From Micromonospora sp. WMMD1128 (GTDB lineage Bacteria > Actinomycetota > Actinomycetes > Mycobacteriales > Micromonosporaceae), in assembly GCF_027497235.1 (NCBI RefSeq), contig NZ_CP114902.1, forward strand, positions 1,997,501 to 2,061,500: a stretch of 64,000 nt of DNA, read 5' to 3'. The notes under the pieces were generated by a model. That model saw only the letters and a program-made list of their open reading frames with translations, had not been told where the DNA came from and did no database searches. Of the stretch, positions 1 through 64,000 are shown piece after piece. A program made the translations under genes and the position numbers. Position 1 is the stretch's first letter. Each line of letters begins with the position of its first letter.

Positions 1-610
1 CGCCGTCGGCCTCGCCACTGTCGTTCTCGATCCGGCACAGCAGCAGCGCGAAGTCGCACACCAGGCCCAGCGACAGGTACCTCTTCTCGCCTGTCACCCG
101 CCAGCCGCCGCCGGGCACCCGCCGGGCGGCGGTGCGCATGCCGGTGAGGTCGGAACCGCCGGTCGGCTCGGAGGCCCCGAAGCACCCGATCAGCCTCCCG
201 TCGAGGAGCCCGTCGAGATATTCCTGCAACAGCGGTGAGTCGCCGTAGCGCACGAGGATCGAACCGACCGTCTCCAGGCAGAGACTCACACCGACCGACA
301 GGCCCGCATGACCGTACCGGCCGCTCTCCTCCGCGATGAGCACGCCGAGACCGGTGTCGCCGAACGGGCCCGGGTGCCAGCGTTGCCGCAACAACCGACT
401 GCGCCCGAGGTCGGCGAGCACCTCGCGGGGAAACACGCCGCGCTCGTCGGCCGCCGCGTGCGGGGCGAAAGCGGCGCCGATCGACTCCGCGACCCGGGCC
501 CGGGCGGCGTCCACGCGCGGGCCGAAGGGACCATCCGCGAACAGCGGCCGGTTCGGCGCCTCGCCGGTCGGGGCGATGGCGGCGGGGGCGCTAGCGTACG
601 ACTGGCTCAC
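1..610 (-). CDS. acyl-CoA dehydrogenase, N-terminal part (runs off the left edge)
   Basis: About 203 N-terminal residues are present; the C-terminal half lies outside the window. The translation carries the family signature GCFGASEPTGGSDL, where the flavin-binding strand precedes the catalytic domain, and a typical all-helical N-terminal domain. The GTG start at 610 is preceded by a good GGGAGG ribosome site and overlaps the end of the fatty acyl-AMP ligase gene by 20 bp, so the two are translationally coupled. Known role of the family: FAD-dependent alpha,beta-desaturation of acyl thioesters. In lipopeptide clusters such as ramoplanin and enduracidin, paired acyl-CoA dehydrogenases and a fatty acyl-AMP ligase shape an unsaturated acyl chain. 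The same job is inferred here; the catalytic glutamate cannot be checked because the gene is cut. Confidence 0.85.
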   Translation of the reverse strand, partial: MSQSYASAPAAIAPTGEAPNRPLFADGPFGPRVDAARARVAESIGAAFAPHAAADERGVFPREVLADLGRSRLLRQRWHPGPFGDTGLGVLIAEESGRYGHAGLSVGVSLCLETVGSILVRYGDSPLLQEYLDGLLDGRLIGCFGASEPTGGSDLTGMRTAARRVPGGGWRVTGEKRYLSLGLVCDFALLLCRIENDSGEADG

Positions 611-2348
611 GGCCTGCCTCCCGGTTCTGCTCGTCGGTGTCGGTGTCGGTGTCGGTGTGGCTGGGCGTCGGCGGGTCGCCGAGCCACTCTCCGGTCAACT
701 GCCCGGCCAGGTGGCGGCGCCACAGCAGGCGCCGGCGGGGCTTGCCGCTGGAGGTCAGGGGGATGGTGCCGCGCCTGGCCCGCAGGATCAGCACCCGGAC
801 GGCGGACCCGGTGAACGCGCGGACCGCCTCGACGACCACGTCGAGGTGGTCACCCAGATCCCGCTCCACCACCACCAGCAACGTCGGCCGGCCGTCGACG
901 ATGCCGCCGGCCACGACGAGGTGGCGGGGCGCGATTCCGGTACGGGCGCGCAGGTCCAGCTCCACGTCCTCGACGAAGATGCTGCGCCCGCGGAGTTTGA
1001 CGCTGTCCCCGAGGCGGCCGACCACGTACAGGTCGCCGTCGTGGAAGAAGCCGGCGTCGCCCGTGCGTAGCCACCCGCCGACCAGCCGGGCGCCGTCCCG
1101 TGACGTGGCGTCGGCGTAGCCGGCGGTTATCGACGGTCCCCGTACGGAGATCTCCCCGAACACACCGTCCGGTTGGGGCCGCCCGTCCTCGTCGACCACG
1201 TCCACCCGCAGCCCGTCGAGCGGGCGACCGCAGCTCACCTGCCAGGCCCACGGCTCGGACACCAGGTCGGTGGTGAGGACCGCCTTCCCGGTCACCTCGA
1301 CCTTGTCGTCCAGGTTCCGGCCCGGAGCGTTGGTGCGGACCATCCGCACCGGCTCGTGTCGGGACACGCCGGTGACCGCGAGGGTACCTTCGGCGAGCCC
1401 GTAGGCGGGGGTCAGCGCGCGGCTGTCGAAGCCGTGCGGTTGCAGCAGCGCGGCGAATCGCGCCAGCGCCGCCGGGTTGATCCGTTCGGCCCCGCTGACC
1501 ACCGACGTGACGCCGGAGAAGTCGAGCCCGACCAGATCGTCCGGGGTGACCCGGTCGACGACCCGCTCGAAGCCGAAGTTCGGCATGAAGATCTGGGCGT
1601 ACCGGCCGCTGCCGTACTCGGCGAGCCAGCCCCGGGTGTCGCGGACGAACTGCTGGGGCCGCATCATCGCGTGTTCCGTCTGCAGGGTCACAAGCGTCAG
1701 CAGCCCGCCGACGAGACCCATGTCGTGATAGAGCGGCAGCCAGGAGACCCCGCCGCGGTCCGTGATGCCCAGCCAGCGTTGGATCATCCGGAGGTTCGCG
1801 GCCAGGTTGTCGACGGTGATCCGTACGCCCTGCGGGCGTCCCAGCGAGCCCGAGGTGAACTGCAGGACGGCCAGTTCGCCGTGCGCACGCGGCACCGCCC
1901 CGGCGTCGCCGTAGGCCGGCGCCAGCACGGTGGTCTGCTGGCCGGCCTGGCGCACGCCGGCCAGCAACACGTCGCGGTGGTCGTCCGACGCGATCGCGAA
2001 CCGGGGTCGTACCGCGGCGGCGATCGCCCGCAGTTGCGTCTCGTAGCCCGTCGTGTCCTGGAGCGCGGCGGGTAGCGGCAGCACCGACGGGGTGGCGCCG
2101 ATGGCGAGGAGTCCGAAGAAGCAGGCGACGAAGTCCGGGCCGGACGGCAGCACCAGCGGCACCACCTCGTCGCGGCGTACCCCGGCGTCGGCCAGGGCGG
2201 CGCCGGCGCGCAACGCGCGTTCGGCCAGATCCTCGTAGGTGTGGCGCGACCAGTCCGGTCCCTCCACGTGGAACCGCACGCCGCGCTCGGTCGACGGAGC
2301 GTCTAGCCAGCCGAGAAGCAGGTCCCGGCTGACGGCAAGGCTGCTCAT
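591..2348 (-). CDS. fatty acyl-AMP ligase (FAAL)
   Basis: A 585-residue member of the adenylate-forming superfamily. The P-loop reads TSGSLGRPQG near residue 165, and the A5-type core is AYGLAEGTLAVTG, followed by the extended segment (DDKVEVTGKAVLTTDLVSE) that is typical of FAALs and unlike acyl-CoA ligases. FAALs activate free fatty acids as acyl-adenylates and load them onto a carrier protein; the obvious partner is the stand-alone ACP at 35291-35701. The gene follows the P450 gene after a 40-bp gap and is coupled to the acyl-CoA dehydrogenase downstream. The extreme C-terminus contains a (Thr-Asp)n run encoded by a hexanucleotide repeat, probably a disordered tail. It predicts a lipid chain on the product. 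Confidence 0.88.
   Translation of the reverse strand: MSSLAVSRDLLLGWLDAPSTERGVRFHVEGPDWSRHTYEDLAERALRAGAALADAGVRRDEVVPLVLPSGPDFVACFFGLLAIGATPSVLPLPAALQDTTGYETQLRAIAAAVRPRFAIASDDHRDVLLAGVRQAGQQTTVLAPAYGDAGAVPRAHGELAVLQFTSGSLGRPQGVRITVDNLAANLRMIQRWLGITDRGGVSWLPLYHDMGLVGGLLTLVTLQTEHAMMRPQQFVRDTRGWLAEYGSGRYAQIFMPNFGFERVVDRVTPDDLVGLDFSGVTSVVSGAERINPAALARFAALLQPHGFDSRALTPAYGLAEGTLAVTGVSRHEPVRMVRTNAPGRNLDDKVEVTGKAVLTTDLVSEPWAWQVSCGRPLDGLRVDVVDEDGRPQPDGVFGEISVRGPSITAGYADATSRDGARLVGGWLRTGDAGFFHDGDLYVVGRLGDSVKLRGRSIFVEDVELDLRARTGIAPRHLVVAGGIVDGRPTLLVVVERDLGDHLDVVVEAVRAFTGSAVRVLILRARRGTIPLTSSGKPRRRLLWRRHLAGQLTGEWLGDPPTPSHTDTDTDTDEQNREAGREPVVR
635..658. repeat. hexanucleotide tandem repeat (cggtgt)x4
   Basis: Four perfect copies of cggtgt lie in the 3' end of the fatty acyl-AMP ligase gene and encode alternating Thr-Asp residues in its C-terminal tail. 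The length is a multiple of three, so copy-number change would keep the frame. Confidence 0.8.
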
Positions 2349-2388
2349 CTGGGTTCGTCCTTTCCAACGGTCGGGCCGGTGTCAGGGG

Positions 2389-3741
2389 TCATGGCCGACG
2401 CGTCAGACGCATCGACAGCCGTCGACCTGGGCGAAGGGTGGCGCTGGCCAGTGGGCGGGGCAGCCCGGCGGTCAGCTCCAGCCGGTAGCGTTGGGTCATC
2501 ATCGCGAGCACCAGCACCGCCTCCAGTTGCGCGAAGCCGGCGCCGATGCAGGCGCGCCGGCCGCCGCCGAACGGGATGTGGGCGTAGCGGTCGCGGTCGG
2601 CCTCGGAGTGGAAGCGGGTGGGGTCGTAGCGCTCGGGGTCGGGCCAGACGGCCGGGTTGCGGTGCACCAGGTACGCGGGCACCGCGACGGTGCTGCCCAC
2701 CGGGATCGGTATCCCCTCGATGACGTCGGACCGCACGGCTTCCCGCTCGATGGTCCACACCGGTGGGTACAACCGCCACGCCTCGTTCACGACGGCGGTG
2801 GTCCAACTGAGCTTCTCGACGTCGGCGGCCTGTGGCTCGCGGCCGGCAAGGACCGCGTCCACCTCCTGTTCCAGGCGGTCCCGGACGGCCGGGTGGGCCG
2901 ACAGCAGCGCCAGGCACCAGCTGAGCGTCGTCGCCGTCGTCTCGTGCCCGGCCAGCATGAACGTGGTCACCTCGTCGCGGATCTCCGCATCGGTCAGCCG
3001 CGCCCGACCCTCGTCCCGCGCGGTGAGCAGGTGGTCCAGCAGGTCGGCCGGTCCGTCGACGGTGGGCGTCGCCCGCCGCTCGGCGATGAGCTGGCGCACC
3101 GGCCGGTCGATCGCGGCGAGCGGTCCGCCGAAGCGTCCGCTGGCCGCCTGGATCGCCCGGGTGCTGCGCGGCCCCCAGAGGAACGGCAGGTAGGTGCCGA
3201 TCGCGACAGCGGGCAGCAGGAACGTGAGGGCGTGGGCGATCTGGCCGGTGCGGCCGGTCATGTCGGTGCTGAACAGGACGCGCCCGACGATGTCCAGGGC
3301 CAGCGCGCTCATCTCTCCGGACACTTCGACCCGGGTGCCGTCGCGATGTCGATCCCAGGAGTCCAGCTTCCGCCGGGTCGCGTCGACGATCTGTGGTGCG
3401 AAGCCCGCGACGTTACGGCTGGTGAACACCGGTTGCAGCAGGCGGCGATGGCGGCGCCAGGTCTCGCCTTCACCGGACAGCAGCCCGGTGCCGAGCACCG
3501 CCCGCATCGACCGGTAGGTGAAGGCCTTGACGTAGTTGTCCTGACGGCGCGCCAGGACGTGCTCGGCATGTCGGGGACCGCTCAGGACGAAGAGCCGGTG
3601 CCCCGGATAGAGGGGCAGTTCCACGGCATCGCCGTACCTGGCCAACGACCGCAACGTCGCCAGCGGCCGGAAGACGAGCCCGGTCACCGTTGCCGGCACG
3701 GCGGCGGCACTCGGGCCGCGGGCGCCCACCGGGGCGCTCAT
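2389..3741 (-). CDS. cytochrome P450
   Basis: 450 residues with all P450 landmarks: I-helix motif AGHETTATTLSW around residue 260, and heme-binding loop FGGGRRACIGAG around residue 395, containing the cysteine ligand. The N-terminal half (LARYGDAVELPLYPGHRLFVLSGP, then GETWRRHRRLLQPVF) resembles bacterial P450s acting on fatty acyl or terpene-like substrates more than the short CYP107/105-type biosynthetic P450s. The start codon overlaps the stop of the upstream GNAT gene by 4 nt. Because it lies between the hydroxylase/GNAT and the FAAL, oxidation of the acyl chain (hydroxyl or epoxide) is a reasonable inference; the substrate is not shown by the sequence. No dedicated ferredoxin gene is in the window. 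Confidence 0.88.
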   Translation of the reverse strand: MSAPVGARGPSAAAVPATVTGLVFRPLATLRSLARYGDAVELPLYPGHRLFVLSGPRHAEHVLARRQDNYVKAFTYRSMRAVLGTGLLSGEGETWRRHRRLLQPVFTSRNVAGFAPQIVDATRRKLDSWDRHRDGTRVEVSGEMSALALDIVGRVLFSTDMTGRTGQIAHALTFLLPAVAIGTYLPFLWGPRSTRAIQAASGRFGGPLAAIDRPVRQLIAERRATPTVDGPADLLDHLLTARDEGRARLTDAEIRDEVTTFMLAGHETTATTLSWCLALLSAHPAVRDRLEQEVDAVLAGREPQAADVEKLSWTTAVVNEAWRLYPPVWTIEREAVRSDVIEGIPIPVGSTVAVPAYLVHRNPAVWPDPERYDPTRFHSEADRDRYAHIPFGGGRRACIGAGFAQLEAVLVLAMMTQRYRLELTAGLPRPLASATLRPGRRLSMRLTRRP

Positions 3742-4256
3742 CGCAGAGCCCTGGCGTAGCAGACGGTCTGCGGATCATCGCGGTAGACCCCGTAGTTCGG
3801 GATCCGGGTGTATCCGGCCCGCTCGAAGAACCTCATCGCGGTGACCTGTTTGACGCCGGCGTCGAGGATCGCCCGCCGTCGTCCCGCGCGAATCGCCGCG
3901 CTCTCCACCGCGGTGAGGATGCGGTGGGCGGCGCCGAGCATCTGCAGGCCGGCCAGCTCCTCGACGACGTATGCGCGCTTGAGTTCGGCGTCGCCGTCCT
4001 GGAAGCCCCATCCGCCGGCGTCCTTCGCGCGCCACCCACCACAGGCCACCGGACGGCCGTCGAGGTAGCCGACCAGGAAGAGACCGCGCGGTGGCCGGTA
4101 TTCACCGGGATCCCCGTGCCGGGGGTCCTCCTCGCCGTAGACCGCCAGGTAGTGGCGTTGCAGCAAGGACACCAGCGCGACGGCGTCGGGATGGTCGTAG
4201 GCTACGGCACGAAGCTCCATGGCGGTCACGTCGCTCATCGATCGATTGGCGGTCAT
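3738..4256 (-). CDS. GNAT-family N-acetyltransferase
   Basis: 172 residues with a GNAT fold: strand FLVGYLDGRPVACGGWR, then ELKRAYVVEELAGLQMLGAAHRILTAVE corresponding to motif A (acetyl-CoA pyrophosphate loop), and the closing AMRFFERAGYTRIPNYG. The loop reads ELAGLQMLGA, where the classic signature is R/QxxGxG/A, so it is somewhat divergent. Coupled by 4-nt overlaps to the hydroxylase upstream and the P450 downstream, so it belongs to the TetR-led operon. Substrate unknown: acetylation of an amino group on the product, an intermediate, or a self-resistance role are all possible. Confidence 0.75.
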   Translation of the reverse strand: MTANRSMSDVTAMELRAVAYDHPDAVALVSLLQRHYLAVYGEEDPRHGDPGEYRPPRGLFLVGYLDGRPVACGGWRAKDAGGWGFQDGDAELKRAYVVEELAGLQMLGAAHRILTAVESAAIRAGRRRAILDAGVKQVTAMRFFERAGYTRIPNYGVYRDDPQTVCYARALR

Positions 4257-5251
4257 CGGATGATCCGGGAACGGGTGTCGGCGGTGGCGTAGATCCGGCG
4301 GAGGTCCCGGATCAGATTCAGCCGCTTGAGCCAGCGGTCGGTGCCGTCATAGCGGGCCCGGAACGGCGCCCGGCCGTGCACGACCTGGTAGTTGTCGATG
4401 AACAGCAGGTCGCCGGGGGCCAGCGCGACGGACTCGGTCGCGGCGCGCAGCTGCTCGTCCAGGTCCGCCATCGCCGCGGCTGCCTCGTCGTCGCCGTCGG
4501 AGACCGCGGTGAAGTCCACGTCGAACCGCAGATACGGGTGCTCCGGAGGGCCGAAGATGATCGGGTCGAGCCCGGTGCCGTCTGGGGCGGCGCGAAGACG
4601 TTCGGCGCAGGCGCCGGCCACGTGTGCGTCGTCCGGCAGGAACCGGAACCGGGAATCCTGAAGGATCTTCTGGAGTTTGTCGGGAAGACCGAGGGACCCG
4701 ATCCGGACGAACGTCGTCCGTACGGCGTCCGGGTTGCGCAGGCACAGCAGGGAGACGTAGTCACCGCGGCACGGATGGAACCCGTCCTCGGTGTGCAGCG
4801 ACAGCGGTGCCGCACTGCACGCGCTCGTCAGCGACTGTTCCATCGCCGGGGACGGACAGACATCGTGGACGAGCCGCCCGCCCTGCTGCGCCGCCCAGCC
4901 GAACGGCTCGCCGAGCGGCAGGCCGCACAGCACCAGCAACAGCTCTTCCCGTCGACCGACGCCGGCTGCGGCCGCCGTCCAGTCGAGCGGCGTCGGCGGA
5001 AGGGCCTGGAGCGGAAGCCCGGATATCACGGACACGGGCACCTCGTCCGCGCGAACCTGCCCCAGGAATTCCCGCACCCGCTCCGGCAGCCGCACGGCGT
5101 ACGCGGGCGCCTGCTCGGCGAAGCTGAGCGGATCCGCCGACCGGTCGGTGGCGGTGAACGCGTCGACGAGCCGGCCGAGCGCGTCGCGCTCCACCTCCGT
5201 CAGCTGGAGCCGTCGTACCGTCGGGGCCTCGACTGCCGATGAGGTGTTCAC
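4253..5251 (-). CDS. Fe(II)/2-oxoglutarate amino-acid beta-hydroxylase, VioC/AsnO-like
   Basis: 332 residues of the clavaminate-synthase-like/TauD superfamily. The metal triad appears as His-x-Glu in LHTEDGFHPCRGDYVSLLC plus the distal His in DNYQVVHGRAPF; the 2-oxoglutarate-binding Arg lies in RYDGTDRWLKRL. The HxE variant with the following FHP..GDY block is the mark of the VioC (L-Arg 3-hydroxylase), AsnO (L-Asn 3-hydroxylase) and OrfP group, which act on free amino acids. A VioD-like capreomycidine cyclase is absent from the window, so simple beta-hydroxylation is more likely than capreomycidine formation. The Asn/Asp-like code of NRPS module 2 makes beta-hydroxyasparagine an attractive but unproven product. 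GTG start; 4-nt overlaps with both neighbours. Confidence 0.82.
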   Translation of the reverse strand: MNTSSAVEAPTVRRLQLTEVERDALGRLVDAFTATDRSADPLSFAEQAPAYAVRLPERVREFLGQVRADEVPVSVISGLPLQALPPTPLDWTAAAAGVGRREELLLVLCGLPLGEPFGWAAQQGGRLVHDVCPSPAMEQSLTSACSAAPLSLHTEDGFHPCRGDYVSLLCLRNPDAVRTTFVRIGSLGLPDKLQKILQDSRFRFLPDDAHVAGACAERLRAAPDGTGLDPIIFGPPEHPYLRFDVDFTAVSDGDDEAAAAMADLDEQLRAATESVALAPGDLLFIDNYQVVHGRAPFRARYDGTDRWLKRLNLIRDLRRIYATADTRSRIIR

Positions 5252-6897
5252 CGCGCACCCACCGGCGTCGCTTCCAGGCTGGCCCGCAGGGCCTTCTTGT
5301 CCGGCTTGCCCGCGGCGGTGAGCGGTATGTCGTCGACGAACGTGACCGCCGCCGGCGCACGGAGCGCGCCGAGTTGGTCCGCGACGAGGGCGCGCAGGTG
5401 CTCCGCGTCGACAAGCTCCGCCCGGTTTCCCGGTCCCGCCGGACGGTCCGGCGCGCGTACGACGAACGCGTGGATCGCCTCACCCGTCTCCTCGCTGGGG
5501 ACGCCGACCACGGCCGCCTGCCGCACCTGCGGGTGACCGGTCAGGGCGGCCTCGACAGGCGCCGCGTGACAGTTCCGGCCATTGACAATGATCATGTCTC
5601 GCAGCCGGCCGACCAGGTAGAGGTAACCGTCGTCGTCGAGGTAGCCGAGGTCCCCGGTGTGCAGTCGGCCGTCCCGGACGACCTGGGCGGTCAGCTCCGG
5701 CTGCCGCCAGTACCCGGTCATCACCGACGCCGAGCGTACGCAGACCTCGCCCACCTCACCCGGCGCCCGTTCACGCCCCTGCTCGTCCAGAATGGAGATC
5801 GTGCAGCCGGGCACCGGGCGGCCGACCGAAGCCAGCAGCTGTGGCCGGTCGATGACCGCCGCCAGGTGATCCTCGGGCGTCAGGATGGTGACCGAGGTGA
5901 CCTCGGTCTGCGCGTAGCCCTGCAGGAAGATCGGACCGAGCCGCTCGATCGCCTGGCGCAGCCGGCGGGGCGCGACGGGTGAGCTGCCGTACACGACCAG
6001 GGCGAGGTGACCGCCGGGTTCGGTGGGCGCGGCGGGATGGTCGAGCAGCTGGTAGAGCTGCGGCGGGTACAGGAAGGTGGCGACCGGACCCGACCGCCGC
6101 ACGGCGGCCCAGAACGTGCCCGCGTCGAACACCTCGTGCAACTCCACCGCGATGCCGAGGACGAGCATCTGCACGGCGAGATCACCGACCGCGTAGGCGA
6201 TGGAGGTGGCGGCGATGAACCGGAGTCCGTCCGGCAGCGGGAGGCCGGCCGCCGTGCGGGCGCTGGCCTCGGACGCCGCCGCGAGGGCCGCGAAGGTGCA
6301 CGCCACCCCCTTGGGGGTGCCGGTCGTCCCGCCGGTGTAGCAGATGCCGGCGATGTCGTCCTCCTCGGCCGCGACGGCGATCGGCGTCGCCGGCTGCGCC
6401 GCCGCCAGCGCCAGGAGGTCGGTCGTCGCCGCGGCCGGACCGAGCGCGAGCACGCGGCGTACCCCGGCGCGTGCCGCGACCAGCGGAACGGGCTGGTCCG
6501 GCGGGGTGCCCCGGGGATCGAACACGACGACGGTCGGGTCGGCGTCGACGAGAATGTGCGCGAGATCCTCGGTCAGGGCGTTGAGCTGGACGGCGACGTA
6601 CCGGGCGCCGAGCACATGGCACGCGAACCGAAGGTACAGCGCCTCCGGGGTGTTGGTGACGAGGCAGACGACGCCGCTGCCGCGCTCCACGCCCTGTGTC
6701 CGCAGCGCCCGGGCCAGCCGGTAGGTGGCGGTCAGCAGCTCGCGATATCCGATGTCGCGGTCCGCCGATACCAACGCGGTCCGGTCGCCGTACCGGTCGA
6801 ACGCGTCGACCGTGCCCGTCACGTAGCGCGCCGCGTGGCCCTCGCGGGCGAACTCCGGCGTCGGCGCTGGCGCCGATGTGGGCTCAACTGTGGACAT
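5248..6897 (-). CDS. acyl-AMP/acyl-CoA ligase (class I adenylate-forming)
   Basis: 549 residues. P-loop YTGGTTGTPKG near residue 195, A5-like GYAQTEVTS, A7/A8 region HTGDLGYLDDDGYLYLVGR followed by MIIVNGRN, and the catalytic lysine of the C-terminal subdomain in PLTAAGKPDKKALR. It lacks the FAAL insertion seen in the ligase at 591-2348 and resembles long-chain acyl-CoA or aryl-CoA synthetases. First enzyme gene after the TetR gene, which it overlaps by 14 nt. It may activate a carboxylic acid for the acyl group or feed acyl-CoA to the acyl-CoA dehydrogenase. The acid cannot be read from sequence. Confidence 0.83.
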   Translation of the reverse strand: MSTVEPTSAPAPTPEFAREGHAARYVTGTVDAFDRYGDRTALVSADRDIGYRELLTATYRLARALRTQGVERGSGVVCLVTNTPEALYLRFACHVLGARYVAVQLNALTEDLAHILVDADPTVVVFDPRGTPPDQPVPLVAARAGVRRVLALGPAAATTDLLALAAAQPATPIAVAAEEDDIAGICYTGGTTGTPKGVACTFAALAAASEASARTAAGLPLPDGLRFIAATSIAYAVGDLAVQMLVLGIAVELHEVFDAGTFWAAVRRSGPVATFLYPPQLYQLLDHPAAPTEPGGHLALVVYGSSPVAPRRLRQAIERLGPIFLQGYAQTEVTSVTILTPEDHLAAVIDRPQLLASVGRPVPGCTISILDEQGRERAPGEVGEVCVRSASVMTGYWRQPELTAQVVRDGRLHTGDLGYLDDDGYLYLVGRLRDMIIVNGRNCHAAPVEAALTGHPQVRQAAVVGVPSEETGEAIHAFVVRAPDRPAGPGNRAELVDAEHLRALVADQLGALRAPAAVTFVDDIPLTAAGKPDKKALRASLEATPVGAR

Positions 6898-7444
6898 CGA
6901 TCATCCTCCCTACTAGTCGGTGGCAGAGCGCGCGGAAGCCGGCCGGGGACATGCCGATCCGGCCGCCGTGGTAGAGCCGCACGAGGCCGTGTATCAGGGC
7001 CCCGAAGGCCAGTGCCAGCTCCAGGAGATCGTCGCCGTCACCGCTGAAACCCTGGTTCCGCAGCGCGTCGGCGACCAGGGACAGGGACGGCGAGCCGCCG
7101 TCGCGGAAGTCGTCGGGGAACCGACGTGCGCCCTCGCGCGGATCGGTGAAGACGAAGTCGTACAGCCTCGGTTGGCCGAGGGCGAAGTCGAGGTGGTCGT
7201 CAAGATGGTCGGCGATGACGTTGCCCGGACCCGGTTGGCGGTCGGCCCACCGCTTCGAGATGTCGGCGAACGTCTCGTCGGCGACGCGCCGCAGCAACGC
7301 CTCCCGGTTGGCGTAGTGACGGTAGATCGCCATCGGGGTGATTCCGGCTGCGGCGGCCACCCGGCGCATGGTCACCGCGGTGGGCCCCTCGGCGATGACG
7401 ATGTCGCGGGCAATGCCTACCAGTCGGTCGGCGGTCGTTCCCAT
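6884..7444 (-). CDS. TetR-family transcriptional regulator
   Basis: 186 residues from the ATG at 7444. The N-terminal helix-turn-helix is clear (VTMRRVAAAAGITPMAIYRHY, residues about 27-47), followed by an all-helical ligand-binding domain with a TetR_C-like ending. An upstream extension in frame is rejected because the chosen ATG sits inside a perfect inverted repeat that looks like the operator. The gene heads the leftward operon running to the left edge (ligase, hydroxylase, GNAT, P450, FAAL, acyl-CoA dehydrogenase), so autoregulation of that whole acyl/hydroxylation operon is inferred. The ligand is unknown. Confidence 0.88.
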   Translation of the reverse strand: MGTTADRLVGIARDIVIAEGPTAVTMRRVAAAAGITPMAIYRHYANREALLRRVADETFADISKRWADRQPGPGNVIADHLDDHLDFALGQPRLYDFVFTDPREGARRFPDDFRDGGSPSLSLVADALRNQGFSGDGDDLLELALAFGALIHGLVRLYHGGRIGMSPAGFRALCHRLVGRMIDVHS

Positions 7445-7464
7445 GTCTACACCGTAGACATGGG
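7440..7464. promoter_or_regulatory. perfect inverted repeat overlapping the TetR start codon (probable TetR operator)
   Basis: Two 11-nt arms (cccatgtctac and its exact complement) are separated by 3 nt. The left arm contains the start codon of the leftward TetR gene. Size and symmetry are typical of TetR-family operators, and the position predicts negative autoregulation. No gene diverges rightward from it. Confidence 0.65.
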
Positions 7465-7565
7465 GCTGAGCACGGAGCAGAGGCCAACCGGCCGCCCGAA
7501 TGGCTACCCCCGTGCGGGTCGGGCCGGTCGGCACGGGGGGCCGTAGCGCGTGGTGTCCGTCGCGC

Positions 7566-8135
7566 CTACCGGTCGGGGTGTTCGAGCGAGCGCCGGAGGC
7601 GGCCGTACAACTCGGTGTGTCGGTCGTCCAGCGGTGAGTCCGGCTCGGCCTCGTGGCCGGCGCGGGCCCGGCGTAGTAGTAGTGAGCCGATCATTTCGGC
7701 TTCGCGTTCTTCGGCGGCGGCGTAGTTGCTGCGGCCGAGGCTGCGTTGGACCAGTTGTGGGTCGAGGTCGGGTAGGAGGAGGCGGGAGGCGTCGGGGTCG
7801 AGGATGGCGGTGGCGTGGTGGCCGGCGAGGAGGTGGCCGAGTTCGTGTCCGATGATGAGGAGTTGGTGCAGGGGTGAGGTGTCCTGTTCGTAGAAGATGG
7901 CGTCGAAGTCCCCGGTCGGTACGTACATGCCGCAGACGGTGAGGGCGGGGAGCCGGATGGGCATCAGGTGGATGGGCCGGCCGCGTCGTTGGCCGAGCAG
8001 GTCGCACAGTCGCTGGATGTCGAATGGTCGTGGTATTTCCACTTCGGCGGCGATCTGTTCGCAGCGTTTGCGTAGTCGGTGTAACTTCACGTCAACGTTC
8101 CCCCACTCGTCGGCGTACTGCCACACAAGGATCAT
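7566..8135 (-). CDS. ImmA/IrrE-family metallopeptidase
   Basis: 189 residues from an ATG that overlaps the XRE gene stop in an ATGA. The zinc-peptidase motif HELGH (in LLIIGHELGHLLAGHH, about residue 100) and a later Glu-rich helix (AAAEEREAEMIGSLLLRR) match the ImmA/IrrE (DUF955) family. In phage and ICE systems such proteases work with XRE-type repressors encoded next door, as here. Codon use is unlike the neighbours: codon 18 is TTA (8082-8084) and there is a run of three CTA leucines with TCA near the 3' end. This suggests low expression, bldA-type dependence, or acquisition from elsewhere. It probably acts on the partner XRE protein, but that is inference. Confidence 0.8.
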   Translation of the reverse strand: MILVWQYADEWGNVDVKLHRLRKRCEQIAAEVEIPRPFDIQRLCDLLGQRRGRPIHLMPIRLPALTVCGMYVPTGDFDAIFYEQDTSPLHQLLIIGHELGHLLAGHHATAILDPDASRLLLPDLDPQLVQRSLGRSNYAAAEEREAEMIGSLLLRRARAGHEAEPDSPLDDRHTELYGRLRRSLEHPDR

Positions 8136-8659
8136 CGTGGTTGATCGCAACCGTTCGGCTCGGCGGCGGCACTCGTTCCGGGGGCCCGGGCGACGGCTCG
8201 TAGTCGGGCGACCATCTGTTCGACGAGGTGGGTGTCTCCTGCGGAGAGGCCGTTGTCGGCGAGGACCTGGCGCAGCGCGACCTGTTTGACGTCCATTCGG
8301 CGTAGTTCGCGGAGCAGGGTGATCTGTTCCTGGATTCGTCGGGCCGCCGCGTCGTCGACGAAGTAGCCGGAGCTGACGCCGAAGGCGGAGGCGAGGGCGC
8401 GTACGTGGGAGGTGCGGGGGTCGCGTGCCACGCCGCGGCGTAGTTCTCCGATGTAGGCGGCGCTGATGGAGACGCCGGTCTCGGCGGCAGTGGCGTTGAT
8501 CTTGTCGGCGATCTCCTTGTTGGTGTAGCGGCGGCCGGGTTCGTCGGACTCGCCGAGTTCCTCAGGTGTCGGGCGGATCCGGTCGAACAGGTACTCCAGC
8601 CGGGCGGCCAGGGTGTCGAGGGATGGCAGCTCCTGCTCCGCGCGCCGATCGTCGACCAT
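8132..8659 (-). CDS. XRE-family transcriptional regulator
   Basis: 175 residues. The start at 8659 is chosen because GGAGGG lies 9 nt upstream, whereas the longer reading frame adds non-homologous leader sequence. The N-terminal half has an XRE-type HTH with the pattern YTNKEIADKINATAAETG..ISAAYIGELRRG and RALASAFGVSSGYF, which resembles EspR-like actinobacterial regulators (HTH followed by a helical dimerisation domain, residues 105-150). Translationally coupled to the ImmA/IrrE-family protease gene. It is divergent from the rightward RmlB gene across a 373-bp region that holds a palindrome, so it could control both directions. Confidence 0.82.
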   Translation of the reverse strand: MVDDRRAEQELPSLDTLAARLEYLFDRIRPTPEELGESDEPGRRYTNKEIADKINATAAETGVSISAAYIGELRRGVARDPRTSHVRALASAFGVSSGYFVDDAAARRIQEQITLLRELRRMDVKQVALRQVLADNGLSAGDTHLVEQMVARLRAVARAPGTSAAAEPNGCDQPR

Positions 8660-10049
<1,390 letters not shown>

Positions 10050-10119
10050 CCGCCGCCACCGCTCGCCGACACCGACACCGACAGCCACCGTTCACGAGCC
10101 TGTCTGCATTCCGCGTGGT

Positions 10120-12057
10120 ATGCGTCTCCCGCCGACAGAGATACGGGGTTTCGACCAAGTGGGAAAGGCATTGCAGGTCACCCTGCTCGGACCCGTCTCG
10201 GCCGTCGTCGACGGCGCCGGCTCCGACCTCGGATCGCCGCGCCAGCGCGCGTTGTTCGCGACGCTCGCCGCCCGCCCCAACCAGCGGGTCCGACGCGACG
10301 ACCTGATCGACGGGGTGTGGGGCCTCGACGCGCCGCTCACGGTCACCAACAGCATCTACACCTACGTCAACCGGCTGCGCCGACTCCTCGAACCGCACCG
10401 CCCGCACCGCGCGCCGTCGCAGGTGCTGCTCTCCGAGGGGTCCAGTTACGTGCTGCGCCTGGACCCGACCCAGGTCGACTCCTGCTCGTTCATCCAGCAC
10501 GTCGAGCGGGCCCGGCAGTTACGCGCGGCCGGCGACGCGGACCGGGCCGTCACGGAGCTGTCCCAGGGCCTGGCCCTGTGGCGCGGGGTCGCCCTCGACG
10601 GCACCCACGGCCCGTTCGTCGAGGCCGAACGCGCCCGGCTCGACGAGCTGCGGCTGGCCGTGCTCGAGGACCGGGCCGAGATGCTGCTGGAGCTGGGGCG
10701 GCAGATGGAGGCGGTCGGTGAACTGGTCCCGCTGGTCCGCCTGCACCCGCTGCGGGAGCGCCTGCGGCACCTGCTCGTGCTCAGCTACGCCCGGCTCGGC
10801 AGCCGGGCCGAGGCCCTCGCCGAGATCCGGGACCTGCGCGAGACGTTGAGCACCGAGCTGGGCCTCGACCCGCCGGCGGCGATGCGGCGTCTCCAGGAGC
10901 AGATCCTGCGCGGTGAGGTCCACGCCACCGATGCCGGTGGCTCCGGGCCGGCCTCCGACGCGGACACCGGTCGGCCCGGCCACGTCGGGTCGGGCTCGCC
11001 GGCGCCGCCCGCGCGGCCGTCGGCGGGCACTCCCGCGGCGCTGCCGATGAACCCCGCCCAACTGCCGCGCGACGTCCCGGGCTTCCTCGGCCGGCACTGC
11101 GAGATCGCCGGCCTCTACAAGTCGGTGTGCGAGGCGGAGGCGGAGGGCGCGCCACCGGTGATCCTCATCGGCGGCCCACCCGGCGTCGGCAAGTCGACCC
11201 TGGCGGTCCACTTCGCCCACCAGATCGCCGACCGGTACCCCGACGGGCAGCTCCACCTCGACCTGCGCGGCTTCGCTCGCGAGCCCGAGCCGATGTCGTC
11301 GGCGGAGGCGCTCGGTCACCTGCTGGCCGGGCTCGGCGTCGAGCCCGACCTGCCCTCGGACGTGGACCGGCGGGCCGGCCTCTACCGCAGCCTGATGGCC
11401 GGTCGGCGGATGATCCTGCTGATCGACAACGCACGCTGGATCGAGCAGGTCCGGCCGCTGCTACCGCCCAGCCGGTCCTGCCTGGTGCTGGTGACCAGCC
11501 GCAACCGGCTGTCCGGGCTGACCGCCCGGGACGGCGCCCGCCGGGTGAACCTCGACCCCATGTGCGACGACGACCTGCTCGGCCTCATCCGCTGCGTCAT
11601 CGGCGGCGGGACGGTCGAGGACCGGTCGGTGCTGCGCACGGTGGTGGCCGCCTGCGGTCGACTGCCGCTGGCGGTGCGGATCGCCGCCGAGCGGATCAGC
11701 ACCGCCCGGCTGCCGGCCGAGGCGTTCGCCGAGGCCAGCACGCCCGGTGAGCTGCTGGACGTGCTGGAGACGCCGGGCGACCCCCAGTCGTGCATGCGGG
11801 AGGTGCTGCACTGGTCGTACCGGGCGCTGTCCGCCGAGGCCGCCGCGATGTTCGACGCGCTGGGACGCCACGGGGGGTCGGCCTTCGACCTCGAGACGGC
11901 CGCCGCGCTGTCCCGCACCTCCGTCCGACAGGCGTGGTGGGCCGTCGGCGCCCTCGTCGACAGCAACCTGGTCGAGCAGCGGGACTGGGACCGCTACGAG
12001 ATCAACCCGCTGATCCACGCGTACGCGGTGGAGCGCGCCGGCGCCGACCAGGGCTGA
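10120..12057 (+). CDS. SARP-family pathway activator with NB-ARC-like ATPase domain
   Basis: 645 residues. Residues about 17-110 form the OmpR-like winged-helix DNA-binding domain (VTLLGPVSAVVDG..., RQRALFATLAARPNQRVRRDDLIDGVWG), residues 115-265 the bacterial transcriptional activation domain, and from about residue 310 an NB-ARC/STAND ATPase with Walker A GGPPGVGKST and Walker B-like RMILLIDNARW. The C-terminal TPR sensor typical of AfsR is missing, giving a medium-length SARP. Codon 134 is TTA (10519-10521), the rare leucine codon read by bldA tRNA in streptomycetes. Probably the main activator of the NRPS and sugar operons. The start is uncertain: neither ATG 10120 nor GTG 10159 has a strong ribosome site. 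Confidence 0.9.
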   Translation: MRLPPTEIRGFDQVGKALQVTLLGPVSAVVDGAGSDLGSPRQRALFATLAARPNQRVRRDDLIDGVWGLDAPLTVTNSIYTYVNRLRRLLEPHRPHRAPSQVLLSEGSSYVLRLDPTQVDSCSFIQHVERARQLRAAGDADRAVTELSQGLALWRGVALDGTHGPFVEAERARLDELRLAVLEDRAEMLLELGRQMEAVGELVPLVRLHPLRERLRHLLVLSYARLGSRAEALAEIRDLRETLSTELGLDPPAAMRRLQEQILRGEVHATDAGGSGPASDADTGRPGHVGSGSPAPPARPSAGTPAALPMNPAQLPRDVPGFLGRHCEIAGLYKSVCEAEAEGAPPVILIGGPPGVGKSTLAVHFAHQIADRYPDGQLHLDLRGFAREPEPMSSAEALGHLLAGLGVEPDLPSDVDRRAGLYRSLMAGRRMILLIDNARWIEQVRPLLPPSRSCLVLVTSRNRLSGLTARDGARRVNLDPMCDDDLLGLIRCVIGGGTVEDRSVLRTVVAACGRLPLAVRIAAERISTARLPAEAFAEASTPGELLDVLETPGDPQSCMREVLHWSYRALSAEAAAMFDALGRHGGSAFDLETAAALSRTSVRQAWWAVGALVDSNLVEQRDWDRYEINPLIHAYAVERAGADQG

Positions 12058-12063
12058 CCGGGC

Positions 12064-12088
12064 CCGGCGCCGCCGTCCGGGGCGCCGG
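12064..12088. terminator. possible convergent terminator
   Basis: Inverted repeat ccggcgcc/ggcgccgg with a 9-nt loop lies in the 40-bp gap between the convergent SARP and phosphopantetheinyl transferase genes. No U-tract, as usual in high-GC hosts. Confidence 0.4.
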
Positions 12089-12097
12089 CCGGCGGCC

Positions 12098-12856
12098 TCA
12101 CCCGTGTGGCCGCGGTGACCCGACGGCGGGGACGACGATGCCGGTCGCGAGGACGGAGTCCGTCGCCCGCCAGCGGCCGGCGAGTCCCACCATCGGCCGG
12201 GAACCGACCCGGGCCCCGTCGACGAGCAGCCGGGCGGTGAACCCGCCGTCGGCGCGTAGCGCCACCTCGGCCTGGGCGAAGTCGAGCCCGCGGCCGGTCA
12301 GCGGGAACCAGACCTTGTAGATCGCCTCCTTGGCGCTGAACAGCAACCGGTCCCAGTGCACGGCCGGGGTGGTGACCGGCAGCCGGCGGATCGCCGCCCG
12401 TTCCGACGGCAGCGAGATCGCCTCCAGCATGTCGTAGGGCAGGACCTGGTTCGGCTCGGCGTCGATGCCCACCGCGGCGACCTCGCTGTCCAGCGCCACC
12501 GCGCAGGCACGGTGGCCCCGGCAGTGGGTGATGCTGCCCACGACGCCCGGCGGCCATGTCGGCGCGCCGTCCGGGCCCGGCAGCACCGGCACCGGGGAGA
12601 TGCCGAGCCGGGCCAGGGCCCGCCGCGCGCACACCCGTACCGTGGTGAACTCCTCCCGGCGCCGCCGCACGACGTTGCGGATCACCGCCTGCTCCTGCGG
12701 GAACAGCGGGACGTCGACGATGTCCTGCGACGTCTCCTCGACCACGCAGATCCCGGCCGGCAGCAGGCTCGCGACCAGCCCCGGCCCGGCGGCGGACCGA
12801 CCGGCGCCGGGAACTTCCCCGTTCGCGTGCATCCCCGGGCCGGGCCGCTCACTCAC
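12098..12856 (-). CDS. 4'-phosphopantetheinyl transferase (Sfp/EntD type)
   Basis: 252 residues. The two family blocks are present: AAVGIDAEPNQVLP (metal-binding Asp and Glu) and FSAKEAIYKVWFPL (WxxKEA-like catalytic block), preceded by GSITHCRGHRACAVA. It transfers phosphopantetheine from CoA to Ser of carrier domains; clients here would be the six NRPS T domains and the stand-alone ACP. Last gene of the core NRPS operon; the GTG start overlaps the carbamoyltransferase gene end by 8 nt, so expression is coupled to that of the synthetases it activates. Confidence 0.92.
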   Translation of the reverse strand: MSERPGPGMHANGEVPGAGRSAAGPGLVASLLPAGICVVEETSQDIVDVPLFPQEQAVIRNVVRRRREEFTTVRVCARRALARLGISPVPVLPGPDGAPTWPPGVVGSITHCRGHRACAVALDSEVAAVGIDAEPNQVLPYDMLEAISLPSERAAIRRLPVTTPAVHWDRLLFSAKEAIYKVWFPLTGRGLDFAQAEVALRADGGFTARLLVDGARVGSRPMVGLAGRWRATDSVLATGIVVPAVGSPRPHG

Positions 12857-13775
12857 CGAGCGTCCAGTGCAGCGCCGCCATGGCGCTGTGCAGCTTGTGT
12901 CGGGCCTGCTCGAACGCCAGGCTGGCCGGACCGTCGAGGACCTCGGCGGCGACCTCCTCGCCCCGGTGCGCCGGCAGGTCGTGCAGGAACACCGCGTCGG
13001 GGAAGCGCGCCATCAGCGCCGCGTCCACGGCGAACGGCGCGAACACGCGACGCCACTGCGGGTCCGGCTTCGTGGTGCCGGTCGTCTGCCACCGGGTGGT
13101 GTAGACCACGTCGGCCCCCGCCGGCAGCGCCGCCATGTCGTGCCGCTGCCGGATCCGTCCCCCGGACCGGGCGCCGAGCGCCCGCGCCTCGTCGACGAGC
13201 GCGGGCGGCAGGCCGTACCCCGGCGGGGTACGCAGCTCCAGGTCGAGCCCGAGCCGGGGCAGGGCGAGCGCCAGCGCGGACGCCGTGTTGTTGCCCTCAC
13301 CGACGTAGAGCACCCGCAGCCCGGTCAGGTCGCCGAAGCGCGCCCGCATCGTGCTGAGGTCGGCCAACGCCTGGGTGGGGTGCTCCTGCGCGCTCATCGC
13401 GTTGATCACCGTGCCGAGGTGCCGGGACAGGGTACGCAGCTCGGCCTCCGGGCCGGCGGTGCGCGCCACCACCGCGTCGAGCATCCCGCCCAGCACCCGC
13501 GCGGTGTCGGCCATCGTCTCGCCGGTGTTGAGCTGGAGGTCACCCGGCCCGTACGTGACCACCTGCGCGCCCAGCCGCAGGGCGCCCGCCGTGAACGCCG
13601 TGCGGGTGCGGGTGGACGTCTTGGTGAACAGCACACCGACGACCCGCCCGCGCAACGCCCCGGTCGGATCCCGACGACCGGTGGCGAAGTCGACGCTGCG
13701 CCGTACCAGCTCGGCGAGCTGCTCGTCGGTCAGGTCCCGCAGCGAGATCAGGTGGCGCCCGCGCACGTCAGTCAC
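12849..13775 (-). CDS. ornithine/aspartate carbamoyltransferase-like enzyme (probable diaminopropionate carbamoyltransferase)
   Basis: 308 residues, the usual length of ornithine carbamoyltransferase. Carbamoyl-phosphate loop STRTRT (residues 54-59) and HPTQ (132-135) are intact. The substrate-side motif, HCLP in ornithine enzymes, reads HDLP here, so a changed amino-acid substrate is likely. GTGA overlap with the two-module NRPS gene upstream. In tuberactinomycin clusters an enzyme of this family (VioL) is proposed to convert 2,3-diaminopropionate to beta-ureidoalanine. With SbnA/SbnB-like genes in the same operon, the same reaction is inferred here. Alternatives: carbamoylation of ornithine to citrulline, or of a diaminopropionyl residue in the finished peptide. 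Confidence 0.85.
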   Translation of the reverse strand: MTDVRGRHLISLRDLTDEQLAELVRRSVDFATGRRDPTGALRGRVVGVLFTKTSTRTRTAFTAGALRLGAQVVTYGPGDLQLNTGETMADTARVLGGMLDAVVARTAGPEAELRTLSRHLGTVINAMSAQEHPTQALADLSTMRARFGDLTGLRVLYVGEGNNTASALALALPRLGLDLELRTPPGYGLPPALVDEARALGARSGGRIRQRHDMAALPAGADVVYTTRWQTTGTTKPDPQWRRVFAPFAVDAALMARFPDAVFLHDLPAHRGEEVAAEVLDGPASLAFEQARHKLHSAMAALHWTLGE

Positions 13776-16700
13776 TTCCGTCCCCCGTCGGTCGTCGTCT
13801 CCCCGGTCACGGCGGCAAGCACCGCCGCCAACGCGGCGACCCGCGGCGGTCGCAGCACCCCCAGGTGGTCGCCGGCGACCCGGTGCACCCGGACGTCCCC
13901 GGCGGCGGCCCCGCGCCACCGCCGCACGTACTCCGCCGGCCGCAGGTCCAGCGCCGACTCGTGGTCCCCGGCCGCCACCTCGTCGCTGAGCAGCACGTCG
14001 ACGCTGCCGGCGTAGGTCGGGAAGCGGTAGTCGAGCCGGGCCTGGAGCAGGTGCCGCCAGGCCCGCAGGCGGTGGGCCCACACGTCGCCCAGGTCGGCGT
14101 CGTCGACCCAGGCGTCGGCGTCGTCGACGAGCTCCCGGATGGTGGCCAGGAGGTCCGCCCGGCGGGCCGGGTCGGCGCCCTCGCCGGCCACGGCAGCGCA
14201 GACCCGCTCGGCGTCGCGCAGCCGGGCGAGCCGCGCGCCGACCCGGGCCCGGTGCGCCTCCCGGTCCGCCGCCGCGTCGTCGTTCACCGGATCCAGCAGG
14301 ATCAGCCGGACCCGCTCGCCGTCGGCGCGCAGCCGGCGGGCCATCTCCCAGGCGATCCCGCTGGAGGCGCACCAGCCGAGCAGGTGGTAGGGCCCGCTCG
14401 GGCGGGCCGCCCGCAGCTCGTCGAGGTAACGCCCGGCGATGGCCGGGACGTCCGTGGCCGCCACCGTGCCGTCGTGCAGCCCGGGCCACTCGAACGCGGC
14501 GACCGGCTGCTCGGCGACCGCGGCCAGCTCCCGGTACCAGTGCGCGCTGCCACCGCCGGGGTGCAGGCAGAACAGCGGCGTCCCCGCGCCGTCGCGGCGG
14601 AGCCACAGCAGCGCCGAGGCGGGCGACCGGTCCGGGGCGCCGGCGGCGGTCGCGATGCCGCGTACGGTGCGGTGGGTCAGGAAGTCCCGGAAGCTCAGGT
14701 CGATCCCGTCGGCCCGGCGCAGCCGCGCGATGACCCGCAGCATCAGCAGCGAGTGACCGCCGATGGCGAAGAAGTCGTCGTCGCGGCCGACCCGGTCCCG
14801 GTCGAGCAGGTCGGCCCAGGTCGCGGCGATGGCCTGCTCCACCGGTCCGCGGGGCGCGCGGTAGGGGAGGGCCGGCGCGGTCTCGTCCGGCGCCGGCGCC
14901 GGCAGGGAACCCCGGTCGATCTTGCCGTTGGGAAGGCGCGGGAACGCCGGCAGCACGGTGAACGTGGCCGGCACCATGTGGTCCGGCAGCACGGCGCCCG
15001 CGCGCCGCCGCACCTCCGCGGCCGTGCCCCCGGCGTCCAGGACCAGGTACGCGGCGAGCCGCCGGTTGCCGTCGCCGCCGGTCACCGGGTGCACCACCGC
15101 GCCGCGCACCCCCGGCTGGGTCAGCAGGACGTGCTCGACCTCGCCCAGCTCGATCCGGAAGCCGCGGATCTTCACCTGGTGGTCGCGCCGGCCGAGCACC
15201 ACGACCCGGCCGTCCCGGTCCCACCGGCCGATGTCGCCGGTGGCGTAGAGCCGCGCGCCGGGCGTCGCGGCGTACGGGTCGGGCAGGAACGCGCCGGCGG
15301 TGGCCCGGGGCCGGCCGAGGTAGCCCTGCGCCAACCCGTCGCCGCCGACGAAGATCTGCCCCGGCACCCCGGGCAGCACCGGCGTGAGGTCGTCGTCGAG
15401 CAGGTGGACTGTGGTGTTCGCGGCCGGCGTCCACACCGGCGCGTCGGGGCCGGAGAGGCGGGAGCCGAAGCAGAAGACGGTCGCCTCGCTCGGGCCGTAG
15501 TTGTCCCAGACCTCGGCGCCGTCGGCGGCCAGCCGGCCGACCAGCCCGGCGTCGACGGCCTCCCCGCCGGAGAGCACCCGGAACCCGGCCGGCGGGGTCC
15601 AGCCCGACTCCAGCAGCATCCGCCACGTCGTCGGGGACGCCTGCATGACGGTGGCCCCGGTGCGGCGCAGCAGGTCGGCCAGGGACACCGGGTCGCGGGC
15701 GTCGTCCTCGCTGGCGAGCACGAGCTGACCGCCGCAGCCGAGTGTGACGGCGAGCGCGAGCTGCGCCACGTCAGTGGAGACGGGCACCACCCCGAGTACC
15801 ACGTCGGCGGCGCTCAGCCGCAGGTTGCGGCGCATCGCGGCGGCCCGGTCGGCGAGCGCGCCATGGGTCGCCACCACGCCCATCGGCCGGCCGGTGGAGC
15901 CGGAGGTGTGCACCACGTACGCCACGTCGTCCGGGTGCGGCTGCCGGAGCGGCGCGCCGTCGTCGCCGCGCTCGTCCGGGTCGGGCGTCAGGACCGGCCG
16001 CCCGCCGTGCCGGCCGACGTGCTCCGGCCCGGCGACGACCGCCCGGACGTCGGCGTCGGCCAGGACGGCGGTGACCCGGGGCAGGGGATCGCGACGGTCG
16101 ACCGGCACCCAGGCGGCGCCGGCCGCGGCGATGCCGGCGATCGCCGCCAGCAGTTCCGGTTCCCGGGGCAGGCAGACGCCGACCCGGTCACCGGGGCGTA
16201 CCCCGGCGGCCCGCAGCCGCGCCGCCCACGTCCGGGCCCGGCGGTGCAGGTCGCGGTAGGTCAGCCGGTCGTCGGCGGTGCGCACCGCGACGGCGTACGG
16301 CCGCTCGCCGGCCTGCTCGGCGACGAGCTGGTGGAGGCCGCGGACGGTGACCGGCGTCCTCGGCCCGGCGCCGGCCGACAGCAGCCGCGCCCGCGTCTCC
16401 GCCGGCAGCAGGACCCGGGTGGCCGGGCCGTCCGGGTCGGTCGCCATGGCGGTCAGCGCCGCCCGGTACATGCCGGCCAGCAGGTCGCAGTGCCGCCTGT
16501 CGATCCGCGCGGCCTGGGCCATCATGACCAGCGCCCCGCCCAGCGTGGACACGGCGAAGGGGAACTCGTTGGGGCTGACGTCGGTGCTCGCCTCGGTGTC
16601 CACCGTGACCCGGTCCAGCACGTGGAAGTCGAGGTAGTTGAACGCGACCTCGTGCAACCGGCCGCCGGCGCCGAAGAGCCGCTGCATCTCGGCGAGCGGA

Positions 16701-19700
16701 TAGCGGCGGTGCGGCCAGAGCGCCACCTCCTCGGCGAAGACCGCCCGGACCAGGTCCCGCCAGCTGCCGGTGGCCGGCGGCGCCACCACGGGCACCGGGT
16801 TGAGGAACATCCCCCGGACCAGGTCGCCGCCCTGCGCCTCGGTGCGGCCGTTGCTCACCAACGCGCCGTGGAACGCGGTCGTGCCGGTGGCCTGCCGCCA
16901 CACCGTGAGGTGCGCGGCGAGCAGCACGCTCTTGAGCGAGGCGCCGGCCCGCTTCGCCAGCTCGCGCAGGCCCGCCTCGACGTCCCGGTAGGGCACGTGC
17001 ACCGCGCACGTCCCGGTCGCGGCCGGGTCGCCCCAGGCCGCCGGGATGGTGAGCCGTTCCACGCCGGCCAGCCGTCCGGCCCAGAAACCCCGGTCGGCCG
17101 GGTCGGTGACGCTGTGCCGTTCCTGGGCGACGAAGTCGGCGAACCGGACGGTGGTCGCCTCGGGCGCGGGCGGCGGATGCCCCGCCCGGTGCGCCCGGTA
17201 GCCCGCCAGCAGCTCCGAGACCAGGGAGTTGTGGCTCCACCCGTCGAGGATGGCGTGGCACTCGGTGAGCGACAGGTACCACCGCTGGTCGGTGACCCGG
17301 TGCGCGTGCACCCGGATCAGCGGCGCCCGGCCGAGGTCGAAGACCCGGACCCGTTCCCGGCGGCGGAACCGGTCCAGGTGGGCCCGCTGCTCGTCGGCCG
17401 GCATCCCGCGCAGGTCGTGGTGGGCGCACTCGGGCGTCGCGGCCCGGTGCACAAGTTGCACCGGCTCGGCGAAACCGGCCAGGTCGAACGAGGTGCGCAG
17501 GATCTCGTGCGCGGCCACCGCGCCGTCGACGGCCGCCCGCAGCGCCGCCGGGTCGAAGTCGCCGGTGTCGCGCACCAGGTAGCTGGTGACGTTCTGGTAG
17601 GGCCGGTTCTCCGGGTCGGCCAGCAGCTCGTAGACCATGCCGGCCTGGGCCCGCGCCATCGGGTACGCGTCGACGACGCCCGCCGGCACCCGGGCCCGGT
17701 CGTCCGGGTCGAGCAGCGCGAACGGCGGGGTGCCCACCCGCTCGGCGGCGTGCTGGCCGGGCCCGCCGGCGAGCAGCTCGGCGATGCTCTGGTGGCGGAA
17801 CAGGTCCTGCACCGAGTAGCCGAAGCCCCGGTCCCGCAGCAGGCCGACGAGGCGTACCGCCCGGATGGAGTCGCCGCCGAGGGCGAAGAAGTTGTCCCGG
17901 ACCCCGACCAGGTCGACGCCCAGGACCTGGGCCCACAGCCCGGCCAGCGCCATCTCCGCGGCGGTGGCCGGCGGCCGGTACTCCTGCCGCTGCTCCGGGC
18001 GGGCCTCGTCCGGCGCCGGCAGGGCCCGCCGGTCGACCTTGCCGTTGACGGTCAGCGGCAGCTCCGGCAGCACCGTCAACACCGCCGGCACCATGTAGGC
18101 GGGCAGCCGCTGGGACAGGTGGGCCCGCACCTGCGGCACGGTCACGGTGTCGGTGCGCGGCACCAGGTAGCCGACCAGCCGGTGCTCGCCCGGGCCGGTC
18201 TCCTGGACGGTGACCACCGCCGCCTTCAGGTCGGGGTGCGCGCCCAGGCACGCCTCGACCTCACCGAGCTCGACCCGGAAGCCGCGGATCTTCACCTGGT
18301 CGTCGAACCGGCCGAGGAACTCCAGCTCACCGCCGGGCATCATGCGCGCCTTGTCGCCGGAGCGGTACAGGCGGGCGCCGGGCGCGCCGAACGGGTCCGG
18401 CACGTACCGCCGGGCGGTCAACGCCGGCCGGTTGAGGTAGCCACGGGTGACCCCCGGCCCGCCGACGCAGATCTCCCCGGGCACGCCGAGCGGCACCGGC
18501 TGCAACCGGTCGTCCAGGAGGTGGACGGTCAGGTCGGTGAGGGGACGCCCGATCGGGCTGCGCCGCCGGTCGAGGTCGGCGACGGTCAGGGCGCGGTAGG
18601 TGCTGTGCACCGTGGTCTCGGTGATGCCGTACATGTTGACCAGTCGGGGCGTCTCGTCGCCGAACCGCTGCCACCAGGGGCGCAGGGACTCCACGTCGAC
18701 GGCCTCGCCGGCGAGGATCACCAGACGCAGGCAGAGCCGGTCCAGGTCGCCCTCGCCCCGCTCGGCGAGCTGGATCAGGGAGCGGAACGCCGACTGGGTC
18801 TGGTTGAGCACGGTGACCCGCTCGGCGGCGAGCAGGTCGGCAAGTTCCCACGGCGACCGGGAGACCTGGTACGGCACCACCACGAGCCGGCCGCCGTGCA
18901 GCAGGGCGCCCCAGATCTCCCAGACCGAGACGTCGAACGCGTACGAGTGGAACAGCGCCCACACGTCGTCCGGCCCGAACCGGTACTCGGGCTCGGTGCC
19001 GGTCAGCAGCCGCACCACGTTGCCGTGCGTGACCTGCACCCCCTTGGGCTGCCCGGTCGACCCGGAGGTGTAGATGACGTAGGCCAGGTCGTCGGGGTGG
19101 GCCGGCACCGGCGGCGGGTCGCCCGGCAGCGCGGCGATCCGGGCCGCCTCGGCGGGGTCGTCGAGGACGATCACCTCGTCGTCCGGTTCGGTCGGCGCCC
19201 GGGTGGCCAGGGCGCGGTCGGTGACGAGGACGTGCGCGTCCGCGTCGCGCAGCAGGAAGCCCAGCCGCTCCTGCGGGTGGTCCGGGTCCAGCGGCAGGTA
19301 GGCGGCGCCGGCCTTGAGCACGCCGAGCACGGCCACCACCAGGTCGAGGCCGCGGGGCAGGCAGACGCCCACCAGGTGCTCCCGCCCGACGCCGGCCCCG
19401 CGCAGCCGGTGGGCCAGCCGGTTGGCGCGTTCGTCCAGCTCGCGGTAGGTCAGCCGGTCTTCGCCCGCGGTCAGCGCGACCGCGTCGCCGCAGCGGCGGG
19501 CCTGCTCGCCGAAGCGTTCGTGCAGGCACGGTCCGGCCGGCGCGGCGCCCGCCGGCGGCCGGACCACCTCGGCCAGCGCCGGGCCGTCGAGCATCGGCAG
19601 GGCGCCGACTGGGCGGCCCGGGTCGGCGACCGCCGCCTCCAGCAGCCGCCGGTAGATCCGGGTCATCCGGTGGATGGTCGGCTCGTCGAACAACGCGTAC

Positions 19701-20998
19701 GGGTAGGTCACCTCGCCGCCGAACGAGCCGTCCGGGCGCTCCTCAAGCGTCCAGCCCAGGTCGAACTTGGCGCGCCGGGACCGGACCGGGACCAGTTCGC
19801 CGGTGACGCCGGCGGCCTCGAACCGGGCCGGCTCGTTGTTCTGCAACGTCAGGTTGACCCCGGTCAGCGGATGGGTGGCCAGGTCGCGGTCGACGGCGAG
19901 GGCGTCGACGATCTGCTCGAACGGCACGTCCTGGTGGCTGTAGGCGTCGATCGCGGTGCTCCGGGCCCGGTCGAGCAGCTCGGCGAAGGTCGGGTCGCCG
20001 GCCAGGTCGGCGCGCAGCACGAGCATGTTGACGAAGTGACCGATCAGGTCGTGCGTCTGCCGGCGGGTGCGGCCGGCGATCGGGGTGCTCACCGCGAAGT
20101 CGTTCTGCCCGGTGCAGCGGGCCAGCAGCGTCCAGAGCACCGCCAGGTGGAGCATGAAGGGGGTGGCCCGGTGCTCGCGGGCGACGACCCCCGCCCGGCG
20201 GGCCAGGTCGGCCGGGACGTCGAAGCGCACCGTGCCGCCGGTGTCGTCCCACACCGCCGGGCGGGGACGGTCGGTGGGCAGCTCCGGCGCCGGCAGGTCG
20301 CGGAGCTGCCGGGTCCAGTAGGCGACGCCGTCCGGGTCGGCGGGGTGCGCGCGCTGCCAGGCGGCGAAGTCGGCGTACTGCAACGCGGGCGGCTGCGGGT
20401 CCGCGCCGGCGCACAGCGCGGCGAGGTCGCGGACCAGCAGGTCGCAGGACCAGCCGTCGATCGCGATGTGGTGCAGCAGGACGGCGAGCACGTGCGTACG
20501 CGGCCCGGAGCGGATCAGCCGGGCCCGCAGGACCGGACCGTTCGCCAGGTCGAACGGCCGCAGCGCCTCGGCCTCGAGCAACGAGTCCAGCGCGGACTCC
20601 GGCGCGCCGCCGAGGTCGACGAACTCCAACGGCACCGGGCCGGGCGGGTCGATGCGCTGCACCGGCTCGCCGTCCGCGCCCTCGACGTAGCGGGTCCGCA
20701 GGATCTCGTGCCGGGCGACGAGGCGGCGCAGCGCGTCCCCGAGGTCGATCCGGGAGAGGTCCCCGTCCAGGCGCAGCGCGATCGGCACCACGTAGTCGGC
20801 GCCGCCGGGACGGATCCGGTCGAGCACCCAGAGCCGGCGCTGGGCGAAGGACAGCGGCAGCACACCGTCGCGGGGGACCGCGACCACGTCGGGCAGCCGG
20901 TCACCGTCGGGCTTCGGGTCGGACGCGCGGGCCCGCAGCCGGTCCCGCAGCAGCCGGGCGCCGGCTCCCTGCGGCGGGCGGATCGCCTCAGCACTCAT
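13772..20998 (-). CDS. NRPS, modules 5-6: C-A-T-C-A-T-TE
   Basis: 2408 residues from the ATG overlapping the upstream NRPS stop (ATGA). Order: C5 (HHIAIDG about residue 174), A5 (TSGSTGQPKG about 644; my aligned pocket DVWNIAMVH, closest to the Thr type), T5 (GGDSIR about 1043), C6 (atypical CHAILDGWS about 1251), A6 (HTSGSTGRPMG about 1699; pocket DVLQLGNVF, not recognised), T6 (GGHSLL about 2081), thioesterase (about 2150-2400). No epimerisation domain. In C6 the first His of the HHxxxDG motif is Cys, but the catalytic second His is kept. The thioesterase nucleophile elbow is GWCASSG: Cys2210 (codon 14369-14371) replaces the usual Ser. It completes and releases the hexapeptide; macrocyclisation is possible. 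Pocket codes were aligned to GrsA by hand. Confidence 0.95.
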   Translation of the reverse strand: MSAEAIRPPQGAGARLLRDRLRARASDPKPDGDRLPDVVAVPRDGVLPLSFAQRRLWVLDRIRPGGADYVVPIALRLDGDLSRIDLGDALRRLVARHEILRTRYVEGADGEPVQRIDPPGPVPLEFVDLGGAPESALDSLLEAEALRPFDLANGPVLRARLIRSGPRTHVLAVLLHHIAIDGWSCDLLVRDLAALCAGADPQPPALQYADFAAWQRAHPADPDGVAYWTRQLRDLPAPELPTDRPRPAVWDDTGGTVRFDVPADLARRAGVVAREHRATPFMLHLAVLWTLLARCTGQNDFAVSTPIAGRTRRQTHDLIGHFVNMLVLRADLAGDPTFAELLDRARSTAIDAYSHQDVPFEQIVDALAVDRDLATHPLTGVNLTLQNNEPARFEAAGVTGELVPVRSRRAKFDLGWTLEERPDGSFGGEVTYPYALFDEPTIHRMTRIYRRLLEAAVADPGRPVGALPMLDGPALAEVVRPPAGAAPAGPCLHERFGEQARRCGDAVALTAGEDRLTYRELDERANRLAHRLRGAGVGREHLVGVCLPRGLDLVVAVLGVLKAGAAYLPLDPDHPQERLGFLLRDADAHVLVTDRALATRAPTEPDDEVIVLDDPAEAARIAALPGDPPPVPAHPDDLAYVIYTSGSTGQPKGVQVTHGNVVRLLTGTEPEYRFGPDDVWALFHSYAFDVSVWEIWGALLHGGRLVVVPYQVSRSPWELADLLAAERVTVLNQTQSAFRSLIQLAERGEGDLDRLCLRLVILAGEAVDVESLRPWWQRFGDETPRLVNMYGITETTVHSTYRALTVADLDRRRSPIGRPLTDLTVHLLDDRLQPVPLGVPGEICVGGPGVTRGYLNRPALTARRYVPDPFGAPGARLYRSGDKARMMPGGELEFLGRFDDQVKIRGFRVELGEVEACLGAHPDLKAAVVTVQETGPGEHRLVGYLVPRTDTVTVPQVRAHLSQRLPAYMVPAVLTVLPELPLTVNGKVDRRALPAPDEARPEQRQEYRPPATAAEMALAGLWAQVLGVDLVGVRDNFFALGGDSIRAVRLVGLLRDRGFGYSVQDLFRHQSIAELLAGGPGQHAAERVGTPPFALLDPDDRARVPAGVVDAYPMARAQAGMVYELLADPENRPYQNVTSYLVRDTGDFDPAALRAAVDGAVAAHEILRTSFDLAGFAEPVQLVHRAATPECAHHDLRGMPADEQRAHLDRFRRRERVRVFDLGRAPLIRVHAHRVTDQRWYLSLTECHAILDGWSHNSLVSELLAGYRAHRAGHPPPAPEATTVRFADFVAQERHSVTDPADRGFWAGRLAGVERLTIPAAWGDPAATGTCAVHVPYRDVEAGLRELAKRAGASLKSVLLAAHLTVWRQATGTTAFHGALVSNGRTEAQGGDLVRGMFLNPVPVVAPPATGSWRDLVRAVFAEEVALWPHRRYPLAEMQRLFGAGGRLHEVAFNYLDFHVLDRVTVDTEASTDVSPNEFPFAVSTLGGALVMMAQAARIDRRHCDLLAGMYRAALTAMATDPDGPATRVLLPAETRARLLSAGAGPRTPVTVRGLHQLVAEQAGERPYAVAVRTADDRLTYRDLHRRARTWAARLRAAGVRPGDRVGVCLPREPELLAAIAGIAAAGAAWVPVDRRDPLPRVTAVLADADVRAVVAGPEHVGRHGGRPVLTPDPDERGDDGAPLRQPHPDDVAYVVHTSGSTGRPMGVVATHGALADRAAAMRRNLRLSAADVVLGVVPVSTDVAQLALAVTLGCGGQLVLASEDDARDPVSLADLLRRTGATVMQASPTTWRMLLESGWTPPAGFRVLSGGEAVDAGLVGRLAADGAEVWDNYGPSEATVFCFGSRLSGPDAPVWTPAANTTVHLLDDDLTPVLPGVPGQIFVGGDGLAQGYLGRPRATAGAFLPDPYAATPGARLYATGDIGRWDRDGRVVVLGRRDHQVKIRGFRIELGEVEHVLLTQPGVRGAVVHPVTGGDGNRRLAAYLVLDAGGTAAEVRRRAGAVLPDHMVPATFTVLPAFPRLPNGKIDRGSLPAPAPDETAPALPYRAPRGPVEQAIAATWADLLDRDRVGRDDDFFAIGGHSLLMLRVIARLRRADGIDLSFRDFLTHRTVRGIATAAGAPDRSPASALLWLRRDGAGTPLFCLHPGGGSAHWYRELAAVAEQPVAAFEWPGLHDGTVAATDVPAIAGRYLDELRAARPSGPYHLLGWCASSGIAWEMARRLRADGERVRLILLDPVNDDAAADREAHRARVGARLARLRDAERVCAAVAGEGADPARRADLLATIRELVDDADAWVDDADLGDVWAHRLRAWRHLLQARLDYRFPTYAGSVDVLLSDEVAAGDHESALDLRPAEYVRRWRGAAAGDVRVHRVAGDHLGVLRPPRVAALAAVLAAVTGETTTDGGRK

Positions 20999-23900
20999 GC
21001 TCCACTCACTCCCATCCCGGCGTCGGTCGACCCGTTGTCGCCGTCCAGACTCTCGGCCAGCCGTTCCAACATGGCCGCCTGCGCGCTGACCGTGGTCGCC
21101 TCGAACAGCGCCCGCAGCGGGATCTCCAGGCCGAACAGGTCCCGCAGCCGGGCCAGCAGGCGGGTGGCCAGCAGCGAGTGCCCGCCGACCGCGAAGAAGT
21201 CGTGCTCGACGCCGACCGACGGCAGCCCCAGCACCTGCGCCCACGCGCCGGCGATGGCCTGTTCGACCTCGGTGCGCGGGGCCACCTCGGCGGCGGAGTC
21301 GTCCACGTCGGCGGCCGACGGCGGCGGCAGCGCCGCCCGGTCGACCTTCTTGCTCGCGTTGAGCGGCAGCCGGTCCAGCGTCACCCAGGCGCCCGGGAGC
21401 ATGTAGTCCGGCACCCGGTCGGCGAGGTGGCGGCGCAGCAGCGCCGGGCTGGGCGTGGCGCCCGCGTGCGGCACCACGTAGGCGACCAGCCGCCGGTCGC
21501 CGTCGTCGCCGTGCACCGCCGCGGCGGCGGCCCGCACCTCGGGGTGGGTGGCCAGCGCCGCCTCGATCTCGCCCAGCTCGATCCGCAGGCCGCGCAGCTT
21601 GACCTGGCCGTCGACGCGGCCGACGAACTTTACCGTGCCGTCGGCGGCCTGCCGCACGTGGTCGCCGGTGCGGTACAGCCGCTGCCCGGGCAGCTCACCG
21701 AAGGGGTCGGGCACGAACCGGTCGGCGGTCAGTCGCGGCCGGTCGTGGTAGCCGCGGCTGACCCGCTCGCCGCCCAGGCACAGCTCACCGACGAAGCCGG
21801 TGGGCACCGGCCGCAGGTCGTCGTCGAGCACGTACGCGCGGGTGCCGGGGACCGGCCGGCCGATCGGCAGCGGCGTCCGGGCCGGGGTCACCTCCGCCGC
21901 CGACACCGGATGGGTCAGCGAGACGATGGTGGCCTCGGTGGGCCCGTACGCGCAGACGAACCGGCCGGGTAGCTGCGCCGCGTGCCACAGTCGGGCGTCC
22001 TCGTGGGTGACCACCTCGCCGCCGACGTGCACCAGCCGCAGCCGGCTCAACCGCGGATCCCGGTGCCGCACCCCGGCCATCACCTCGCGGTAGTAGGCCG
22101 GGGTGAGCAGGACGTGGGTGATCCCGGCGGCGGCGAACCGGTCGGGCAGCTCCGACGGCGCCCAGAACTGGGCGTCGCTGATCACCACCGTGCCGCCGAC
22201 CAGCAGGATCGCCCCGAGCTGCTCCATCGCCAGGTCGAAGGTGAGCGCCGAGAGCAGGACCGCGCGGTCGGTGTCGCGAAGCTCGCTGACCTCGGCGATC
22301 ATCCGGCAGTGGTGGGTGTACGAGGCGTGCGGCACCATCACCGCCTTCGGCCGGCCGGTGGAGCCCGACGTGTAGATCATGTAGGCGAGCCGGTCCGGGT
22401 CGCCGGCCGGCAGGTCGCCGGGCAGGTCACCCGACGCGGCGTCCTCCGCCGATCCGGTCTCGCCGACGACCACGACCGGCGTGCCGTCGACGTCGATCCG
22501 GTCGGCGACCCGCTTCCCGGCGACCACGGCCGCCGGGCGCAGGTCACGCAGCAGGACGGCCAACCGCTCCGGCGGCTGACCGGTGCCCAGCGGCACGTAC
22601 ACCCCGCCGGCGCGCAGCACGGCGAACAGCACCACCGGCACCGCGAGCGACCGGTCGAGCAGGACGGCGACCGGTCGCTCCGGCGCCACGCCGGCACCGC
22701 GCAGCCGGTGCGCCAGGGCGGTGGCCTGCCGGTCCAGCTCGGCGTAGGTCAACCGGCCGGCGGGGCTCTCCACGGCCACCGCGTCCGGGGTGCGCCGCAC
22801 CTGCGCCGCGAACGCCTCGTGCAGGCACTCCCGGTCGACCGGCTCGGCCGGCGGGTTCCAGCGCCGGGCCAGCTCCCGCCCCTCCCGCTCGCCGAGCAAC
22901 GGCAGCCGGCCGACGGGCGTTCCCGGCGCCGCCGCCGCGCCCGCCGCCAGGACACCGAACTGGGCGGCCATCCGGCGGGCGGTCTCCGCGCCGAACAGCG
23001 CGGTCGCGTACTCCAGTTCCAGCCGGTACCCGCCGTCCGGCTCGGCGGTCAGGGTCAGGGTGAGGTCGAACTTCGCGGTCCGGCGCCCGGTGTCCAGACG
23101 GTCCGCGCGCAGGCCGGCGAGCCGGAGCCCGTCGCCCGCCGCGTCGTCGACCACCATCATCACGTCGCACAGCGGCGAGCGGGACAGGTCCCGCGGCGGC
23201 GCCAGCTCCTCCACCAGCCGGTCGAACGGCAGCTCGTCGTGGGCGAACGCGTCCCCGGCGTGCCGCCGGACCCGGCCCAGGAGCGTGGTGAGGTCCGGGT
23301 CGTCGTCCAGGTCGACGCGGAGCACCACGGTGTTGACCAGCAGGCCGACCAGGTCCTCCAGCTCGGGGCGGTGCCGACCGGCGACGACGGTGCCGATCGG
23401 CACGTCGACGGTCCCGGCGTGCCGACCCAGCAGCGTGGCGAAGACGGCGAGGAAGGTCATGAACGGGGTCGCGCCGCAGCGCCGGCCGACGGCCAGCAGC
23501 GGGCGCGCCACCTCGGCGGGCAGCCGGGCGTCCACAGTGGCGCCACGGCCGTCGCGGACCGGCGGGCGCGGCAGGTCGGTCGGCAGCGCGAGCGGGGACA
23601 GCCCGGCCAGCCGCTCGCGCCAGAACGCCACCTCGGCGGTGACCGTCTCGTCGGTCAGCCGCGCCCGCTGCCACACCGCGACGTCGGCGTAGCGCACCGC
23701 GGGCGGCGGCAGCGCCGCCGGGCGGCCGGCGAGCCGGGACCGGTACGCGGCGGACAGGTCGCGGGCCAGCACGCGGTCCGACCAGCCGTCGCCGGCGATG
23801 TGGTGCATGACGAGGACGAACACGTGGTCGTCCGGGCCGAGCCGGATCAGGTGCGGCGACACCGGTGGCGCCGCCTCCAGGTCGAACGGCCGGTCGGCCA

Positions 23901-26900
23901 GGGTACGCACCAGCGCGGCGAGCCGGTCGTCACGCCCGACGCGGTCGGCGACCGGCGGCGCCTCGGTCACCGGCAGGCGGACCGGCCGGGCCGGCTCGAC
24001 GACCTGCGCCGGCGTGCCGTCCGGGCCGGCCGGGTAGCGGGTGCGCAGCACGTCGTGGCGGGCGACGACATCGGTGAGCGCCGCCGCCAACGCGTCCGGG
24101 TCGAGCCGGCCGGCGAGCCGCACCGCCCAGGTCACGTGGTACTGCGTGCCGTCCGGGTCCAGCCGGTGCAGGAACCACAGCCGCTGCTGGGCGTGGGACA
24201 ACGCGGCCGGCCCGTCCGCCGCCGCGCCGGCGATGCCACCGTCGACGGCGGGCGCGGCCCGGTCGGCGTAGCGGGCCGCCACGGCCGCGACGGTGCGGTC
24301 CTCGAGCACCGCGCGCACCGAGACGGCGGCGCCGAGGGCCGCCCGCAGCCGGCCGGCGAACCGGATCGCCAGCAGCGAGTGGCCGCCCAGCTCGAAGAAG
24401 TCGTCGGTGACGCCCACCGTGTCCAGCCCGAGCACCTCGGCGAGGATCGCCGCGACCGTCCGCTCGGTGGGGGTGCGCGGCGCGACCAGCTCGCCGCGCC
24501 GGTCGAAGCCGGGCTCCGGGAGCGCGGCCCGATCCACCTTGCCGCTCGTGGTCAGCGGCATCCGGTCCACCGGCACGAACACCGACGGCACGTACGGCTC
24601 CGGCAGCCGGGCCAGCAGGAACGCGCGGATCTCGGTGTGCGCCGGCGGCGCGCCCCGCGTCACCAGGTAGGCGGCGAGCCGGGCCTGCCCGTCCGGCCCC
24701 GGCCGGGCGACCACCACCGCGGTCGACACCGCCGGGTGCCGGGCGAGCACGGTCTCCACCTCGCCCGGCTCCACCCGGACGCCACGGATCTTGACCTGTT
24801 GGTCGGTGCGCCCGAGGAACTCCAGGGCGCCGTCGGCGCGCCGCCGGGCCAGGTCACCGGTGCGGTAGGCCCGGGACCCGGGCGGTCCGTACGGGTCCGG
24901 CACGAACCGCTGCGCGGTCAGCCGAGGCCGGCCGAGGTAGCCGCGGGCCAGTCCCTCGCCGGCCACGTGCAGCTCACCGGGTACGCCGAACGGCGCGACC
25001 GACCCGTCGCCGGCGAGGACGAACGCGCGGGTGTTGTCGAGCGGCGCGCCGATCGGCACCGGCCCGCCGGCCGGCGCGGCGTCGTCGTACTGCCACGCGG
25101 TGACGTCGATCGACGCCTCGGTCGGCCCGTACGTGTTGACCAGGGTGACCGGCAGCCGGCCGGTGAGCCGGCGGGCCAGGTCGTCGGCGAGCGGCTCCCC
25201 GGCCGAGAAGAGCAGCCGCAGGCTGACGCACCGGTCCAGGGTCGGCTCGTCGGCCAGTGGCCGCAGGAACGACGGCACCCCCTGCAACACGGTGACCCGG
25301 TGCCGCGCCACCAGGTCGACGACGGTCACCGGGTCGCGCTCGGCGCCGGCCGGGGCCAGGACGACCGCGCCGCCGCTGACCAGCGGCGCGAGGAACTCCC
25401 ACACGCTGGCGTCGAAGCTGACCGACGTCTTCTGCAGCATCCGGTCGTCCGGCCCGAAACCGTATCGCCGCACCGCCCAGAGCACCCGGTTGCGGATGCC
25501 GCGGTGCGGGACCGCCACGCCCTTCGGCGCGCCGGTCGAGCCGGAGGTGTAGATGACGTACGCGATCGAGTCGGGGTCGGTACGGTCCGGTGCGGTCGCC
25601 GCCCGGGCCCGGATCTGCGCGCGTTCGGCGGTCAGGTCCAGGGTGGGCACCTCGGCGCCGAGCGTCGCGGCCAGGCCGGGCGGTGACCCGTCCGCGGTGA
25701 GCAGCAGCCGGGCGCCGGCGTCGCGCAGCATCAGGGCCTGCCGCTGGGGCGGGTGCGCCGGGTCCAGCGGCAGGAACGCCGCGCCGGCCCGCAGCACGCC
25801 GAGCAGCGCCACGACCAGGTCGGGCCGGCGGGGCAGGCACAGCCCGACGACGTCGTCGCGGCCGATGCCGGCCGCCCGCAGGTGCCGGGCGAGCCGGTTG
25901 GCAGCGGCGTCGAGGTCGCCGTAGCGCATCCGCTCGTCGCCGTACTCGACCGCGACCGCCCCGGGCGTACGGGCCGCCTGCTCGGCGACGAGTTCGGGCA
26001 GGCCGGCGTCGGGGCGGGGCCGGTCCGGCCCGTGACCGTGCGCGACGACGGCCCGGTGTTCGGCGGCGTCGAGCATCGGCAGCCGGCTGATCGGCAGGTG
26101 GGGCGCCTCGGCCGCGCCGGCCAGGAGGTGGCCGAAGCGCCCGGCGATCCGCTCCACGGTGCTCCGGTCGAACAGCGCGGTCGCGTACTCGATCTCGCCG
26201 GTCAGGCCGCCGTCGGGCTGGCGGGTCACCTCCAGGGTGAGGTCGAACTTGGCGGTGTGGGTGGGCGTCGGCTCGACGGTGACGTCCAGGCCGGGCAGCG
26301 CGAACCGCTCGTCGCCGGCCTCCCGGTAGGCGAACAGGAGGTCGAACAGCGGATTGCCGGAGCGGTCCCGCTGCGGGGCCAGCTCCTCCACCAGCCGATC
26401 GAACGGCAGTTCCTCGTGCGCGAACGCCTCGGCGGCGACGTCCGCGACCCGGCCGAGCAGCCCGGCGAACGAGGGGTCACCGGCCAGGTCGGCGCGCAGC
26501 ACCACCGTGTTGACGAAGAAGCCGACGAGCTGCTCCACCTGGGCCGTGGTGCGCCCGGAGGTGGGCACGCCGACGGTCACGTCGGTGCGTCCGGTGTGGC
26601 GGGCGAGCAGGGTCAGGAAGACGGTCAGGCAGGTCATGAAGCCGGTGGCGCCGGCGCGGCGACCGACCTCGTCGAGCCGCCGGACGACCGTCGCCGGCAC
26701 GGTGAACCGCACCAGGTCGCCGTGCGCGTCGCGCAGCGCCGGCCGGGGCCGGTCGGCCGGCAGGTGCGTCGGCTCCGACCCGGCGAGCCGCTGCCGCCAG
26801 TAGTCGAGCAGCCGGTCCAGCTCCGGCCCGGTGAGCCGGTCACGCTGCCAGACGGCGAAGTCGGCGTACTGGGCCGGCAGCGGCGCCCGCGTCACCCCCC

Positions 26901-29900
26901 GGCCGGCGTCCGCCAGCTCTTCGGCGATCAGCCCCATCGACAGTCCGTCGACCGCGATGTGGTGGATGACGAGCAGCAGCACGTGCTCCCGCGGGGTGAC
27001 CCGCAGCAACCGCGCCCGCAGCACCGGCCCGGCGGCCAGGTCGACCGGGATCTCCACCTCGGCGCGCAGCACGGCGGCCGGGTCGGCGTCCTCGGGCGTC
27101 AGCGCGATCCGCGCGGGCGGCGGGTCCACCACCTGGGCCGGCTCGCCGTCGGGCCCGGCGACGTAGCGGGTGCGCAGCACCTCGTGCCGGGCGACGACCC
27201 GGGTCAGCGCGGCGGACAGCGCGTCGGGGTCCAGCTCGCCGCGCAGGCGCAGCGCGGTCGGCACCAGGTAGTCGACGCCGTCGCCGACCTGGTCGAGGAA
27301 CCACAGCCGTCGCTGCGCGAAGGACAGCGGCAGCGGCCCCGACCGGTCGGCGCGGGGCAGCGCCCGGTCGACCTCGACCGGCGGCGCCTGCGGCTCGGCC
27401 TCTTCGCCGTCGTCGTCGAACATCCGCTCGACCAGGGCCCGGGCCCGCTCGGCCACGACGGTGGCGAGCGCGGCGACGGTCTGCGCGGCGAACACGTCGC
27501 GCACCGTCACCGGGGCGGGCAGGCGGTCGCGCAGCCGGGCCGCCAGCCGGGTGGCCAGCAGGGACTGCCCGCCGAGGTCGAGGAACCGGTCGTGCCGGCC
27601 CACCCGGGCGACCCCGAGCACGTCGGCCCAGACCGCGGCGATCACCCGCTCGGCGGGGGAGGCCGGCGGCTCGTACCGTGTGCCGGCCTCCTGCGGTGTG
27701 GCCAGGTGCGGCAGGGCCTGCCGGTCCACCTTGCCGCTACCCAGCAGCGGTAGTTCGGGCACGATGCCCCAGAGCGTCGGCACCAGGTGGGCGGGGAGGC
27801 GGTCGGCCAGGTGGGCGCGCAGCCGCGCGGGGGTGGCGTCGGCGGTGGCGGGGACCACGTAGGCGGCGAGCCTCGGCGCGCGCGGATCCCGGTGGTCGGC
27901 CACCACGGCGGCGGCGCGGACCGCCGGATGCGCGGCGAGGACGGAATGGGCCTCACCCGGCTCCACCCGGTACCCGTTGATCTTTACCTGGTCGTCGCGC
28001 CGGCCGACGTACTCGATCGTCCCGTCGCCACGCCGCCGGGCCAGGTCACCGGTGCGGTAGAGCCGCGCGCCGGGTCGGGCGGCCCACGGGTCGGGCCCGA
28101 ACCGGTCGGCGGTCGCGCGGGCGCGGCCCAGGTAGCCGCGGCCCACCCCGCAGCCGCCGACGTGGATCTCGCCGACCGCGCCGGCCGGCACCGGCCGCAG
28201 CGCCTCGTCGAGCAGGTGGACGGTGACGCCGGGCAGCGGCTCGCCGATCGGCACCGGCCCGTCGCCGACCGCGCCGGCGGTGGTGACGTGCGCCGCGCAG
28301 GCGACCGCCGTCTCGCTCGGCCCGTAGCTGTTCACGATCCGGGTCGCCGGGGCCTGCGCCGCCCAGGACGCGAGCCGGTCGCCGTGCAGTGGCTCGCCGC
28401 CGATCACCAGGCAACGGGCCCCGCCGGTCGCCCCGGGCGCGGCCGTGGCCAGCAGGTCCAGGTGGGTGGGCGTCAGCTTGACCATCGCGTACGGGGTGCC
28501 GGTGGCCGCCTCGGCCAGCGCCGGCGCGAGGGCGTCCACGCCGGGTTCCTCGGCGAGCAGGCGCACCGGCTCGCCGGCCGCCAGCACCGGGAACAGCGAG
28601 GTCACCGCCAGGTCGTACGCGATCGAGGTGTGCAGCGGCGAGCCGCCGCCGCCCGGCGGCAGCAGCGTGGCGCTCGCCCAGCGGGTGTAGGCGGTCAGGC
28701 CGCGGTGGGTGACCAGCACGCCCTTCGGCTGCCCGGTCGAGCCGGAGGTGTAGACCACGTAGGCCAGGTCGTCCGGGTCGACGGTGACCGGCACGGCGGT
28801 GTCCGGCAGACGCCGCAGGGCGGCCCGCTCGGCCGGCGCGGTCGGGTCGAGCTGCCGGACGCCGGCGGGCAGCGGCAGCCGCTCGTCGGCGGGGCCGAGG
28901 AAGACCACCGGCCGGGCGTCGGCGAGCGCGCGGGCCTGCCTCGGTCCCGGGTCGCGCGGGTCCAGCGGCAGGTACGCGCCGCCGGCCTTGACGACGGCCA
29001 ACAGCGCCACCACCAGGTCCGGGGTCCGGGGCAGCCGCACCGCGACGATCCGGTCCGGCCCGACGCCCAGCCCGAGCAGCCGATGCGCCAACCGGTTGGC
29101 CCGGCGGTCCAGCTCGGCGAAGGTGAGGCTCGGGCCGTTGCCGGTGACCGCCACGGCGTCCGGTTCGGCGCGGCCCGTGACGAGCTGGGCCACCGTCACG
29201 GCGGTGTCGTCCGGCGCGGGCCACGGGGTGACCGCGGGCGTCGGTTGTCCGGGCGCCAGCCGGTCGACCGGGGTGGCCGGGGCGTCGGCGACGGTCGCCA
29301 GCGCCCGGACGTACCCGGCGGCGAGGGCGGCGACGAGGTCCGGGTCGAACCGGGCCGCCGCCACGTCGACCCGGCCGGCGAGTCCGCCGTCGGGACGCGG
29401 GGTGAGGTGCCAGCTCTGCTCCGCCTTCACCTCGCGGTGCGGCGGCGGCTCGGAGCCCGCCGGCAGCGCCTCGTCGTGTGTGGTGAACAGCACCGTGAAC
29501 AGCGGGTTGCGCAGCGGGTCGACGCCGGCGGCCCGGTCCGCCACCACCTGCTCGAACGGCACGTCGGCGTGCGCCCAGGCGGCGAGCGTCCCGTCGCGTA
29601 CGGCCGAAACCAGGTCGGTGAAGGCCGGCGCGCGGTCCAGGTCGGCGCGGAGCACGACGGTGTTGACGAACAACCCGAGCACGTCGTCCAGCTCGGGGCG
29701 GTCGCGGAGCGAGACGGGCACGCCCACGGTCACGTCGGTACGGCCGCTGTGCCGGGCCAGGACGGCGAAGAAGCCGGCCAGCAGGACATGGAACCGGGTG
29801 GCGCGTTGCCCGGCGGCGATCTCGTCGAGGCGGGCCACCACCGACGCCGGGACCTCGAAGCGCACGCCGGCGCCGCTGCGGTCGGTCGGCCGGCGCCGGT

Positions 29901-32900
29901 CGGCGGGCAGCTCCGTCGCCCGGGCCCCGGCCAACCGCCGGCGCCAGAAGTCCAGGTGCCGCGCGGCGCGCTCGCCCCGGGCCGCGGCGTGCTCGCGGCG
30001 GGCGTGCTCGGCGTAGCGCAGCGCCGGAGCGGGCCGGCTGCGGCCCGCGCAGCCGTCGACGATCTCGTCGGCGAGCAGCCGGGCGCTCCGGTCGTCCACG
30101 GCGATGTGGTGCAGCATCACGAGCAGCGTGTGCCGGCCCGCCGGGTCGGCGAGCAGGCGCCACCGCACCGGCGCGGCGGCGGCCAGGTCGAACGGGCGGG
30201 CCGTCTCCTCGGCGAGGACGTCGGCCAGGTCGGCGCGCTCGGCGCGCAGGCGCACCGGCGTCGGCGGGTCGACCACCTGGACCGGTTCGGCGTCGGCCTC
30301 GACGTAGCGGGTCCGGAGGATCTCGTGCCGCTCGACCACGGACGTGACGACGCGCTCCACCCGGTCGGCGGGCACGCCGGCGGGCAGCGGGATCGCCAGC
30401 GGCTCGTGGTAGGCGCTGCCGTCCGGGTCCCGCTGGTGCAGCAGCCACATGCCGCGCTGCGCGAACGACAGCGGCGCGGGCCCGGTCGCCGGCCCGGCAG
30501 TAGGCCCGGCAGTAGGCCCGGCAGTAGGCCCGGCAGTCGGCCCGGCCGTCGGCGCGTCGGTGGCCGGGACCGGGCCGGCCGCCGCCAGCCGACGCGCCAC
30601 CTCGGCGACCGTGCGGCCGTCGAACAGCGCCGCGACCGGCACGTCGGCGCCGGTCTCGGCCCGCAGCCGGCCGGCGGCCCGGGTGGCGAGCAGGGAGTGC
30701 CCGCCCAGGGCGAAGAAATCTGCGTCGGCGTCGGTGACCGGGCGGCCGAGCGTCTCGGCGAAGACCCGGGCGACAAGTCGTTCGGTGGCGTCGGCCGGGG
30801 ACCGGTGCGGGGCGTCGTCGGCGCGGTCGTCGTGGTCGTCCGCCTCCGGGTCCGCCGGCACGGTCAGCGCCGAGCGGTCGATCTTGCCGTTGGCGGTGGT
30901 GGGGAAGCGGTCGAGCAGCACGAACCGGGTGGGGACCAGGTAGGGCGGCAGCAGCCGGGCGCAGTGCCGGCGCAGCGCCCGCGGCCCGGGCGGGTCGGTC
31001 GGGTCGGTCGGGCGCAGCCAGGCGACCAGCCGGGGGTCGCCGGCGTCGTCGTCGACCGCGCCGACCACGGCCGCCGCCACTCCCGGCTGGTCGACCAGGA
31101 CGTTCTCCACCTCGGCCGGTTCGATCCGGAACCCGCGGATCTTCAGTTGGTCGTCGGTGCGGCCGAGGATCTCGACGCTCCCGTCGGCGCGCCGACGGGC
31201 CACGTCCCCGGTGCGGTAGAGGCGGGCGCCCGGCTCGGCGGCGTACCGGTCGGGCAGGAACCGGTCGGCGGTCAGCGCGGGCCGGCCGACGTAGCCGGCG
31301 GCCACGCCCCGGCCGCCGACGTACAGCTCGCCGGGCGCGCCCGTGGGCACCGGCTCGAGGTCGTCGTCGAGCACGTACAGGCTGGTGTTGGCGACCGGGG
31401 CGAACTCCCGCGCGGCCGGGCCGGTGAGGCGGGCCGCCGACGACCACACGGTCGTCTCGGTCGGCCCGTAGAGGTCCCACAGGTCGACACCGGCGTCGAG
31501 CAGCCGGCGGGCCAGCTCGACCGGGAGCCGTTCGCCGCCGCAGAGCGCGGTGAAGCCGGCGGGCGGCGTCCAGCCGGCGTCCAGCAGGAGCCGCCAGGTG
31601 ATCGGGGTGGCCTGCATGACGCGGGCGCCGGCGCGCGCCAGCAGCGCGGCCAGGCGCTGCGGGTCGCGGGCGTCGGCGCCGGTGGCGACCAGCACCCGGC
31701 CGCCGACGAGCAGGGGCAGGAACAGTTCCAGCACGGCGATGTCGAACGACACCGTGGTGACGGCCGGCAGGACCGCCCCGGACGGCAGCCCGGGGCGCTC
31801 GCGCATGGACCACAGGAAGTTGGTCAAACAGCGGTGGGTCACCAGCACGCCCTTGGGCCGGCCGGTCGACCCGGAGGTGTAGACGACGTAGGCCGCGTCG
31901 TCCGGCCCGGGTCCCGGGCCCGCGTCGGCGTCGCCGGCCGCCGGCAGCCGGTCCAGGCGGACCTCGACCGTTCCCGGCGCGGCACGCACGCCGTCCGGGC
32001 CGGCGGTGACCAGGACGCCGACGCCCGCGTCGGCGAGGATGTGGGCCAGCCGTCCGGCCGGGTGCTCGGGGTCCAGGGGGACGTAGGCGGCGCCCGCCCA
32101 CAGCACGCCCAGCAACGCCGGGACCAGGTCCGCGTCGCGGGGCACGGCGACGCCGACCCGGTCCCCCCGGCGCACGCCGAGTCCGCGCAGGTGCGCGGCG
32201 AGCGCTCGGCTGCGGGCCACCAGCTCGCGGTACGTCAGCCGCCGGGTGCCGTCGTCGACCGCCACCGCGTCCGGCGTGTCGGCGGCCTGCCGGGCGACCA
32301 GCTCGGGCAGGGTCCGCTCCGGCACCGGCGTGCCGGCCGTCGGCGTGACCAGGGCGCATCGCTCCGCCTCGGGCAGCAGAGCGAGCCCGCCCAGCGGCGC
32401 GTCGGGGCGCGCGTCGGCGTCGTGCAGCAGCGTGGACAGGCGGGCCGCGAGGCGCGCGGCGTCCTCGGCGGTGAACAACGCCCGGGGGTACGCCAGCTCG
32501 CCGGTGGGCCGGCCGTCGACGCGCCGCAGGCGCACCACGAGGTCGTACCGGTCCACCGGCGCGGCGCCGGGCCCGTCGGTCACGTCGACGAGCACCCCGA
32601 CCCCGGCGGTGTCGTCGGTGGCCCGGCGCGCCGCCTCCCCGGCCCGCCGCGCGGCCTCCGCGAACGGCAGCCGGCGGGGCAGGTCGAGGGCGAGCGACAG
32701 GCGACGGTCCCCGGTACGCAGCGCGAGCGTGCCGGCCCACCGGCCGGCGTGCCGGGCGAGCAGGGTGTGCACCGCGGCGGCGGCCACCGCGCCGGTCGCG
32801 ACGCGGTCCCGCCCGCCCAGCGACCCGGGCACCGCGAACGGCACGGTGCCCGTGCCCGCCGGCCGGTCGACCGGCCGGCGGCGGGTCGTCGGCGCGGGCA

Positions 32901-32994
32901 TCGGCAGGGCGACGTCGAGCCGGTCCGGTTCGTCGGCCCGGCCCGGCCCCGCCGGGGGGACCTGGGCCGATGCGGGGGTTGCGCTCATCGTCAC
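20995..32994 (-). CDS. NRPS, modules 1-4: (partial C)-A-T-C-A-T-C-A-T-C-A-T
   Basis: 3999 residues from GTG 32994; ATG 32988 (two codons shorter) is equally possible. Residues 1-220 resemble only the C-terminal half of a condensation domain and lack HHxxxDG. Then A1 (TSGSTGRPKG about 376; pocket DILQLGLVW, Gly type), T1 (GGHSLL about 765), a GPTA-repeat linker, C2 (HHIAVDD about 965, Gly of the motif changed to Asp), A2 (about 1416; DLTKVGSVA, Asn/Asp-like), T2 (GGQSLL about 1809), C3 (HHIAVDG about 2011), A3 (about 2481; DAWQFATID, Gln-like), T3 (GGHSLL about 2871), C4 (HHIAGDG about 3065), A4 (about 3541; DLELHGAIV, partly Trp-like), T4 (GGHSLL about 3936). No epimerisation domains. The first half of the peptide is built here and handed to the 13772-20998 protein. 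Codes are hand alignments to GrsA and carry error. Confidence 0.95.
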   Translation of the reverse strand: MTMSATPASAQVPPAGPGRADEPDRLDVALPMPAPTTRRRPVDRPAGTGTVPFAVPGSLGGRDRVATGAVAAAAVHTLLARHAGRWAGTLALRTGDRRLSLALDLPRRLPFAEAARRAGEAARRATDDTAGVGVLVDVTDGPGAAPVDRYDLVVRLRRVDGRPTGELAYPRALFTAEDAARLAARLSTLLHDADARPDAPLGGLALLPEAERCALVTPTAGTPVPERTLPELVARQAADTPDAVAVDDGTRRLTYRELVARSRALAAHLRGLGVRRGDRVGVAVPRDADLVPALLGVLWAGAAYVPLDPEHPAGRLAHILADAGVGVLVTAGPDGVRAAPGTVEVRLDRLPAAGDADAGPGPGPDDAAYVVYTSGSTGRPKGVLVTHRCLTNFLWSMRERPGLPSGAVLPAVTTVSFDIAVLELFLPLLVGGRVLVATGADARDPQRLAALLARAGARVMQATPITWRLLLDAGWTPPAGFTALCGGERLPVELARRLLDAGVDLWDLYGPTETTVWSSAARLTGPAAREFAPVANTSLYVLDDDLEPVPTGAPGELYVGGRGVAAGYVGRPALTADRFLPDRYAAEPGARLYRTGDVARRRADGSVEILGRTDDQLKIRGFRIEPAEVENVLVDQPGVAAAVVGAVDDDAGDPRLVAWLRPTDPTDPPGPRALRRHCARLLPPYLVPTRFVLLDRFPTTANGKIDRSALTVPADPEADDHDDRADDAPHRSPADATERLVARVFAETLGRPVTDADADFFALGGHSLLATRAAGRLRAETGADVPVAALFDGRTVAEVARRLAAAGPVPATDAPTAGPTAGPTAGPTAGPTAGPATGPAPLSFAQRGMWLLHQRDPDGSAYHEPLAIPLPAGVPADRVERVVTSVVERHEILRTRYVEADAEPVQVVDPPTPVRLRAERADLADVLAEETARPFDLAAAAPVRWRLLADPAGRHTLLVMLHHIAVDDRSARLLADEIVDGCAGRSRPAPALRYAEHARREHAAARGERAARHLDFWRRRLAGARATELPADRRRPTDRSGAGVRFEVPASVVARLDEIAAGQRATRFHVLLAGFFAVLARHSGRTDVTVGVPVSLRDRPELDDVLGLFVNTVVLRADLDRAPAFTDLVSAVRDGTLAAWAHADVPFEQVVADRAAGVDPLRNPLFTVLFTTHDEALPAGSEPPPHREVKAEQSWHLTPRPDGGLAGRVDVAAARFDPDLVAALAAGYVRALATVADAPATPVDRLAPGQPTPAVTPWPAPDDTAVTVAQLVTGRAEPDAVAVTGNGPSLTFAELDRRANRLAHRLLGLGVGPDRIVAVRLPRTPDLVVALLAVVKAGGAYLPLDPRDPGPRQARALADARPVVFLGPADERLPLPAGVRQLDPTAPAERAALRRLPDTAVPVTVDPDDLAYVVYTSGSTGQPKGVLVTHRGLTAYTRWASATLLPPGGGGSPLHTSIAYDLAVTSLFPVLAAGEPVRLLAEEPGVDALAPALAEAATGTPYAMVKLTPTHLDLLATAAPGATGGARCLVIGGEPLHGDRLASWAAQAPATRIVNSYGPSETAVACAAHVTTAGAVGDGPVPIGEPLPGVTVHLLDEALRPVPAGAVGEIHVGGCGVGRGYLGRARATADRFGPDPWAARPGARLYRTGDLARRRGDGTIEYVGRRDDQVKINGYRVEPGEAHSVLAAHPAVRAAAVVADHRDPRAPRLAAYVVPATADATPARLRAHLADRLPAHLVPTLWGIVPELPLLGSGKVDRQALPHLATPQEAGTRYEPPASPAERVIAAVWADVLGVARVGRHDRFLDLGGQSLLATRLAARLRDRLPAPVTVRDVFAAQTVAALATVVAERARALVERMFDDDGEEAEPQAPPVEVDRALPRADRSGPLPLSFAQRRLWFLDQVGDGVDYLVPTALRLRGELDPDALSAALTRVVARHEVLRTRYVAGPDGEPAQVVDPPPARIALTPEDADPAAVLRAEVEIPVDLAAGPVLRARLLRVTPREHVLLLVIHHIAVDGLSMGLIAEELADAGRGVTRAPLPAQYADFAVWQRDRLTGPELDRLLDYWRQRLAGSEPTHLPADRPRPALRDAHGDLVRFTVPATVVRRLDEVGRRAGATGFMTCLTVFLTLLARHTGRTDVTVGVPTSGRTTAQVEQLVGFFVNTVVLRADLAGDPSFAGLLGRVADVAAEAFAHEELPFDRLVEELAPQRDRSGNPLFDLLFAYREAGDERFALPGLDVTVEPTPTHTAKFDLTLEVTRQPDGGLTGEIEYATALFDRSTVERIAGRFGHLLAGAAEAPHLPISRLPMLDAAEHRAVVAHGHGPDRPRPDAGLPELVAEQAARTPGAVAVEYGDERMRYGDLDAAANRLARHLRAAGIGRDDVVGLCLPRRPDLVVALLGVLRAGAAFLPLDPAHPPQRQALMLRDAGARLLLTADGSPPGLAATLGAEVPTLDLTAERAQIRARAATAPDRTDPDSIAYVIYTSGSTGAPKGVAVPHRGIRNRVLWAVRRYGFGPDDRMLQKTSVSFDASVWEFLAPLVSGGAVVLAPAGAERDPVTVVDLVARHRVTVLQGVPSFLRPLADEPTLDRCVSLRLLFSAGEPLADDLARRLTGRLPVTLVNTYGPTEASIDVTAWQYDDAAPAGGPVPIGAPLDNTRAFVLAGDGSVAPFGVPGELHVAGEGLARGYLGRPRLTAQRFVPDPYGPPGSRAYRTGDLARRRADGALEFLGRTDQQVKIRGVRVEPGEVETVLARHPAVSTAVVVARPGPDGQARLAAYLVTRGAPPAHTEIRAFLLARLPEPYVPSVFVPVDRMPLTTSGKVDRAALPEPGFDRRGELVAPRTPTERTVAAILAEVLGLDTVGVTDDFFELGGHSLLAIRFAGRLRAALGAAVSVRAVLEDRTVAAVAARYADRAAPAVDGGIAGAAADGPAALSHAQQRLWFLHRLDPDGTQYHVTWAVRLAGRLDPDALAAALTDVVARHDVLRTRYPAGPDGTPAQVVEPARPVRLPVTEAPPVADRVGRDDRLAALVRTLADRPFDLEAAPPVSPHLIRLGPDDHVFVLVMHHIAGDGWSDRVLARDLSAAYRSRLAGRPAALPPPAVRYADVAVWQRARLTDETVTAEVAFWRERLAGLSPLALPTDLPRPPVRDGRGATVDARLPAEVARPLLAVGRRCGATPFMTFLAVFATLLGRHAGTVDVPIGTVVAGRHRPELEDLVGLLVNTVVLRVDLDDDPDLTTLLGRVRRHAGDAFAHDELPFDRLVEELAPPRDLSRSPLCDVMMVVDDAAGDGLRLAGLRADRLDTGRRTAKFDLTLTLTAEPDGGYRLELEYATALFGAETARRMAAQFGVLAAGAAAAPGTPVGRLPLLGEREGRELARRWNPPAEPVDRECLHEAFAAQVRRTPDAVAVESPAGRLTYAELDRQATALAHRLRGAGVAPERPVAVLLDRSLAVPVVLFAVLRAGGVYVPLGTGQPPERLAVLLRDLRPAAVVAGKRVADRIDVDGTPVVVVGETGSAEDAASGDLPGDLPAGDPDRLAYMIYTSGSTGRPKAVMVPHASYTHHCRMIAEVSELRDTDRAVLLSALTFDLAMEQLGAILLVGGTVVISDAQFWAPSELPDRFAAAGITHVLLTPAYYREVMAGVRHRDPRLSRLRLVHVGGEVVTHEDARLWHAAQLPGRFVCAYGPTEATIVSLTHPVSAAEVTPARTPLPIGRPVPGTRAYVLDDDLRPVPTGFVGELCLGGERVSRGYHDRPRLTADRFVPDPFGELPGQRLYRTGDHVRQAADGTVKFVGRVDGQVKLRGLRIELGEIEAALATHPEVRAAAAAVHGDDGDRRLVAYVVPHAGATPSPALLRRHLADRVPDYMLPGAWVTLDRLPLNASKKVDRAALPPPSAADVDDSAAEVAPRTEVEQAIAGAWAQVLGLPSVGVEHDFFAVGGHSLLATRLLARLRDLFGLEIPLRALFEATTVSAQAAMLERLAESLDGDNGSTDAGMGVSGA
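30491..30550. repeat. 12-bp tandem repeat encoding a Gly-Pro-Thr-Ala linker
   Basis: Five units of ggcccggcagta (last two with one or two changes) inside the four-module NRPS gene encode repeated G-P-T-A between T1 and C2. The unit keeps frame, so linker length could vary between strains. Confidence 0.9.
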
Positions 32995-33015
32995 CTCGAC
33001 TCGCTCGCTAGCGGC

Positions 33016-33234
33016 TCAGCTGTCCTGTTCGGCCATCCGCCGCCGCAGGCTCAGCGGGCGCATGTCGGTCCAGATCCGTTCGACGTGGTCCAGGCACTGC
33101 TCGCGGGTGCCGGCGAAACCCTCGGCGCGCCACCCGTCGGGCACCTGCCGGTCGGCGGCCCACACCGAGTACTGCTCCTCGTGGTTCACCACCACGAGGA
33201 ACGACCGGTCGGTGGGGGATTCGTGCTCTGTCAT
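33016..33234 (-). CDS. MbtH-like protein
   Basis: 72 residues with the family pattern VVVNHEEQYSVWAADRQVPDGW..EGFAGTREQCLDHVERIWTDMRPLSLRRRM, including the invariant tryptophans that clamp an adenylation-domain alanine. MbtH proteins are non-catalytic partners needed for folding or activity of many actinobacterial A domains. The gene lies just upstream of the NRPS pair. A longer reading frame upstream is not homologous, and the ATG at 33234 is the clear start. Confidence 0.96.
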   Translation of the reverse strand: MTEHESPTDRSFLVVVNHEEQYSVWAADRQVPDGWRAEGFAGTREQCLDHVERIWTDMRPLSLRRRMAEQDS

Positions 33235-33244
33235 CGGTTTCCCT

Positions 33245-34282
33245 TCAGCGGTTGTCGGCGGCGGGGACGCGGTCGGCCGGGGCGTCGGCGGCGAAGTCCG
33301 GGACGCGCACGCCGAGGCCGCGTTCGACGGCGGCGTCGCGCACGTGCGCGGCGAGGGCGGCGTCGAGCGCGCCCAGGCCGAACGGGGAGAAGACGGTGAG
33401 GGCGCTCTCGTCGTAGGGCACCCGGACCCGACCGGCGAGCAGGTCACCCAGTTCGGCGGCGATGAACCGGCGGTCACCGGCGACCGTCTCGGCCAGCTCC
33501 AGCGAGGTCGCCGCCCGGCACACGTGGTCGGCGTCGTCGACCACGTTGCGGGCGCCCAGGACGGCTCGTGCGGTCAGGTCGCGCAGCGACAGGTGCAGCA
33601 TGACCGTGCCCGGCCGGCACGCCCCGGCGTCGGTGTGCGGTCGGGCGGCGGTGGTGGCGAAGCAGACCAGCCGGTGCGCGGCGAGCGCGTCGGTCATCGA
33701 TTCCGCCACCCGCACCGCGAGCCGCGGCCAGGCCGCGGTGGCGCGCTCGGCGAACCGGCGGGCCCGGCCCGGGTCGAGGTCGAACACGGTGACCGCGCCC
33801 AGCCGCGGCAGGTGCGCGTGCAGGAACCGCAGCACCTCGACGTTGATCAGCCCGGCGCCGATCAGGGCGACACCGGCGGTGACATCGGCGGGCGCCCCGG
33901 CGGTCAGGGCGCCGGCGGCCACGGCGGCGGAGGCGGCGGTGCGGCGCGCCGAGATGACCGAGCCCTCCAGCAGCGCCTCGGTCCGGCCGTCCGTGACCGA
34001 GCTGAGCAGGATGGCGGCCGAGGCCCGCTCTCGGCCCCGGTCGACGTTGCCCGGGAAGGAGGCGATCCACTTCAGCGAGGCCACCGGACGCGCGCCGCCG
34101 ACGTAGGCGGGCAGGGCGATGACGCGGTTGCGCTCGTCGTCGGGGAAGCGCAGGAAGACCGAGTGGGGCACGGCGGTGGCGCCGTCCGCGTGGTGGACGT
34201 ACGCGTCGCGGACCAGCCGGCAGACGGCCGGTTCGTCGCCGTCGAGGACCGCCAGGACGTCGGCGCGTCGCAGGATCAACAC
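33245..34282 (-). CDS. SbnB-like N-(2-amino-2-carboxyethyl)-glutamate dehydrogenase (ornithine cyclodeaminase family)
   Basis: 345 residues from GTG 34282, which overlaps the SbnA-like gene end by 7 nt. Ornithine cyclodeaminase/mu-crystallin fold: substrate-binding NRVIALPAYVG..ASLKWIASFPGN, nucleotide-binding GVALIGAGLINVEVLRFL, and VTVFDLDPGRARRFAERA. With the SbnA-type partner it is expected to oxidatively hydrolyse N-(2-amino-2-carboxyethyl)-L-glutamate to L-2,3-diaminopropionate and 2-oxoglutarate, as in staphyloferrin B; VioK has the matching role in viomycin. The gene pair is the strongest evidence that the peptide, or a precursor of one residue, contains diaminopropionate. Confidence 0.9.
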   Translation of the reverse strand: MLILRRADVLAVLDGDEPAVCRLVRDAYVHHADGATAVPHSVFLRFPDDERNRVIALPAYVGGARPVASLKWIASFPGNVDRGRERASAAILLSSVTDGRTEALLEGSVISARRTAASAAVAAGALTAGAPADVTAGVALIGAGLINVEVLRFLHAHLPRLGAVTVFDLDPGRARRFAERATAAWPRLAVRVAESMTDALAAHRLVCFATTAARPHTDAGACRPGTVMLHLSLRDLTARAVLGARNVVDDADHVCRAATSLELAETVAGDRRFIAAELGDLLAGRVRVPYDESALTVFSPFGLGALDAALAAHVRDAAVERGLGVRVPDFAADAPADRVPAADNR

Positions 34283-35274
34283 CGTGCCTTCTCCTTCCAC
34301 AGGTGGCCGATCTCGCCGAACTTCGCTCGCACCCAGGCGTCGTCGTAGATCGTGTCGAGGTAGCGCTCGCCCCGGTCGGGCAGGATCAGCACGCAGGTGC
34401 TGCCGGCCGCCAGCGTGTCCAGCCGGCCGGCGACGGCGCTGACGACGGCGCCGGACGAGCCGCCGCTGAGGATCGCCTCGGCGCCCACCAGCCGACGGCA
34501 TCCCACGACGCAGTCCTGGTCGGTGACCCGCACCACCGAGTCGGCGATGCCGTCGTGGTAGAGGCCGGGCCGGATGGCCGCGCCGTGCCCGGGGATGAGC
34601 CGGCGGCAGGTCGAGCCGCCGAAGATCGCGCTGCCCTCGGCGTCGACCGCGGTGATCCGGGTCCGCAGGCCGTGCGCGGCCTTGTAGCGGGCGCAGCCGT
34701 GGATCGTGCCGCACGAGCCGGTCGCCACGAACAGGTGGTCCACCGGTTCGTCGAGCGCGGTCACGACCTCCCGCATGATCGCTTCCTGCGCACGCCCGTT
34801 GAGCGGGTTCGCGTACTGGTTGGGCCAGTACGCGTCCGGTTCGCTGTCGAGCAGTTCCCGGACCCGGCGCAGGCGGGCGCCGAGGAAGTCGCCCAGGTCG
34901 TTGTCCGGCTCGGTGACCCGGTCCAGCTCCGCGCCGTACGCCGACATGATCGCGCAGTTCTGCGCGGTCGTCTTCGGGTCGATCACGCAGACGAAGCGCA
35001 GGTCGAGCCAGCGGCACACCTGGGCGAGCCCGATGCCGAGGTTGCCGGAGCTGGACTCGACCACCGTCGAGCGTCCCGGGACCAGCTCACCGCTGTCGAC
35101 GGCGCCGAGCACCATCGCGACGGCGGACCGGTCCTTCATGCTGCCGCCCGGGTTCAACGCCTCGAGCTTGGCGTAGAACCGGGCCGGCGAGCCGGGGAAG
35201 AGGCGGTCGAGTCGGACCAGCGGCGTGCCCCCGACGGCGGAGAGGATCCCGTCCCGGGGTGGCATCTCGATCAC
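34276..35274 (-). CDS. SbnA-like PLP-dependent N-(2-amino-2-carboxyethyl)-glutamate synthase
   Basis: 332 residues of the cysteine-synthase family. The PLP lysine is in NPGGSMKDRS (Lys47), followed by VESSSGNLGIGLAQVC (substrate loop) and the phosphate-binding ATGSCGTIHG. SbnA joins O-phospho-L-serine and L-glutamate to N-(2-amino-2-carboxyethyl)-L-glutamate, the precursor cleaved by the SbnB-type enzyme encoded immediately downstream. VioB of viomycin is the antibiotic counterpart. Start ATG 35274; 16 bp after the ACP gene; part of the core leftward operon. Confidence 0.92.
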   Translation of the reverse strand: MIEMPPRDGILSAVGGTPLVRLDRLFPGSPARFYAKLEALNPGGSMKDRSAVAMVLGAVDSGELVPGRSTVVESSSGNLGIGLAQVCRWLDLRFVCVIDPKTTAQNCAIMSAYGAELDRVTEPDNDLGDFLGARLRRVRELLDSEPDAYWPNQYANPLNGRAQEAIMREVVTALDEPVDHLFVATGSCGTIHGCARYKAAHGLRTRITAVDAEGSAIFGGSTCRRLIPGHGAAIRPGLYHDGIADSVVRVTDQDCVVGCRRLVGAEAILSGGSSGAVVSAVAGRLDTLAAGSTCVLILPDRGERYLDTIYDDAWVRAKFGEIGHLWKEKARC

Positions 35275-35290
35275 CGGCGCCGGGGGTGCG

Positions 35291-35701
35291 TCACGCCGGG
35301 GCCGGGCCGTCGGCGGAGCCGGCCTGTGCCGCGCCGGCCCGGTCCGTGGCCTGTGCCGCGCCGGCGCTGTCCGCGGCCTGCTCCTCGCCGGCGCCGTCCG
35401 CGGCCTGCTCCTCGCCGCGCACCCGGACGATGAACCGGGCCAGGTCCCGGAAACTCTCGCCCCGGAACCCCTCCATCTTCTCCAGCAGCTTCATGTCCAG
35501 CCCGTTCTCCAACTCCAGCAGCATCTGGACCATGGAGAACGAGTCCATGTCCTGCAGGCTGCCCGGCTCGGGCACGTCCGGCTGCTCGGCGCAGATCATC
35601 CGGGCGGTCCGGGTGACCACGTCGGTCAGCTCGTCGACGGCCTTCGTCAGCTCCTCGGCGGTCTCCCGATCCAGGTCCACAGTCATTTCCTCTGCCGCCA
35701 T
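35291..35701 (-). CDS. stand-alone acyl carrier protein with repetitive C-terminal tail
   Basis: 136 residues. Residues about 1-95 are an ACP fold with phosphopantetheine site DMDSFS (Ser near residue 54) followed by MVQMLLELENGLDMKLL and the closing helix ESFRDLARFIVRVR. The last 40 residues are low-complexity Ala/Gly/Glu/Asp/Gln made of 9-residue units encoded by a 27-bp tandem repeat. First gene of the core NRPS operon. Most likely the acyl carrier for the fatty acyl-AMP ligase at 591-2348; the other ligases (5248-6897, 52185-53309) are alternative loading enzymes. Start ATG 35701 chosen; an ATG 5 codons in is possible. Confidence 0.88.
   Translation of the reverse strand: MAAEEMTVDLDRETAEELTKAVDELTDVVTRTARMICAEQPDVPEPGSLQDMDSFSMVQMLLELENGLDMKLLEKMEGFRGESFRDLARFIVRVRGEEQAADGAGEEQAADSAGAAQATDRAGAAQAGSADGPAPA
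35322..35420. repeat. 27-bp tandem repeat in the ACP tail
   Basis: Three full units (35322-35348, 35349-35375, 35376-35402) and part of a fourth begin with gcctgtgccgcgccggc or a close variant. They encode 9-residue units of the form D-x-A-G-x-x-Q-A-x in the ACP C-terminus. Confidence 0.85.
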
Positions 35702-36166
35702 GTCTTCGCCCTTTCCATTCCTGCGGAATTGATTCGAGACGCGGCCGGAACAGTAATCGCATCGCCGTGCCGCGGTGATGGGAGATGGCCGTCACCCAGG
35801 TCCTGGGTCGGCTGCGGCTCACCTCGAGGCGCCGCAGATCAAGCGGGGGCGATGTTAAGCACGGCGTCGCGGGGAGGTCAATTGTGGAATGGCTCCCGCC
35901 GCCGGTCGCGGCACCCGCGAAGCACCCGGTCCGGCTGTCTCGCTGGCGGGACGGGCGGACCGCCCCGACGCCTGGCACAGCGGCGGATCCCACATGGCGT
36001 TGCTTGACTGCGCCGGTCGCGATGTGGCTAGCTTCCCGGCACCCGGACACCTCCTCGACGGCGTTTGCGAGCCGTCGCCCGACGGGAGGGGCCCAGTGGT
36101 CCGCGCCGTTGTGCGGAATGGAATCCGCGCCGGGTCGAAGTCACCGCGTGAAACGAGGACGGAACC
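35702..36166. promoter_or_regulatory. divergent promoter region between the core NRPS operon and the sugar operon
   Basis: 465 bp without a gene, between the leftward ACP gene and the rightward GNAT gene. Parts are less GC-rich (35705-35760, 35845-35890), as expected for promoters. It contains a 16-bp element (35937-35952) found again, identical, in the other large divergent region at 46255-46270, and next to it a gggcgg-a-ccgccc inverted repeat (35953-35965). This is the natural control point for both operons; no -35/-10 pair is obvious to me. Confidence 0.55.
35937..35952. promoter_or_regulatory. shared 16-bp element, copy 1
   Basis: gtctcgctggcgggac, an imperfect palindrome (12 of 16 positions symmetric), identical to 46255-46270. 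Both copies sit in divergent intergenic regions of this cluster, so a common regulator site (SARP or other) is inferred. Confidence 0.4.
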
Positions 36167-36703
36167 GTGCTGTTTCCCTACACCGAATCGCGACGAATAG
36201 CGCTGCGGCCGGCCGGCGCCGCCGACGGGCCCCAGGCGTACCGGGTCCTTTTCCGGGCCGGCCGCGCGAACCTGCCGCTTCTCGACCAGTTCTGTGAGAG
36301 CTTCGGACGCCGGCTCGCCGCCTGTTTCCTCATCCACCGCGTCGACGGCGACGACGCGCCGATCGGGCTGGGCACGCTGTCGGACCTCAGCCCGGCGGGC
36401 CACCTGCGCGCCGAGGTGGTGCTGACCCCGGGTCAGCCGGAGGAGCTGCTCGGCGAGGCGAGCGCGTTGATCGTCAACTTCGCCTTCGCGATGTGGCGTA
36501 CCCGCAAGGTGTACCTGCACGCGACCGACGCCGACCCGGCGAGCGTCGGCTTCGGCGGGGAGCACGCCGCGTTGGCCCACGCCGAGGCGGTGCTGGAGAA
36601 GCACACGTTCGGCCAGGGCCGGCTGTGGGACGTCCACGTCTTCGCGGTCCACCGCGAGCAGTGGGACACCACGGGCGTGGACCTGCTCAAGCAGCTCGTC
36701 TGA
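36167..36703 (+). CDS. GNAT-family acyltransferase, paralogue of the 62017-62574 protein
   Basis: 178 residues from GTG 36167 with gaggac-type ribosome site. It opens with MLFPYTESRRIALRPA, the first strand of RimJ/RimL-type GNATs, and has LGTLSDLSPAGHLRAEVVL and ALIVNFAFAMWRTRKVYLHAT, then a closing GQGRLWDVHVFAVHREQW. The protein at 62017-62574 starts and ends the same way, so the two are paralogues. First gene of the rightward sugar operon, 63 bp before the sugar aminotransferase. N-acylation of an aminosugar is plausible. The acetyl-CoA loop is not textbook, so catalysis is not certain. Confidence 0.7.
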   Translation: MLFPYTESRRIALRPAGAADGPQAYRVLFRAGRANLPLLDQFCESFGRRLAACFLIHRVDGDDAPIGLGTLSDLSPAGHLRAEVVLTPGQPEELLGEASALIVNFAFAMWRTRKVYLHATDADPASVGFGGEHAALAHAEAVLEKHTFGQGRLWDVHVFAVHREQWDTTGVDLLKQLV

Positions 36704-36766
36704 TCCGTTCGATCCGCCCATCGGAGTGCCGACGCGGGACTCCCGGCCTGGAGGTGAAGCGCCGAG

Positions 36767-37876
36767 ATGACCCTTAATGTGTGGGGTTACTTGTCGGAGT
36801 ACGAGAAGGAGCGCGACGACATCCTGAACGCCGTCGACACGGTGTTCAGCTCCGGCACGCTTGTGCTCGGGCCGAGCGTCGCCGCCTTCGAGCAGGAGTT
36901 CGCCGCCTACCACGGGGTGCCGCACTGCGTGGGTGTGGACAACGGCACCAACGCGATCGTCCTGGGCCTGCGGGCCCTGGGCGTCGGGCCCGGCGACGAG
37001 GTGGTGACGGTGTCGAACACCGCGGCGCCGACCGTGGTGGCGATCGACGCGGTCGGGGCCACGCCGGTCTTCGTCGACGTGGACCCGGACACCTACCTGA
37101 TGGACGTGGCGCAGGTCGAGGCCGCGCTTACCGCACGGACCCGCTGCCTGCTCCCGGTGCACCTCTACGGCCAGTGCGTCGACCTGGCCCCGCTGGAGGC
37201 CATCGCGGCTCGCCACGGCCTGCCGATCCTGGAGGACTGCGCGCAGGCGCACGGCGCCCGCCAGCACGGCCGGATCGCCGGATCGACGGGTCTGGCCGCC
37301 GCGTTCTCCTTCTATCCCACGAAGGTCCTCGGCGCCTACGGTGACGGCGGCGCGGTCCTCACCACCGACGCGGAGACCGACGCCGCGCTGCGGCGGCTGC
37401 GGTACTACGGGATGGAGCGCCAGTACCACGTCACCTCCACGCCCGGCTACAACAGCCGGCTGGACGCGGTGCAGGCGGAGATCCTGCGCCGCAAGCTGAC
37501 CCGGCTCGACGACTACGTCGCCGGCCGGCGGGCGATCGCCGACCGGTACGCCGAGGCGCTCGCCGACACCGACGTCGTGGTGCCGGTGACCGCGCCGGGG
37601 AACGAGCACGTGTACTACGTCTACGTCGTCCGGCACCCCCGGCGCGACAAGATCATCGAGGCGATGCAGGCCCACGACGTCGCGTTGAACGTCAGCTACC
37701 GCTGGCCGGTGCACACCCAGACCGGCTTCGCCCACCTCGGGGTGCGCCCCGGGGCGCTGCCGGTGACCGAGGCGCTCGCCGACGAGATCTTCTCGCTGCC
37801 CATGTTCCCGTCGCTCGCCGTCGACGAGCAGGAACGGTTCATCGACACGTTCAAGACGGTGCTGGCGCGGATTTGA
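36767..37876 (+). CDS. dTDP-sugar aminotransferase (DegT/DnrJ/EryC1 family), probably C-3
   Basis: 369 residues. The PLP lysine is in [16 protein letters not shown], with [16 protein letters not shown] for PLP phosphate and the aspartate in [10 protein letters not shown]. The length and [23 protein letters not shown] region match sugar aminotransferases of the EvaB/TylB/DnrJ kind. With the 2,3-dehydratase, C-methyltransferase, epimerase and 4-ketoreductase encoded elsewhere in the cluster, it completes an EvaA-E-like set. A 3-amino-2,3,6-trideoxy-3-C-methylhexose (vancosamine type) is therefore possible. Position specificity (C-3 versus C-4) is inferred from the pathway. Confidence 0.88.
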
Positions 37877-37910
37877 GCCGGCCCGGGCGACGAGGACAGG
37901 AGGAGCGGAG

Positions 37911-39341
37911 ATGACGCGGCTCGCGGTTGCGGGTGACCGTACCGCCGGCGCCGGCCGGACCTGGCCGGACGCGGGCGCCGCCGACGACGGGGCGCTGGTG
38001 TCCCTGCGGCAGTTCGCCGCCTGGTGGGACGAGCGCCACCGCGCCGGGCGGTTCCGGGTCGACCGGATCCCGTTCGACGCGCTCGACTCCTGGTCGTTCG
38101 AGCCCCGCACCGGCAATCTCGGGCACGCCAGCGGCCGGTTCTTCACCATCGAGGGCCTGCGGGTCCGCGACGGCGGCGTCGACGGCTGGTCCCAACCGGT
38201 CATCAACCAGCCGGAGATCGGCATCCTCGGCATCGTGGTCAAGGAGTTCAACGGCGTCCTGCACTGCCTCATGCAGGCGAAGATGGAGCCCGGGAACGTC
38301 AACACCCTGCAGCTGTCGCCGACGGTGCAGGCCACCCGGAGCAACTACACCCAGGTGCACCGCGGCACCGGCACCCGCTACCTGGAGCACTTCGTCGGGG
38401 CGCAGCGCGGCCAGGTCCTCGTCGACGTGCTGCAGTCCGAGCAGGGGGCCTGGTTCTGGCGCAAGCGCAACCGCAACATGGTGGTGCTGGTGACCGGCGA
38501 CGTGCCGGTGCACGAGGACTACTGCTGGTTGACGCCGGCCCAGATCCGCGAGCTGATGGGCGTCGACAACCTGGTCAACATGGACGCCCGTACGGTGCTG
38601 TCGTGCATGCCGTTCGCGCAGCCCCGGGAGGACGAGGCAGTCACCGGCGACGAGTTCCGCGACGCGCTGGTCCGCTCGTACCAGTACCAGCCGCAGGCCG
38701 CGCCGGTCGGGCCGCTGCACAACCCCGGCGCGATCCTCAGCTGGTTCACCGAGGCGAAGACCCGGTGCGACTGGACGGCCCGGCTGGTGCCGTTGGGCGA
38801 GGTGGCGCGGTGGTCCCGCACCGCCGACGAGATCCGGCACGACGAGGGCCGGCACTTCGGCATCATCGCGGTGCGGGTGGAGGCCGGCACCCGCGAGGTG
38901 CGCCAGTGGACCCAGCCGCTGCTGAGCCCGCGAGGCCAGGGCCGCGCGGTGTTCCTGGTCCGCCCGATCCAGGGGGTGCTGCACCTGCTGGTGCAGGCCC
39001 GGCCCGAGTACGGGCTGATGGACATGGTGGAGATGGCCCCGACGGTGCAGCTGCTGTCGGACTCCCCGGTGGGGGAGATCGCCGACCCGTTCCCGCGTGA
39101 CCTGATGGCCGCCGGCACCGCCCGGGTGCGCTACGACAACCTTCTGTCGGAGGAGGGTGGGCGGTTCCACCACGCCCTGACCCGCTACCAGATCATCGAG
39201 GTGGGTGAGGACGTGCCGTTGGACGTGCCGCCGCAGTACTGCTGGATGACCGTCCGTCAGCTCACCGACCTGCTCCGGCACGGCCACTACCTCAACATCG
39301 AAGCGCGTAGCCTGCTGGCCTGCCTGCCCAGCATGTGCTGA
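37911..39341 (+). CDS. NDP-hexose 2,3-dehydratase
   Basis: 476 residues made of two homologous halves (each with the pattern W-x-QP-(V/L)-(I/L)...G-(I/V)-L-H-x-L-(M/V)-QA and T-V-Q), the layout of TylX3/EvaA/OleV-type 2,3-dehydratases. It eliminates the C-2 hydroxyl from dTDP-4-keto-6-deoxyglucose to give the 3,4-diketo-2,6-dideoxy sugar. That unstable product needs an aminotransferase (gene immediately upstream) or a 3-ketoreductase (41207-42202). Rightward sugar operon, 34 bp after the aminotransferase gene. Confidence 0.93.
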   Translation: MTRLAVAGDRTAGAGRTWPDAGAADDGALVSLRQFAAWWDERHRAGRFRVDRIPFDALDSWSFEPRTGNLGHASGRFFTIEGLRVRDGGVDGWSQPVINQPEIGILGIVVKEFNGVLHCLMQAKMEPGNVNTLQLSPTVQATRSNYTQVHRGTGTRYLEHFVGAQRGQVLVDVLQSEQGAWFWRKRNRNMVVLVTGDVPVHEDYCWLTPAQIRELMGVDNLVNMDARTVLSCMPFAQPREDEAVTGDEFRDALVRSYQYQPQAAPVGPLHNPGAILSWFTEAKTRCDWTARLVPLGEVARWSRTADEIRHDEGRHFGIIAVRVEAGTREVRQWTQPLLSPRGQGRAVFLVRPIQGVLHLLVQARPEYGLMDMVEMAPTVQLLSDSPVGEIADPFPRDLMAAGTARVRYDNLLSEEGGRFHHALTRYQIIEVGEDVPLDVPPQYCWMTVRQLTDLLRHGHYLNIEARSLLACLPSMC

Positions 39342-39367
39342 GCGCCGGCCGGGACGAAGGAGCGACT

Positions 39368-40522
39368 GTGCGCCTGCTTTTCACCACCGCGCCCCTGCAC
39401 GGGCACTTCTATCCGCTGGCGCAGGTGGCCTGGGCGGCCCGGGCCGGCGGGCACGAGGTGCTCGTGGCCGTGCCGGACGACTTCGTCGCGACGGCGCTCG
39501 CGGCCGGGTTGCCGGTGGCGTCCTGCGGCCCGGCGGCGGATCTGGCCGGCCGGCTCGCGGCGCCCGACGCGCCGCCGCACGGCAGCGCCGAGCGGCGGTA
39601 CGCCACCGGCCGGGCGCTGGGCCGGGCGGCGGCGGCGTCGCTGCCCGGCATGACGGACGTGGTGACGCACTGGGCGCCGGACCTGGTGGTCAGCGAGCGG
39701 ACCGAGTTCGCCGGACCGCTGGCGGCGGCGGCTGCCGGCATCGCGCACGTGGAGTACCGGTGGGGCGTCGCGCCGCTCGTGGAGTACCGGGCCGGGGCGG
39801 TGGCCGAGCTGGCCCGCGCCGGCGCCGGTGAGCCGCCGAACCCGGTCGAGGTGTTCAGCCCGTGGCCGGCGTCGCTGCGGCCGGCCCACCCGGCGGCGCG
39901 CAGCATCCGCGACGTGGCGTACAACGGCGCGGCGTTCCTGCCGCAGTGGTTGCTGCGGCCGCGCACCCGGCCGCGGGTCTGCGTGACCCTGGGCACCCTG
40001 GTGCCCCGGCTGGGCGGCGCGACCGGCCCGGACGTGGCGGGGTGGGTGCGTGGGCTGGCCGTGCTCGACGTCGAGGTGCTTGTCGCGGCCGACGAGGGGA
40101 CGGCCGCGGCGTGGGGGCCGCTGCCCGACGGCGTCCGCGTCGGGCGGTTGCCGCTGGGGCAGGTGCTGCCGGAGTGCGACGTGCTGGTGAACCACGGCGG
40201 TCAGGGCACGGTGCTGGCCGCGCTCGGCGCCGGCTGTCCCCAGTTGTGCCTGCCGCAGTTCGACGATCAGTTCGACAACGCCCGGGCCGTCACCCGGGCG
40301 GGCGCCGGGCTGACGCTGCAACCGGGGGAGGCGACGCCGGAGGCGGTCACCGAGCTCGGCCGTCGGCTCCTGCACGACTCCCGTCACGGCCGCGACGCGC
40401 GGCGGATCGCCGCCGAGATCGCGACGCATCCGTCGCCGGTCGAGGTCTCCGACGAGCTGGTGAAGTTGGCGGCGCCCGGCGGGGGCGCCATGAGGTCCGG
40501 TCCGTTGCCGAAGCGAGGTTGA
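39368..40522 (+). CDS. glycosyltransferase (GT1, UGT-like)
   Basis: 384 residues from GTG 39368, with GAAGGAG 7 nt upstream; a longer frame into the dehydratase gene is rejected. N-terminal MRLLFTTAPLHGHFYPLAQVAWAARAGGHEV acceptor domain and the nucleotide-sugar motif VNHGGQGTVLAALGAGCPQLCLPQFDDQFDNA, with the HGG..GT and D-Q pairs of GT-B macrolide/glycopeptide glycosyltransferases. It is clearly distinct from the four-gene family at 55.8-60.9 kb. Its TGATG junction with the epimerase gene shows it belongs to the sugar operon. It attaches one of the dTDP-deoxysugars; acceptor unknown. Confidence 0.9.
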   Translation: MRLLFTTAPLHGHFYPLAQVAWAARAGGHEVLVAVPDDFVATALAAGLPVASCGPAADLAGRLAAPDAPPHGSAERRYATGRALGRAAAASLPGMTDVVTHWAPDLVVSERTEFAGPLAAAAAGIAHVEYRWGVAPLVEYRAGAVAELARAGAGEPPNPVEVFSPWPASLRPAHPAARSIRDVAYNGAAFLPQWLLRPRTRPRVCVTLGTLVPRLGGATGPDVAGWVRGLAVLDVEVLVAADEGTAAAWGPLPDGVRVGRLPLGQVLPECDVLVNHGGQGTVLAALGAGCPQLCLPQFDDQFDNARAVTRAGAGLTLQPGEATPEAVTELGRRLLHDSRHGRDARRIAAEIATHPSPVEVSDELVKLAAPGGGAMRSGPLPKRG

Positions 40523-41151
40523 TGACTGTGTCGAAGATGACGATCACCGAGATGGAGATCCCGAACGCCTACCGGATCCAGCCGGAGCGGCACCTCGACC
40601 GGCGCGGTTACTTCTTCGAGGCGTTGCGGGAGGAGCAGCTGTCCGCCACGATCGGCTATCCGTTCCGGCTGGGGCAGGTCAACTACTCGTCGAGTCGCCG
40701 TAACACGGTGCGGGGCATCCACGGCACGTCGCTGCCGCCGGGGCAGGCCAAGCTGGTCACCTGTGTGCGCGGCGCGGTGCTGGACGTGGTGGTGGACCTG
40801 CGGATCGGGTCGCCGACGTACGGCCGGTTCGAGGTCACCCACCAGGCGGCGGACTCCGGCACGGCGGTGTACCTGGCCGACGGTCTGGGCCACGCGTTCC
40901 TGGCGCTGACCGATGACGCGGTGATGAGCTACCTGTGCTCCGAGGAGTTCGTGCCCGGCACGATGATCGAGATCAACCCGTTGGATCCGGAGATCGGCAT
41001 CACCTGGTCGCTGACCGAGGAGCCGATCATGTCCGACAAGGACGCCGCCGCGCCGTCGTTGGCCGAGGCGGCGGCGGCCGGCAGGCTGCCGAGCTACGAC
41101 GAGTGCCTCATGCACTACGCGGCGCTGAAGGCGAGCCTGGCGGCGCGCTGA
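40522..41151 (+). CDS. dTDP-4-keto-6-deoxyhexose epimerase (RmlC/EvaD-like)
   Basis: 209 residues of the RmlC cupin family. Catalytic-His motif RRNTVRGIHGTSLPPGQAKLV, then CVRGAVLDVVVDLRIGSPTYG, with the tyrosine in MSYLCSEEFVPG. The C-terminal extension after residue 170 (PSYDECLMHYAAL) is the kind seen in 5- or 3,5-epimerases of antibiotic deoxysugar pathways such as EvaD/TylK, and is absent from housekeeping RmlC. It sets the L-configuration, or the C-3/C-5 stereochemistry, of the sugar. ATG overlaps the glycosyltransferase stop by one base. Confidence 0.92.
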   Translation: MTVSKMTITEMEIPNAYRIQPERHLDRRGYFFEALREEQLSATIGYPFRLGQVNYSSSRRNTVRGIHGTSLPPGQAKLVTCVRGAVLDVVVDLRIGSPTYGRFEVTHQAADSGTAVYLADGLGHAFLALTDDAVMSYLCSEEFVPGTMIEINPLDPEIGITWSLTEEPIMSDKDAAAPSLAEAAAAGRLPSYDECLMHYAALKASLAAR

Positions 41152-41206
41152 GCGCCAGACGTCACCGTCCCCCTGTCCAGCCCACTGCCGAGCGGAGTCC
41201 TTGCCG

Positions 41207-42202
41207 ATGATGAGCCGCAGCACGACCGACCGGGTCCGCATGGGGGTGATGGGCTGCGCGGACATCGCCTGGCGCAAGACCCTGCCGGCGATGCTGGCGG
41301 AGCCGGCGATCCAGGTCACCGCGATCGCCAGCCGGGACCGGGGCAAGGCCGCCGTCTTCGCCGACCGGTTCTCCGGCGCGGCGGTGGAGGGTTACCAGGC
41401 CCTGCTCGACCGGGACGACGTGGACGCCGTCTACCTGCCGTTGCCGGCGCGGCTGCACGCCGAGTGGATCGAGCGTTCGCTCGCCGCCGGCAAGCACGTC
41501 CTGGTCGAGAAGCCGATGACGGACAGCCGCCCGGCCACCGAGCGACTCGTCGAGCTGGCCCGCGCCCGGCAACTGGTGCTGCTGGAGAACTTCATGTTCC
41601 TCTACCACTCGCAGCACTCGGCGGTGCGCAAGCTCGTCGCCGACGGCGCCATCGGCGAGCTGCGCGCCTTCAGCAGCGCCTTCACCATCCCGCCCAAGCC
41701 GGTCGGTGACATCCGCTACCAGCAGAAGGTCGGCGGCGGGGCGTTCCTCGACTTCGGCGGTTACCCGATCCGGGCGGCGTTGCAGTTCCTCGGCGGCGAC
41801 CTGCGGATCGTCGGCGCGATGTTCCGCCGCGACCCGCGACACGACGTGGTGATGTCCGGTCACGTGCTGCTGTGCACCTCCGACGGCATCGCCGCGCAGT
41901 TGAGCTTCGGCATGGAACACTCGTACCGCAACAGCTACAGCCTCGCCGGCAGCACCGGCCGGATCATGCTGGACCGGGTGTTCACGCCGCCGGAGACCTA
42001 CCAGCCGGTGCTGCGGATCGAGCGTCAGGACCATCGCGAGGAGTTCGTCCTGCCGGTGGACCACCAGTTCGCCAACGTGGTGCGCGAGTTCGCCCGGGCG
42101 GTGCTCGACGGCGACGACCTGCGCGCGCAGCAGGAGTGGACGCTGCAGCAGGCCGACCTGATGGACCGGGTGCGCGAGGCCGCCCTCGTGGTCGACATCT
42201 AG
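41207..42202 (+). CDS. NDP-hexose 3-ketoreductase (Gfo/Idh/MocA family)
   Basis: 331 residues. The Rossmann motif is near the N-terminus (MGVMGCADIAWRKTLPAM) and the catalytic lysine is in HVLVEKPMT. FLDFGGYPIRAALQFLG follows, as in OleW/UrdT/KijD10-type 3-ketoreductases. It reduces the C-3 keto group left by the 2,3-dehydratase to give a 2,6-dideoxy sugar with a C-3 hydroxyl. Having this enzyme as well as a C-3 aminotransferase suggests two different sugar end products. ATG 41207 chosen (GGAG 10 nt upstream); the adjacent ATG 41210 and TTG 41201 are alternatives. Last gene of the rightward operon; a hairpin follows. Confidence 0.88.
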   Translation: MMSRSTTDRVRMGVMGCADIAWRKTLPAMLAEPAIQVTAIASRDRGKAAVFADRFSGAAVEGYQALLDRDDVDAVYLPLPARLHAEWIERSLAAGKHVLVEKPMTDSRPATERLVELARARQLVLLENFMFLYHSQHSAVRKLVADGAIGELRAFSSAFTIPPKPVGDIRYQQKVGGGAFLDFGGYPIRAALQFLGGDLRIVGAMFRRDPRHDVVMSGHVLLCTSDGIAAQLSFGMEHSYRNSYSLAGSTGRIMLDRVFTPPETYQPVLRIERQDHREEFVLPVDHQFANVVREFARAVLDGDDLRAQQEWTLQQADLMDRVREAALVVDI

Positions 42203-42224
42203 CGCCTGTCACGCAGGGGCGGTC

Positions 42225-42252
42225 GAGCCGCCGGCCGGACGCCCGGCGGCTC
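42225..42252. terminator. convergent terminator hairpin
   Basis: Perfect 10-bp arms gagccgccgg/ccggcggctc with an 8-nt loop between the rightward ketoreductase gene and the leftward P450 gene, overlapping the P450 stop codon. Suits termination from both sides. Confidence 0.6.
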
Positions 42253-43408
42253 AGACCCGCCAGGCCACCGGCAGCCGCTCGAAGCCGTTGAGCAGTTCGG
42301 CGTGGACCCGGTCGGGTTCGCCGTCCGGGCGCAGGCCGGGCAGGCGGTCGAGGACCGCACGCACCGCGGTGGTGGCCTCCAGGCGGGCCAGCGACGCGCC
42401 CAGGCAGTAGTGGACGCCGTGGCCGAAGGCGAGGTGCCGGCGCAGTTGCGCGGGCGGGCGGGTGACGTCGAACCGGTCCGGGTCGGGCCAGTGGTCCGGG
42501 TCGCGGTTGGCCGCGGCGAGCAGCGGCAGCACCTTGGCCCGTTCGGGGATGGCGACGTCGCCCAGTTCGGTGGCGCGGCCGGCGGTGCGGAACAGGCCGC
42601 GCAGCGGCGCGTCGACCCGCAGGCTCTCCTCGACGGCGGCGGCCACCAGGCCCGGGTCGCGGCGCACCAGGTCGAGCTGGTCGGGGCTGGTGAGCAGCCG
42701 GTGCACCACGTTGCCGATGAGCAGCGCCGTGGTGGAGCTGCCGGCGACCAGCAGGAACTGGCAGAAACCGAGCAGTTCGGCGTGGCGGAGCGGGCGGCCG
42801 TCGGGCTCTGCGGTCATCAGGGTGGTCAGCAGGTCCGGCGGGGGCGTGCCGCCGGCGTCCAGGTGCGCGCGGCGCCGCCGCAGGTGCGCGTCGAAGTGCA
42901 GGTGGAACGACCGGTAGGCGGGCGCGACCCGGTGGTCGAGCGACCCGCGCGGGCGGCTCAGCCCCTCGGCCAGCGCCAGCACCCACGACCAGTACCGCGG
43001 GGCGTGCTCGACTTCGGCGCCGAGCATCCGGCAGGTCACCGTCATCGACAGCGGCACCGCCAGGTCGGCCATCAGGTCGGCGTGGCCGCGCGGGGCGAGG
43101 CCGTCCACCAGGGAGTCGACCAGCTCCTGGACGGAGCCGCCGAGGCCGGCGACGGTGGCCGGCCGGAACGCCGGGGCGAGCAGCGCCCGCTGGCGGGTGT
43201 GCAACGGCGGGTCGCTGGCGACCAGGACGCCACCGGGCTGGGCGTGGACCAGGCCGGGGCCGAGGCGCGACGGCCAGGTCGTGTCGTCGGTGAGCACCGC
43301 CCGCACGTCGCGTTCGCGGCTGATCCGGTAGTGGGGGGCGGGGTGGGCCACCGGGCAGACCGCCGGCGTCCGGCGGTCGTCGGCGGTCTGCCCGGGTTCG
43401 GCGTTCAC
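42251..43408 (-). CDS. cytochrome P450 (biosynthetic, class I type)
   Basis: 385 residues from GTG 43408 (GTGA overlap with the sulfotransferase gene). I-helix LLVAGSSTTALLIGN, ExxR in EESLRVDAPLRGLFR, and heme loop FGHGVHYCLGASLARLEA with the Cys ligand intact. The compact size and sequence style match CYP105/107-type antibiotic P450s. Because the Cys is present it is an active P450 and not a DesVIII-like glycosyltransferase helper, which lacks the heme Cys. Encoded last in a leftward tailoring operon with sulfotransferase and carbamoyltransferase; peptide or residue hydroxylation is inferred. Confidence 0.9.
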   Translation of the reverse strand: MNAEPGQTADDRRTPAVCPVAHPAPHYRISRERDVRAVLTDDTTWPSRLGPGLVHAQPGGVLVASDPPLHTRQRALLAPAFRPATVAGLGGSVQELVDSLVDGLAPRGHADLMADLAVPLSMTVTCRMLGAEVEHAPRYWSWVLALAEGLSRPRGSLDHRVAPAYRSFHLHFDAHLRRRRAHLDAGGTPPPDLLTTLMTAEPDGRPLRHAELLGFCQFLLVAGSSTTALLIGNVVHRLLTSPDQLDLVRRDPGLVAAAVEESLRVDAPLRGLFRTAGRATELGDVAIPERAKVLPLLAAANRDPDHWPDPDRFDVTRPPAQLRRHLAFGHGVHYCLGASLARLEATTAVRAVLDRLPGLRPDGEPDRVHAELLNGFERLPVAWRV

Positions 43409-44370
43409 TCGTAGCCGTACTGCTGGAGGATGTCGCCGAACTGCTCGGTGAAGCGGGCCAGGTTCCGGGCGGTGAACCGGTCCCGCCAGCCGCCGCTGCG
43501 ACCCTGGTGGAAGCTCCACGCGTCGGGGTTGTAGACCCGGTCGGCGATCGCCTCGGCGTCGCTGTCGGAACCGATGTGCCGCAGGACGTCGCTGACCGCC
43601 GCGACCTGCCGCTCCCGGGTGCCGCCGCCGCGGGGGCCGATCAGGTCCTCGTAGCGGACCTTGCACACGCCGGGGTGGTGGAGCATCCAGAGCGCCTTCT
43701 CGAACTGGTCGCGGGCCAGGAAGGACGGGTCGCGCAAGGCGTAGTCGATCTTCTCATCCCAGGTGTTCTTGCTGGCCAGGATCCGGCTGAAGATGTCGGC
43801 CTCGTAGAAGTTGCCGTACCCCTCGCGGGTGCGCCCCTCCAAGAAATTGATCATGGAGACGACCGTGTCGCGCGGATCCCGGTAGTTGAGGATCAGCGGC
43901 GGCGACGCGGTCTCCACCCACTCGCTGAGGAAGCTGCCGTCCACCCGGTGGATGTCGAGCTCGTGCAGGATCCAGCACAGACCGTCGGGGGTGTCGGCGA
44001 ACCTGGTGTACGGCAGGTAGGGGTTGGTGACGAAGTCCGCGGCCACGTCGAGGCGGGTCTGGCCGTACCGGTTGACCAGCTGCTGCCCGAGTCGCTGCTG
44101 CCAGTGCCACGTCAGCGCCGACCACGCCTGGTCGGTGACGTCGGCGAACCGGGCCGTGCCGCGCAGCTCCAGCAGGTCGTCGTGGTCACCCTTCGCCAGC
44201 ACCAGGGCGGCGATCGCGGCACGCTGCTCGTCGTCGAACTCCGGCACCGTACGCGGGCCGGGACGGGGCACGCCGACGATGCGGTAACCCATCTCCAGCA
44301 TCAGTTCCTGCATCAGGTGGGTGCCTGACTTCTGGAACGAGATGACCATGGTGCGCGGTGCGTGGCTCAT
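43405..44370 (-). CDS. PAPS-dependent sulfotransferase
   Basis: 321 residues from ATG 44370. The 5'-phosphosulfate loop SFQKSGTHLMQELML lies at residues about 11-25 and the 3'-phosphate motif NYRDPRDTVVSMINF near residue 173. The C-terminal FHQGRSGGWRDRFTARN corresponds to the PAPS-binding GxxGxWK region with a Gly-rich, Arg-containing variant. It transfers sulfate from PAPS to a hydroxyl or phenol, probably on the mature glycopeptide or a sugar. 17 bp after the carbamoyltransferase gene. Sulfation of a lipo(glyco)peptide is uncommon, known for example in some teicoplanin-like glycopeptides. Confidence 0.9.
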   Translation of the reverse strand: MSHAPRTMVISFQKSGTHLMQELMLEMGYRIVGVPRPGPRTVPEFDDEQRAAIAALVLAKGDHDDLLELRGTARFADVTDQAWSALTWHWQQRLGQQLVNRYGQTRLDVAADFVTNPYLPYTRFADTPDGLCWILHELDIHRVDGSFLSEWVETASPPLILNYRDPRDTVVSMINFLEGRTREGYGNFYEADIFSRILASKNTWDEKIDYALRDPSFLARDQFEKALWMLHHPGVCKVRYEDLIGPRGGGTRERQVAAVSDVLRHIGSDSDAEAIADRVYNPDAWSFHQGRSGGWRDRFTARNLARFTEQFGDILQQYGYE

Positions 44371-44387
44371 CGATCCGGCTCCTGTCG

Positions 44388-46067
44388 TCACTTCGTGCTC
44401 CGCCGCTGCCCGCCGGGGTGGACCCGACGGTGCAGCACGCCGTCGGCCCAGACCAGCTCGACGCCGCCCCACCGCAGCGCGGCCTCCACCGTGTCCAGCA
44501 CGCCGGGCGCCACGTCGACCTCGCCGAGGACGGCCAGCACCGGTACGTCGCTCCACGTGCGGTACTCGCGCAGGATCGTCCGCAGGACGGCGTCGTCGTC
44601 GGCCGCGCTCACCCGGGCCGTGCCGTCGGCGCGGGTGACGACCGGCAACCGGGAGCGCCAGCCGGGCACGACCTGCTTGTCGTACCCGGCGTGCGGGTCG
44701 GCGGCGTCGGGCCGGAACACGGTCGCGGCCCGGTCCCGCAGGCACAACGCGGCGGCGCGCCGGTACGCCGGACGGTCGGCGAGCCGGTTGAGCAGATCGC
44801 GCGTGGCCGGCGCGGTGGCCGGCGCGAGGATCGCCCGGGAACCGACCGGGCCGGGACCGGCGTAGAGCCGGCCGCGCAGCACCACGGCGGGCTGGCCGGT
44901 GCGGTGGATCAGCCGGGCCAGCTCCTCCGGGCGGCACGGCGCGGTGGACCAACCCGGCGGCACGTGCGGCGTGCGTCCGGGCAGGGGCCCGAGCCGCAGG
45001 TCCCACGGCAACCAGCGCAGCCCGTCACCGAGGCCCAGCGCGGCCGCGCCGACCGCGCCGGCGGCGCCGTCCGGGTACGGCGGCACCCACATCCGCCGGA
45101 CCAGCGGGTGCTCCCGCAGGGCGGCGGTCAGCGCCGGCGAGCCGGCGGCGCTGCCGGTGAAGCAGAGGTCGACCGGGCCGTCGCCGGCCAGCAGGTCGGC
45201 CAGTCGTTCGGCGAGCAGGCCGCCGAGGAAGCGCTGGAGGCCGGCGGCCAGGTCGGCCGCGTCGACGCCGTGGGCGTCGGCGGCCCGGCGCAGGTCGGTC
45301 AGGAACTCGGTGGTGTGCCACACCGACGGCTCGACGGACCGCCCGCGGCCGAGAACGCTCGCGCGGTACTCCTTGGCCGCCGCGGTGTCCGCCTCGAAGT
45401 GCTCGTCCACGAGCCTGCCGACGAGCGAGGTCACCTCGGTGCGTACCGTCCCCGACCCGGCCAGGTCGGCAAGCGCCGCGCCGGCCGCGCCGGGTGCCGG
45501 CTCGCGGCCCTGGCCGGCGGGTCCGAGCATCCGCGCGGCCAGGTCCAGGACCATGCCGGTGATGGGGAACAGCTCACCCCGCGACTCGCTGCGCCCCCGC
45601 CCGTCGACCCGGGCGAGGCGCGGGAAGCTGTCCGTGTCCCACACCAGCACCGTCGCGCCGGCGCCGTCGCGGGCGAACGGGCTGGTGCAGTACGCGGCGG
45701 CGACGTGCCCGGCGAGGTGGGCGTAGCTGACGTAGGGGACGGCCGTGCCGCCCACCGTCAGCGTGCCCTCGGCCACCACCGGCGGATGGGTGTCCAGGTG
45801 CCCGGCGACGGCCAGCTCCACGGGCGCGTCCGCCGGCCCCAGCCGGAGCCGGCCGTCGGTGGTGCCGGGCCCGCCGTCGACCACCCAGACGTCGACGGCG
45901 TCGACCGTGCGCCGGATTGCGTCGAGCGTTTCCGTGACCCGGTCGACGGTGGCCTCGACGGACGCTTCCGCATCGACTTCCGACAATGTCGAGGCGAATT
46001 CGATCCGGCCGTTGCGAATCAGCGCGAGACCACCTCTGCCGGTCAACTTGAGCCCTGCGACGATCAC
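44388..46067 (-). CDS. NodU/CmcH/TobZ-family O-carbamoyltransferase
   Basis: 559 residues, family length. The N-terminal Kae1-like domain has YAHLAGHVAAAYCTSPF (metal-binding HxxxH) and VLVWDTDSF (Asp). The C-terminal YrdC-like domain contains LYAGPGPVGSRAILAP, aligned with the family motif FGPRALGxRSILA. The Arg of GPRAL is replaced (GPGPV), an unusual change at a ligand-contact site. The family transfers carbamoyl from carbamoyl phosphate via a carbamoyl-adenylate to a hydroxyl, often on a sugar. First gene of the leftward tailoring operon, read from the 46.07-46.49 kb divergent promoter region. Confidence 0.86.
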   Translation of the reverse strand: MIVAGLKLTGRGGLALIRNGRIEFASTLSEVDAEASVEATVDRVTETLDAIRRTVDAVDVWVVDGGPGTTDGRLRLGPADAPVELAVAGHLDTHPPVVAEGTLTVGGTAVPYVSYAHLAGHVAAAYCTSPFARDGAGATVLVWDTDSFPRLARVDGRGRSESRGELFPITGMVLDLAARMLGPAGQGREPAPGAAGAALADLAGSGTVRTEVTSLVGRLVDEHFEADTAAAKEYRASVLGRGRSVEPSVWHTTEFLTDLRRAADAHGVDAADLAAGLQRFLGGLLAERLADLLAGDGPVDLCFTGSAAGSPALTAALREHPLVRRMWVPPYPDGAAGAVGAAALGLGDGLRWLPWDLRLGPLPGRTPHVPPGWSTAPCRPEELARLIHRTGQPAVVLRGRLYAGPGPVGSRAILAPATAPATRDLLNRLADRPAYRRAAALCLRDRAATVFRPDAADPHAGYDKQVVPGWRSRLPVVTRADGTARVSAADDDAVLRTILREYRTWSDVPVLAVLGEVDVAPGVLDTVEAALRWGGVELVWADGVLHRRVHPGGQRRSTK

Positions 46068-46485
46068 GACTGTTCCTCCCGTCGGCGTTCGGCCGAGATG
46101 TGTCCTCCAGTTGGCGAGCCGACGGGGCGAGACGTCGACGCCGACGTCGCGTGGGCGTCCGGCGAGCGGCCCGGGGAGGTGCCCGAAGCTAACGAGCGGG
46201 CCGTCCGCCGGTCAACGACGGCCGGGCGGGAAAGGCGCCGCCCGGCGGGCGAACGTCTCGCTGGCGGGACATCCCCGGTGGCCGTCCCGACGTGGCCCGA
46301 GCAGCGACGCGCGTCGGTCCGCTCTTCTGCCGGACGTCGATGTCGGGGCACACTCCCATTCGTGCGGTAGCGTCGCGCCGGATCGCTTCCAGGTGTCGTG
46401 ATGTGCCGGCACGTATCTGGTTCTCTCATCACGCCGCGGCCTCTCGCGCCGCATTCGACGTCGATCGGTCTAGTCAGGAGTTGTC
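46068..46485. promoter_or_regulatory. divergent promoter region between carbamoyltransferase and sugar C-methyltransferase genes
   Basis: 418 bp without a gene. It contains a hairpin with 9-bp arms gccgggcgg/ccgcccggc (46221-46246) and, directly after it, the 16-bp element shared with 35937-35952. A good AGGAG ribosome site (46476-46480) precedes the C-methyltransferase start. No clear -35/-10 pair. Confidence 0.55.
46255..46270. promoter_or_regulatory. shared 16-bp element, copy 2
   Basis: gtctcgctggcgggac, identical to 35937-35952, 9 bp after a gccgggcgg/ccgcccggc inverted repeat. Probable regulator-binding site. Confidence 0.4.
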
Positions 46486-49324
<2,839 letters not shown>

Positions 49325-49350
49325 TCTCCGATCGCAGCGGAGGGCCACCG

Positions 49351-49875
49351 ATGACCACCCTTTCGTCCGACGACGTGTCGGCGGCGCAGCCCGGCCACCC
49401 GGGCCCGCCGCACGGGTTCCGCACCTTCATGCGCGGCTACGTCACCGGCGTCGCGGTCGTCACCTCGACCGGCGCCGACGACCAGCCGCACGGGCTGACC
49501 TGCAACTCGTTGGCCAGCGTGACGATGGACCCGCCCACGCTGCTGGTCTGCCTCGACACGTGCAGCGGCACCCTGGCGGCCATCCGTGAGCGCGACAGCT
49601 TCATGGTCAACCTGCTGCACGCCGCGGCCCGGCAGACGGCGGAGCTGTTCGCCGCGCCGCGGCCGGACCGCTTCGGCGCGGTGGCGTGGCGGTTGTCGCC
49701 GCGGCGCGCGCTGCCCTGGCTGGCCGAGGACGCGTTCGCCGCCGCCGAGTGCGACGTGGTCGACCTGCGGACCGTCGGCGACCACGTCGTCGTCTTCGGT
49801 CGGGTGGTCGAGGCCACCGGCGGCGAGGGCCGCCCGCTGCTCTACGGCCGCCGCTCCTACCTGGAGGCCCGGTGA
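49351..49875 (+). CDS. flavin reductase supporting the halogenase
   Basis: 174 residues of the flavin reductase-like (FMN-binding split-barrel) family: FRTFMRGYVTGVAVVTSTG, GLTCNSLASVTMDPPTLLVCLD and FMVNLLHAAARQTAELFA. Such NAD(P)H:flavin reductases provide FADH2 to tryptophan halogenases. Placed 26 bp after the halogenase gene with a GGAG ribosome site, and coupled by GTGA to the antiporter gene. Confidence 0.93.
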   Translation: MTTLSSDDVSAAQPGHPGPPHGFRTFMRGYVTGVAVVTSTGADDQPHGLTCNSLASVTMDPPTLLVCLDTCSGTLAAIRERDSFMVNLLHAAARQTAELFAAPRPDRFGAVAWRLSPRRALPWLAEDAFAAAECDVVDLRTVGDHVVVFGRVVEATGGEGRPLLYGRRSYLEAR

Positions 49876-51257
49876 GCGACGGCGCGCAGACCGTCGGGGG
49901 CGGCCGGCGGGGCCGGCTGGTCGTCGCCGCCGGGGCCGCGGTGCTCGCCGGCATCGGGGCGCTGTGGGGCACCGACCTGGTCGACGTCGGGCCGGTCGAC
50001 CCGCTCACCCGGTTCCTGCTCGCCGTCGCCGTGATCCTCGCCGGCTGCCACCTGCTCGGCGAGCTGATGCGCCGGCTGGGGCAGCCCGCGGTGCTCGGCG
50101 AGATCCTCGGCGGCCTGCTGCTCGGCCCGTCGGCGCTGGGTCTGCTCAGCCCCGGCCTGCACCGGTGGCTCTTCCCACCGGACGTGCTTGTCAACCTGGA
50201 CCGGATGGCCCAGCTCGGTCTGGTCGTGTTCATGTTCCTGCTCGGCTGCGAGCTGCGCACCGGCGGGGCGCGGCGACCACGCGCCATCGGCCTGGTGGTG
50301 CTCGGCGGCATGGGCCTGCCGGTCGTCGCGGGCTTCGGCCTGGCCCTCGCGGCCGAGCCGGTGCTGCGCGGTGCCGGCGCGCCGGTGCCGGCGTACGCGC
50401 TCTTCCTCGGCCTCGCGCTCGCCGTCACCGCGCTGCCCGTACTGGCCCGCATCCTGGTCGACCTGCGACTGGACCGCAGCCGCACCGGAGCGCTGGCCCT
50501 GTCGGCGGCGGCGGCCGGCGACGGCGTCGCCTGGCTGGCGCTGACGGTGATCCTCGCGGCGGCGACCTCCGGGGCCGACGTGCGCTCGGTGACCGGGGCG
50601 GCGGTCCACCTCGCCCTGGTGCTCGTGCTCTTCCTCTGCCTGCGGCCGGTGCTGGCGGCGATCGTGCGGCGCGCCGGCTCCGAGCGGATGCTCGTCGTCG
50701 TCCTGGTCGTCGGCGCCATCGCGTTCGCGGCGCTGACCCAGCTGGTCGGCCTGCACCCGTTCGTCGGCGCCTTCCTCTTCGGCGTCGCGGTGCCGCGTCG
50801 GTCGCCGGTGGTGGAGCGGATCAACCACCAGCTCCAGGGCTTCACCCTGACGATCCTGCTGCCCCTGTTCTTCGCCGGGGTCGGCCTGGCCGCCTCGGTG
50901 GGCCTGCTCGGCGGCGACCCCGGCCACTGGCTGCTCTTCCTCGGCGTGCTCGCGGTCGCGACGGTGACGAAGGTGGCCGGCGCCGGCGGCGGCGCCCGGC
51001 TCGCCGGCCTGCCGGCACGCGACGCGGTACGGGTCGGCGTGCTGATGAACTGCCGGGGCGTCACCGAGCTGGTCGTCGCCAGCATCGGCCTGCGCTCCGG
51101 CCTGGTCAACGAGCTCGGCTTCACCATCCTGGTGCTCACCGCCGTGGTGACCACCGCGATGACGGCGCCGCTGGTCCGCGCGCTGGCCCGCGACGACGCC
51201 GCGTCGGCCGATCCGGCCGCCCTCTCTGACCGACTCCACGAACGGACAAGTCGATGA
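49872..51257 (+). CDS. CPA2-family cation/proton antiporter
   Basis: 461 residues with about 12 hydrophobic segments. Characteristic stretches are LGQPAVLGEILGGLLLGPSALGLL near residue 70, an ion-site-like AAAGDGVAWLALTVILAA, and MNCRGVTELVVASIGL near the end. Antiporters of this family occur in glycopeptide clusters (vancomycin, balhimycin relatives). Their role there is unproven; export or pH/ion homeostasis during production has been suggested. No ABC exporter gene is present in the window, so this is the only transport candidate. GTG start; overlaps both neighbours by 4 nt. Confidence 0.88.
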   Translation: MSDGAQTVGGGRRGRLVVAAGAAVLAGIGALWGTDLVDVGPVDPLTRFLLAVAVILAGCHLLGELMRRLGQPAVLGEILGGLLLGPSALGLLSPGLHRWLFPPDVLVNLDRMAQLGLVVFMFLLGCELRTGGARRPRAIGLVVLGGMGLPVVAGFGLALAAEPVLRGAGAPVPAYALFLGLALAVTALPVLARILVDLRLDRSRTGALALSAAAAGDGVAWLALTVILAAATSGADVRSVTGAAVHLALVLVLFLCLRPVLAAIVRRAGSERMLVVVLVVGAIAFAALTQLVGLHPFVGAFLFGVAVPRRSPVVERINHQLQGFTLTILLPLFFAGVGLAASVGLLGGDPGHWLLFLGVLAVATVTKVAGAGGGARLAGLPARDAVRVGVLMNCRGVTELVVASIGLRSGLVNELGFTILVLTAVVTTAMTAPLVRALARDDAASADPAALSDRLHERTSR

Positions 51258-52126
51258 ATGGAATAGTGCTCGCCGGCGGGAGCGGAACCCGGCTCTACCC
51301 GCTCACCCTGGCGACGTCCAAGCAACTGCTCGCGGTCTACGACAAGCCGATGGTCTACTACCCGATGTCGGTGCTGATGCTGGCCGGCATCCGCGACATC
51401 CTGATCATCTCCAACCCGCCCAGCATCCCGGCGCTGCGGGCGTTGTTCGGCGACGGCTCGCACCTGGGCCTGCACATCACCTACGCCGAGCAGCAGGAGC
51501 CGCGGGGCATCGCCGAGGCGTTCCTGATCGGCGCCGACCACATCGCCGGCGAGCCGTGCGCGCTCGTCCTCGGCGACAACATCTTCCACGGCGCGGGGTT
51601 CCCGCAGCTGCTGCGCTCCTCACGGGAGGAACTGGACGGCTGCATGCTGTTCGGCTACCCGGTGTCCGACCCCTACCGCTACGGCATCGGCGAGGTCGAC
51701 GCGTCCGGCGCCCTGGTCTCGATCGAGGAGAAGCCGGCCCACCCGCGGTCGGACAACGCGATCACCGGGCTGTATTTCTACGACTCCGACGTCGTCGAGA
51801 TCGCCCGCGAGCTGGTGCCCTCGCCCCGGGGCGAGCTGGAGATCACCGACGTCAACCTGGCCTACCTCAAGCAGGGCCGGGCCCGGCTGCAACGCCTCGG
51901 GCGCGGCTTCACCTGGCTGGACGCCGGCACGCACGACTCGATGCTCGCCGCCAGCCAGTACGTGCAGGTGATCGAGAAGCGCCAGGGCGTGCGGGTGGCG
52001 TGCCTGGAGGAGATCGCCCTGCGGATGGGCTACATCGACGCGGAGGCGTGCCACCGGCTCGGGGTGGAGGCCCGCAACTCCGACTACGGGCGGTACCTGC
52101 TGGAGCTCGCGGAGACGGTCGGATGA
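51254..52126 (+). CDS. rmlA: glucose-1-phosphate thymidylyltransferase
   Basis: 290 residues. Nucleotide-binding signature LAGGSGTRLYPLT at residues 6-18, KQLLAVYDKPMVYYPMS, LVLGDNIFHG, and the sugar-binding EEKPAHPRSDNAITGLYFYD with ITDVNLAYL. It makes dTDP-glucose, the first step of the deoxysugar route completed by the RmlB-type enzyme at 9033-10049. ATGA overlap with the antiporter gene before it and with a 22-codon ORF after it. Confidence 0.96.
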   Translation: MNGIVLAGGSGTRLYPLTLATSKQLLAVYDKPMVYYPMSVLMLAGIRDILIISNPPSIPALRALFGDGSHLGLHITYAEQQEPRGIAEAFLIGADHIAGEPCALVLGDNIFHGAGFPQLLRSSREELDGCMLFGYPVSDPYRYGIGEVDASGALVSIEEKPAHPRSDNAITGLYFYDSDVVEIARELVPSPRGELEITDVNLAYLKQGRARLQRLGRGFTWLDAGTHDSMLAASQYVQVIEKRQGVRVACLEEIALRMGYIDAEACHRLGVEARNSDYGRYLLELAETVG

Positions 52127-52188
52127 GCGGCGTGCCACGCGCGGCGGTGTTCCGGTACGCCCCCGGCCGGACGCGGGCCGGCCGATGA
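52123..52188 (+). CDS. tiny ORF (21 residues) bridging RmlA and ligase genes
   Basis: It begins in an ATGA overlapping the RmlA stop and ends in an ATGA overlapping the ligase start. The product would be MSGVPRAAVFRYAPGRTRAG plus a final Arg; there is no recognisable domain. It may serve only to carry ribosomes across the 58-bp gap (translational coupling), or it may be chance. Codon choice is G/C-rich like the neighbours. Confidence 0.3.
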   Translation: MSGVPRAAVFRYAPGRTRAGR

Positions 52189-53309
52189 GCTACGTCGACG
52201 TCGCGCCGGCGAGCCTGCTGGCCCGGGGCCCGGCGGACCGCGAGGTGACCGAGGGGGCCTGGCGGGTCCGGTGGGACCGCGTGGCCGGCGACCCGGCGGA
52301 GCTGGTGCGCGGCCACATGACGCCGGACCTCGACTTCCACACCTCCGGCAGCACCGGGGAGAGCCTCTGCTGGCGGCGTGGCCGCGAGGCGGCCTGGCGG
52401 GAGGCGGGCCTGCTCGCCGACCTGGTCGCCGAGGACCGGCCCGGCGCGGTGGTGTCGTTCGTGCCACCGGTGCACATCTACGGCGCGCTGGCCACGTTGT
52501 TGCTGCCGGCCCGCCTCGGCGCGCCGGTCTGGTACCGCAAGTCGTTCTTCGGGCCGATGCCCGAGGTGGAGTCGTCGCGGGTGCTCGTGGTCGCCACGCC
52601 GTGGATCTTCACCCTGCTGTTGCAGCACCTCGACTGGGTGCGCCGCTTCGAGCGGGTGACCGTGCTGCACAGCAGCGCCATGCTGCCGGACACCGCCGGT
52701 CAGCTCCGGGCCGAGGTGGGCGGGGACCGGCTGGGCGTGGTGGAGATCCTCGGCTCGACCGAGACCGGCGGGATCGCCACCCGCCGGTGGGCCACCGGCG
52801 CGCCCGGCCCGTGGACGCTCTTCCCGGACGTCACGTTCGCGGACCGACCCGAGGGCGCCGGGTCGGGGGAGGACAGCCCGCTCGTCGTACGCAGCCCGCG
52901 CCTGGCGTACCGGCCGGGTGCGGCGCCGCCCCGGCAGGCCAGCACCGGCGACCTGGTCCGGCGCCGCGACGAGCGGACCTTCGACCTGGTCGGCCGCAGC
53001 AGCCGGCTGGTGAAGGTGAACGGCCGCCGGGTCAACCTCGACGACCGGGAACGGGTGCTGCGCGCCGCGATCGACTGCGCCGACCTGGCGCTCGTGCCGG
53101 TGGCCGACCCGGTGATCGGCGAGCACGTCGACCTGCTGGTCGTCGCGCCCGGGCGGACGCTCGCCGACCTCGACCTCGCCGCCGGGTTCGCCGCCATGGG
53201 GATGCGTCCCCGCAAGGTTCATCTGGTGCCCGGGATCGACCGGTCCGAGACCGGCAAGCTGCGGTACCGCCAGCCGACAATCACCGCCGACGCGGAGGTA
53301 GCGACGTGA
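52185..53309 (+). CDS. short acyl/aryl-AMP ligase
   Basis: 374 residues, shorter than usual adenylate-forming enzymes (about 450-550). The cores are present: P-loop TSGSTGESLCWRR near residue 43, ILGSTETGG near 188, TGDLVRRRDERTFDLVGRSS with KVNGRRVNLDD, and a C-terminal lysine motif RSETGKLRYRQ. The N-terminal subdomain is reduced. The compact form resembles AMP-ligases encoded next to ammonia-lyases in aryl polyene clusters. Encoded directly before, and coupled to, the MIO enzyme, so the substrate is probably an aryl acid (coumarate or cinnamate) or a beta-amino acid made by it. The loading partner is unknown; the ACP at 35.3 kb is one option. Confidence 0.78.
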   Translation: MSYVDVAPASLLARGPADREVTEGAWRVRWDRVAGDPAELVRGHMTPDLDFHTSGSTGESLCWRRGREAAWREAGLLADLVAEDRPGAVVSFVPPVHIYGALATLLLPARLGAPVWYRKSFFGPMPEVESSRVLVVATPWIFTLLLQHLDWVRRFERVTVLHSSAMLPDTAGQLRAEVGGDRLGVVEILGSTETGGIATRRWATGAPGPWTLFPDVTFADRPEGAGSGEDSPLVVRSPRLAYRPGAAPPRQASTGDLVRRRDERTFDLVGRSSRLVKVNGRRVNLDDRERVLRAAIDCADLALVPVADPVIGEHVDLLVVAPGRTLADLDLAAGFAAMGMRPRKVHLVPGIDRSETGKLRYRQPTITADAEVAT

Positions 53310-54871
53310 CCATGATCGCCCACAGTTCGACAAGCGCCGCCTTGGAAGGCGACCACGGCGCGCCGATGCCCGCCGGGGACGGCACGGCGTACCTGGCGGC
53401 GATCACCGGCGCCGCCGACTGGGACGCCACCCTGCCGCCGTGCGACGACGCCGACGTGGCCCGGATGGAGTCCAGCGCCGCCACGATCGACAAGCACCTG
53501 GCCGCCGGAGAGCCGATCTACGGACTCACCCAGGGGTTCGGCCCGCTCGTGCTCTACGCGGCGGAGTCCGAGATGGAGCAGGGCACCTCGCTGATCTCGC
53601 ACCTGGGCACCGGCCAGGGCCAGCCGCTGGCCCCGGAGGTGAGCCGGCTGGTGCTGTGGCTGCGGCTGGCCAGCATGCGCAAGGGATTCTCGGCGGTGTC
53701 GCCGGAGTTCTGGCAGCGTATCGCCGACCTGTGGAACGCCGGCTTCACGCCGTGCATCCCGCGCGACGGCACGGTGAGCGCGAGCGGCGACCTCCAGCCG
53801 CTGGCCCACGCGGCGCTCGCCTGCACCGGTCACGGCGAGGCGTGGGTGCGGGAGCGCGGCGACTGGGTGGTCCGGCCGGCCGCCGAGGCGCTTGCCGCGA
53901 TCGGCGCCGAGCCGGTGCGGTGGCCGGTGCGCGAGGCGCTCGCGTTCGTCAACGGCACCGGCGTCGGCCTGGCCCTGTCCATCCTCAACCACCGCTCGGC
54001 GCTGCAACTGGTGCGGGCGGTGGCGGCGCTGTCGGCCCGGCTCGCGACCCTGCTGGGCGCGAATCCGGAGCACTACGACGACGGGGTGGGGTTCGCCCGC
54101 GGGCAGGCCGGGCAGATCACCGTGGCCCGCTGGATCACCGGGGCCATGCCGGCGGACGCCCGCCGCGACCCGAGCCGGCCACTTCAGGAGCCGTACAGCC
54201 TGCGCTGCGCGCCGCAGGTGCTCGGCGCGGTCCTGGACCAGGTGTCCGGCGCCGCGGACCTGCTCGCCCGGGAGGCGCGTGGCTGCACCGACAACCCGAT
54301 CACGGTGCAGGGGCGGGTGCTGCACGCGGGCAACTTCCACGCCATGCCGGTGGGCTTCGCCTCCGACCAGCTCGGGCTCGCCGTGCACATGGCGGCGTAC
54401 CTGGCGGAGCGGCAACTCGGGCTGATCGTCAACCCGGTCACCAACGGCGACCTGCCGCCGATGCTCACCCCCCGCGCCGGCCGTGGCTGCGGCCTGGCGG
54501 GCGTGCAGATCAGCGCCACCTCGTTCATCTCCCGGATCCGGCAGCTGGTCTATCCGGCGTCGCTGACCACGCTGCCCACCAACGGGTGGAACCAGGACCA
54601 CGTGCCGATGGCGCTCAACGGCGCGAACGGCGTGTCCGAGGCGCTCGACCTGGCCTGGCTGACGGTCGGCTCGCTGGCCCTGGGCGTGGCCCAGCTGACC
54701 GCGATGACGCAGCCGGGCCCCGACGTCGACGGCGTCTGGGCCGAGTTGGCCCGCGTGTCGCCGCCGCTGGCGGAGGACCGGCCGATGGGCCCGGAGGTGC
54801 GCGCGGCCCGCGACCTGATGCGGCGGCACGCGGCGCAACTGCTCGTCGACCGGCCGGAAGGGGCGCGATGA
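53306..54871 (+). CDS. MIO-type aromatic amino-acid ammonia-lyase or aminomutase
   Basis: 521 residues. The autocatalytic MIO tripeptide Ala159-Ser160-Gly161 lies in GTVSASGDLQPLAH. The active-site Tyr is in YGLTQGFGP (Tyr72), and further family blocks are GFASDQLGLAVHM and RIRQLVYPAS. The selectivity pair after ISxx is His99-Leu100 (SHLGTGQG); a His at this place is associated with tyrosine over phenylalanine preference in bacterial lyases. It yields p-coumarate (lyase) or beta-tyrosine (mutase); the sequence alone does not separate the two. GTGA overlap with the ligase gene and ATGA overlap with the methyltransferase gene. Confidence 0.88.
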   Translation: MTMIAHSSTSAALEGDHGAPMPAGDGTAYLAAITGAADWDATLPPCDDADVARMESSAATIDKHLAAGEPIYGLTQGFGPLVLYAAESEMEQGTSLISHLGTGQGQPLAPEVSRLVLWLRLASMRKGFSAVSPEFWQRIADLWNAGFTPCIPRDGTVSASGDLQPLAHAALACTGHGEAWVRERGDWVVRPAAEALAAIGAEPVRWPVREALAFVNGTGVGLALSILNHRSALQLVRAVAALSARLATLLGANPEHYDDGVGFARGQAGQITVARWITGAMPADARRDPSRPLQEPYSLRCAPQVLGAVLDQVSGAADLLAREARGCTDNPITVQGRVLHAGNFHAMPVGFASDQLGLAVHMAAYLAERQLGLIVNPVTNGDLPPMLTPRAGRGCGLAGVQISATSFISRIRQLVYPASLTTLPTNGWNQDHVPMALNGANGVSEALDLAWLTVGSLALGVAQLTAMTQPGPDVDGVWAELARVSPPLAEDRPMGPEVRAARDLMRRHAAQLLVDRPEGAR

Positions 54872-55728
54872 GCACCGACTTCGTGCTGCCGACGCCGGAG
54901 GAGGTCGGCGCGTTCTACGACCGGGCCAACCTGCTCATCACCCGGTTCCAGGGCGGCAACATGCACTACGGCTACTGGACCGGGCCGGACGACGACAGCA
55001 GCTTCGAGGTGGCCGGCCAGCGCCTGACCGACCTGCTCATCGACAAGCTGGCGCCGGGCGCCGGCGACCGGGTGCTCGACGTCGGCTGCGGGCCGGGCAA
55101 GCCCGGGGTGCACCTGGTCCGCCGCACCGGCGCCGACCTGGTCGGCATCTCGGTCAGCACCCGCGACGTCGAGCTGGCCAACGAGCGTGCCCACGCCGAG
55201 GGGGTCGCCGACCGCGCCGTGTTCCAGGTGGCGGACGCCACCGCGCTGCCGTTTCCGCCGGACTCCTTCGACGCGGTGCTGATGCTGGAGTCGATCGTGC
55301 ACATCCCGGACCGGACGCGGGCGTTGACGCAGGCGGCCCGGGTGCTGCGCCCGGGCGGCCGGCTGGCGCTCACCGACTTCGTCCTGCGCGGGGAGATCAT
55401 CGAGCAGGACGAGGAGACCCGCCAGGCGGTGGCGGAGGCGCTGGCCGCGTGGCGGGCCGCGCCCCTGGTGCGGGTCGAGGACTATCCGCGTTTCGTCGCG
55501 GAGGCCGGTCTGGTGCTCGACGAGATCGTCGACATCACCGCGCAGACCATGCGCACCTACCAGCAGACGCACATGGCCATGCACGAGTACGCCAAGACCC
55601 ACGACGACCTGCCCGAGGACCTGGCCCGCCTGGTGGCCGACCCGGTCGACGACGGCTGGGACGTCGAGCCCGACCACGTCAGCGAGGGCGTGGTCGTGGT
55701 GGTGGCGCACCGGCCGGACGCTCTCTGA
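54868..55728 (+). CDS. SAM-dependent methyltransferase (class I, RebM/sterol-MT-like)
   Basis: 286 residues. FQGGNMHYGYW before the SAM site, motif I VLDVGCGPGKPG, ISVSTRDVELANERA, and VLMLESIVHIPDRTRAL. The NMHYGYW-type entry is shared with RebM-like sugar O-methyltransferases and tocopherol/sterol-type methyltransferases. O-methylation of a sugar, or of the coumarate-type aryl group made by the preceding two genes, are the likeliest roles. Last gene of the rightward operon; a strong terminator follows. Confidence 0.85.
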   Translation: MSTDFVLPTPEEVGAFYDRANLLITRFQGGNMHYGYWTGPDDDSSFEVAGQRLTDLLIDKLAPGAGDRVLDVGCGPGKPGVHLVRRTGADLVGISVSTRDVELANERAHAEGVADRAVFQVADATALPFPPDSFDAVLMLESIVHIPDRTRALTQAARVLRPGGRLALTDFVLRGEIIEQDEETRQAVAEALAAWRAAPLVRVEDYPRFVAEAGLVLDEIVDITAQTMRTYQQTHMAMHEYAKTHDDLPEDLARLVADPVDDGWDVEPDHVSEGVVVVVAHRPDAL

Positions 55729-55739
55729 CCGGTCCCACC

Positions 55740-55787
55740 CACGCGACGGGGCGCCCGTGCCGGCCGGCACGGGCGCCCCGTCGCGTG
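55740..55787. terminator. strong bidirectional terminator
   Basis: A perfect 24-bp inverted repeat without spacer sits between the convergent methyltransferase (stop 55728) and glycosyltransferase (stop 55796) genes. Each arm contains gacggggcgcccgtgccgg or its complement. Symmetry and position fit a convergent transcription terminator. Confidence 0.85.
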
Positions 55788-55795
55788 CGGTGCGG

Positions 55796-57061
55796 TCAGT
55801 CGGCCCGGTACTTGGCGGTCAGCTCGACCAGTTGCCCGGCGACCTCGTTGGGCGTGGGCAACGCCTCGATCTCCGCCCGCAGGGCCTCGGCCCGCTCCCG
55901 GAAGGCCGGCTCGTCCAGCAGGCGCCCGAGCTGCTCCCGGACGGTCGCGCCGGTGGCGGCGCCGGGGTGGACCACCAGGCCGGCGCCGTGCGCGGCCAGC
56001 TTGCCGGCCAGCAGCGGGCCCTCGAAGTGGAACGGCAGGACCAGCTGCGGTACGCCGTAGCGCGCGACCGTGCTCAACGTCCCGAACCCGCCGTGGTTGA
56101 CGACCGCGGCGCAGGTCGGCGCCAGCGCGTGCAGCGGCACGTAGTCGACCACCCGGACGTTGTCCGGCACCCGGGGCAGCTTCGGCTGCTCGGCCGCGGC
56201 GATGGTGGCGACCACCTCGACGTCCAGGTCGGCGAGGGAGTCGAGCACGTCGGCGACGTTGAGCGTGTAGCCGTCGAAGTGGTCGGTGGCGCTCAGGCCC
56301 AGGGTCAGCGCCACCCGCGGCCGTGACCGCGGCGCCCACACCCACGACGGTACGACGGCGCGACCGCCGTAGGGGATGTGGCGCATCGGCACGTAGTGCA
56401 GCGGCGCCCCGATCCGCAGCGACGGGCTCAACTGGTCGACGGTGAACTGGCCGGACACCAGGTCCTCGGTGAACGCGAAGCCGTACCGCCGGGCGTAGGA
56501 CTCGAGCCACTCGGCGAGCGCGTCGTCCCGCTCCGGCGGGACGAGCCGGCTGTTGACCTGGCGGATGTGGGCGTGCGTCACGCCGTACACGTCCATGGTG
56601 AACAGCAGGCGGCCGTGCGCCGCGCCGCACGCCTTCGCGGCGATCGCGCCGGCGAACGTGTTCGGCTCCCACAGGACCAGGTCGGGGCGCCACTGCTGCG
56701 CGAGGCGCACCAGGTCGGCCACCATCGGCTGGTTGTGCAGGCGGTGGCCCCACTGGGTGAAGGCCCGGTGCGACTCGGTCAACTCGGCCCAGTCGACGTT
56801 CTCCGCGCCGACCTCGGCGAGGTCGTACGGCTTGGGCAGCCCGCGCCGCCACTGTGCCCGGTCCTCCGGGCGGTCCATCCGCTCGACGTCGACGTCCCGC
56901 CCGACCGGCACCGCGGTCAGGCCGGCGTCGGTGATCAGGTCGGTGAGCCGGGGCAGGCTGGCCACCCGGACCTCGTGGCCGGCGGTCCGCAACGCCCACG
57001 CCAGCGGCACCATCTTCAGGAAGTGCGTGCGTTGCGGGAGCGTGCACAGCAGGACGCGCAT
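55796..57061 (-). CDS. glycosyltransferase (EryCIII/DesVII-like GT1)
   Basis: 421 residues. N-terminal MRVLLCTLPQRTHFLKMVPLAWALRTAGHEV, and C-terminal nucleotide-sugar site VNHGGFGTLSTVARYGVPQLVLPFHFEGPLLAGKL. Conserved stretches PDLVLWEPNTFAGAIAAKACGAAHGR and GQFTVDQLSPSLR are those of the antibiotic deoxysugar glycosyltransferases (EryCIII, DesVII, UrdGT families). No DesVIII-like helper is found. Most distal of four tandem, related, leftward glycosyltransferase genes; 18 bp after the preceding one, with spacer and ribosome site (CCAGGAGAAC) shared by the repeat. Confidence 0.93.
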   Translation of the reverse strand: MRVLLCTLPQRTHFLKMVPLAWALRTAGHEVRVASLPRLTDLITDAGLTAVPVGRDVDVERMDRPEDRAQWRRGLPKPYDLAEVGAENVDWAELTESHRAFTQWGHRLHNQPMVADLVRLAQQWRPDLVLWEPNTFAGAIAAKACGAAHGRLLFTMDVYGVTHAHIRQVNSRLVPPERDDALAEWLESYARRYGFAFTEDLVSGQFTVDQLSPSLRIGAPLHYVPMRHIPYGGRAVVPSWVWAPRSRPRVALTLGLSATDHFDGYTLNVADVLDSLADLDVEVVATIAAAEQPKLPRVPDNVRVVDYVPLHALAPTCAAVVNHGGFGTLSTVARYGVPQLVLPFHFEGPLLAGKLAAHGAGLVVHPGAATGATVREQLGRLLDEPAFRERAEALRAEIEALPTPNEVAGQLVELTAKYRAD

Positions 57062-57970
57062 GGGTGTTCTCCTGGTGGGTCAGGGGGTGTGGTGGTGGGC
57101 GGTGAGGGTTTCGAGGTGGGGGACGATCTGGTTGGGGGAGGGGAGGGTGGTGATTTCGTGGGCGAGGTCGGTGGCGCGGGTGTGGAAGTGGGGTTCGGTG
57201 AGGAGGCGGTGGACGGCGTCGCGGACGGTGGGTCCGGTGGCGTTGCTGGTGTGGATTTGCAGGCCGGCGCCGTGGGTGGCGAGTTTGTGGGCGAGTTGGG
57301 GTTGGTCGAAGTGGTAGTGCAGGGCGAGTTGGGGGACGGGGTGGCGGCTGGTGGTGGCGAGGGTGGCGGCGCCGGCGTGGTGGATGACGGCGGCGCAGGT
57401 GGGGGCGAGGGCGTGCCAGGGGACGTAGGGGACGACGCGGACGTTGGGTGGCAGGGTGCCGAGGGCGGGTTGTTCGTGTTCGGCGATGGTGGCGACGAGT
57501 TCGATGTCGAGTTCGGCGAGGGTGTGGATGAGGTCGCCGATGTCGAGGGTGTAGCCGTCGTAGATTTCGGTGGCGCTGAGGCCCATGGTGAGGGCGACGC
57601 GGGGTCGGGTGGGTGGTTTGGTGAGCCATTCGGGGATGGTGGCGGGGCCGCCGTAGGGGATGTATTGCATGCGGAGGTAGTGCAGGCCGGGTGCTTCGGT
57701 CTGGAGGGTGGCGGGGAACTGGTCGATGGTGAAGTGGCCGGTGGCGAGGTCTTCGGTGAGGTCGAAGCCGTAGCGGCGGGCGTAGCCGTCGAACCAGGTC
57801 ATGAGGGGGTCGGTGGCGTGGTCGGGGGGTTGTTGGCGGTGTAGGTCGAGGAAGGTTTGGCGGACGCCGCCGAAGACGTCGAGGCCGAACAGGAGGCGGG
57901 CGTGGGCGGCGCCGCAGGCTTTGGCGGCGATGGATCCGGCGAAGGTCATGGGTTCCCAGATGACCAGGTC
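57050..57970. repeat. 921-bp perfect direct repeat, copy A
   Basis: Identical base for base to 58340-59260 (offset 1290). It covers the first bases and start codon of the downstream gene, the 18-bp spacer with its ribosome site, and the last 296 codons plus stop of the 57080-58351 glycosyltransferase gene. Its coding strand uses CAA, CTA and AAA more than neighbouring genes. Confidence 0.97.
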
Positions 57971-58351
57971 GGGTTTCCAGTAGCGGGCGTAGTCGACCAA
58001 CGCCGCGATCATGGGGAAGTTGCTGCCGCGGTGCCAGCCGGACACCGCCTGCGCCAGCCCGGGCGCCAGGTAGTCCCACGTCTGTTTCGCCGGGTCGTCG
58101 AACGCGTCGTAGGGCGCGGGGATGCCGGCCCGCACCTTGGCGTGGGCGTCCGGGGCCATCTTCGCCACCCGCCAGTTGTCCCGGTCGTGACCGATCGGCA
58201 CGGCGGTCAGCCCGGCCTGCATGACGATCTTCGCGAAGGCGGGTCGGCCGGCGACGTGCACCTCGTGGCCGGCGGTCCGCAGCGCCCACGCCATCGGCAC
58301 CAGGTACTGGAAGATGCTCTTCTCCGGGTTGACCGCGAACAGGACGCGCAT
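57080..58351 (-). CDS. glycosyltransferase, mosaic twin 1
   Basis: 423 residues. The N-terminal 127 residues (MRVLFAVNPEKSIFQYLVPM..., FAKIVMQAGLTAVPIGHDRD) are unique; the remaining 296 are identical to those of the 58370-59641 protein. In the sugar-nucleotide site the usual HHGGFGT reads HHAGAAT, then SRHPVPQLALHYHFDQPQLAHKLA. The Gly-to-Ala and Gly-to-Ala/Thr shifts affect the diphosphate loop, so activity may be altered. In GT-B enzymes the N-terminal domain chooses the acceptor and the C-terminal domain the NDP-sugar. The twins should therefore add the same sugar to different positions (inference). Confidence 0.92.
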   Translation of the reverse strand: MRVLFAVNPEKSIFQYLVPMAWALRTAGHEVHVAGRPAFAKIVMQAGLTAVPIGHDRDNWRVAKMAPDAHAKVRAGIPAPYDAFDDPAKQTWDYLAPGLAQAVSGWHRGSNFPMIAALVDYARYWKPDLVIWEPMTFAGSIAAKACGAAHARLLFGLDVFGGVRQTFLDLHRQQPPDHATDPLMTWFDGYARRYGFDLTEDLATGHFTIDQFPATLQTEAPGLHYLRMQYIPYGGPATIPEWLTKPPTRPRVALTMGLSATEIYDGYTLDIGDLIHTLAELDIELVATIAEHEQPALGTLPPNVRVVPYVPWHALAPTCAAVIHHAGAATLATTSRHPVPQLALHYHFDQPQLAHKLATHGAGLQIHTSNATGPTVRDAVHRLLTEPHFHTRATDLAHEITTLPSPNQIVPHLETLTAHHHTP

Positions 58352-59260
58352 GGGTGTTCTCCTGGTGGGTCAGGGGGTGTGGTGGTGGGCGGTGAGGGTT
58401 TCGAGGTGGGGGACGATCTGGTTGGGGGAGGGGAGGGTGGTGATTTCGTGGGCGAGGTCGGTGGCGCGGGTGTGGAAGTGGGGTTCGGTGAGGAGGCGGT
58501 GGACGGCGTCGCGGACGGTGGGTCCGGTGGCGTTGCTGGTGTGGATTTGCAGGCCGGCGCCGTGGGTGGCGAGTTTGTGGGCGAGTTGGGGTTGGTCGAA
58601 GTGGTAGTGCAGGGCGAGTTGGGGGACGGGGTGGCGGCTGGTGGTGGCGAGGGTGGCGGCGCCGGCGTGGTGGATGACGGCGGCGCAGGTGGGGGCGAGG
58701 GCGTGCCAGGGGACGTAGGGGACGACGCGGACGTTGGGTGGCAGGGTGCCGAGGGCGGGTTGTTCGTGTTCGGCGATGGTGGCGACGAGTTCGATGTCGA
58801 GTTCGGCGAGGGTGTGGATGAGGTCGCCGATGTCGAGGGTGTAGCCGTCGTAGATTTCGGTGGCGCTGAGGCCCATGGTGAGGGCGACGCGGGGTCGGGT
58901 GGGTGGTTTGGTGAGCCATTCGGGGATGGTGGCGGGGCCGCCGTAGGGGATGTATTGCATGCGGAGGTAGTGCAGGCCGGGTGCTTCGGTCTGGAGGGTG
59001 GCGGGGAACTGGTCGATGGTGAAGTGGCCGGTGGCGAGGTCTTCGGTGAGGTCGAAGCCGTAGCGGCGGGCGTAGCCGTCGAACCAGGTCATGAGGGGGT
59101 CGGTGGCGTGGTCGGGGGGTTGTTGGCGGTGTAGGTCGAGGAAGGTTTGGCGGACGCCGCCGAAGACGTCGAGGCCGAACAGGAGGCGGGCGTGGGCGGC
59201 GCCGCAGGCTTTGGCGGCGATGGATCCGGCGAAGGTCATGGGTTCCCAGATGACCAGGTC
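58340..59260. repeat. 921-bp perfect direct repeat, copy B
   Basis: Identical to 57050-57970. First mismatch is at 59261 versus 57971 (c versus g), after which the two genes diverge progressively into different N-terminal halves. Confidence 0.97.
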
Positions 59261-59641
59261 CGGTTTCCAGTAGCGGGCGTACTCCACCAACGCCGCGATC
59301 ATCGGGAAGTTCTGCGGCTTGTGCCACATCCGGATCGCCTCGGCGTACCCGCTCGACAGGTGGTCCCAGGTCGCCTTGGCCGGGTCGTCGAACGCGTCGT
59401 AGGGGATCATGAAGCCCGCGCGCATCGACTCCCGCGTGTGCCGGCGATGGGTGGTCACCCGCCACGGGTTGCGGTCGCTGCCCATCGGCACGGCGGTCAG
59501 CCCGGCCTGGGTGATGACCTGCGCGAAGGCCGGCTGGCTGGCGACGCGCACCTCGTGGCCGGCGGTCCGCAGCGCCCACGCCATCGGCACCAGGTACTGG
59601 AAGATGGTCTTCTCCGGGTTGACCGCGAACAGCACGCGCAC
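58370..59641 (-). CDS. glycosyltransferase, mosaic twin 2
   Basis: 423 residues from GTG 59641 (GAGGAG 5 nt upstream). N-terminal part MRVLFAVNPEKTIFQYLVPM..., FAQVITQAGLTAVPMGSDRN differs from twin 1 through about residue 127, and the rest is identical to it, including HHAGAAT in place of HHGGFGT. Both have PDLVIWEPMTFAGSIAAKACGAAHARLLFG. The codon shift at the repeat border (neighbour-like CAG/CTG/AAG upstream, CAA/CTA/AAA inside) marks a recombination joint. Translated after the 59654-60934 gene in one leftward transcript. Confidence 0.92.
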   Translation of the reverse strand: MRVLFAVNPEKTIFQYLVPMAWALRTAGHEVRVASQPAFAQVITQAGLTAVPMGSDRNPWRVTTHRRHTRESMRAGFMIPYDAFDDPAKATWDHLSSGYAEAIRMWHKPQNFPMIAALVEYARYWKPDLVIWEPMTFAGSIAAKACGAAHARLLFGLDVFGGVRQTFLDLHRQQPPDHATDPLMTWFDGYARRYGFDLTEDLATGHFTIDQFPATLQTEAPGLHYLRMQYIPYGGPATIPEWLTKPPTRPRVALTMGLSATEIYDGYTLDIGDLIHTLAELDIELVATIAEHEQPALGTLPPNVRVVPYVPWHALAPTCAAVIHHAGAATLATTSRHPVPQLALHYHFDQPQLAHKLATHGAGLQIHTSNATGPTVRDAVHRLLTEPHFHTRATDLAHEITTLPSPNQIVPHLETLTAHHHTP

Positions 59642-59653
59642 GTCGGTCTCCTC

Positions 59654-60934
59654 TCAGCCGGTGGTGACCGGTCGGCGGTCGGCGGTCATCGCCGCCAGCC
59701 GGCGGGCCATCTCGTTGGGGGTGGGCAGCGCCCGCATCTGCTCGCGCATCCGGTGCGCGCCGTCGGCGAAGGCGGGCTCGCCCAGCAGACGCAGCAGGGC
59801 CTCCCGGACCGCCGGTCCGGTGGCCCGCTCGGCCGGCAGGTGGATGGCGCAGCCCTGCCGGGCCAGCCCCTCGGCCAGGGCCGGCTCGTCGAAGTGCAGC
59901 GGGAGGACCAACTGCGGCACCGCGTGCAGCGCGGTGGTGGAGAGCGTGCCGAACCCGCCGTGGTGGATCACCGCGGCGCAGGTGGGAACCAGCGCGTGCA
60001 GCGGCACGAACGGCACCAGCCGGGCGTTGTCCGGGATCCGGGCCAGCCGCCGCTGCTCCGCCTCGGCGACGGTCGCGACGACTTCGATCTCCAGGTCGGC
60101 CAGCGAGTCGAGGATGTCCTGGAGGTTCACCGCGTAGCCGTCGAAGCGTTCGGTGGCGACCAGACCCATGGTGATCGCCACCCGGGGTCGCCGGGGGGCG
60201 GCCCGGAGCCACTGCGGCACGACGGCCGGCCCGCCGTAGGGCACGTAGCGCATCGGCAGGTAGGTCAGGTCCGCCTCCATCCGCAACGAGCGCGGGAACT
60301 GGTCGATGGTGAACTCGCCGGTGATCATGTCCTCGGTGAACTCCCCGCCGTGGTGGCGGGCGTAGGCGTCCAGCCACTCGGCCAGCGCGTCGCCCCGGTC
60401 GTGTGGCGGCTGCTGGGCCCGCAGGCGGCGGTAGTGGTCGCGGGTGACGCCGTAGATGTCGAGGCTGAACATGACCCGGCCGTGCCGGGCGCCGCACGCC
60501 TTCGCCGCGATCGGCCCGGCGTAGGTGGTCGGCTCCCAGATCACCAGGTCCGGCCGCCAGGCCCGGGCGAACGCCACCAGGTCCGGGATCATCGGCACGT
60601 TCTCGTACTTGTGCCAGTCCTTGACCTGCCGGGCGAACTCGTCGCGCAGGTACGGCCAGCTGACGTCGTCCGGGTGCCGCTGCGCCACGTCGTACGGGCG
60701 GGGCAGTCCCGCCCGCCCGGCGGTCTGCCACCCGGGGGTGAGTTCGAGCGCCCGCCCGGGATCGCGGTAGCGGCCCACCGGCACGGCGGTCAACCCGGCC
60801 TGGGTGATCTCGTCGACGAACGCGGGCTGGCTGGCGAACCGCACCTCGTGGCCGGCGGTGCGCAGCGCCCAGGCGAGCGGCGCCATCGCCAGGAAGTGCG
60901 TCCGTTCGGCGTAGGTGACGAAGAGGACGCGCAT
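59654..60934 (-). CDS. glycosyltransferase (EryCIII/DesVII-like GT1)
   Basis: 426 residues from ATG 60934. MRVLFVTYAERTHFLAMAPLAWALRTAGHEVRFASQPAF at the N-terminus; PDLVIWEPTTYAGPIAAKACGARHGR; nucleotide-sugar site IHHGGFGTLSTTALHAVPQLVLPLHFDEP with the canonical HHGGFGT. First of the four tandem glycosyltransferase genes. Its middle (GEFTIDQFPRSLR, MRYVPYGGPAVVPQWL) is closely similar to the twins, indicating that the group arose by tandem duplication. Confidence 0.93.
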   Translation of the reverse strand: MRVLFVTYAERTHFLAMAPLAWALRTAGHEVRFASQPAFVDEITQAGLTAVPVGRYRDPGRALELTPGWQTAGRAGLPRPYDVAQRHPDDVSWPYLRDEFARQVKDWHKYENVPMIPDLVAFARAWRPDLVIWEPTTYAGPIAAKACGARHGRVMFSLDIYGVTRDHYRRLRAQQPPHDRGDALAEWLDAYARHHGGEFTEDMITGEFTIDQFPRSLRMEADLTYLPMRYVPYGGPAVVPQWLRAAPRRPRVAITMGLVATERFDGYAVNLQDILDSLADLEIEVVATVAEAEQRRLARIPDNARLVPFVPLHALVPTCAAVIHHGGFGTLSTTALHAVPQLVLPLHFDEPALAEGLARQGCAIHLPAERATGPAVREALLRLLGEPAFADGAHRMREQMRALPTPNEMARRLAAMTADRRPVTTG

Positions 60935-60948
60935 CGCGGACGCCCCCG

Positions 60949-61956
60949 TCACGCCGCGTCGGCGGCGGCGAGTTCCCGCCCGACGGCGGCGGCCATGCCG
61001 CGCAGCCCGTCGGGCAACGCGACGGCCGGTCGCCAGCCGGTGGCCCGCTGGAAGGCGGACGGGTCGAGCACGAAGTCGAGCAGGTCGGTCGGCATGGAGT
61101 GCTCGGCCGGCGGCACCGACACCACCGGCACCCGGTCCCGGCCGCTCTGCCGGGCCACCGCCGCGGCGATCGCCCGGAACAGCTCGGCGACGCTCGTGGC
61201 CTCGCCGGTGCCGACGAGCCAGTGCCGCCCGACGACCGGCTCCGGGCGGTCCATCGCGGCGAGGAACGCGGCGGCGGCGTCGTCGACGCAGAGCAGGTCG
61301 CGCGTCACGCTGCCGTCGTGCCACATGGTCAACGGTTGGCCGGCGAACGCGCGGCGGGTCATCGAGGCCACCACGCCCCGGTCGAGGGCGCTCGCGTCGC
61401 TGCCCTGGCTGTAGAGCGTGGCCAGGCGCAGGGTCGCGCCGCGCAGCAGCCCCTCCCGGTGGGCTTCCTCGATCGCCTGCTCGGCGGCCAGCTTGTGCTG
61501 GTCGTAGGCGGTCAGCGGGCGGTCCGGCTCGGTGCCGTCGAGCCGACCGGCGCTCTGACCGGCCTGCGACATCGACCCGGCGAACAGCACCACCGGCGGG
61601 GTGTGGGGCCGCTGCGCCCGGACCGCGCCGATCAGGTCGTGCACCAGGCCCAGGTTGACGCGTTCGGCGGTCGGGTCGGTGGCGGCCACCCGCCAGGTGC
61701 CGGCGCCGCCCATGTGGGCGACCAGGTGGACGACCACGTCCGCGCCGGCCACCGCGTCCGCGACGGCGCCCGGTTCGGTCAGGTCGACCGCCCGCGTCTC
61801 GACCTCGCCCCGGTGCCCGGCCGGCGCCACCGGGCAGCGCCGGCCGACGAGCCGCAGCCGGACCGGACGCCGGGCCAACTGCCGGGTGATGGCCGTGCCG
61901 AGCAGGCCGGAGGCGCCGAGCACGGTGACCAGTTGTTTCGATGCCTCACCTGACAC
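60949..61956 (-). CDS. dTDP-4-keto-deoxyhexose 4-ketoreductase (EvaE/EryBIV/DnmV-like)
   Basis: 335 residues of the extended SDR family: NAD(P) motif VTVLGASGLLGTAITRQL, VVVHLVAHMGGAGTWR and VNLGLVHDLIGAVR, active site YDQHKLAAEQ (Tyr-x-x-x-Lys). The block GTWR...DPTAERVNLGLV is found in 4-ketoreductases of antibiotic sugars (EryBIV, TylCIV, DnmV, EvaE). It catalyses the last step, reduction of the C-4 keto group to set the final sugar stereochemistry. 14 bp upstream of the glycosyltransferase genes, in the same leftward operon. Confidence 0.87.
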   Translation of the reverse strand: MSGEASKQLVTVLGASGLLGTAITRQLARRPVRLRLVGRRCPVAPAGHRGEVETRAVDLTEPGAVADAVAGADVVVHLVAHMGGAGTWRVAATDPTAERVNLGLVHDLIGAVRAQRPHTPPVVLFAGSMSQAGQSAGRLDGTEPDRPLTAYDQHKLAAEQAIEEAHREGLLRGATLRLATLYSQGSDASALDRGVVASMTRRAFAGQPLTMWHDGSVTRDLLCVDDAAAAFLAAMDRPEPVVGRHWLVGTGEATSVAELFRAIAAAVARQSGRDRVPVVSVPPAEHSMPTDLLDFVLDPSAFQRATGWRPAVALPDGLRGMAAAVGRELAAADAA

Positions 61957-62016
61957 GGCAAGCTCCTTCGGGTCGCGTGGTGGTGCGAACGATCGGGCGG
62001 CGCGGGCCGGCGGCGG

Positions 62017-62574
62017 TCACCGCGGGGCGGTACGCCAGTTGAGCGGGGCCGGCAGGATGCCGTCGAGCCGGAGGTCGATGTGCTCCTCCCACTCGTCGCG
62101 CCGGATCTGGAAGGTGTGCAGATCCCACAGCTGGCCGCGGAACCACAGGTGTTCGGCCAGCACCTGCCGCTCGCGTCCGTCGCCGTGGCCGAGGCCGAAC
62201 GCGTCGAAGCTGGCCTCGGTGGTCTGTGCGACGACCCGGTCGATGTTGAAGCAGGCGAACGCGTAGTTGAGCAGCAGGTTGGTGGCCTCGGCGCCGATGC
62301 CGAAGCGGGTCTTCGGCGGGTCCAGGTAGATGCCGCACCGCAGGTGCCCGGCCGGGTCCAGGCCGTGCAGGGTGGCGAAGCCGAGCACGTCGTCGCTGCT
62401 GCGCTTGAGCACCAGGAACGCGGCGTTGAGGATCTTGAACATGCCGACCGTCGACGCGGCCGGCCGGAAGCTCTCCAACCCGGTACGCAGCAGGGTCTGC
62501 ATGAACAGCGACGAGTCGCCGGTGCTGGCCGGCTGGAGCGCGATCCGGCGGGACTCGGTGTGCGGGAAGATCAC
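62017..62574 (-). CDS. GNAT-family acyltransferase, paralogue of the 36167-36703 protein
   Basis: 185 residues from GTG 62574. It begins MIFPHTESRRIALQPA and closes FRGQLWDLHTFQIRRDEWEEH, matching the first and last blocks of the 36167-36703 protein. The middle GFATLHGLDPAGHLRCGIYL and GAEATNLLLNYAFACFNIDRVVAQT carries the acetyl-CoA site of RimJ/RimL-type GNATs in better-preserved form. It lies between 4-ketoreductase and aldo/keto reductase genes, so an aminosugar acyltransferase is the leading guess. Confidence 0.75.
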   Translation of the reverse strand: MIFPHTESRRIALQPASTGDSSLFMQTLLRTGLESFRPAASTVGMFKILNAAFLVLKRSSDDVLGFATLHGLDPAGHLRCGIYLDPPKTRFGIGAEATNLLLNYAFACFNIDRVVAQTTEASFDAFGLGHGDGRERQVLAEHLWFRGQLWDLHTFQIRRDEWEEHIDLRLDGILPAPLNWRTAPR

Positions 62575-62604
62575 GGAGTCGATCCCTCTCTGTTCGTCGG
62601 CCGG

Positions 62605-63600
62605 TCAGCCGGTGGTGACCGCCGGCCGGGTCCGGTCGGCGTACCTGTCGTCGTCCCAGCGCATGCGGCCGGTGGCGGCTGGCAACGCGGCGATGTCCCG
62701 CAGGTCGTCGCCGGTCAGGCGCAGATGCGCGGCGGCGACGTTGTCCTCCAGCCAGCGGCGGTGGCGGGTGCCCGGGATCGGCACGATGCCCTCGCCCAAC
62801 GCCAGCGTCCAGGCGATCGCCACCTGGGCCGCGGTGACGCCGTGGCGGGCGCCGACGGCCGTCAGCCCGTCGACGATGGCCTGGTTCGCCCGCATCGCGG
62901 TGGGCTGGAAACGCGGGTCGCGGACCCGGGAGTCACCGTCGCTGAGCGAACTGGGCCGCACCGTGCCGGACAGGTAGCCGCGGCCGAGCGGCGCGAAGGC
63001 GAGGAAGCCCACCCCGTTGCGCCGGCACCACGGGATCACGTCCTGCAACGACTGGGCGCACCAGACCGACAGCTCGTACTGCACCACGCTCAGCGGGCAC
63101 ACCGCGTGCACCAGGTCCAGTTCCTCCACTGTGGCGTGGGAGATGCCCAGGTGGCGTACCTTGCCCTCGGCGACGAGCGCGCCCAGCGCGCCCCACGTCT
63201 CGGCCAGCGGCACGGCCGGGTCGACCCGGTGCAGCTGGTAGACGTCGATCGTCTCCACCTGCAGGCGGCGCAGCGACCCCTCGCACGCCGAGCGCAGGTA
63301 GTCGGGCCGGCCGTTGCGCCGGAACCGCCCGTCCGGCCCGGCGGTCAGGCCGCACTTCGTGGTGATGCGGACCCGGTCCCGGTACGGCCGCAGGGTCGCG
63401 CCGAGCAGCTCCTCGTTGCGGAACGGCCCGTAGACGTCGGCGGTGTCGAACAACGTGACGCCCAGGTCGACGGCGCGCGCGATGACCCGCGCGGACTCCC
63501 GGTCGTCCCGCTCGCCCGGGCTGTAGCCGTGCGACATGGAGCTGCACCCCAGGCCGATGGCGCTGGACGTGAGCCCCGGCGCTAGCTCGGTCTGTCGCAT
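62605..63600 (-). CDS. aldo/keto reductase, probable sugar 3-keto/2,3-enoyl reductase (EryBII/TylC1-like)
   Basis: 331 residues from ATG 63600 (GGAG 5 nt upstream; a slightly longer frame exists). Catalytic tetrad positions are visible: Asp and Tyr in FDTADVYGPF, Lys in ITTKCGL, His in YQLHRVDP. NADPH-binding C-terminal SLSD..AWTLALGEGIVPIPGTRHRRWLEDN. AKRs of this type reduce the 3-keto function in mycarose-type pathways. This would be a second 3-ketoreductase beside 41207-42202, possibly giving the opposite C-3 configuration. Last cluster gene at the right border. Confidence 0.82.
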   Translation of the reverse strand: MRQTELAPGLTSSAIGLGCSSMSHGYSPGERDDRESARVIARAVDLGVTLFDTADVYGPFRNEELLGATLRPYRDRVRITTKCGLTAGPDGRFRRNGRPDYLRSACEGSLRRLQVETIDVYQLHRVDPAVPLAETWGALGALVAEGKVRHLGISHATVEELDLVHAVCPLSVVQYELSVWCAQSLQDVIPWCRRNGVGFLAFAPLGRGYLSGTVRPSSLSDGDSRVRDPRFQPTAMRANQAIVDGLTAVGARHGVTAAQVAIAWTLALGEGIVPIPGTRHRRWLEDNVAAAHLRLTGDDLRDIAALPAATGRMRWDDDRYADRTRPAVTTG

Positions 63601-64000
63601 TCCTGCTCCCACCCTTCACTGCCCGGCGCGACGGCCGGGGGTTGCGGGTCCTCGGCTGCCGCGACGGGCGTCGGCTCGGTCCGGACCACGAAGGCGGCCA
63701 GCAGGTCCGGAGTGGTCTCGTGGGCGAACGCGACCGCCTGGGCCGCGCCGAGGTCCGGCACCTCGTAGTGACGGGCGCCGGCGGCCGTGGCGATGCCCAG
63801 GGTGGTCAGGCCGAAAATCCGCTGCAGCAGCGACTGCCGGAACTTCCACCCGATGACGGCGCGCCGCTGCAACGCCGTGGTGTAGCGCCGGGCCAGCCCG
63901 TAGCGGGTGACCACGTACGGCTCGACGAGCGTGTGGCCCAGCGACCGGTAGGCGATCACCGCCAGCACGAGGGTGACCGGCGTCGCCGCCAGGGCGTACA
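63582..64000 (-). CDS. membrane protein with bacterial PH domain (YdbS/YdbT-like), C-terminal part
   Basis: About 139 C-terminal residues; the gene starts beyond the right edge. A hydrophobic segment (TPVTLVLAVIAYRSLG) precedes a bacterial PH domain pattern: YVVTRYGLARRYTTALQRRAVIGWKFRQSLLQR..LTTLGIATAAG and VPDLGAAQAVAFAHET. The Pro/Glu-rich tail is probably disordered. Function unknown (membrane-associated; related proteins occur in stress-linked operons). It overlaps the start of the aldo/keto reductase gene by 19 bp, so the two may be co-transcribed; it probably marks the cluster edge. Confidence 0.7.
   Translation of the reverse strand, partial: YALAATPVTLVLAVIAYRSLGHTLVEPYVVTRYGLARRYTTALQRRAVIGWKFRQSLLQRIFGLTTLGIATAAGARHYEVPDLGAAQAVAFAHETTPDLLAAFVVRTEPTPVAAAEDPQPPAVAPGSEGWEQECDRPS

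Follow-up and report, generated by a model that had tools for sequence, protein, structure and literature searches.

Albizziine (beta-ureidoalanine, Uda) as a candidate NRPS building block

The minus strand of the 64,000-nucleotide stretch of Micromonospora sp. WMMD1128 DNA analysed here (hereafter the window) carries genes of the type that synthesize L-2,3-diaminopropionate (Dap), a carbamoyltransferase gene and two NRPS genes, and the third adenylation domain (A3) has a pocket that resembles those of Gln-activating domains. Which amino acid does A3 load, and is it made by the neighboring enzymes? We consider it highly probable that the SbnA- and SbnB-like enzymes provide Dap, that the carbamoyltransferase, a predicted L-2,3-diaminopropionate transcarbamylase (DPTCase), converts it to albizziine, and that A3 loads Uda as residue 3 of a six-module peptide. 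Uda formation by carbamoylation of Dap has precedents in viomycin, capreomycin and zwittermicin, as described in excerpts of PMC4581275 and PMC6022934. What would be new is a candidate Uda code of the adenylation domain, together with this cluster; of the two, the code is probably the more useful.

Gene organization of the locus

The co-directional block on the minus strand reads, from 5' to 3', SbnA, SbnB, MbtH, NRPS1, NRPS2, the ornithine carbamoyltransferase (OTC)-like enzyme and a 4'-phosphopantetheinyl transferase (PPTase). The genes for the SbnA-like PLP synthase (34276-35274) and the SbnB-like NAD-dependent dehydrogenase (33245-34300, start codon uncertain) overlap at their ends by ORF coordinates, as do those for the DPTCase (12849-13775) and NRPS2, and for the PPTase (12098-12856; PF17837, 89 bits; PF01648, 53.4 bits) and the DPTCase. 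The MbtH-like protein, an A-domain partner (33016-33234; PF03621, 78.1 bits), is encoded between SbnB and NRPS1. In the Pfam assignment, NRPS1 (20995-32994) consists of the four modules A1-T1, C2-A2-T2, C3-A3-T3 and C4-A4-T4, with four AMP-binding, three Condensation and four PP-binding stretches, and NRPS2 (13772-20998) consists of two modules and a thioesterase, C5-A5-T5 and C6-A6-T6-TE. The NRPS2 ORF itself opens at 21244, and we chose the ATG at 20998 as its start; with this start, NRPS2 overlaps the stop of NRPS1. Since the genes abut or overlap, the block from SbnA to PPTase is likely one operon. The original prediction had placed the synthase, the dehydrogenase and the carbamoyltransferase in one operon; the trio and its common direction were borne out, while the single operon is a likely arrangement.

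Predicted synthesis of Dap and its carbamoylation

Both Dap enzymes score over the curated NCBIfam cut-offs for Dap synthesis: the SbnA-like protein reached 387.3 bits with TIGR03945 (cut-off 349.95), and the SbnB-like protein, scored on 33245-34225, reached 351.3 bits with TIGR03944 (cut-off 326.9), in agreement with the synthase and dehydrogenase assignments made beforehand. The matches stand far above chance. The best solved relative of the SbnA-like protein is 5d87 (SbnA, 248.5 bits), and the motif NPGGSMKDR is conserved. That of the SbnB-like protein is 4m54 (91.6 bits), a putative ornithine cyclodeaminase by name, which we take to be SbnB. The capreomycin enzymes CmnB (148.9 bits to the SbnA-like protein) and CmnK (51.8 bits to the SbnB-like protein) both score below these structures. 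In S. aureus, SbnA couples O-phosphoserine to Glu, and SbnB converts the resulting compound to L-Dap by oxidation and hydrolysis. The SbnA-like enzyme is predicted to form the Dap precursor from the same two substrates, and the SbnB-like dehydrogenase would then free L-Dap from it.

The carbamoyltransferase contains STRTR (13602-13616) and HPTQ (13371-13382), corresponding to the carbamoyl-phosphate motifs SxRTR and HPxQ, as well as TTRWQTTG (13077-13100) and HDLP (12972-12983); the latter had already been recognized as a replacement of HCLP. An OTC function in arginine synthesis was rejected, since the score with TIGR00658, the OTC model, is 254.1 bits and thus under the cut-off of 280.85, the DxxxSMG and HCLP motifs of OTC are absent, and a separate canonical OTC with DTWTSMG and HCLP is encoded elsewhere in the genome. 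An excerpt of PMC4581275 assigns (T/S)RWQTTG with HDLP to DPTCase and TRWQSMG with HDLP to the diaminobutyrate enzyme, whereas an excerpt of PMC6022934 gives the two labels the opposite way, and the motif alone is therefore not decisive between Dap and diaminobutyrate. Since SbnA and SbnB lie in the same putative operon, Dap would be the natural substrate. We predict that the enzyme is a DPTCase that transfers the carbamoyl group of carbamoyl phosphate to the beta-amino group of L-Dap, yielding L-albizziine. The route from Dap to albizziine, as originally proposed, is thus supported by the DPTCase signature and by SbnA and SbnB, on the basis of sequence and linkage.

Among the best 80 of 158 DPTCase relatives in public genomes, HDLP was found in all 80 (by regular expression in 79 and by inspection in L088). 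RWQTTG is present in 75 of them; the others have RWNTTG (L025), RWETTG (L067, L079 and L087) or RWQTMG (L088).

Adenylation codes and the A3 pocket

The specificity codes were read by alignment to GrsA. In NRPS1, they are DILQLGLVW (A1), DLTKVGSVA (A2), DAWQFATID (A3) and DLELHGAIV (A4), and in NRPS2, DVWNIAMVH (A5) and DVLQLGNVF (A6). We take the A1 code to be Gly-like, the A2 code Asp/Asn-like and the A5 code Thr-like. The A3 domain (24934-25986, minus strand; Pfam stretch 2337-2687 of NRPS1) has the conserved lysine, and its code is the one read in the original prediction. Compared with the Gln code DAWQFGLID, seven of the nine positions are the same, with A301 in place of Gly and T322 in place of Leu. 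The earlier description of a Gln-like pocket therefore holds for the shared positions, but A3 does not carry the code of Gln-activating domains: it differs by these two changes and belongs to a separate clade that is linked to DPTCase-like genes. Gln and Uda are near-isosteres. A301 and T322 are natural candidates for contacting the ureido NH, and we infer that A3 adenylates Uda and loads it onto T3, where it would become residue 3 of the peptide. The codes DAWQFATID, DAWQCATID, DALQFATVD and DAWQSATID were not found in the main texts searched, a collection outside which most subscription papers and supplements fall, and the code may be noted elsewhere.

Genomic linkage of the A3-type code to DPTCase

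The A3 core (E <= 1e-80) served as a query against 354 genomes from the same family as the window, so that domains were selected by similarity rather than by code, and the DPTCase (E <= 1e-70) was searched in the same genomes. The DPTCase matches were likewise called on similarity and not on motifs, some of them near 50% identity, and 6 to 10 candidates were scored per genome, a depth at which weaker family members may escape the counts. The A3 search returned 61 domains in 53 genomes, with the codes DAWQFATID (38), DAWQCATID (20), DAWQTATID (1), DALQWATID (1) and DVWHISLVD (1). DA(W/L)Q-x-ATID (hereafter xATID) is thus present in 60 of the 61 domains, in 52 genomes. A DPTCase match was found in 51 of these 52 genomes, compared with 66 of 354 overall (78 places). 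Of the 60 individual domains, 48 have a DPTCase match within 60 kb and one has it at 60.9 kb; a further 10 share their genome, but not their contig, with a DPTCase match. The last is in genome G352, in about 630 contigs, which has no DPTCase match. The only A3-like domain without the code is in a genome (G296) that also has no DPTCase match.

The same search of 266 Streptomyces genomes gave 23 domains in 22 genomes, all with xAT(I/V)D, and DPTCase matches were present in 20 of the 22, compared with 55 of 266 overall. For 14 of the 23 domains, a DPTCase match lies no more than 21 kb away, and five are on other contigs, while the nearest match is 150 kb away in G558 and 88 kb away for one of the two domains in G537; G410 and G493 carry the code without a DPTCase match. 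Fisher tests of code against DPTCase gave p = 9e-47 (family) and 1e-13 (Streptomyces), values that ignore relatedness and overstate independence, since the code-bearing domains form essentially a single clade. A tree built from 320 A-domain segments places 234 tips under the ancestor of the code group (support 0.61), and 233 of these carry the code, the exception being DAWQCGTVD; this clade is separate from the Gln and Ser codes. The code occurs near DPTCase-like genes in NRPSs of differing make-up, and the weight of the evidence is the linkage that persists through these differences. The suggestion that module 3 may load albizziine gains strong genomic support from this linkage (51/52 and 20/22 genomes).

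As a control, SbnA was searched in the same 354 genomes (E <= 1e-60). Matches were found in 62. A DPTCase match accompanies SbnA in 51 of these, and the remaining 11 have neither a DPTCase match nor an xATID domain. The SbnA matches exceed 400 bits in four of the 11 (G229, G303, G306 and G309) and are under 261 bits in the other seven; in the SbnA surroundings of G229 and G303, one A-domain code was seen, DAQDFALVN. Since none of the 11 genomes carries the code, the code seems to follow carbamoylation rather than the supply of Dap.

The DPTCase side provides evidence against. In flanks of up to 10 kb around the best 80 of the 158 DPTCase loci, the code is present at 10 and any A domain at 73; an A domain with a Gln code lies about 10 kb from the DPTCase at L080 and L084. 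For 28 of the 78 DPTCase places in the family, no SbnA match lies as close as 60 kb. This genome has a second DPTCase, which, like some of those elsewhere, may serve another pathway.

We think it probable that DA(W/L)Q-x-AT-(I/V)-D serves as a code dedicated to albizziine, that its clade travels with DPTCase across many different NRPS scaffolds, and that albizziine is a common and largely unseen building block of peptides in actinobacteria. If so, albizziine residues could be recognized by a short sequence rule in NRPS clusters whose pocket would otherwise be taken for that of glutamine, and this Gln isostere would be in use well beyond viomycin and zwittermicin.

Alternative readings of A3 and the carbamoyltransferase

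The identity of A3 with the Gln code at seven of nine positions also fits a domain that takes ordinary Gln, in which case albizziine would enter through a different module (A4 or A6) or be used off-line, and the unusual code of A4 could be read in the same direction. A4-like domains (E <= 1e-65) number 25 in 22 genomes, and 23 of the 25 are within 5 kb of an xATID domain. However, they accompany only 23 of the 60 xATID domains at this distance, and A4 is therefore not their common partner; we rejected it as a general Uda domain. Loading of Gln by A3 would also leave the linkage unexplained, since Gln needs no dedicated pathway, whereas the xATID clade goes together with a DPTCase match in all but one of the 52 genomes. 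We regard this alternative as unlikely.

Even less likely, in our view, are two readings that keep the pathway and change one of its steps. Carbamoylation might follow the loading of free Dap by A3, acting on Dap already bound to the carrier protein or built into the peptide; an excerpt of a 2022 review (PMC9403184) lists the carbamoylation by VioL among the later modifications. The A3 pocket, however, is Gln-like, and the code is absent from the genomes that have SbnA but no DPTCase match. Moreover, the work of Barkei from 2009 is said to have free Dap carbamoylated before incorporation in both viomycin and capreomycin. These points favor carbamoylation before loading, and the reverse order seems very improbable. 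The carbamoyltransferase might instead make a homologue from diaminobutyrate or ornithine. According to an excerpt of PMC4581275, the padanamide enzyme DBTCase of Streptomyces sp. RJA2928 is OTC-like with HDLP, as is the enzyme here, but it acts on L-2,4-diaminobutyrate and has TRWQSMG in place of TTRWQTTG. In addition, SbnA and SbnB of the putative operon are predicted to make Dap, and the canonical OTC is encoded elsewhere, which leaves a homologue little probability. Synthesis of Uda by the DPTCase and its loading by A3 remain our preferred reading.

Comparison with known Uda pathways

The viomycin and capreomycin clusters contain the SbnA-, SbnB- and OTC-like trio (VioB, VioK and VioL; CmnB, CmnK and CmnL), with Dap carbamoylated to Uda as predicted here, and the corresponding modules are VioF and CmnF, with CmnF taking Uda. 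Zwittermicin A is the product of an NRPS/PKS hybrid of Bacillus. Unlike the viomycin and capreomycin clusters, the present one has six modules and is rich in sugar genes, and no match for the capreomycidine synthase VioD (TIGR03947) in the whole genome was over the cut-off (0/17). We therefore discarded a tuberactinomycin cluster, consistent with the claim that such a scaffold is missing. VioD was over the cut-off in 3 of 29 DPTCase-bearing genomes. Among the protein-database matches listed (120 of 2563 and 120 of 1834), whose names are abbreviated, none is named for viomycin or capreomycin.

The trio had been regarded as typical of viomycin-type clusters. The pathway is supported, but this restriction is too narrow: zwittermicin A of Bacillus cereus likewise proceeds from Dap to Uda, as described in an excerpt of PMC4581275, and DPTCase-like genes are present in the 66 family and 55 Streptomyces genomes given above. 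An excerpt of PMC12400406 reports that capreomycin biosynthesis also uses an MbtH partner, that CmnA-A1 loads plain Dap and that CmnF is a separate NRPS enzyme; the code of CmnF is not given in that excerpt.

Surroundings and predicted product

From window position 9018 to genome position 2,078,728 (about 72 kb), the locus is 96-98.5% identical to a contig of Salinispora pacifica CNR114, with a gap of about 3.5 kb near 2,070,640-2,074,133 and smaller gaps. Window positions 1-9017 appear to be outside the shared region, with only 1,956 bases of the CNR114 contig left on that side. The OTC gene and an aspartate-carbamoyltransferase-like gene elsewhere in the genome are 85% and 88% identical to those of Salinispora pacifica CNR114. 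Since the cluster is so much more similar than these genes, it has probably moved recently between the lineages of this Micromonospora and Salinispora pacifica.

A literature search on the feature combinations of this cluster found no description of such a glycosylated peptide. The shared region contains deoxysugar genes, five EryCIII-like glycosyltransferases, a halogenase and an O-carbamoyltransferase-like gene. Given the sugar, glycosyltransferase and halogenase genes, a peptide of about six residues that is glycosylated and possibly halogenated is the likely product, and the sugars would probably be attached after the six-module peptide is assembled.

Comparison with Salinispora pacifica CNR114

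From 9018 to the end of the window at 64000 and onward to genome position 2,078,728, the sequence matches Salinispora pacifica CNR114 at 96‒98.5% identity over about 72 kb, except for some 3.5 kb that did not match. Since two other genes in the CNR114 comparison are only 85% and 88% identical, recent horizontal transfer of this region is probable.

Deoxysugar and tailoring genes occupy 36767‒61324 and include an aminotransferase, a 2,3-dehydratase, a C-methyltransferase, RmlA, a Trp-type halogenase, a P450 family gene, a carbamoyltransferase-family (NodU-like) gene, and five EryCIII-like glycosyltransferases. The two adjoining glycosyltransferases at 57080‒59641 have almost the same Pfam scores. 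Since the comparison suggests that CNR114 carries one copy fewer than this stretch, the pair likely arose by a recent tandem duplication.

Adenylation and thioesterase domains

The adenylation-domain code DVDE(N/V)(G/S)xVT recurs across loci and genomes (L020, L041, L072, L081, L033, L012, L015, G241, and G374), in several of which it directly follows the domain with the DA(W/L)Q-x-ATID-type code. Two of its pocket positions are acidic, and such domains may accept a basic amino acid. In the thioesterase domain of NRPS2 (low end of 13772‒20998), the sequence GWCASS is present and no GxSxG match was found, suggesting from the motif that the nucleophile is Cys.

A second carbamoyltransferase set

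The same genome contains a second carbamoyltransferase set (L005 and L006, G000:C1:1956202‒1963512), about 34‒41 kb ahead of the window. Its SbnA-like and SbnB-like genes score below the cut-offs of TIGR03945 (244.9 bits against 349.95) and TIGR03944 (199.3 against 326.9), respectively. The set further comprises an AurF-like N-oxygenase, an O-carbamoyltransferase, a gene that matches ATP-grasp weakly, and a predicted diaminopropionate transcarbamylase, which has the motifs TTRWQTTG and HDLP and is 59% identical to the one in the window. A motif search of genome positions 1940001‒1980000 found no adenylation domains around it. This set may produce an N-oxidised small molecule; two radical SAM genes lie close by.
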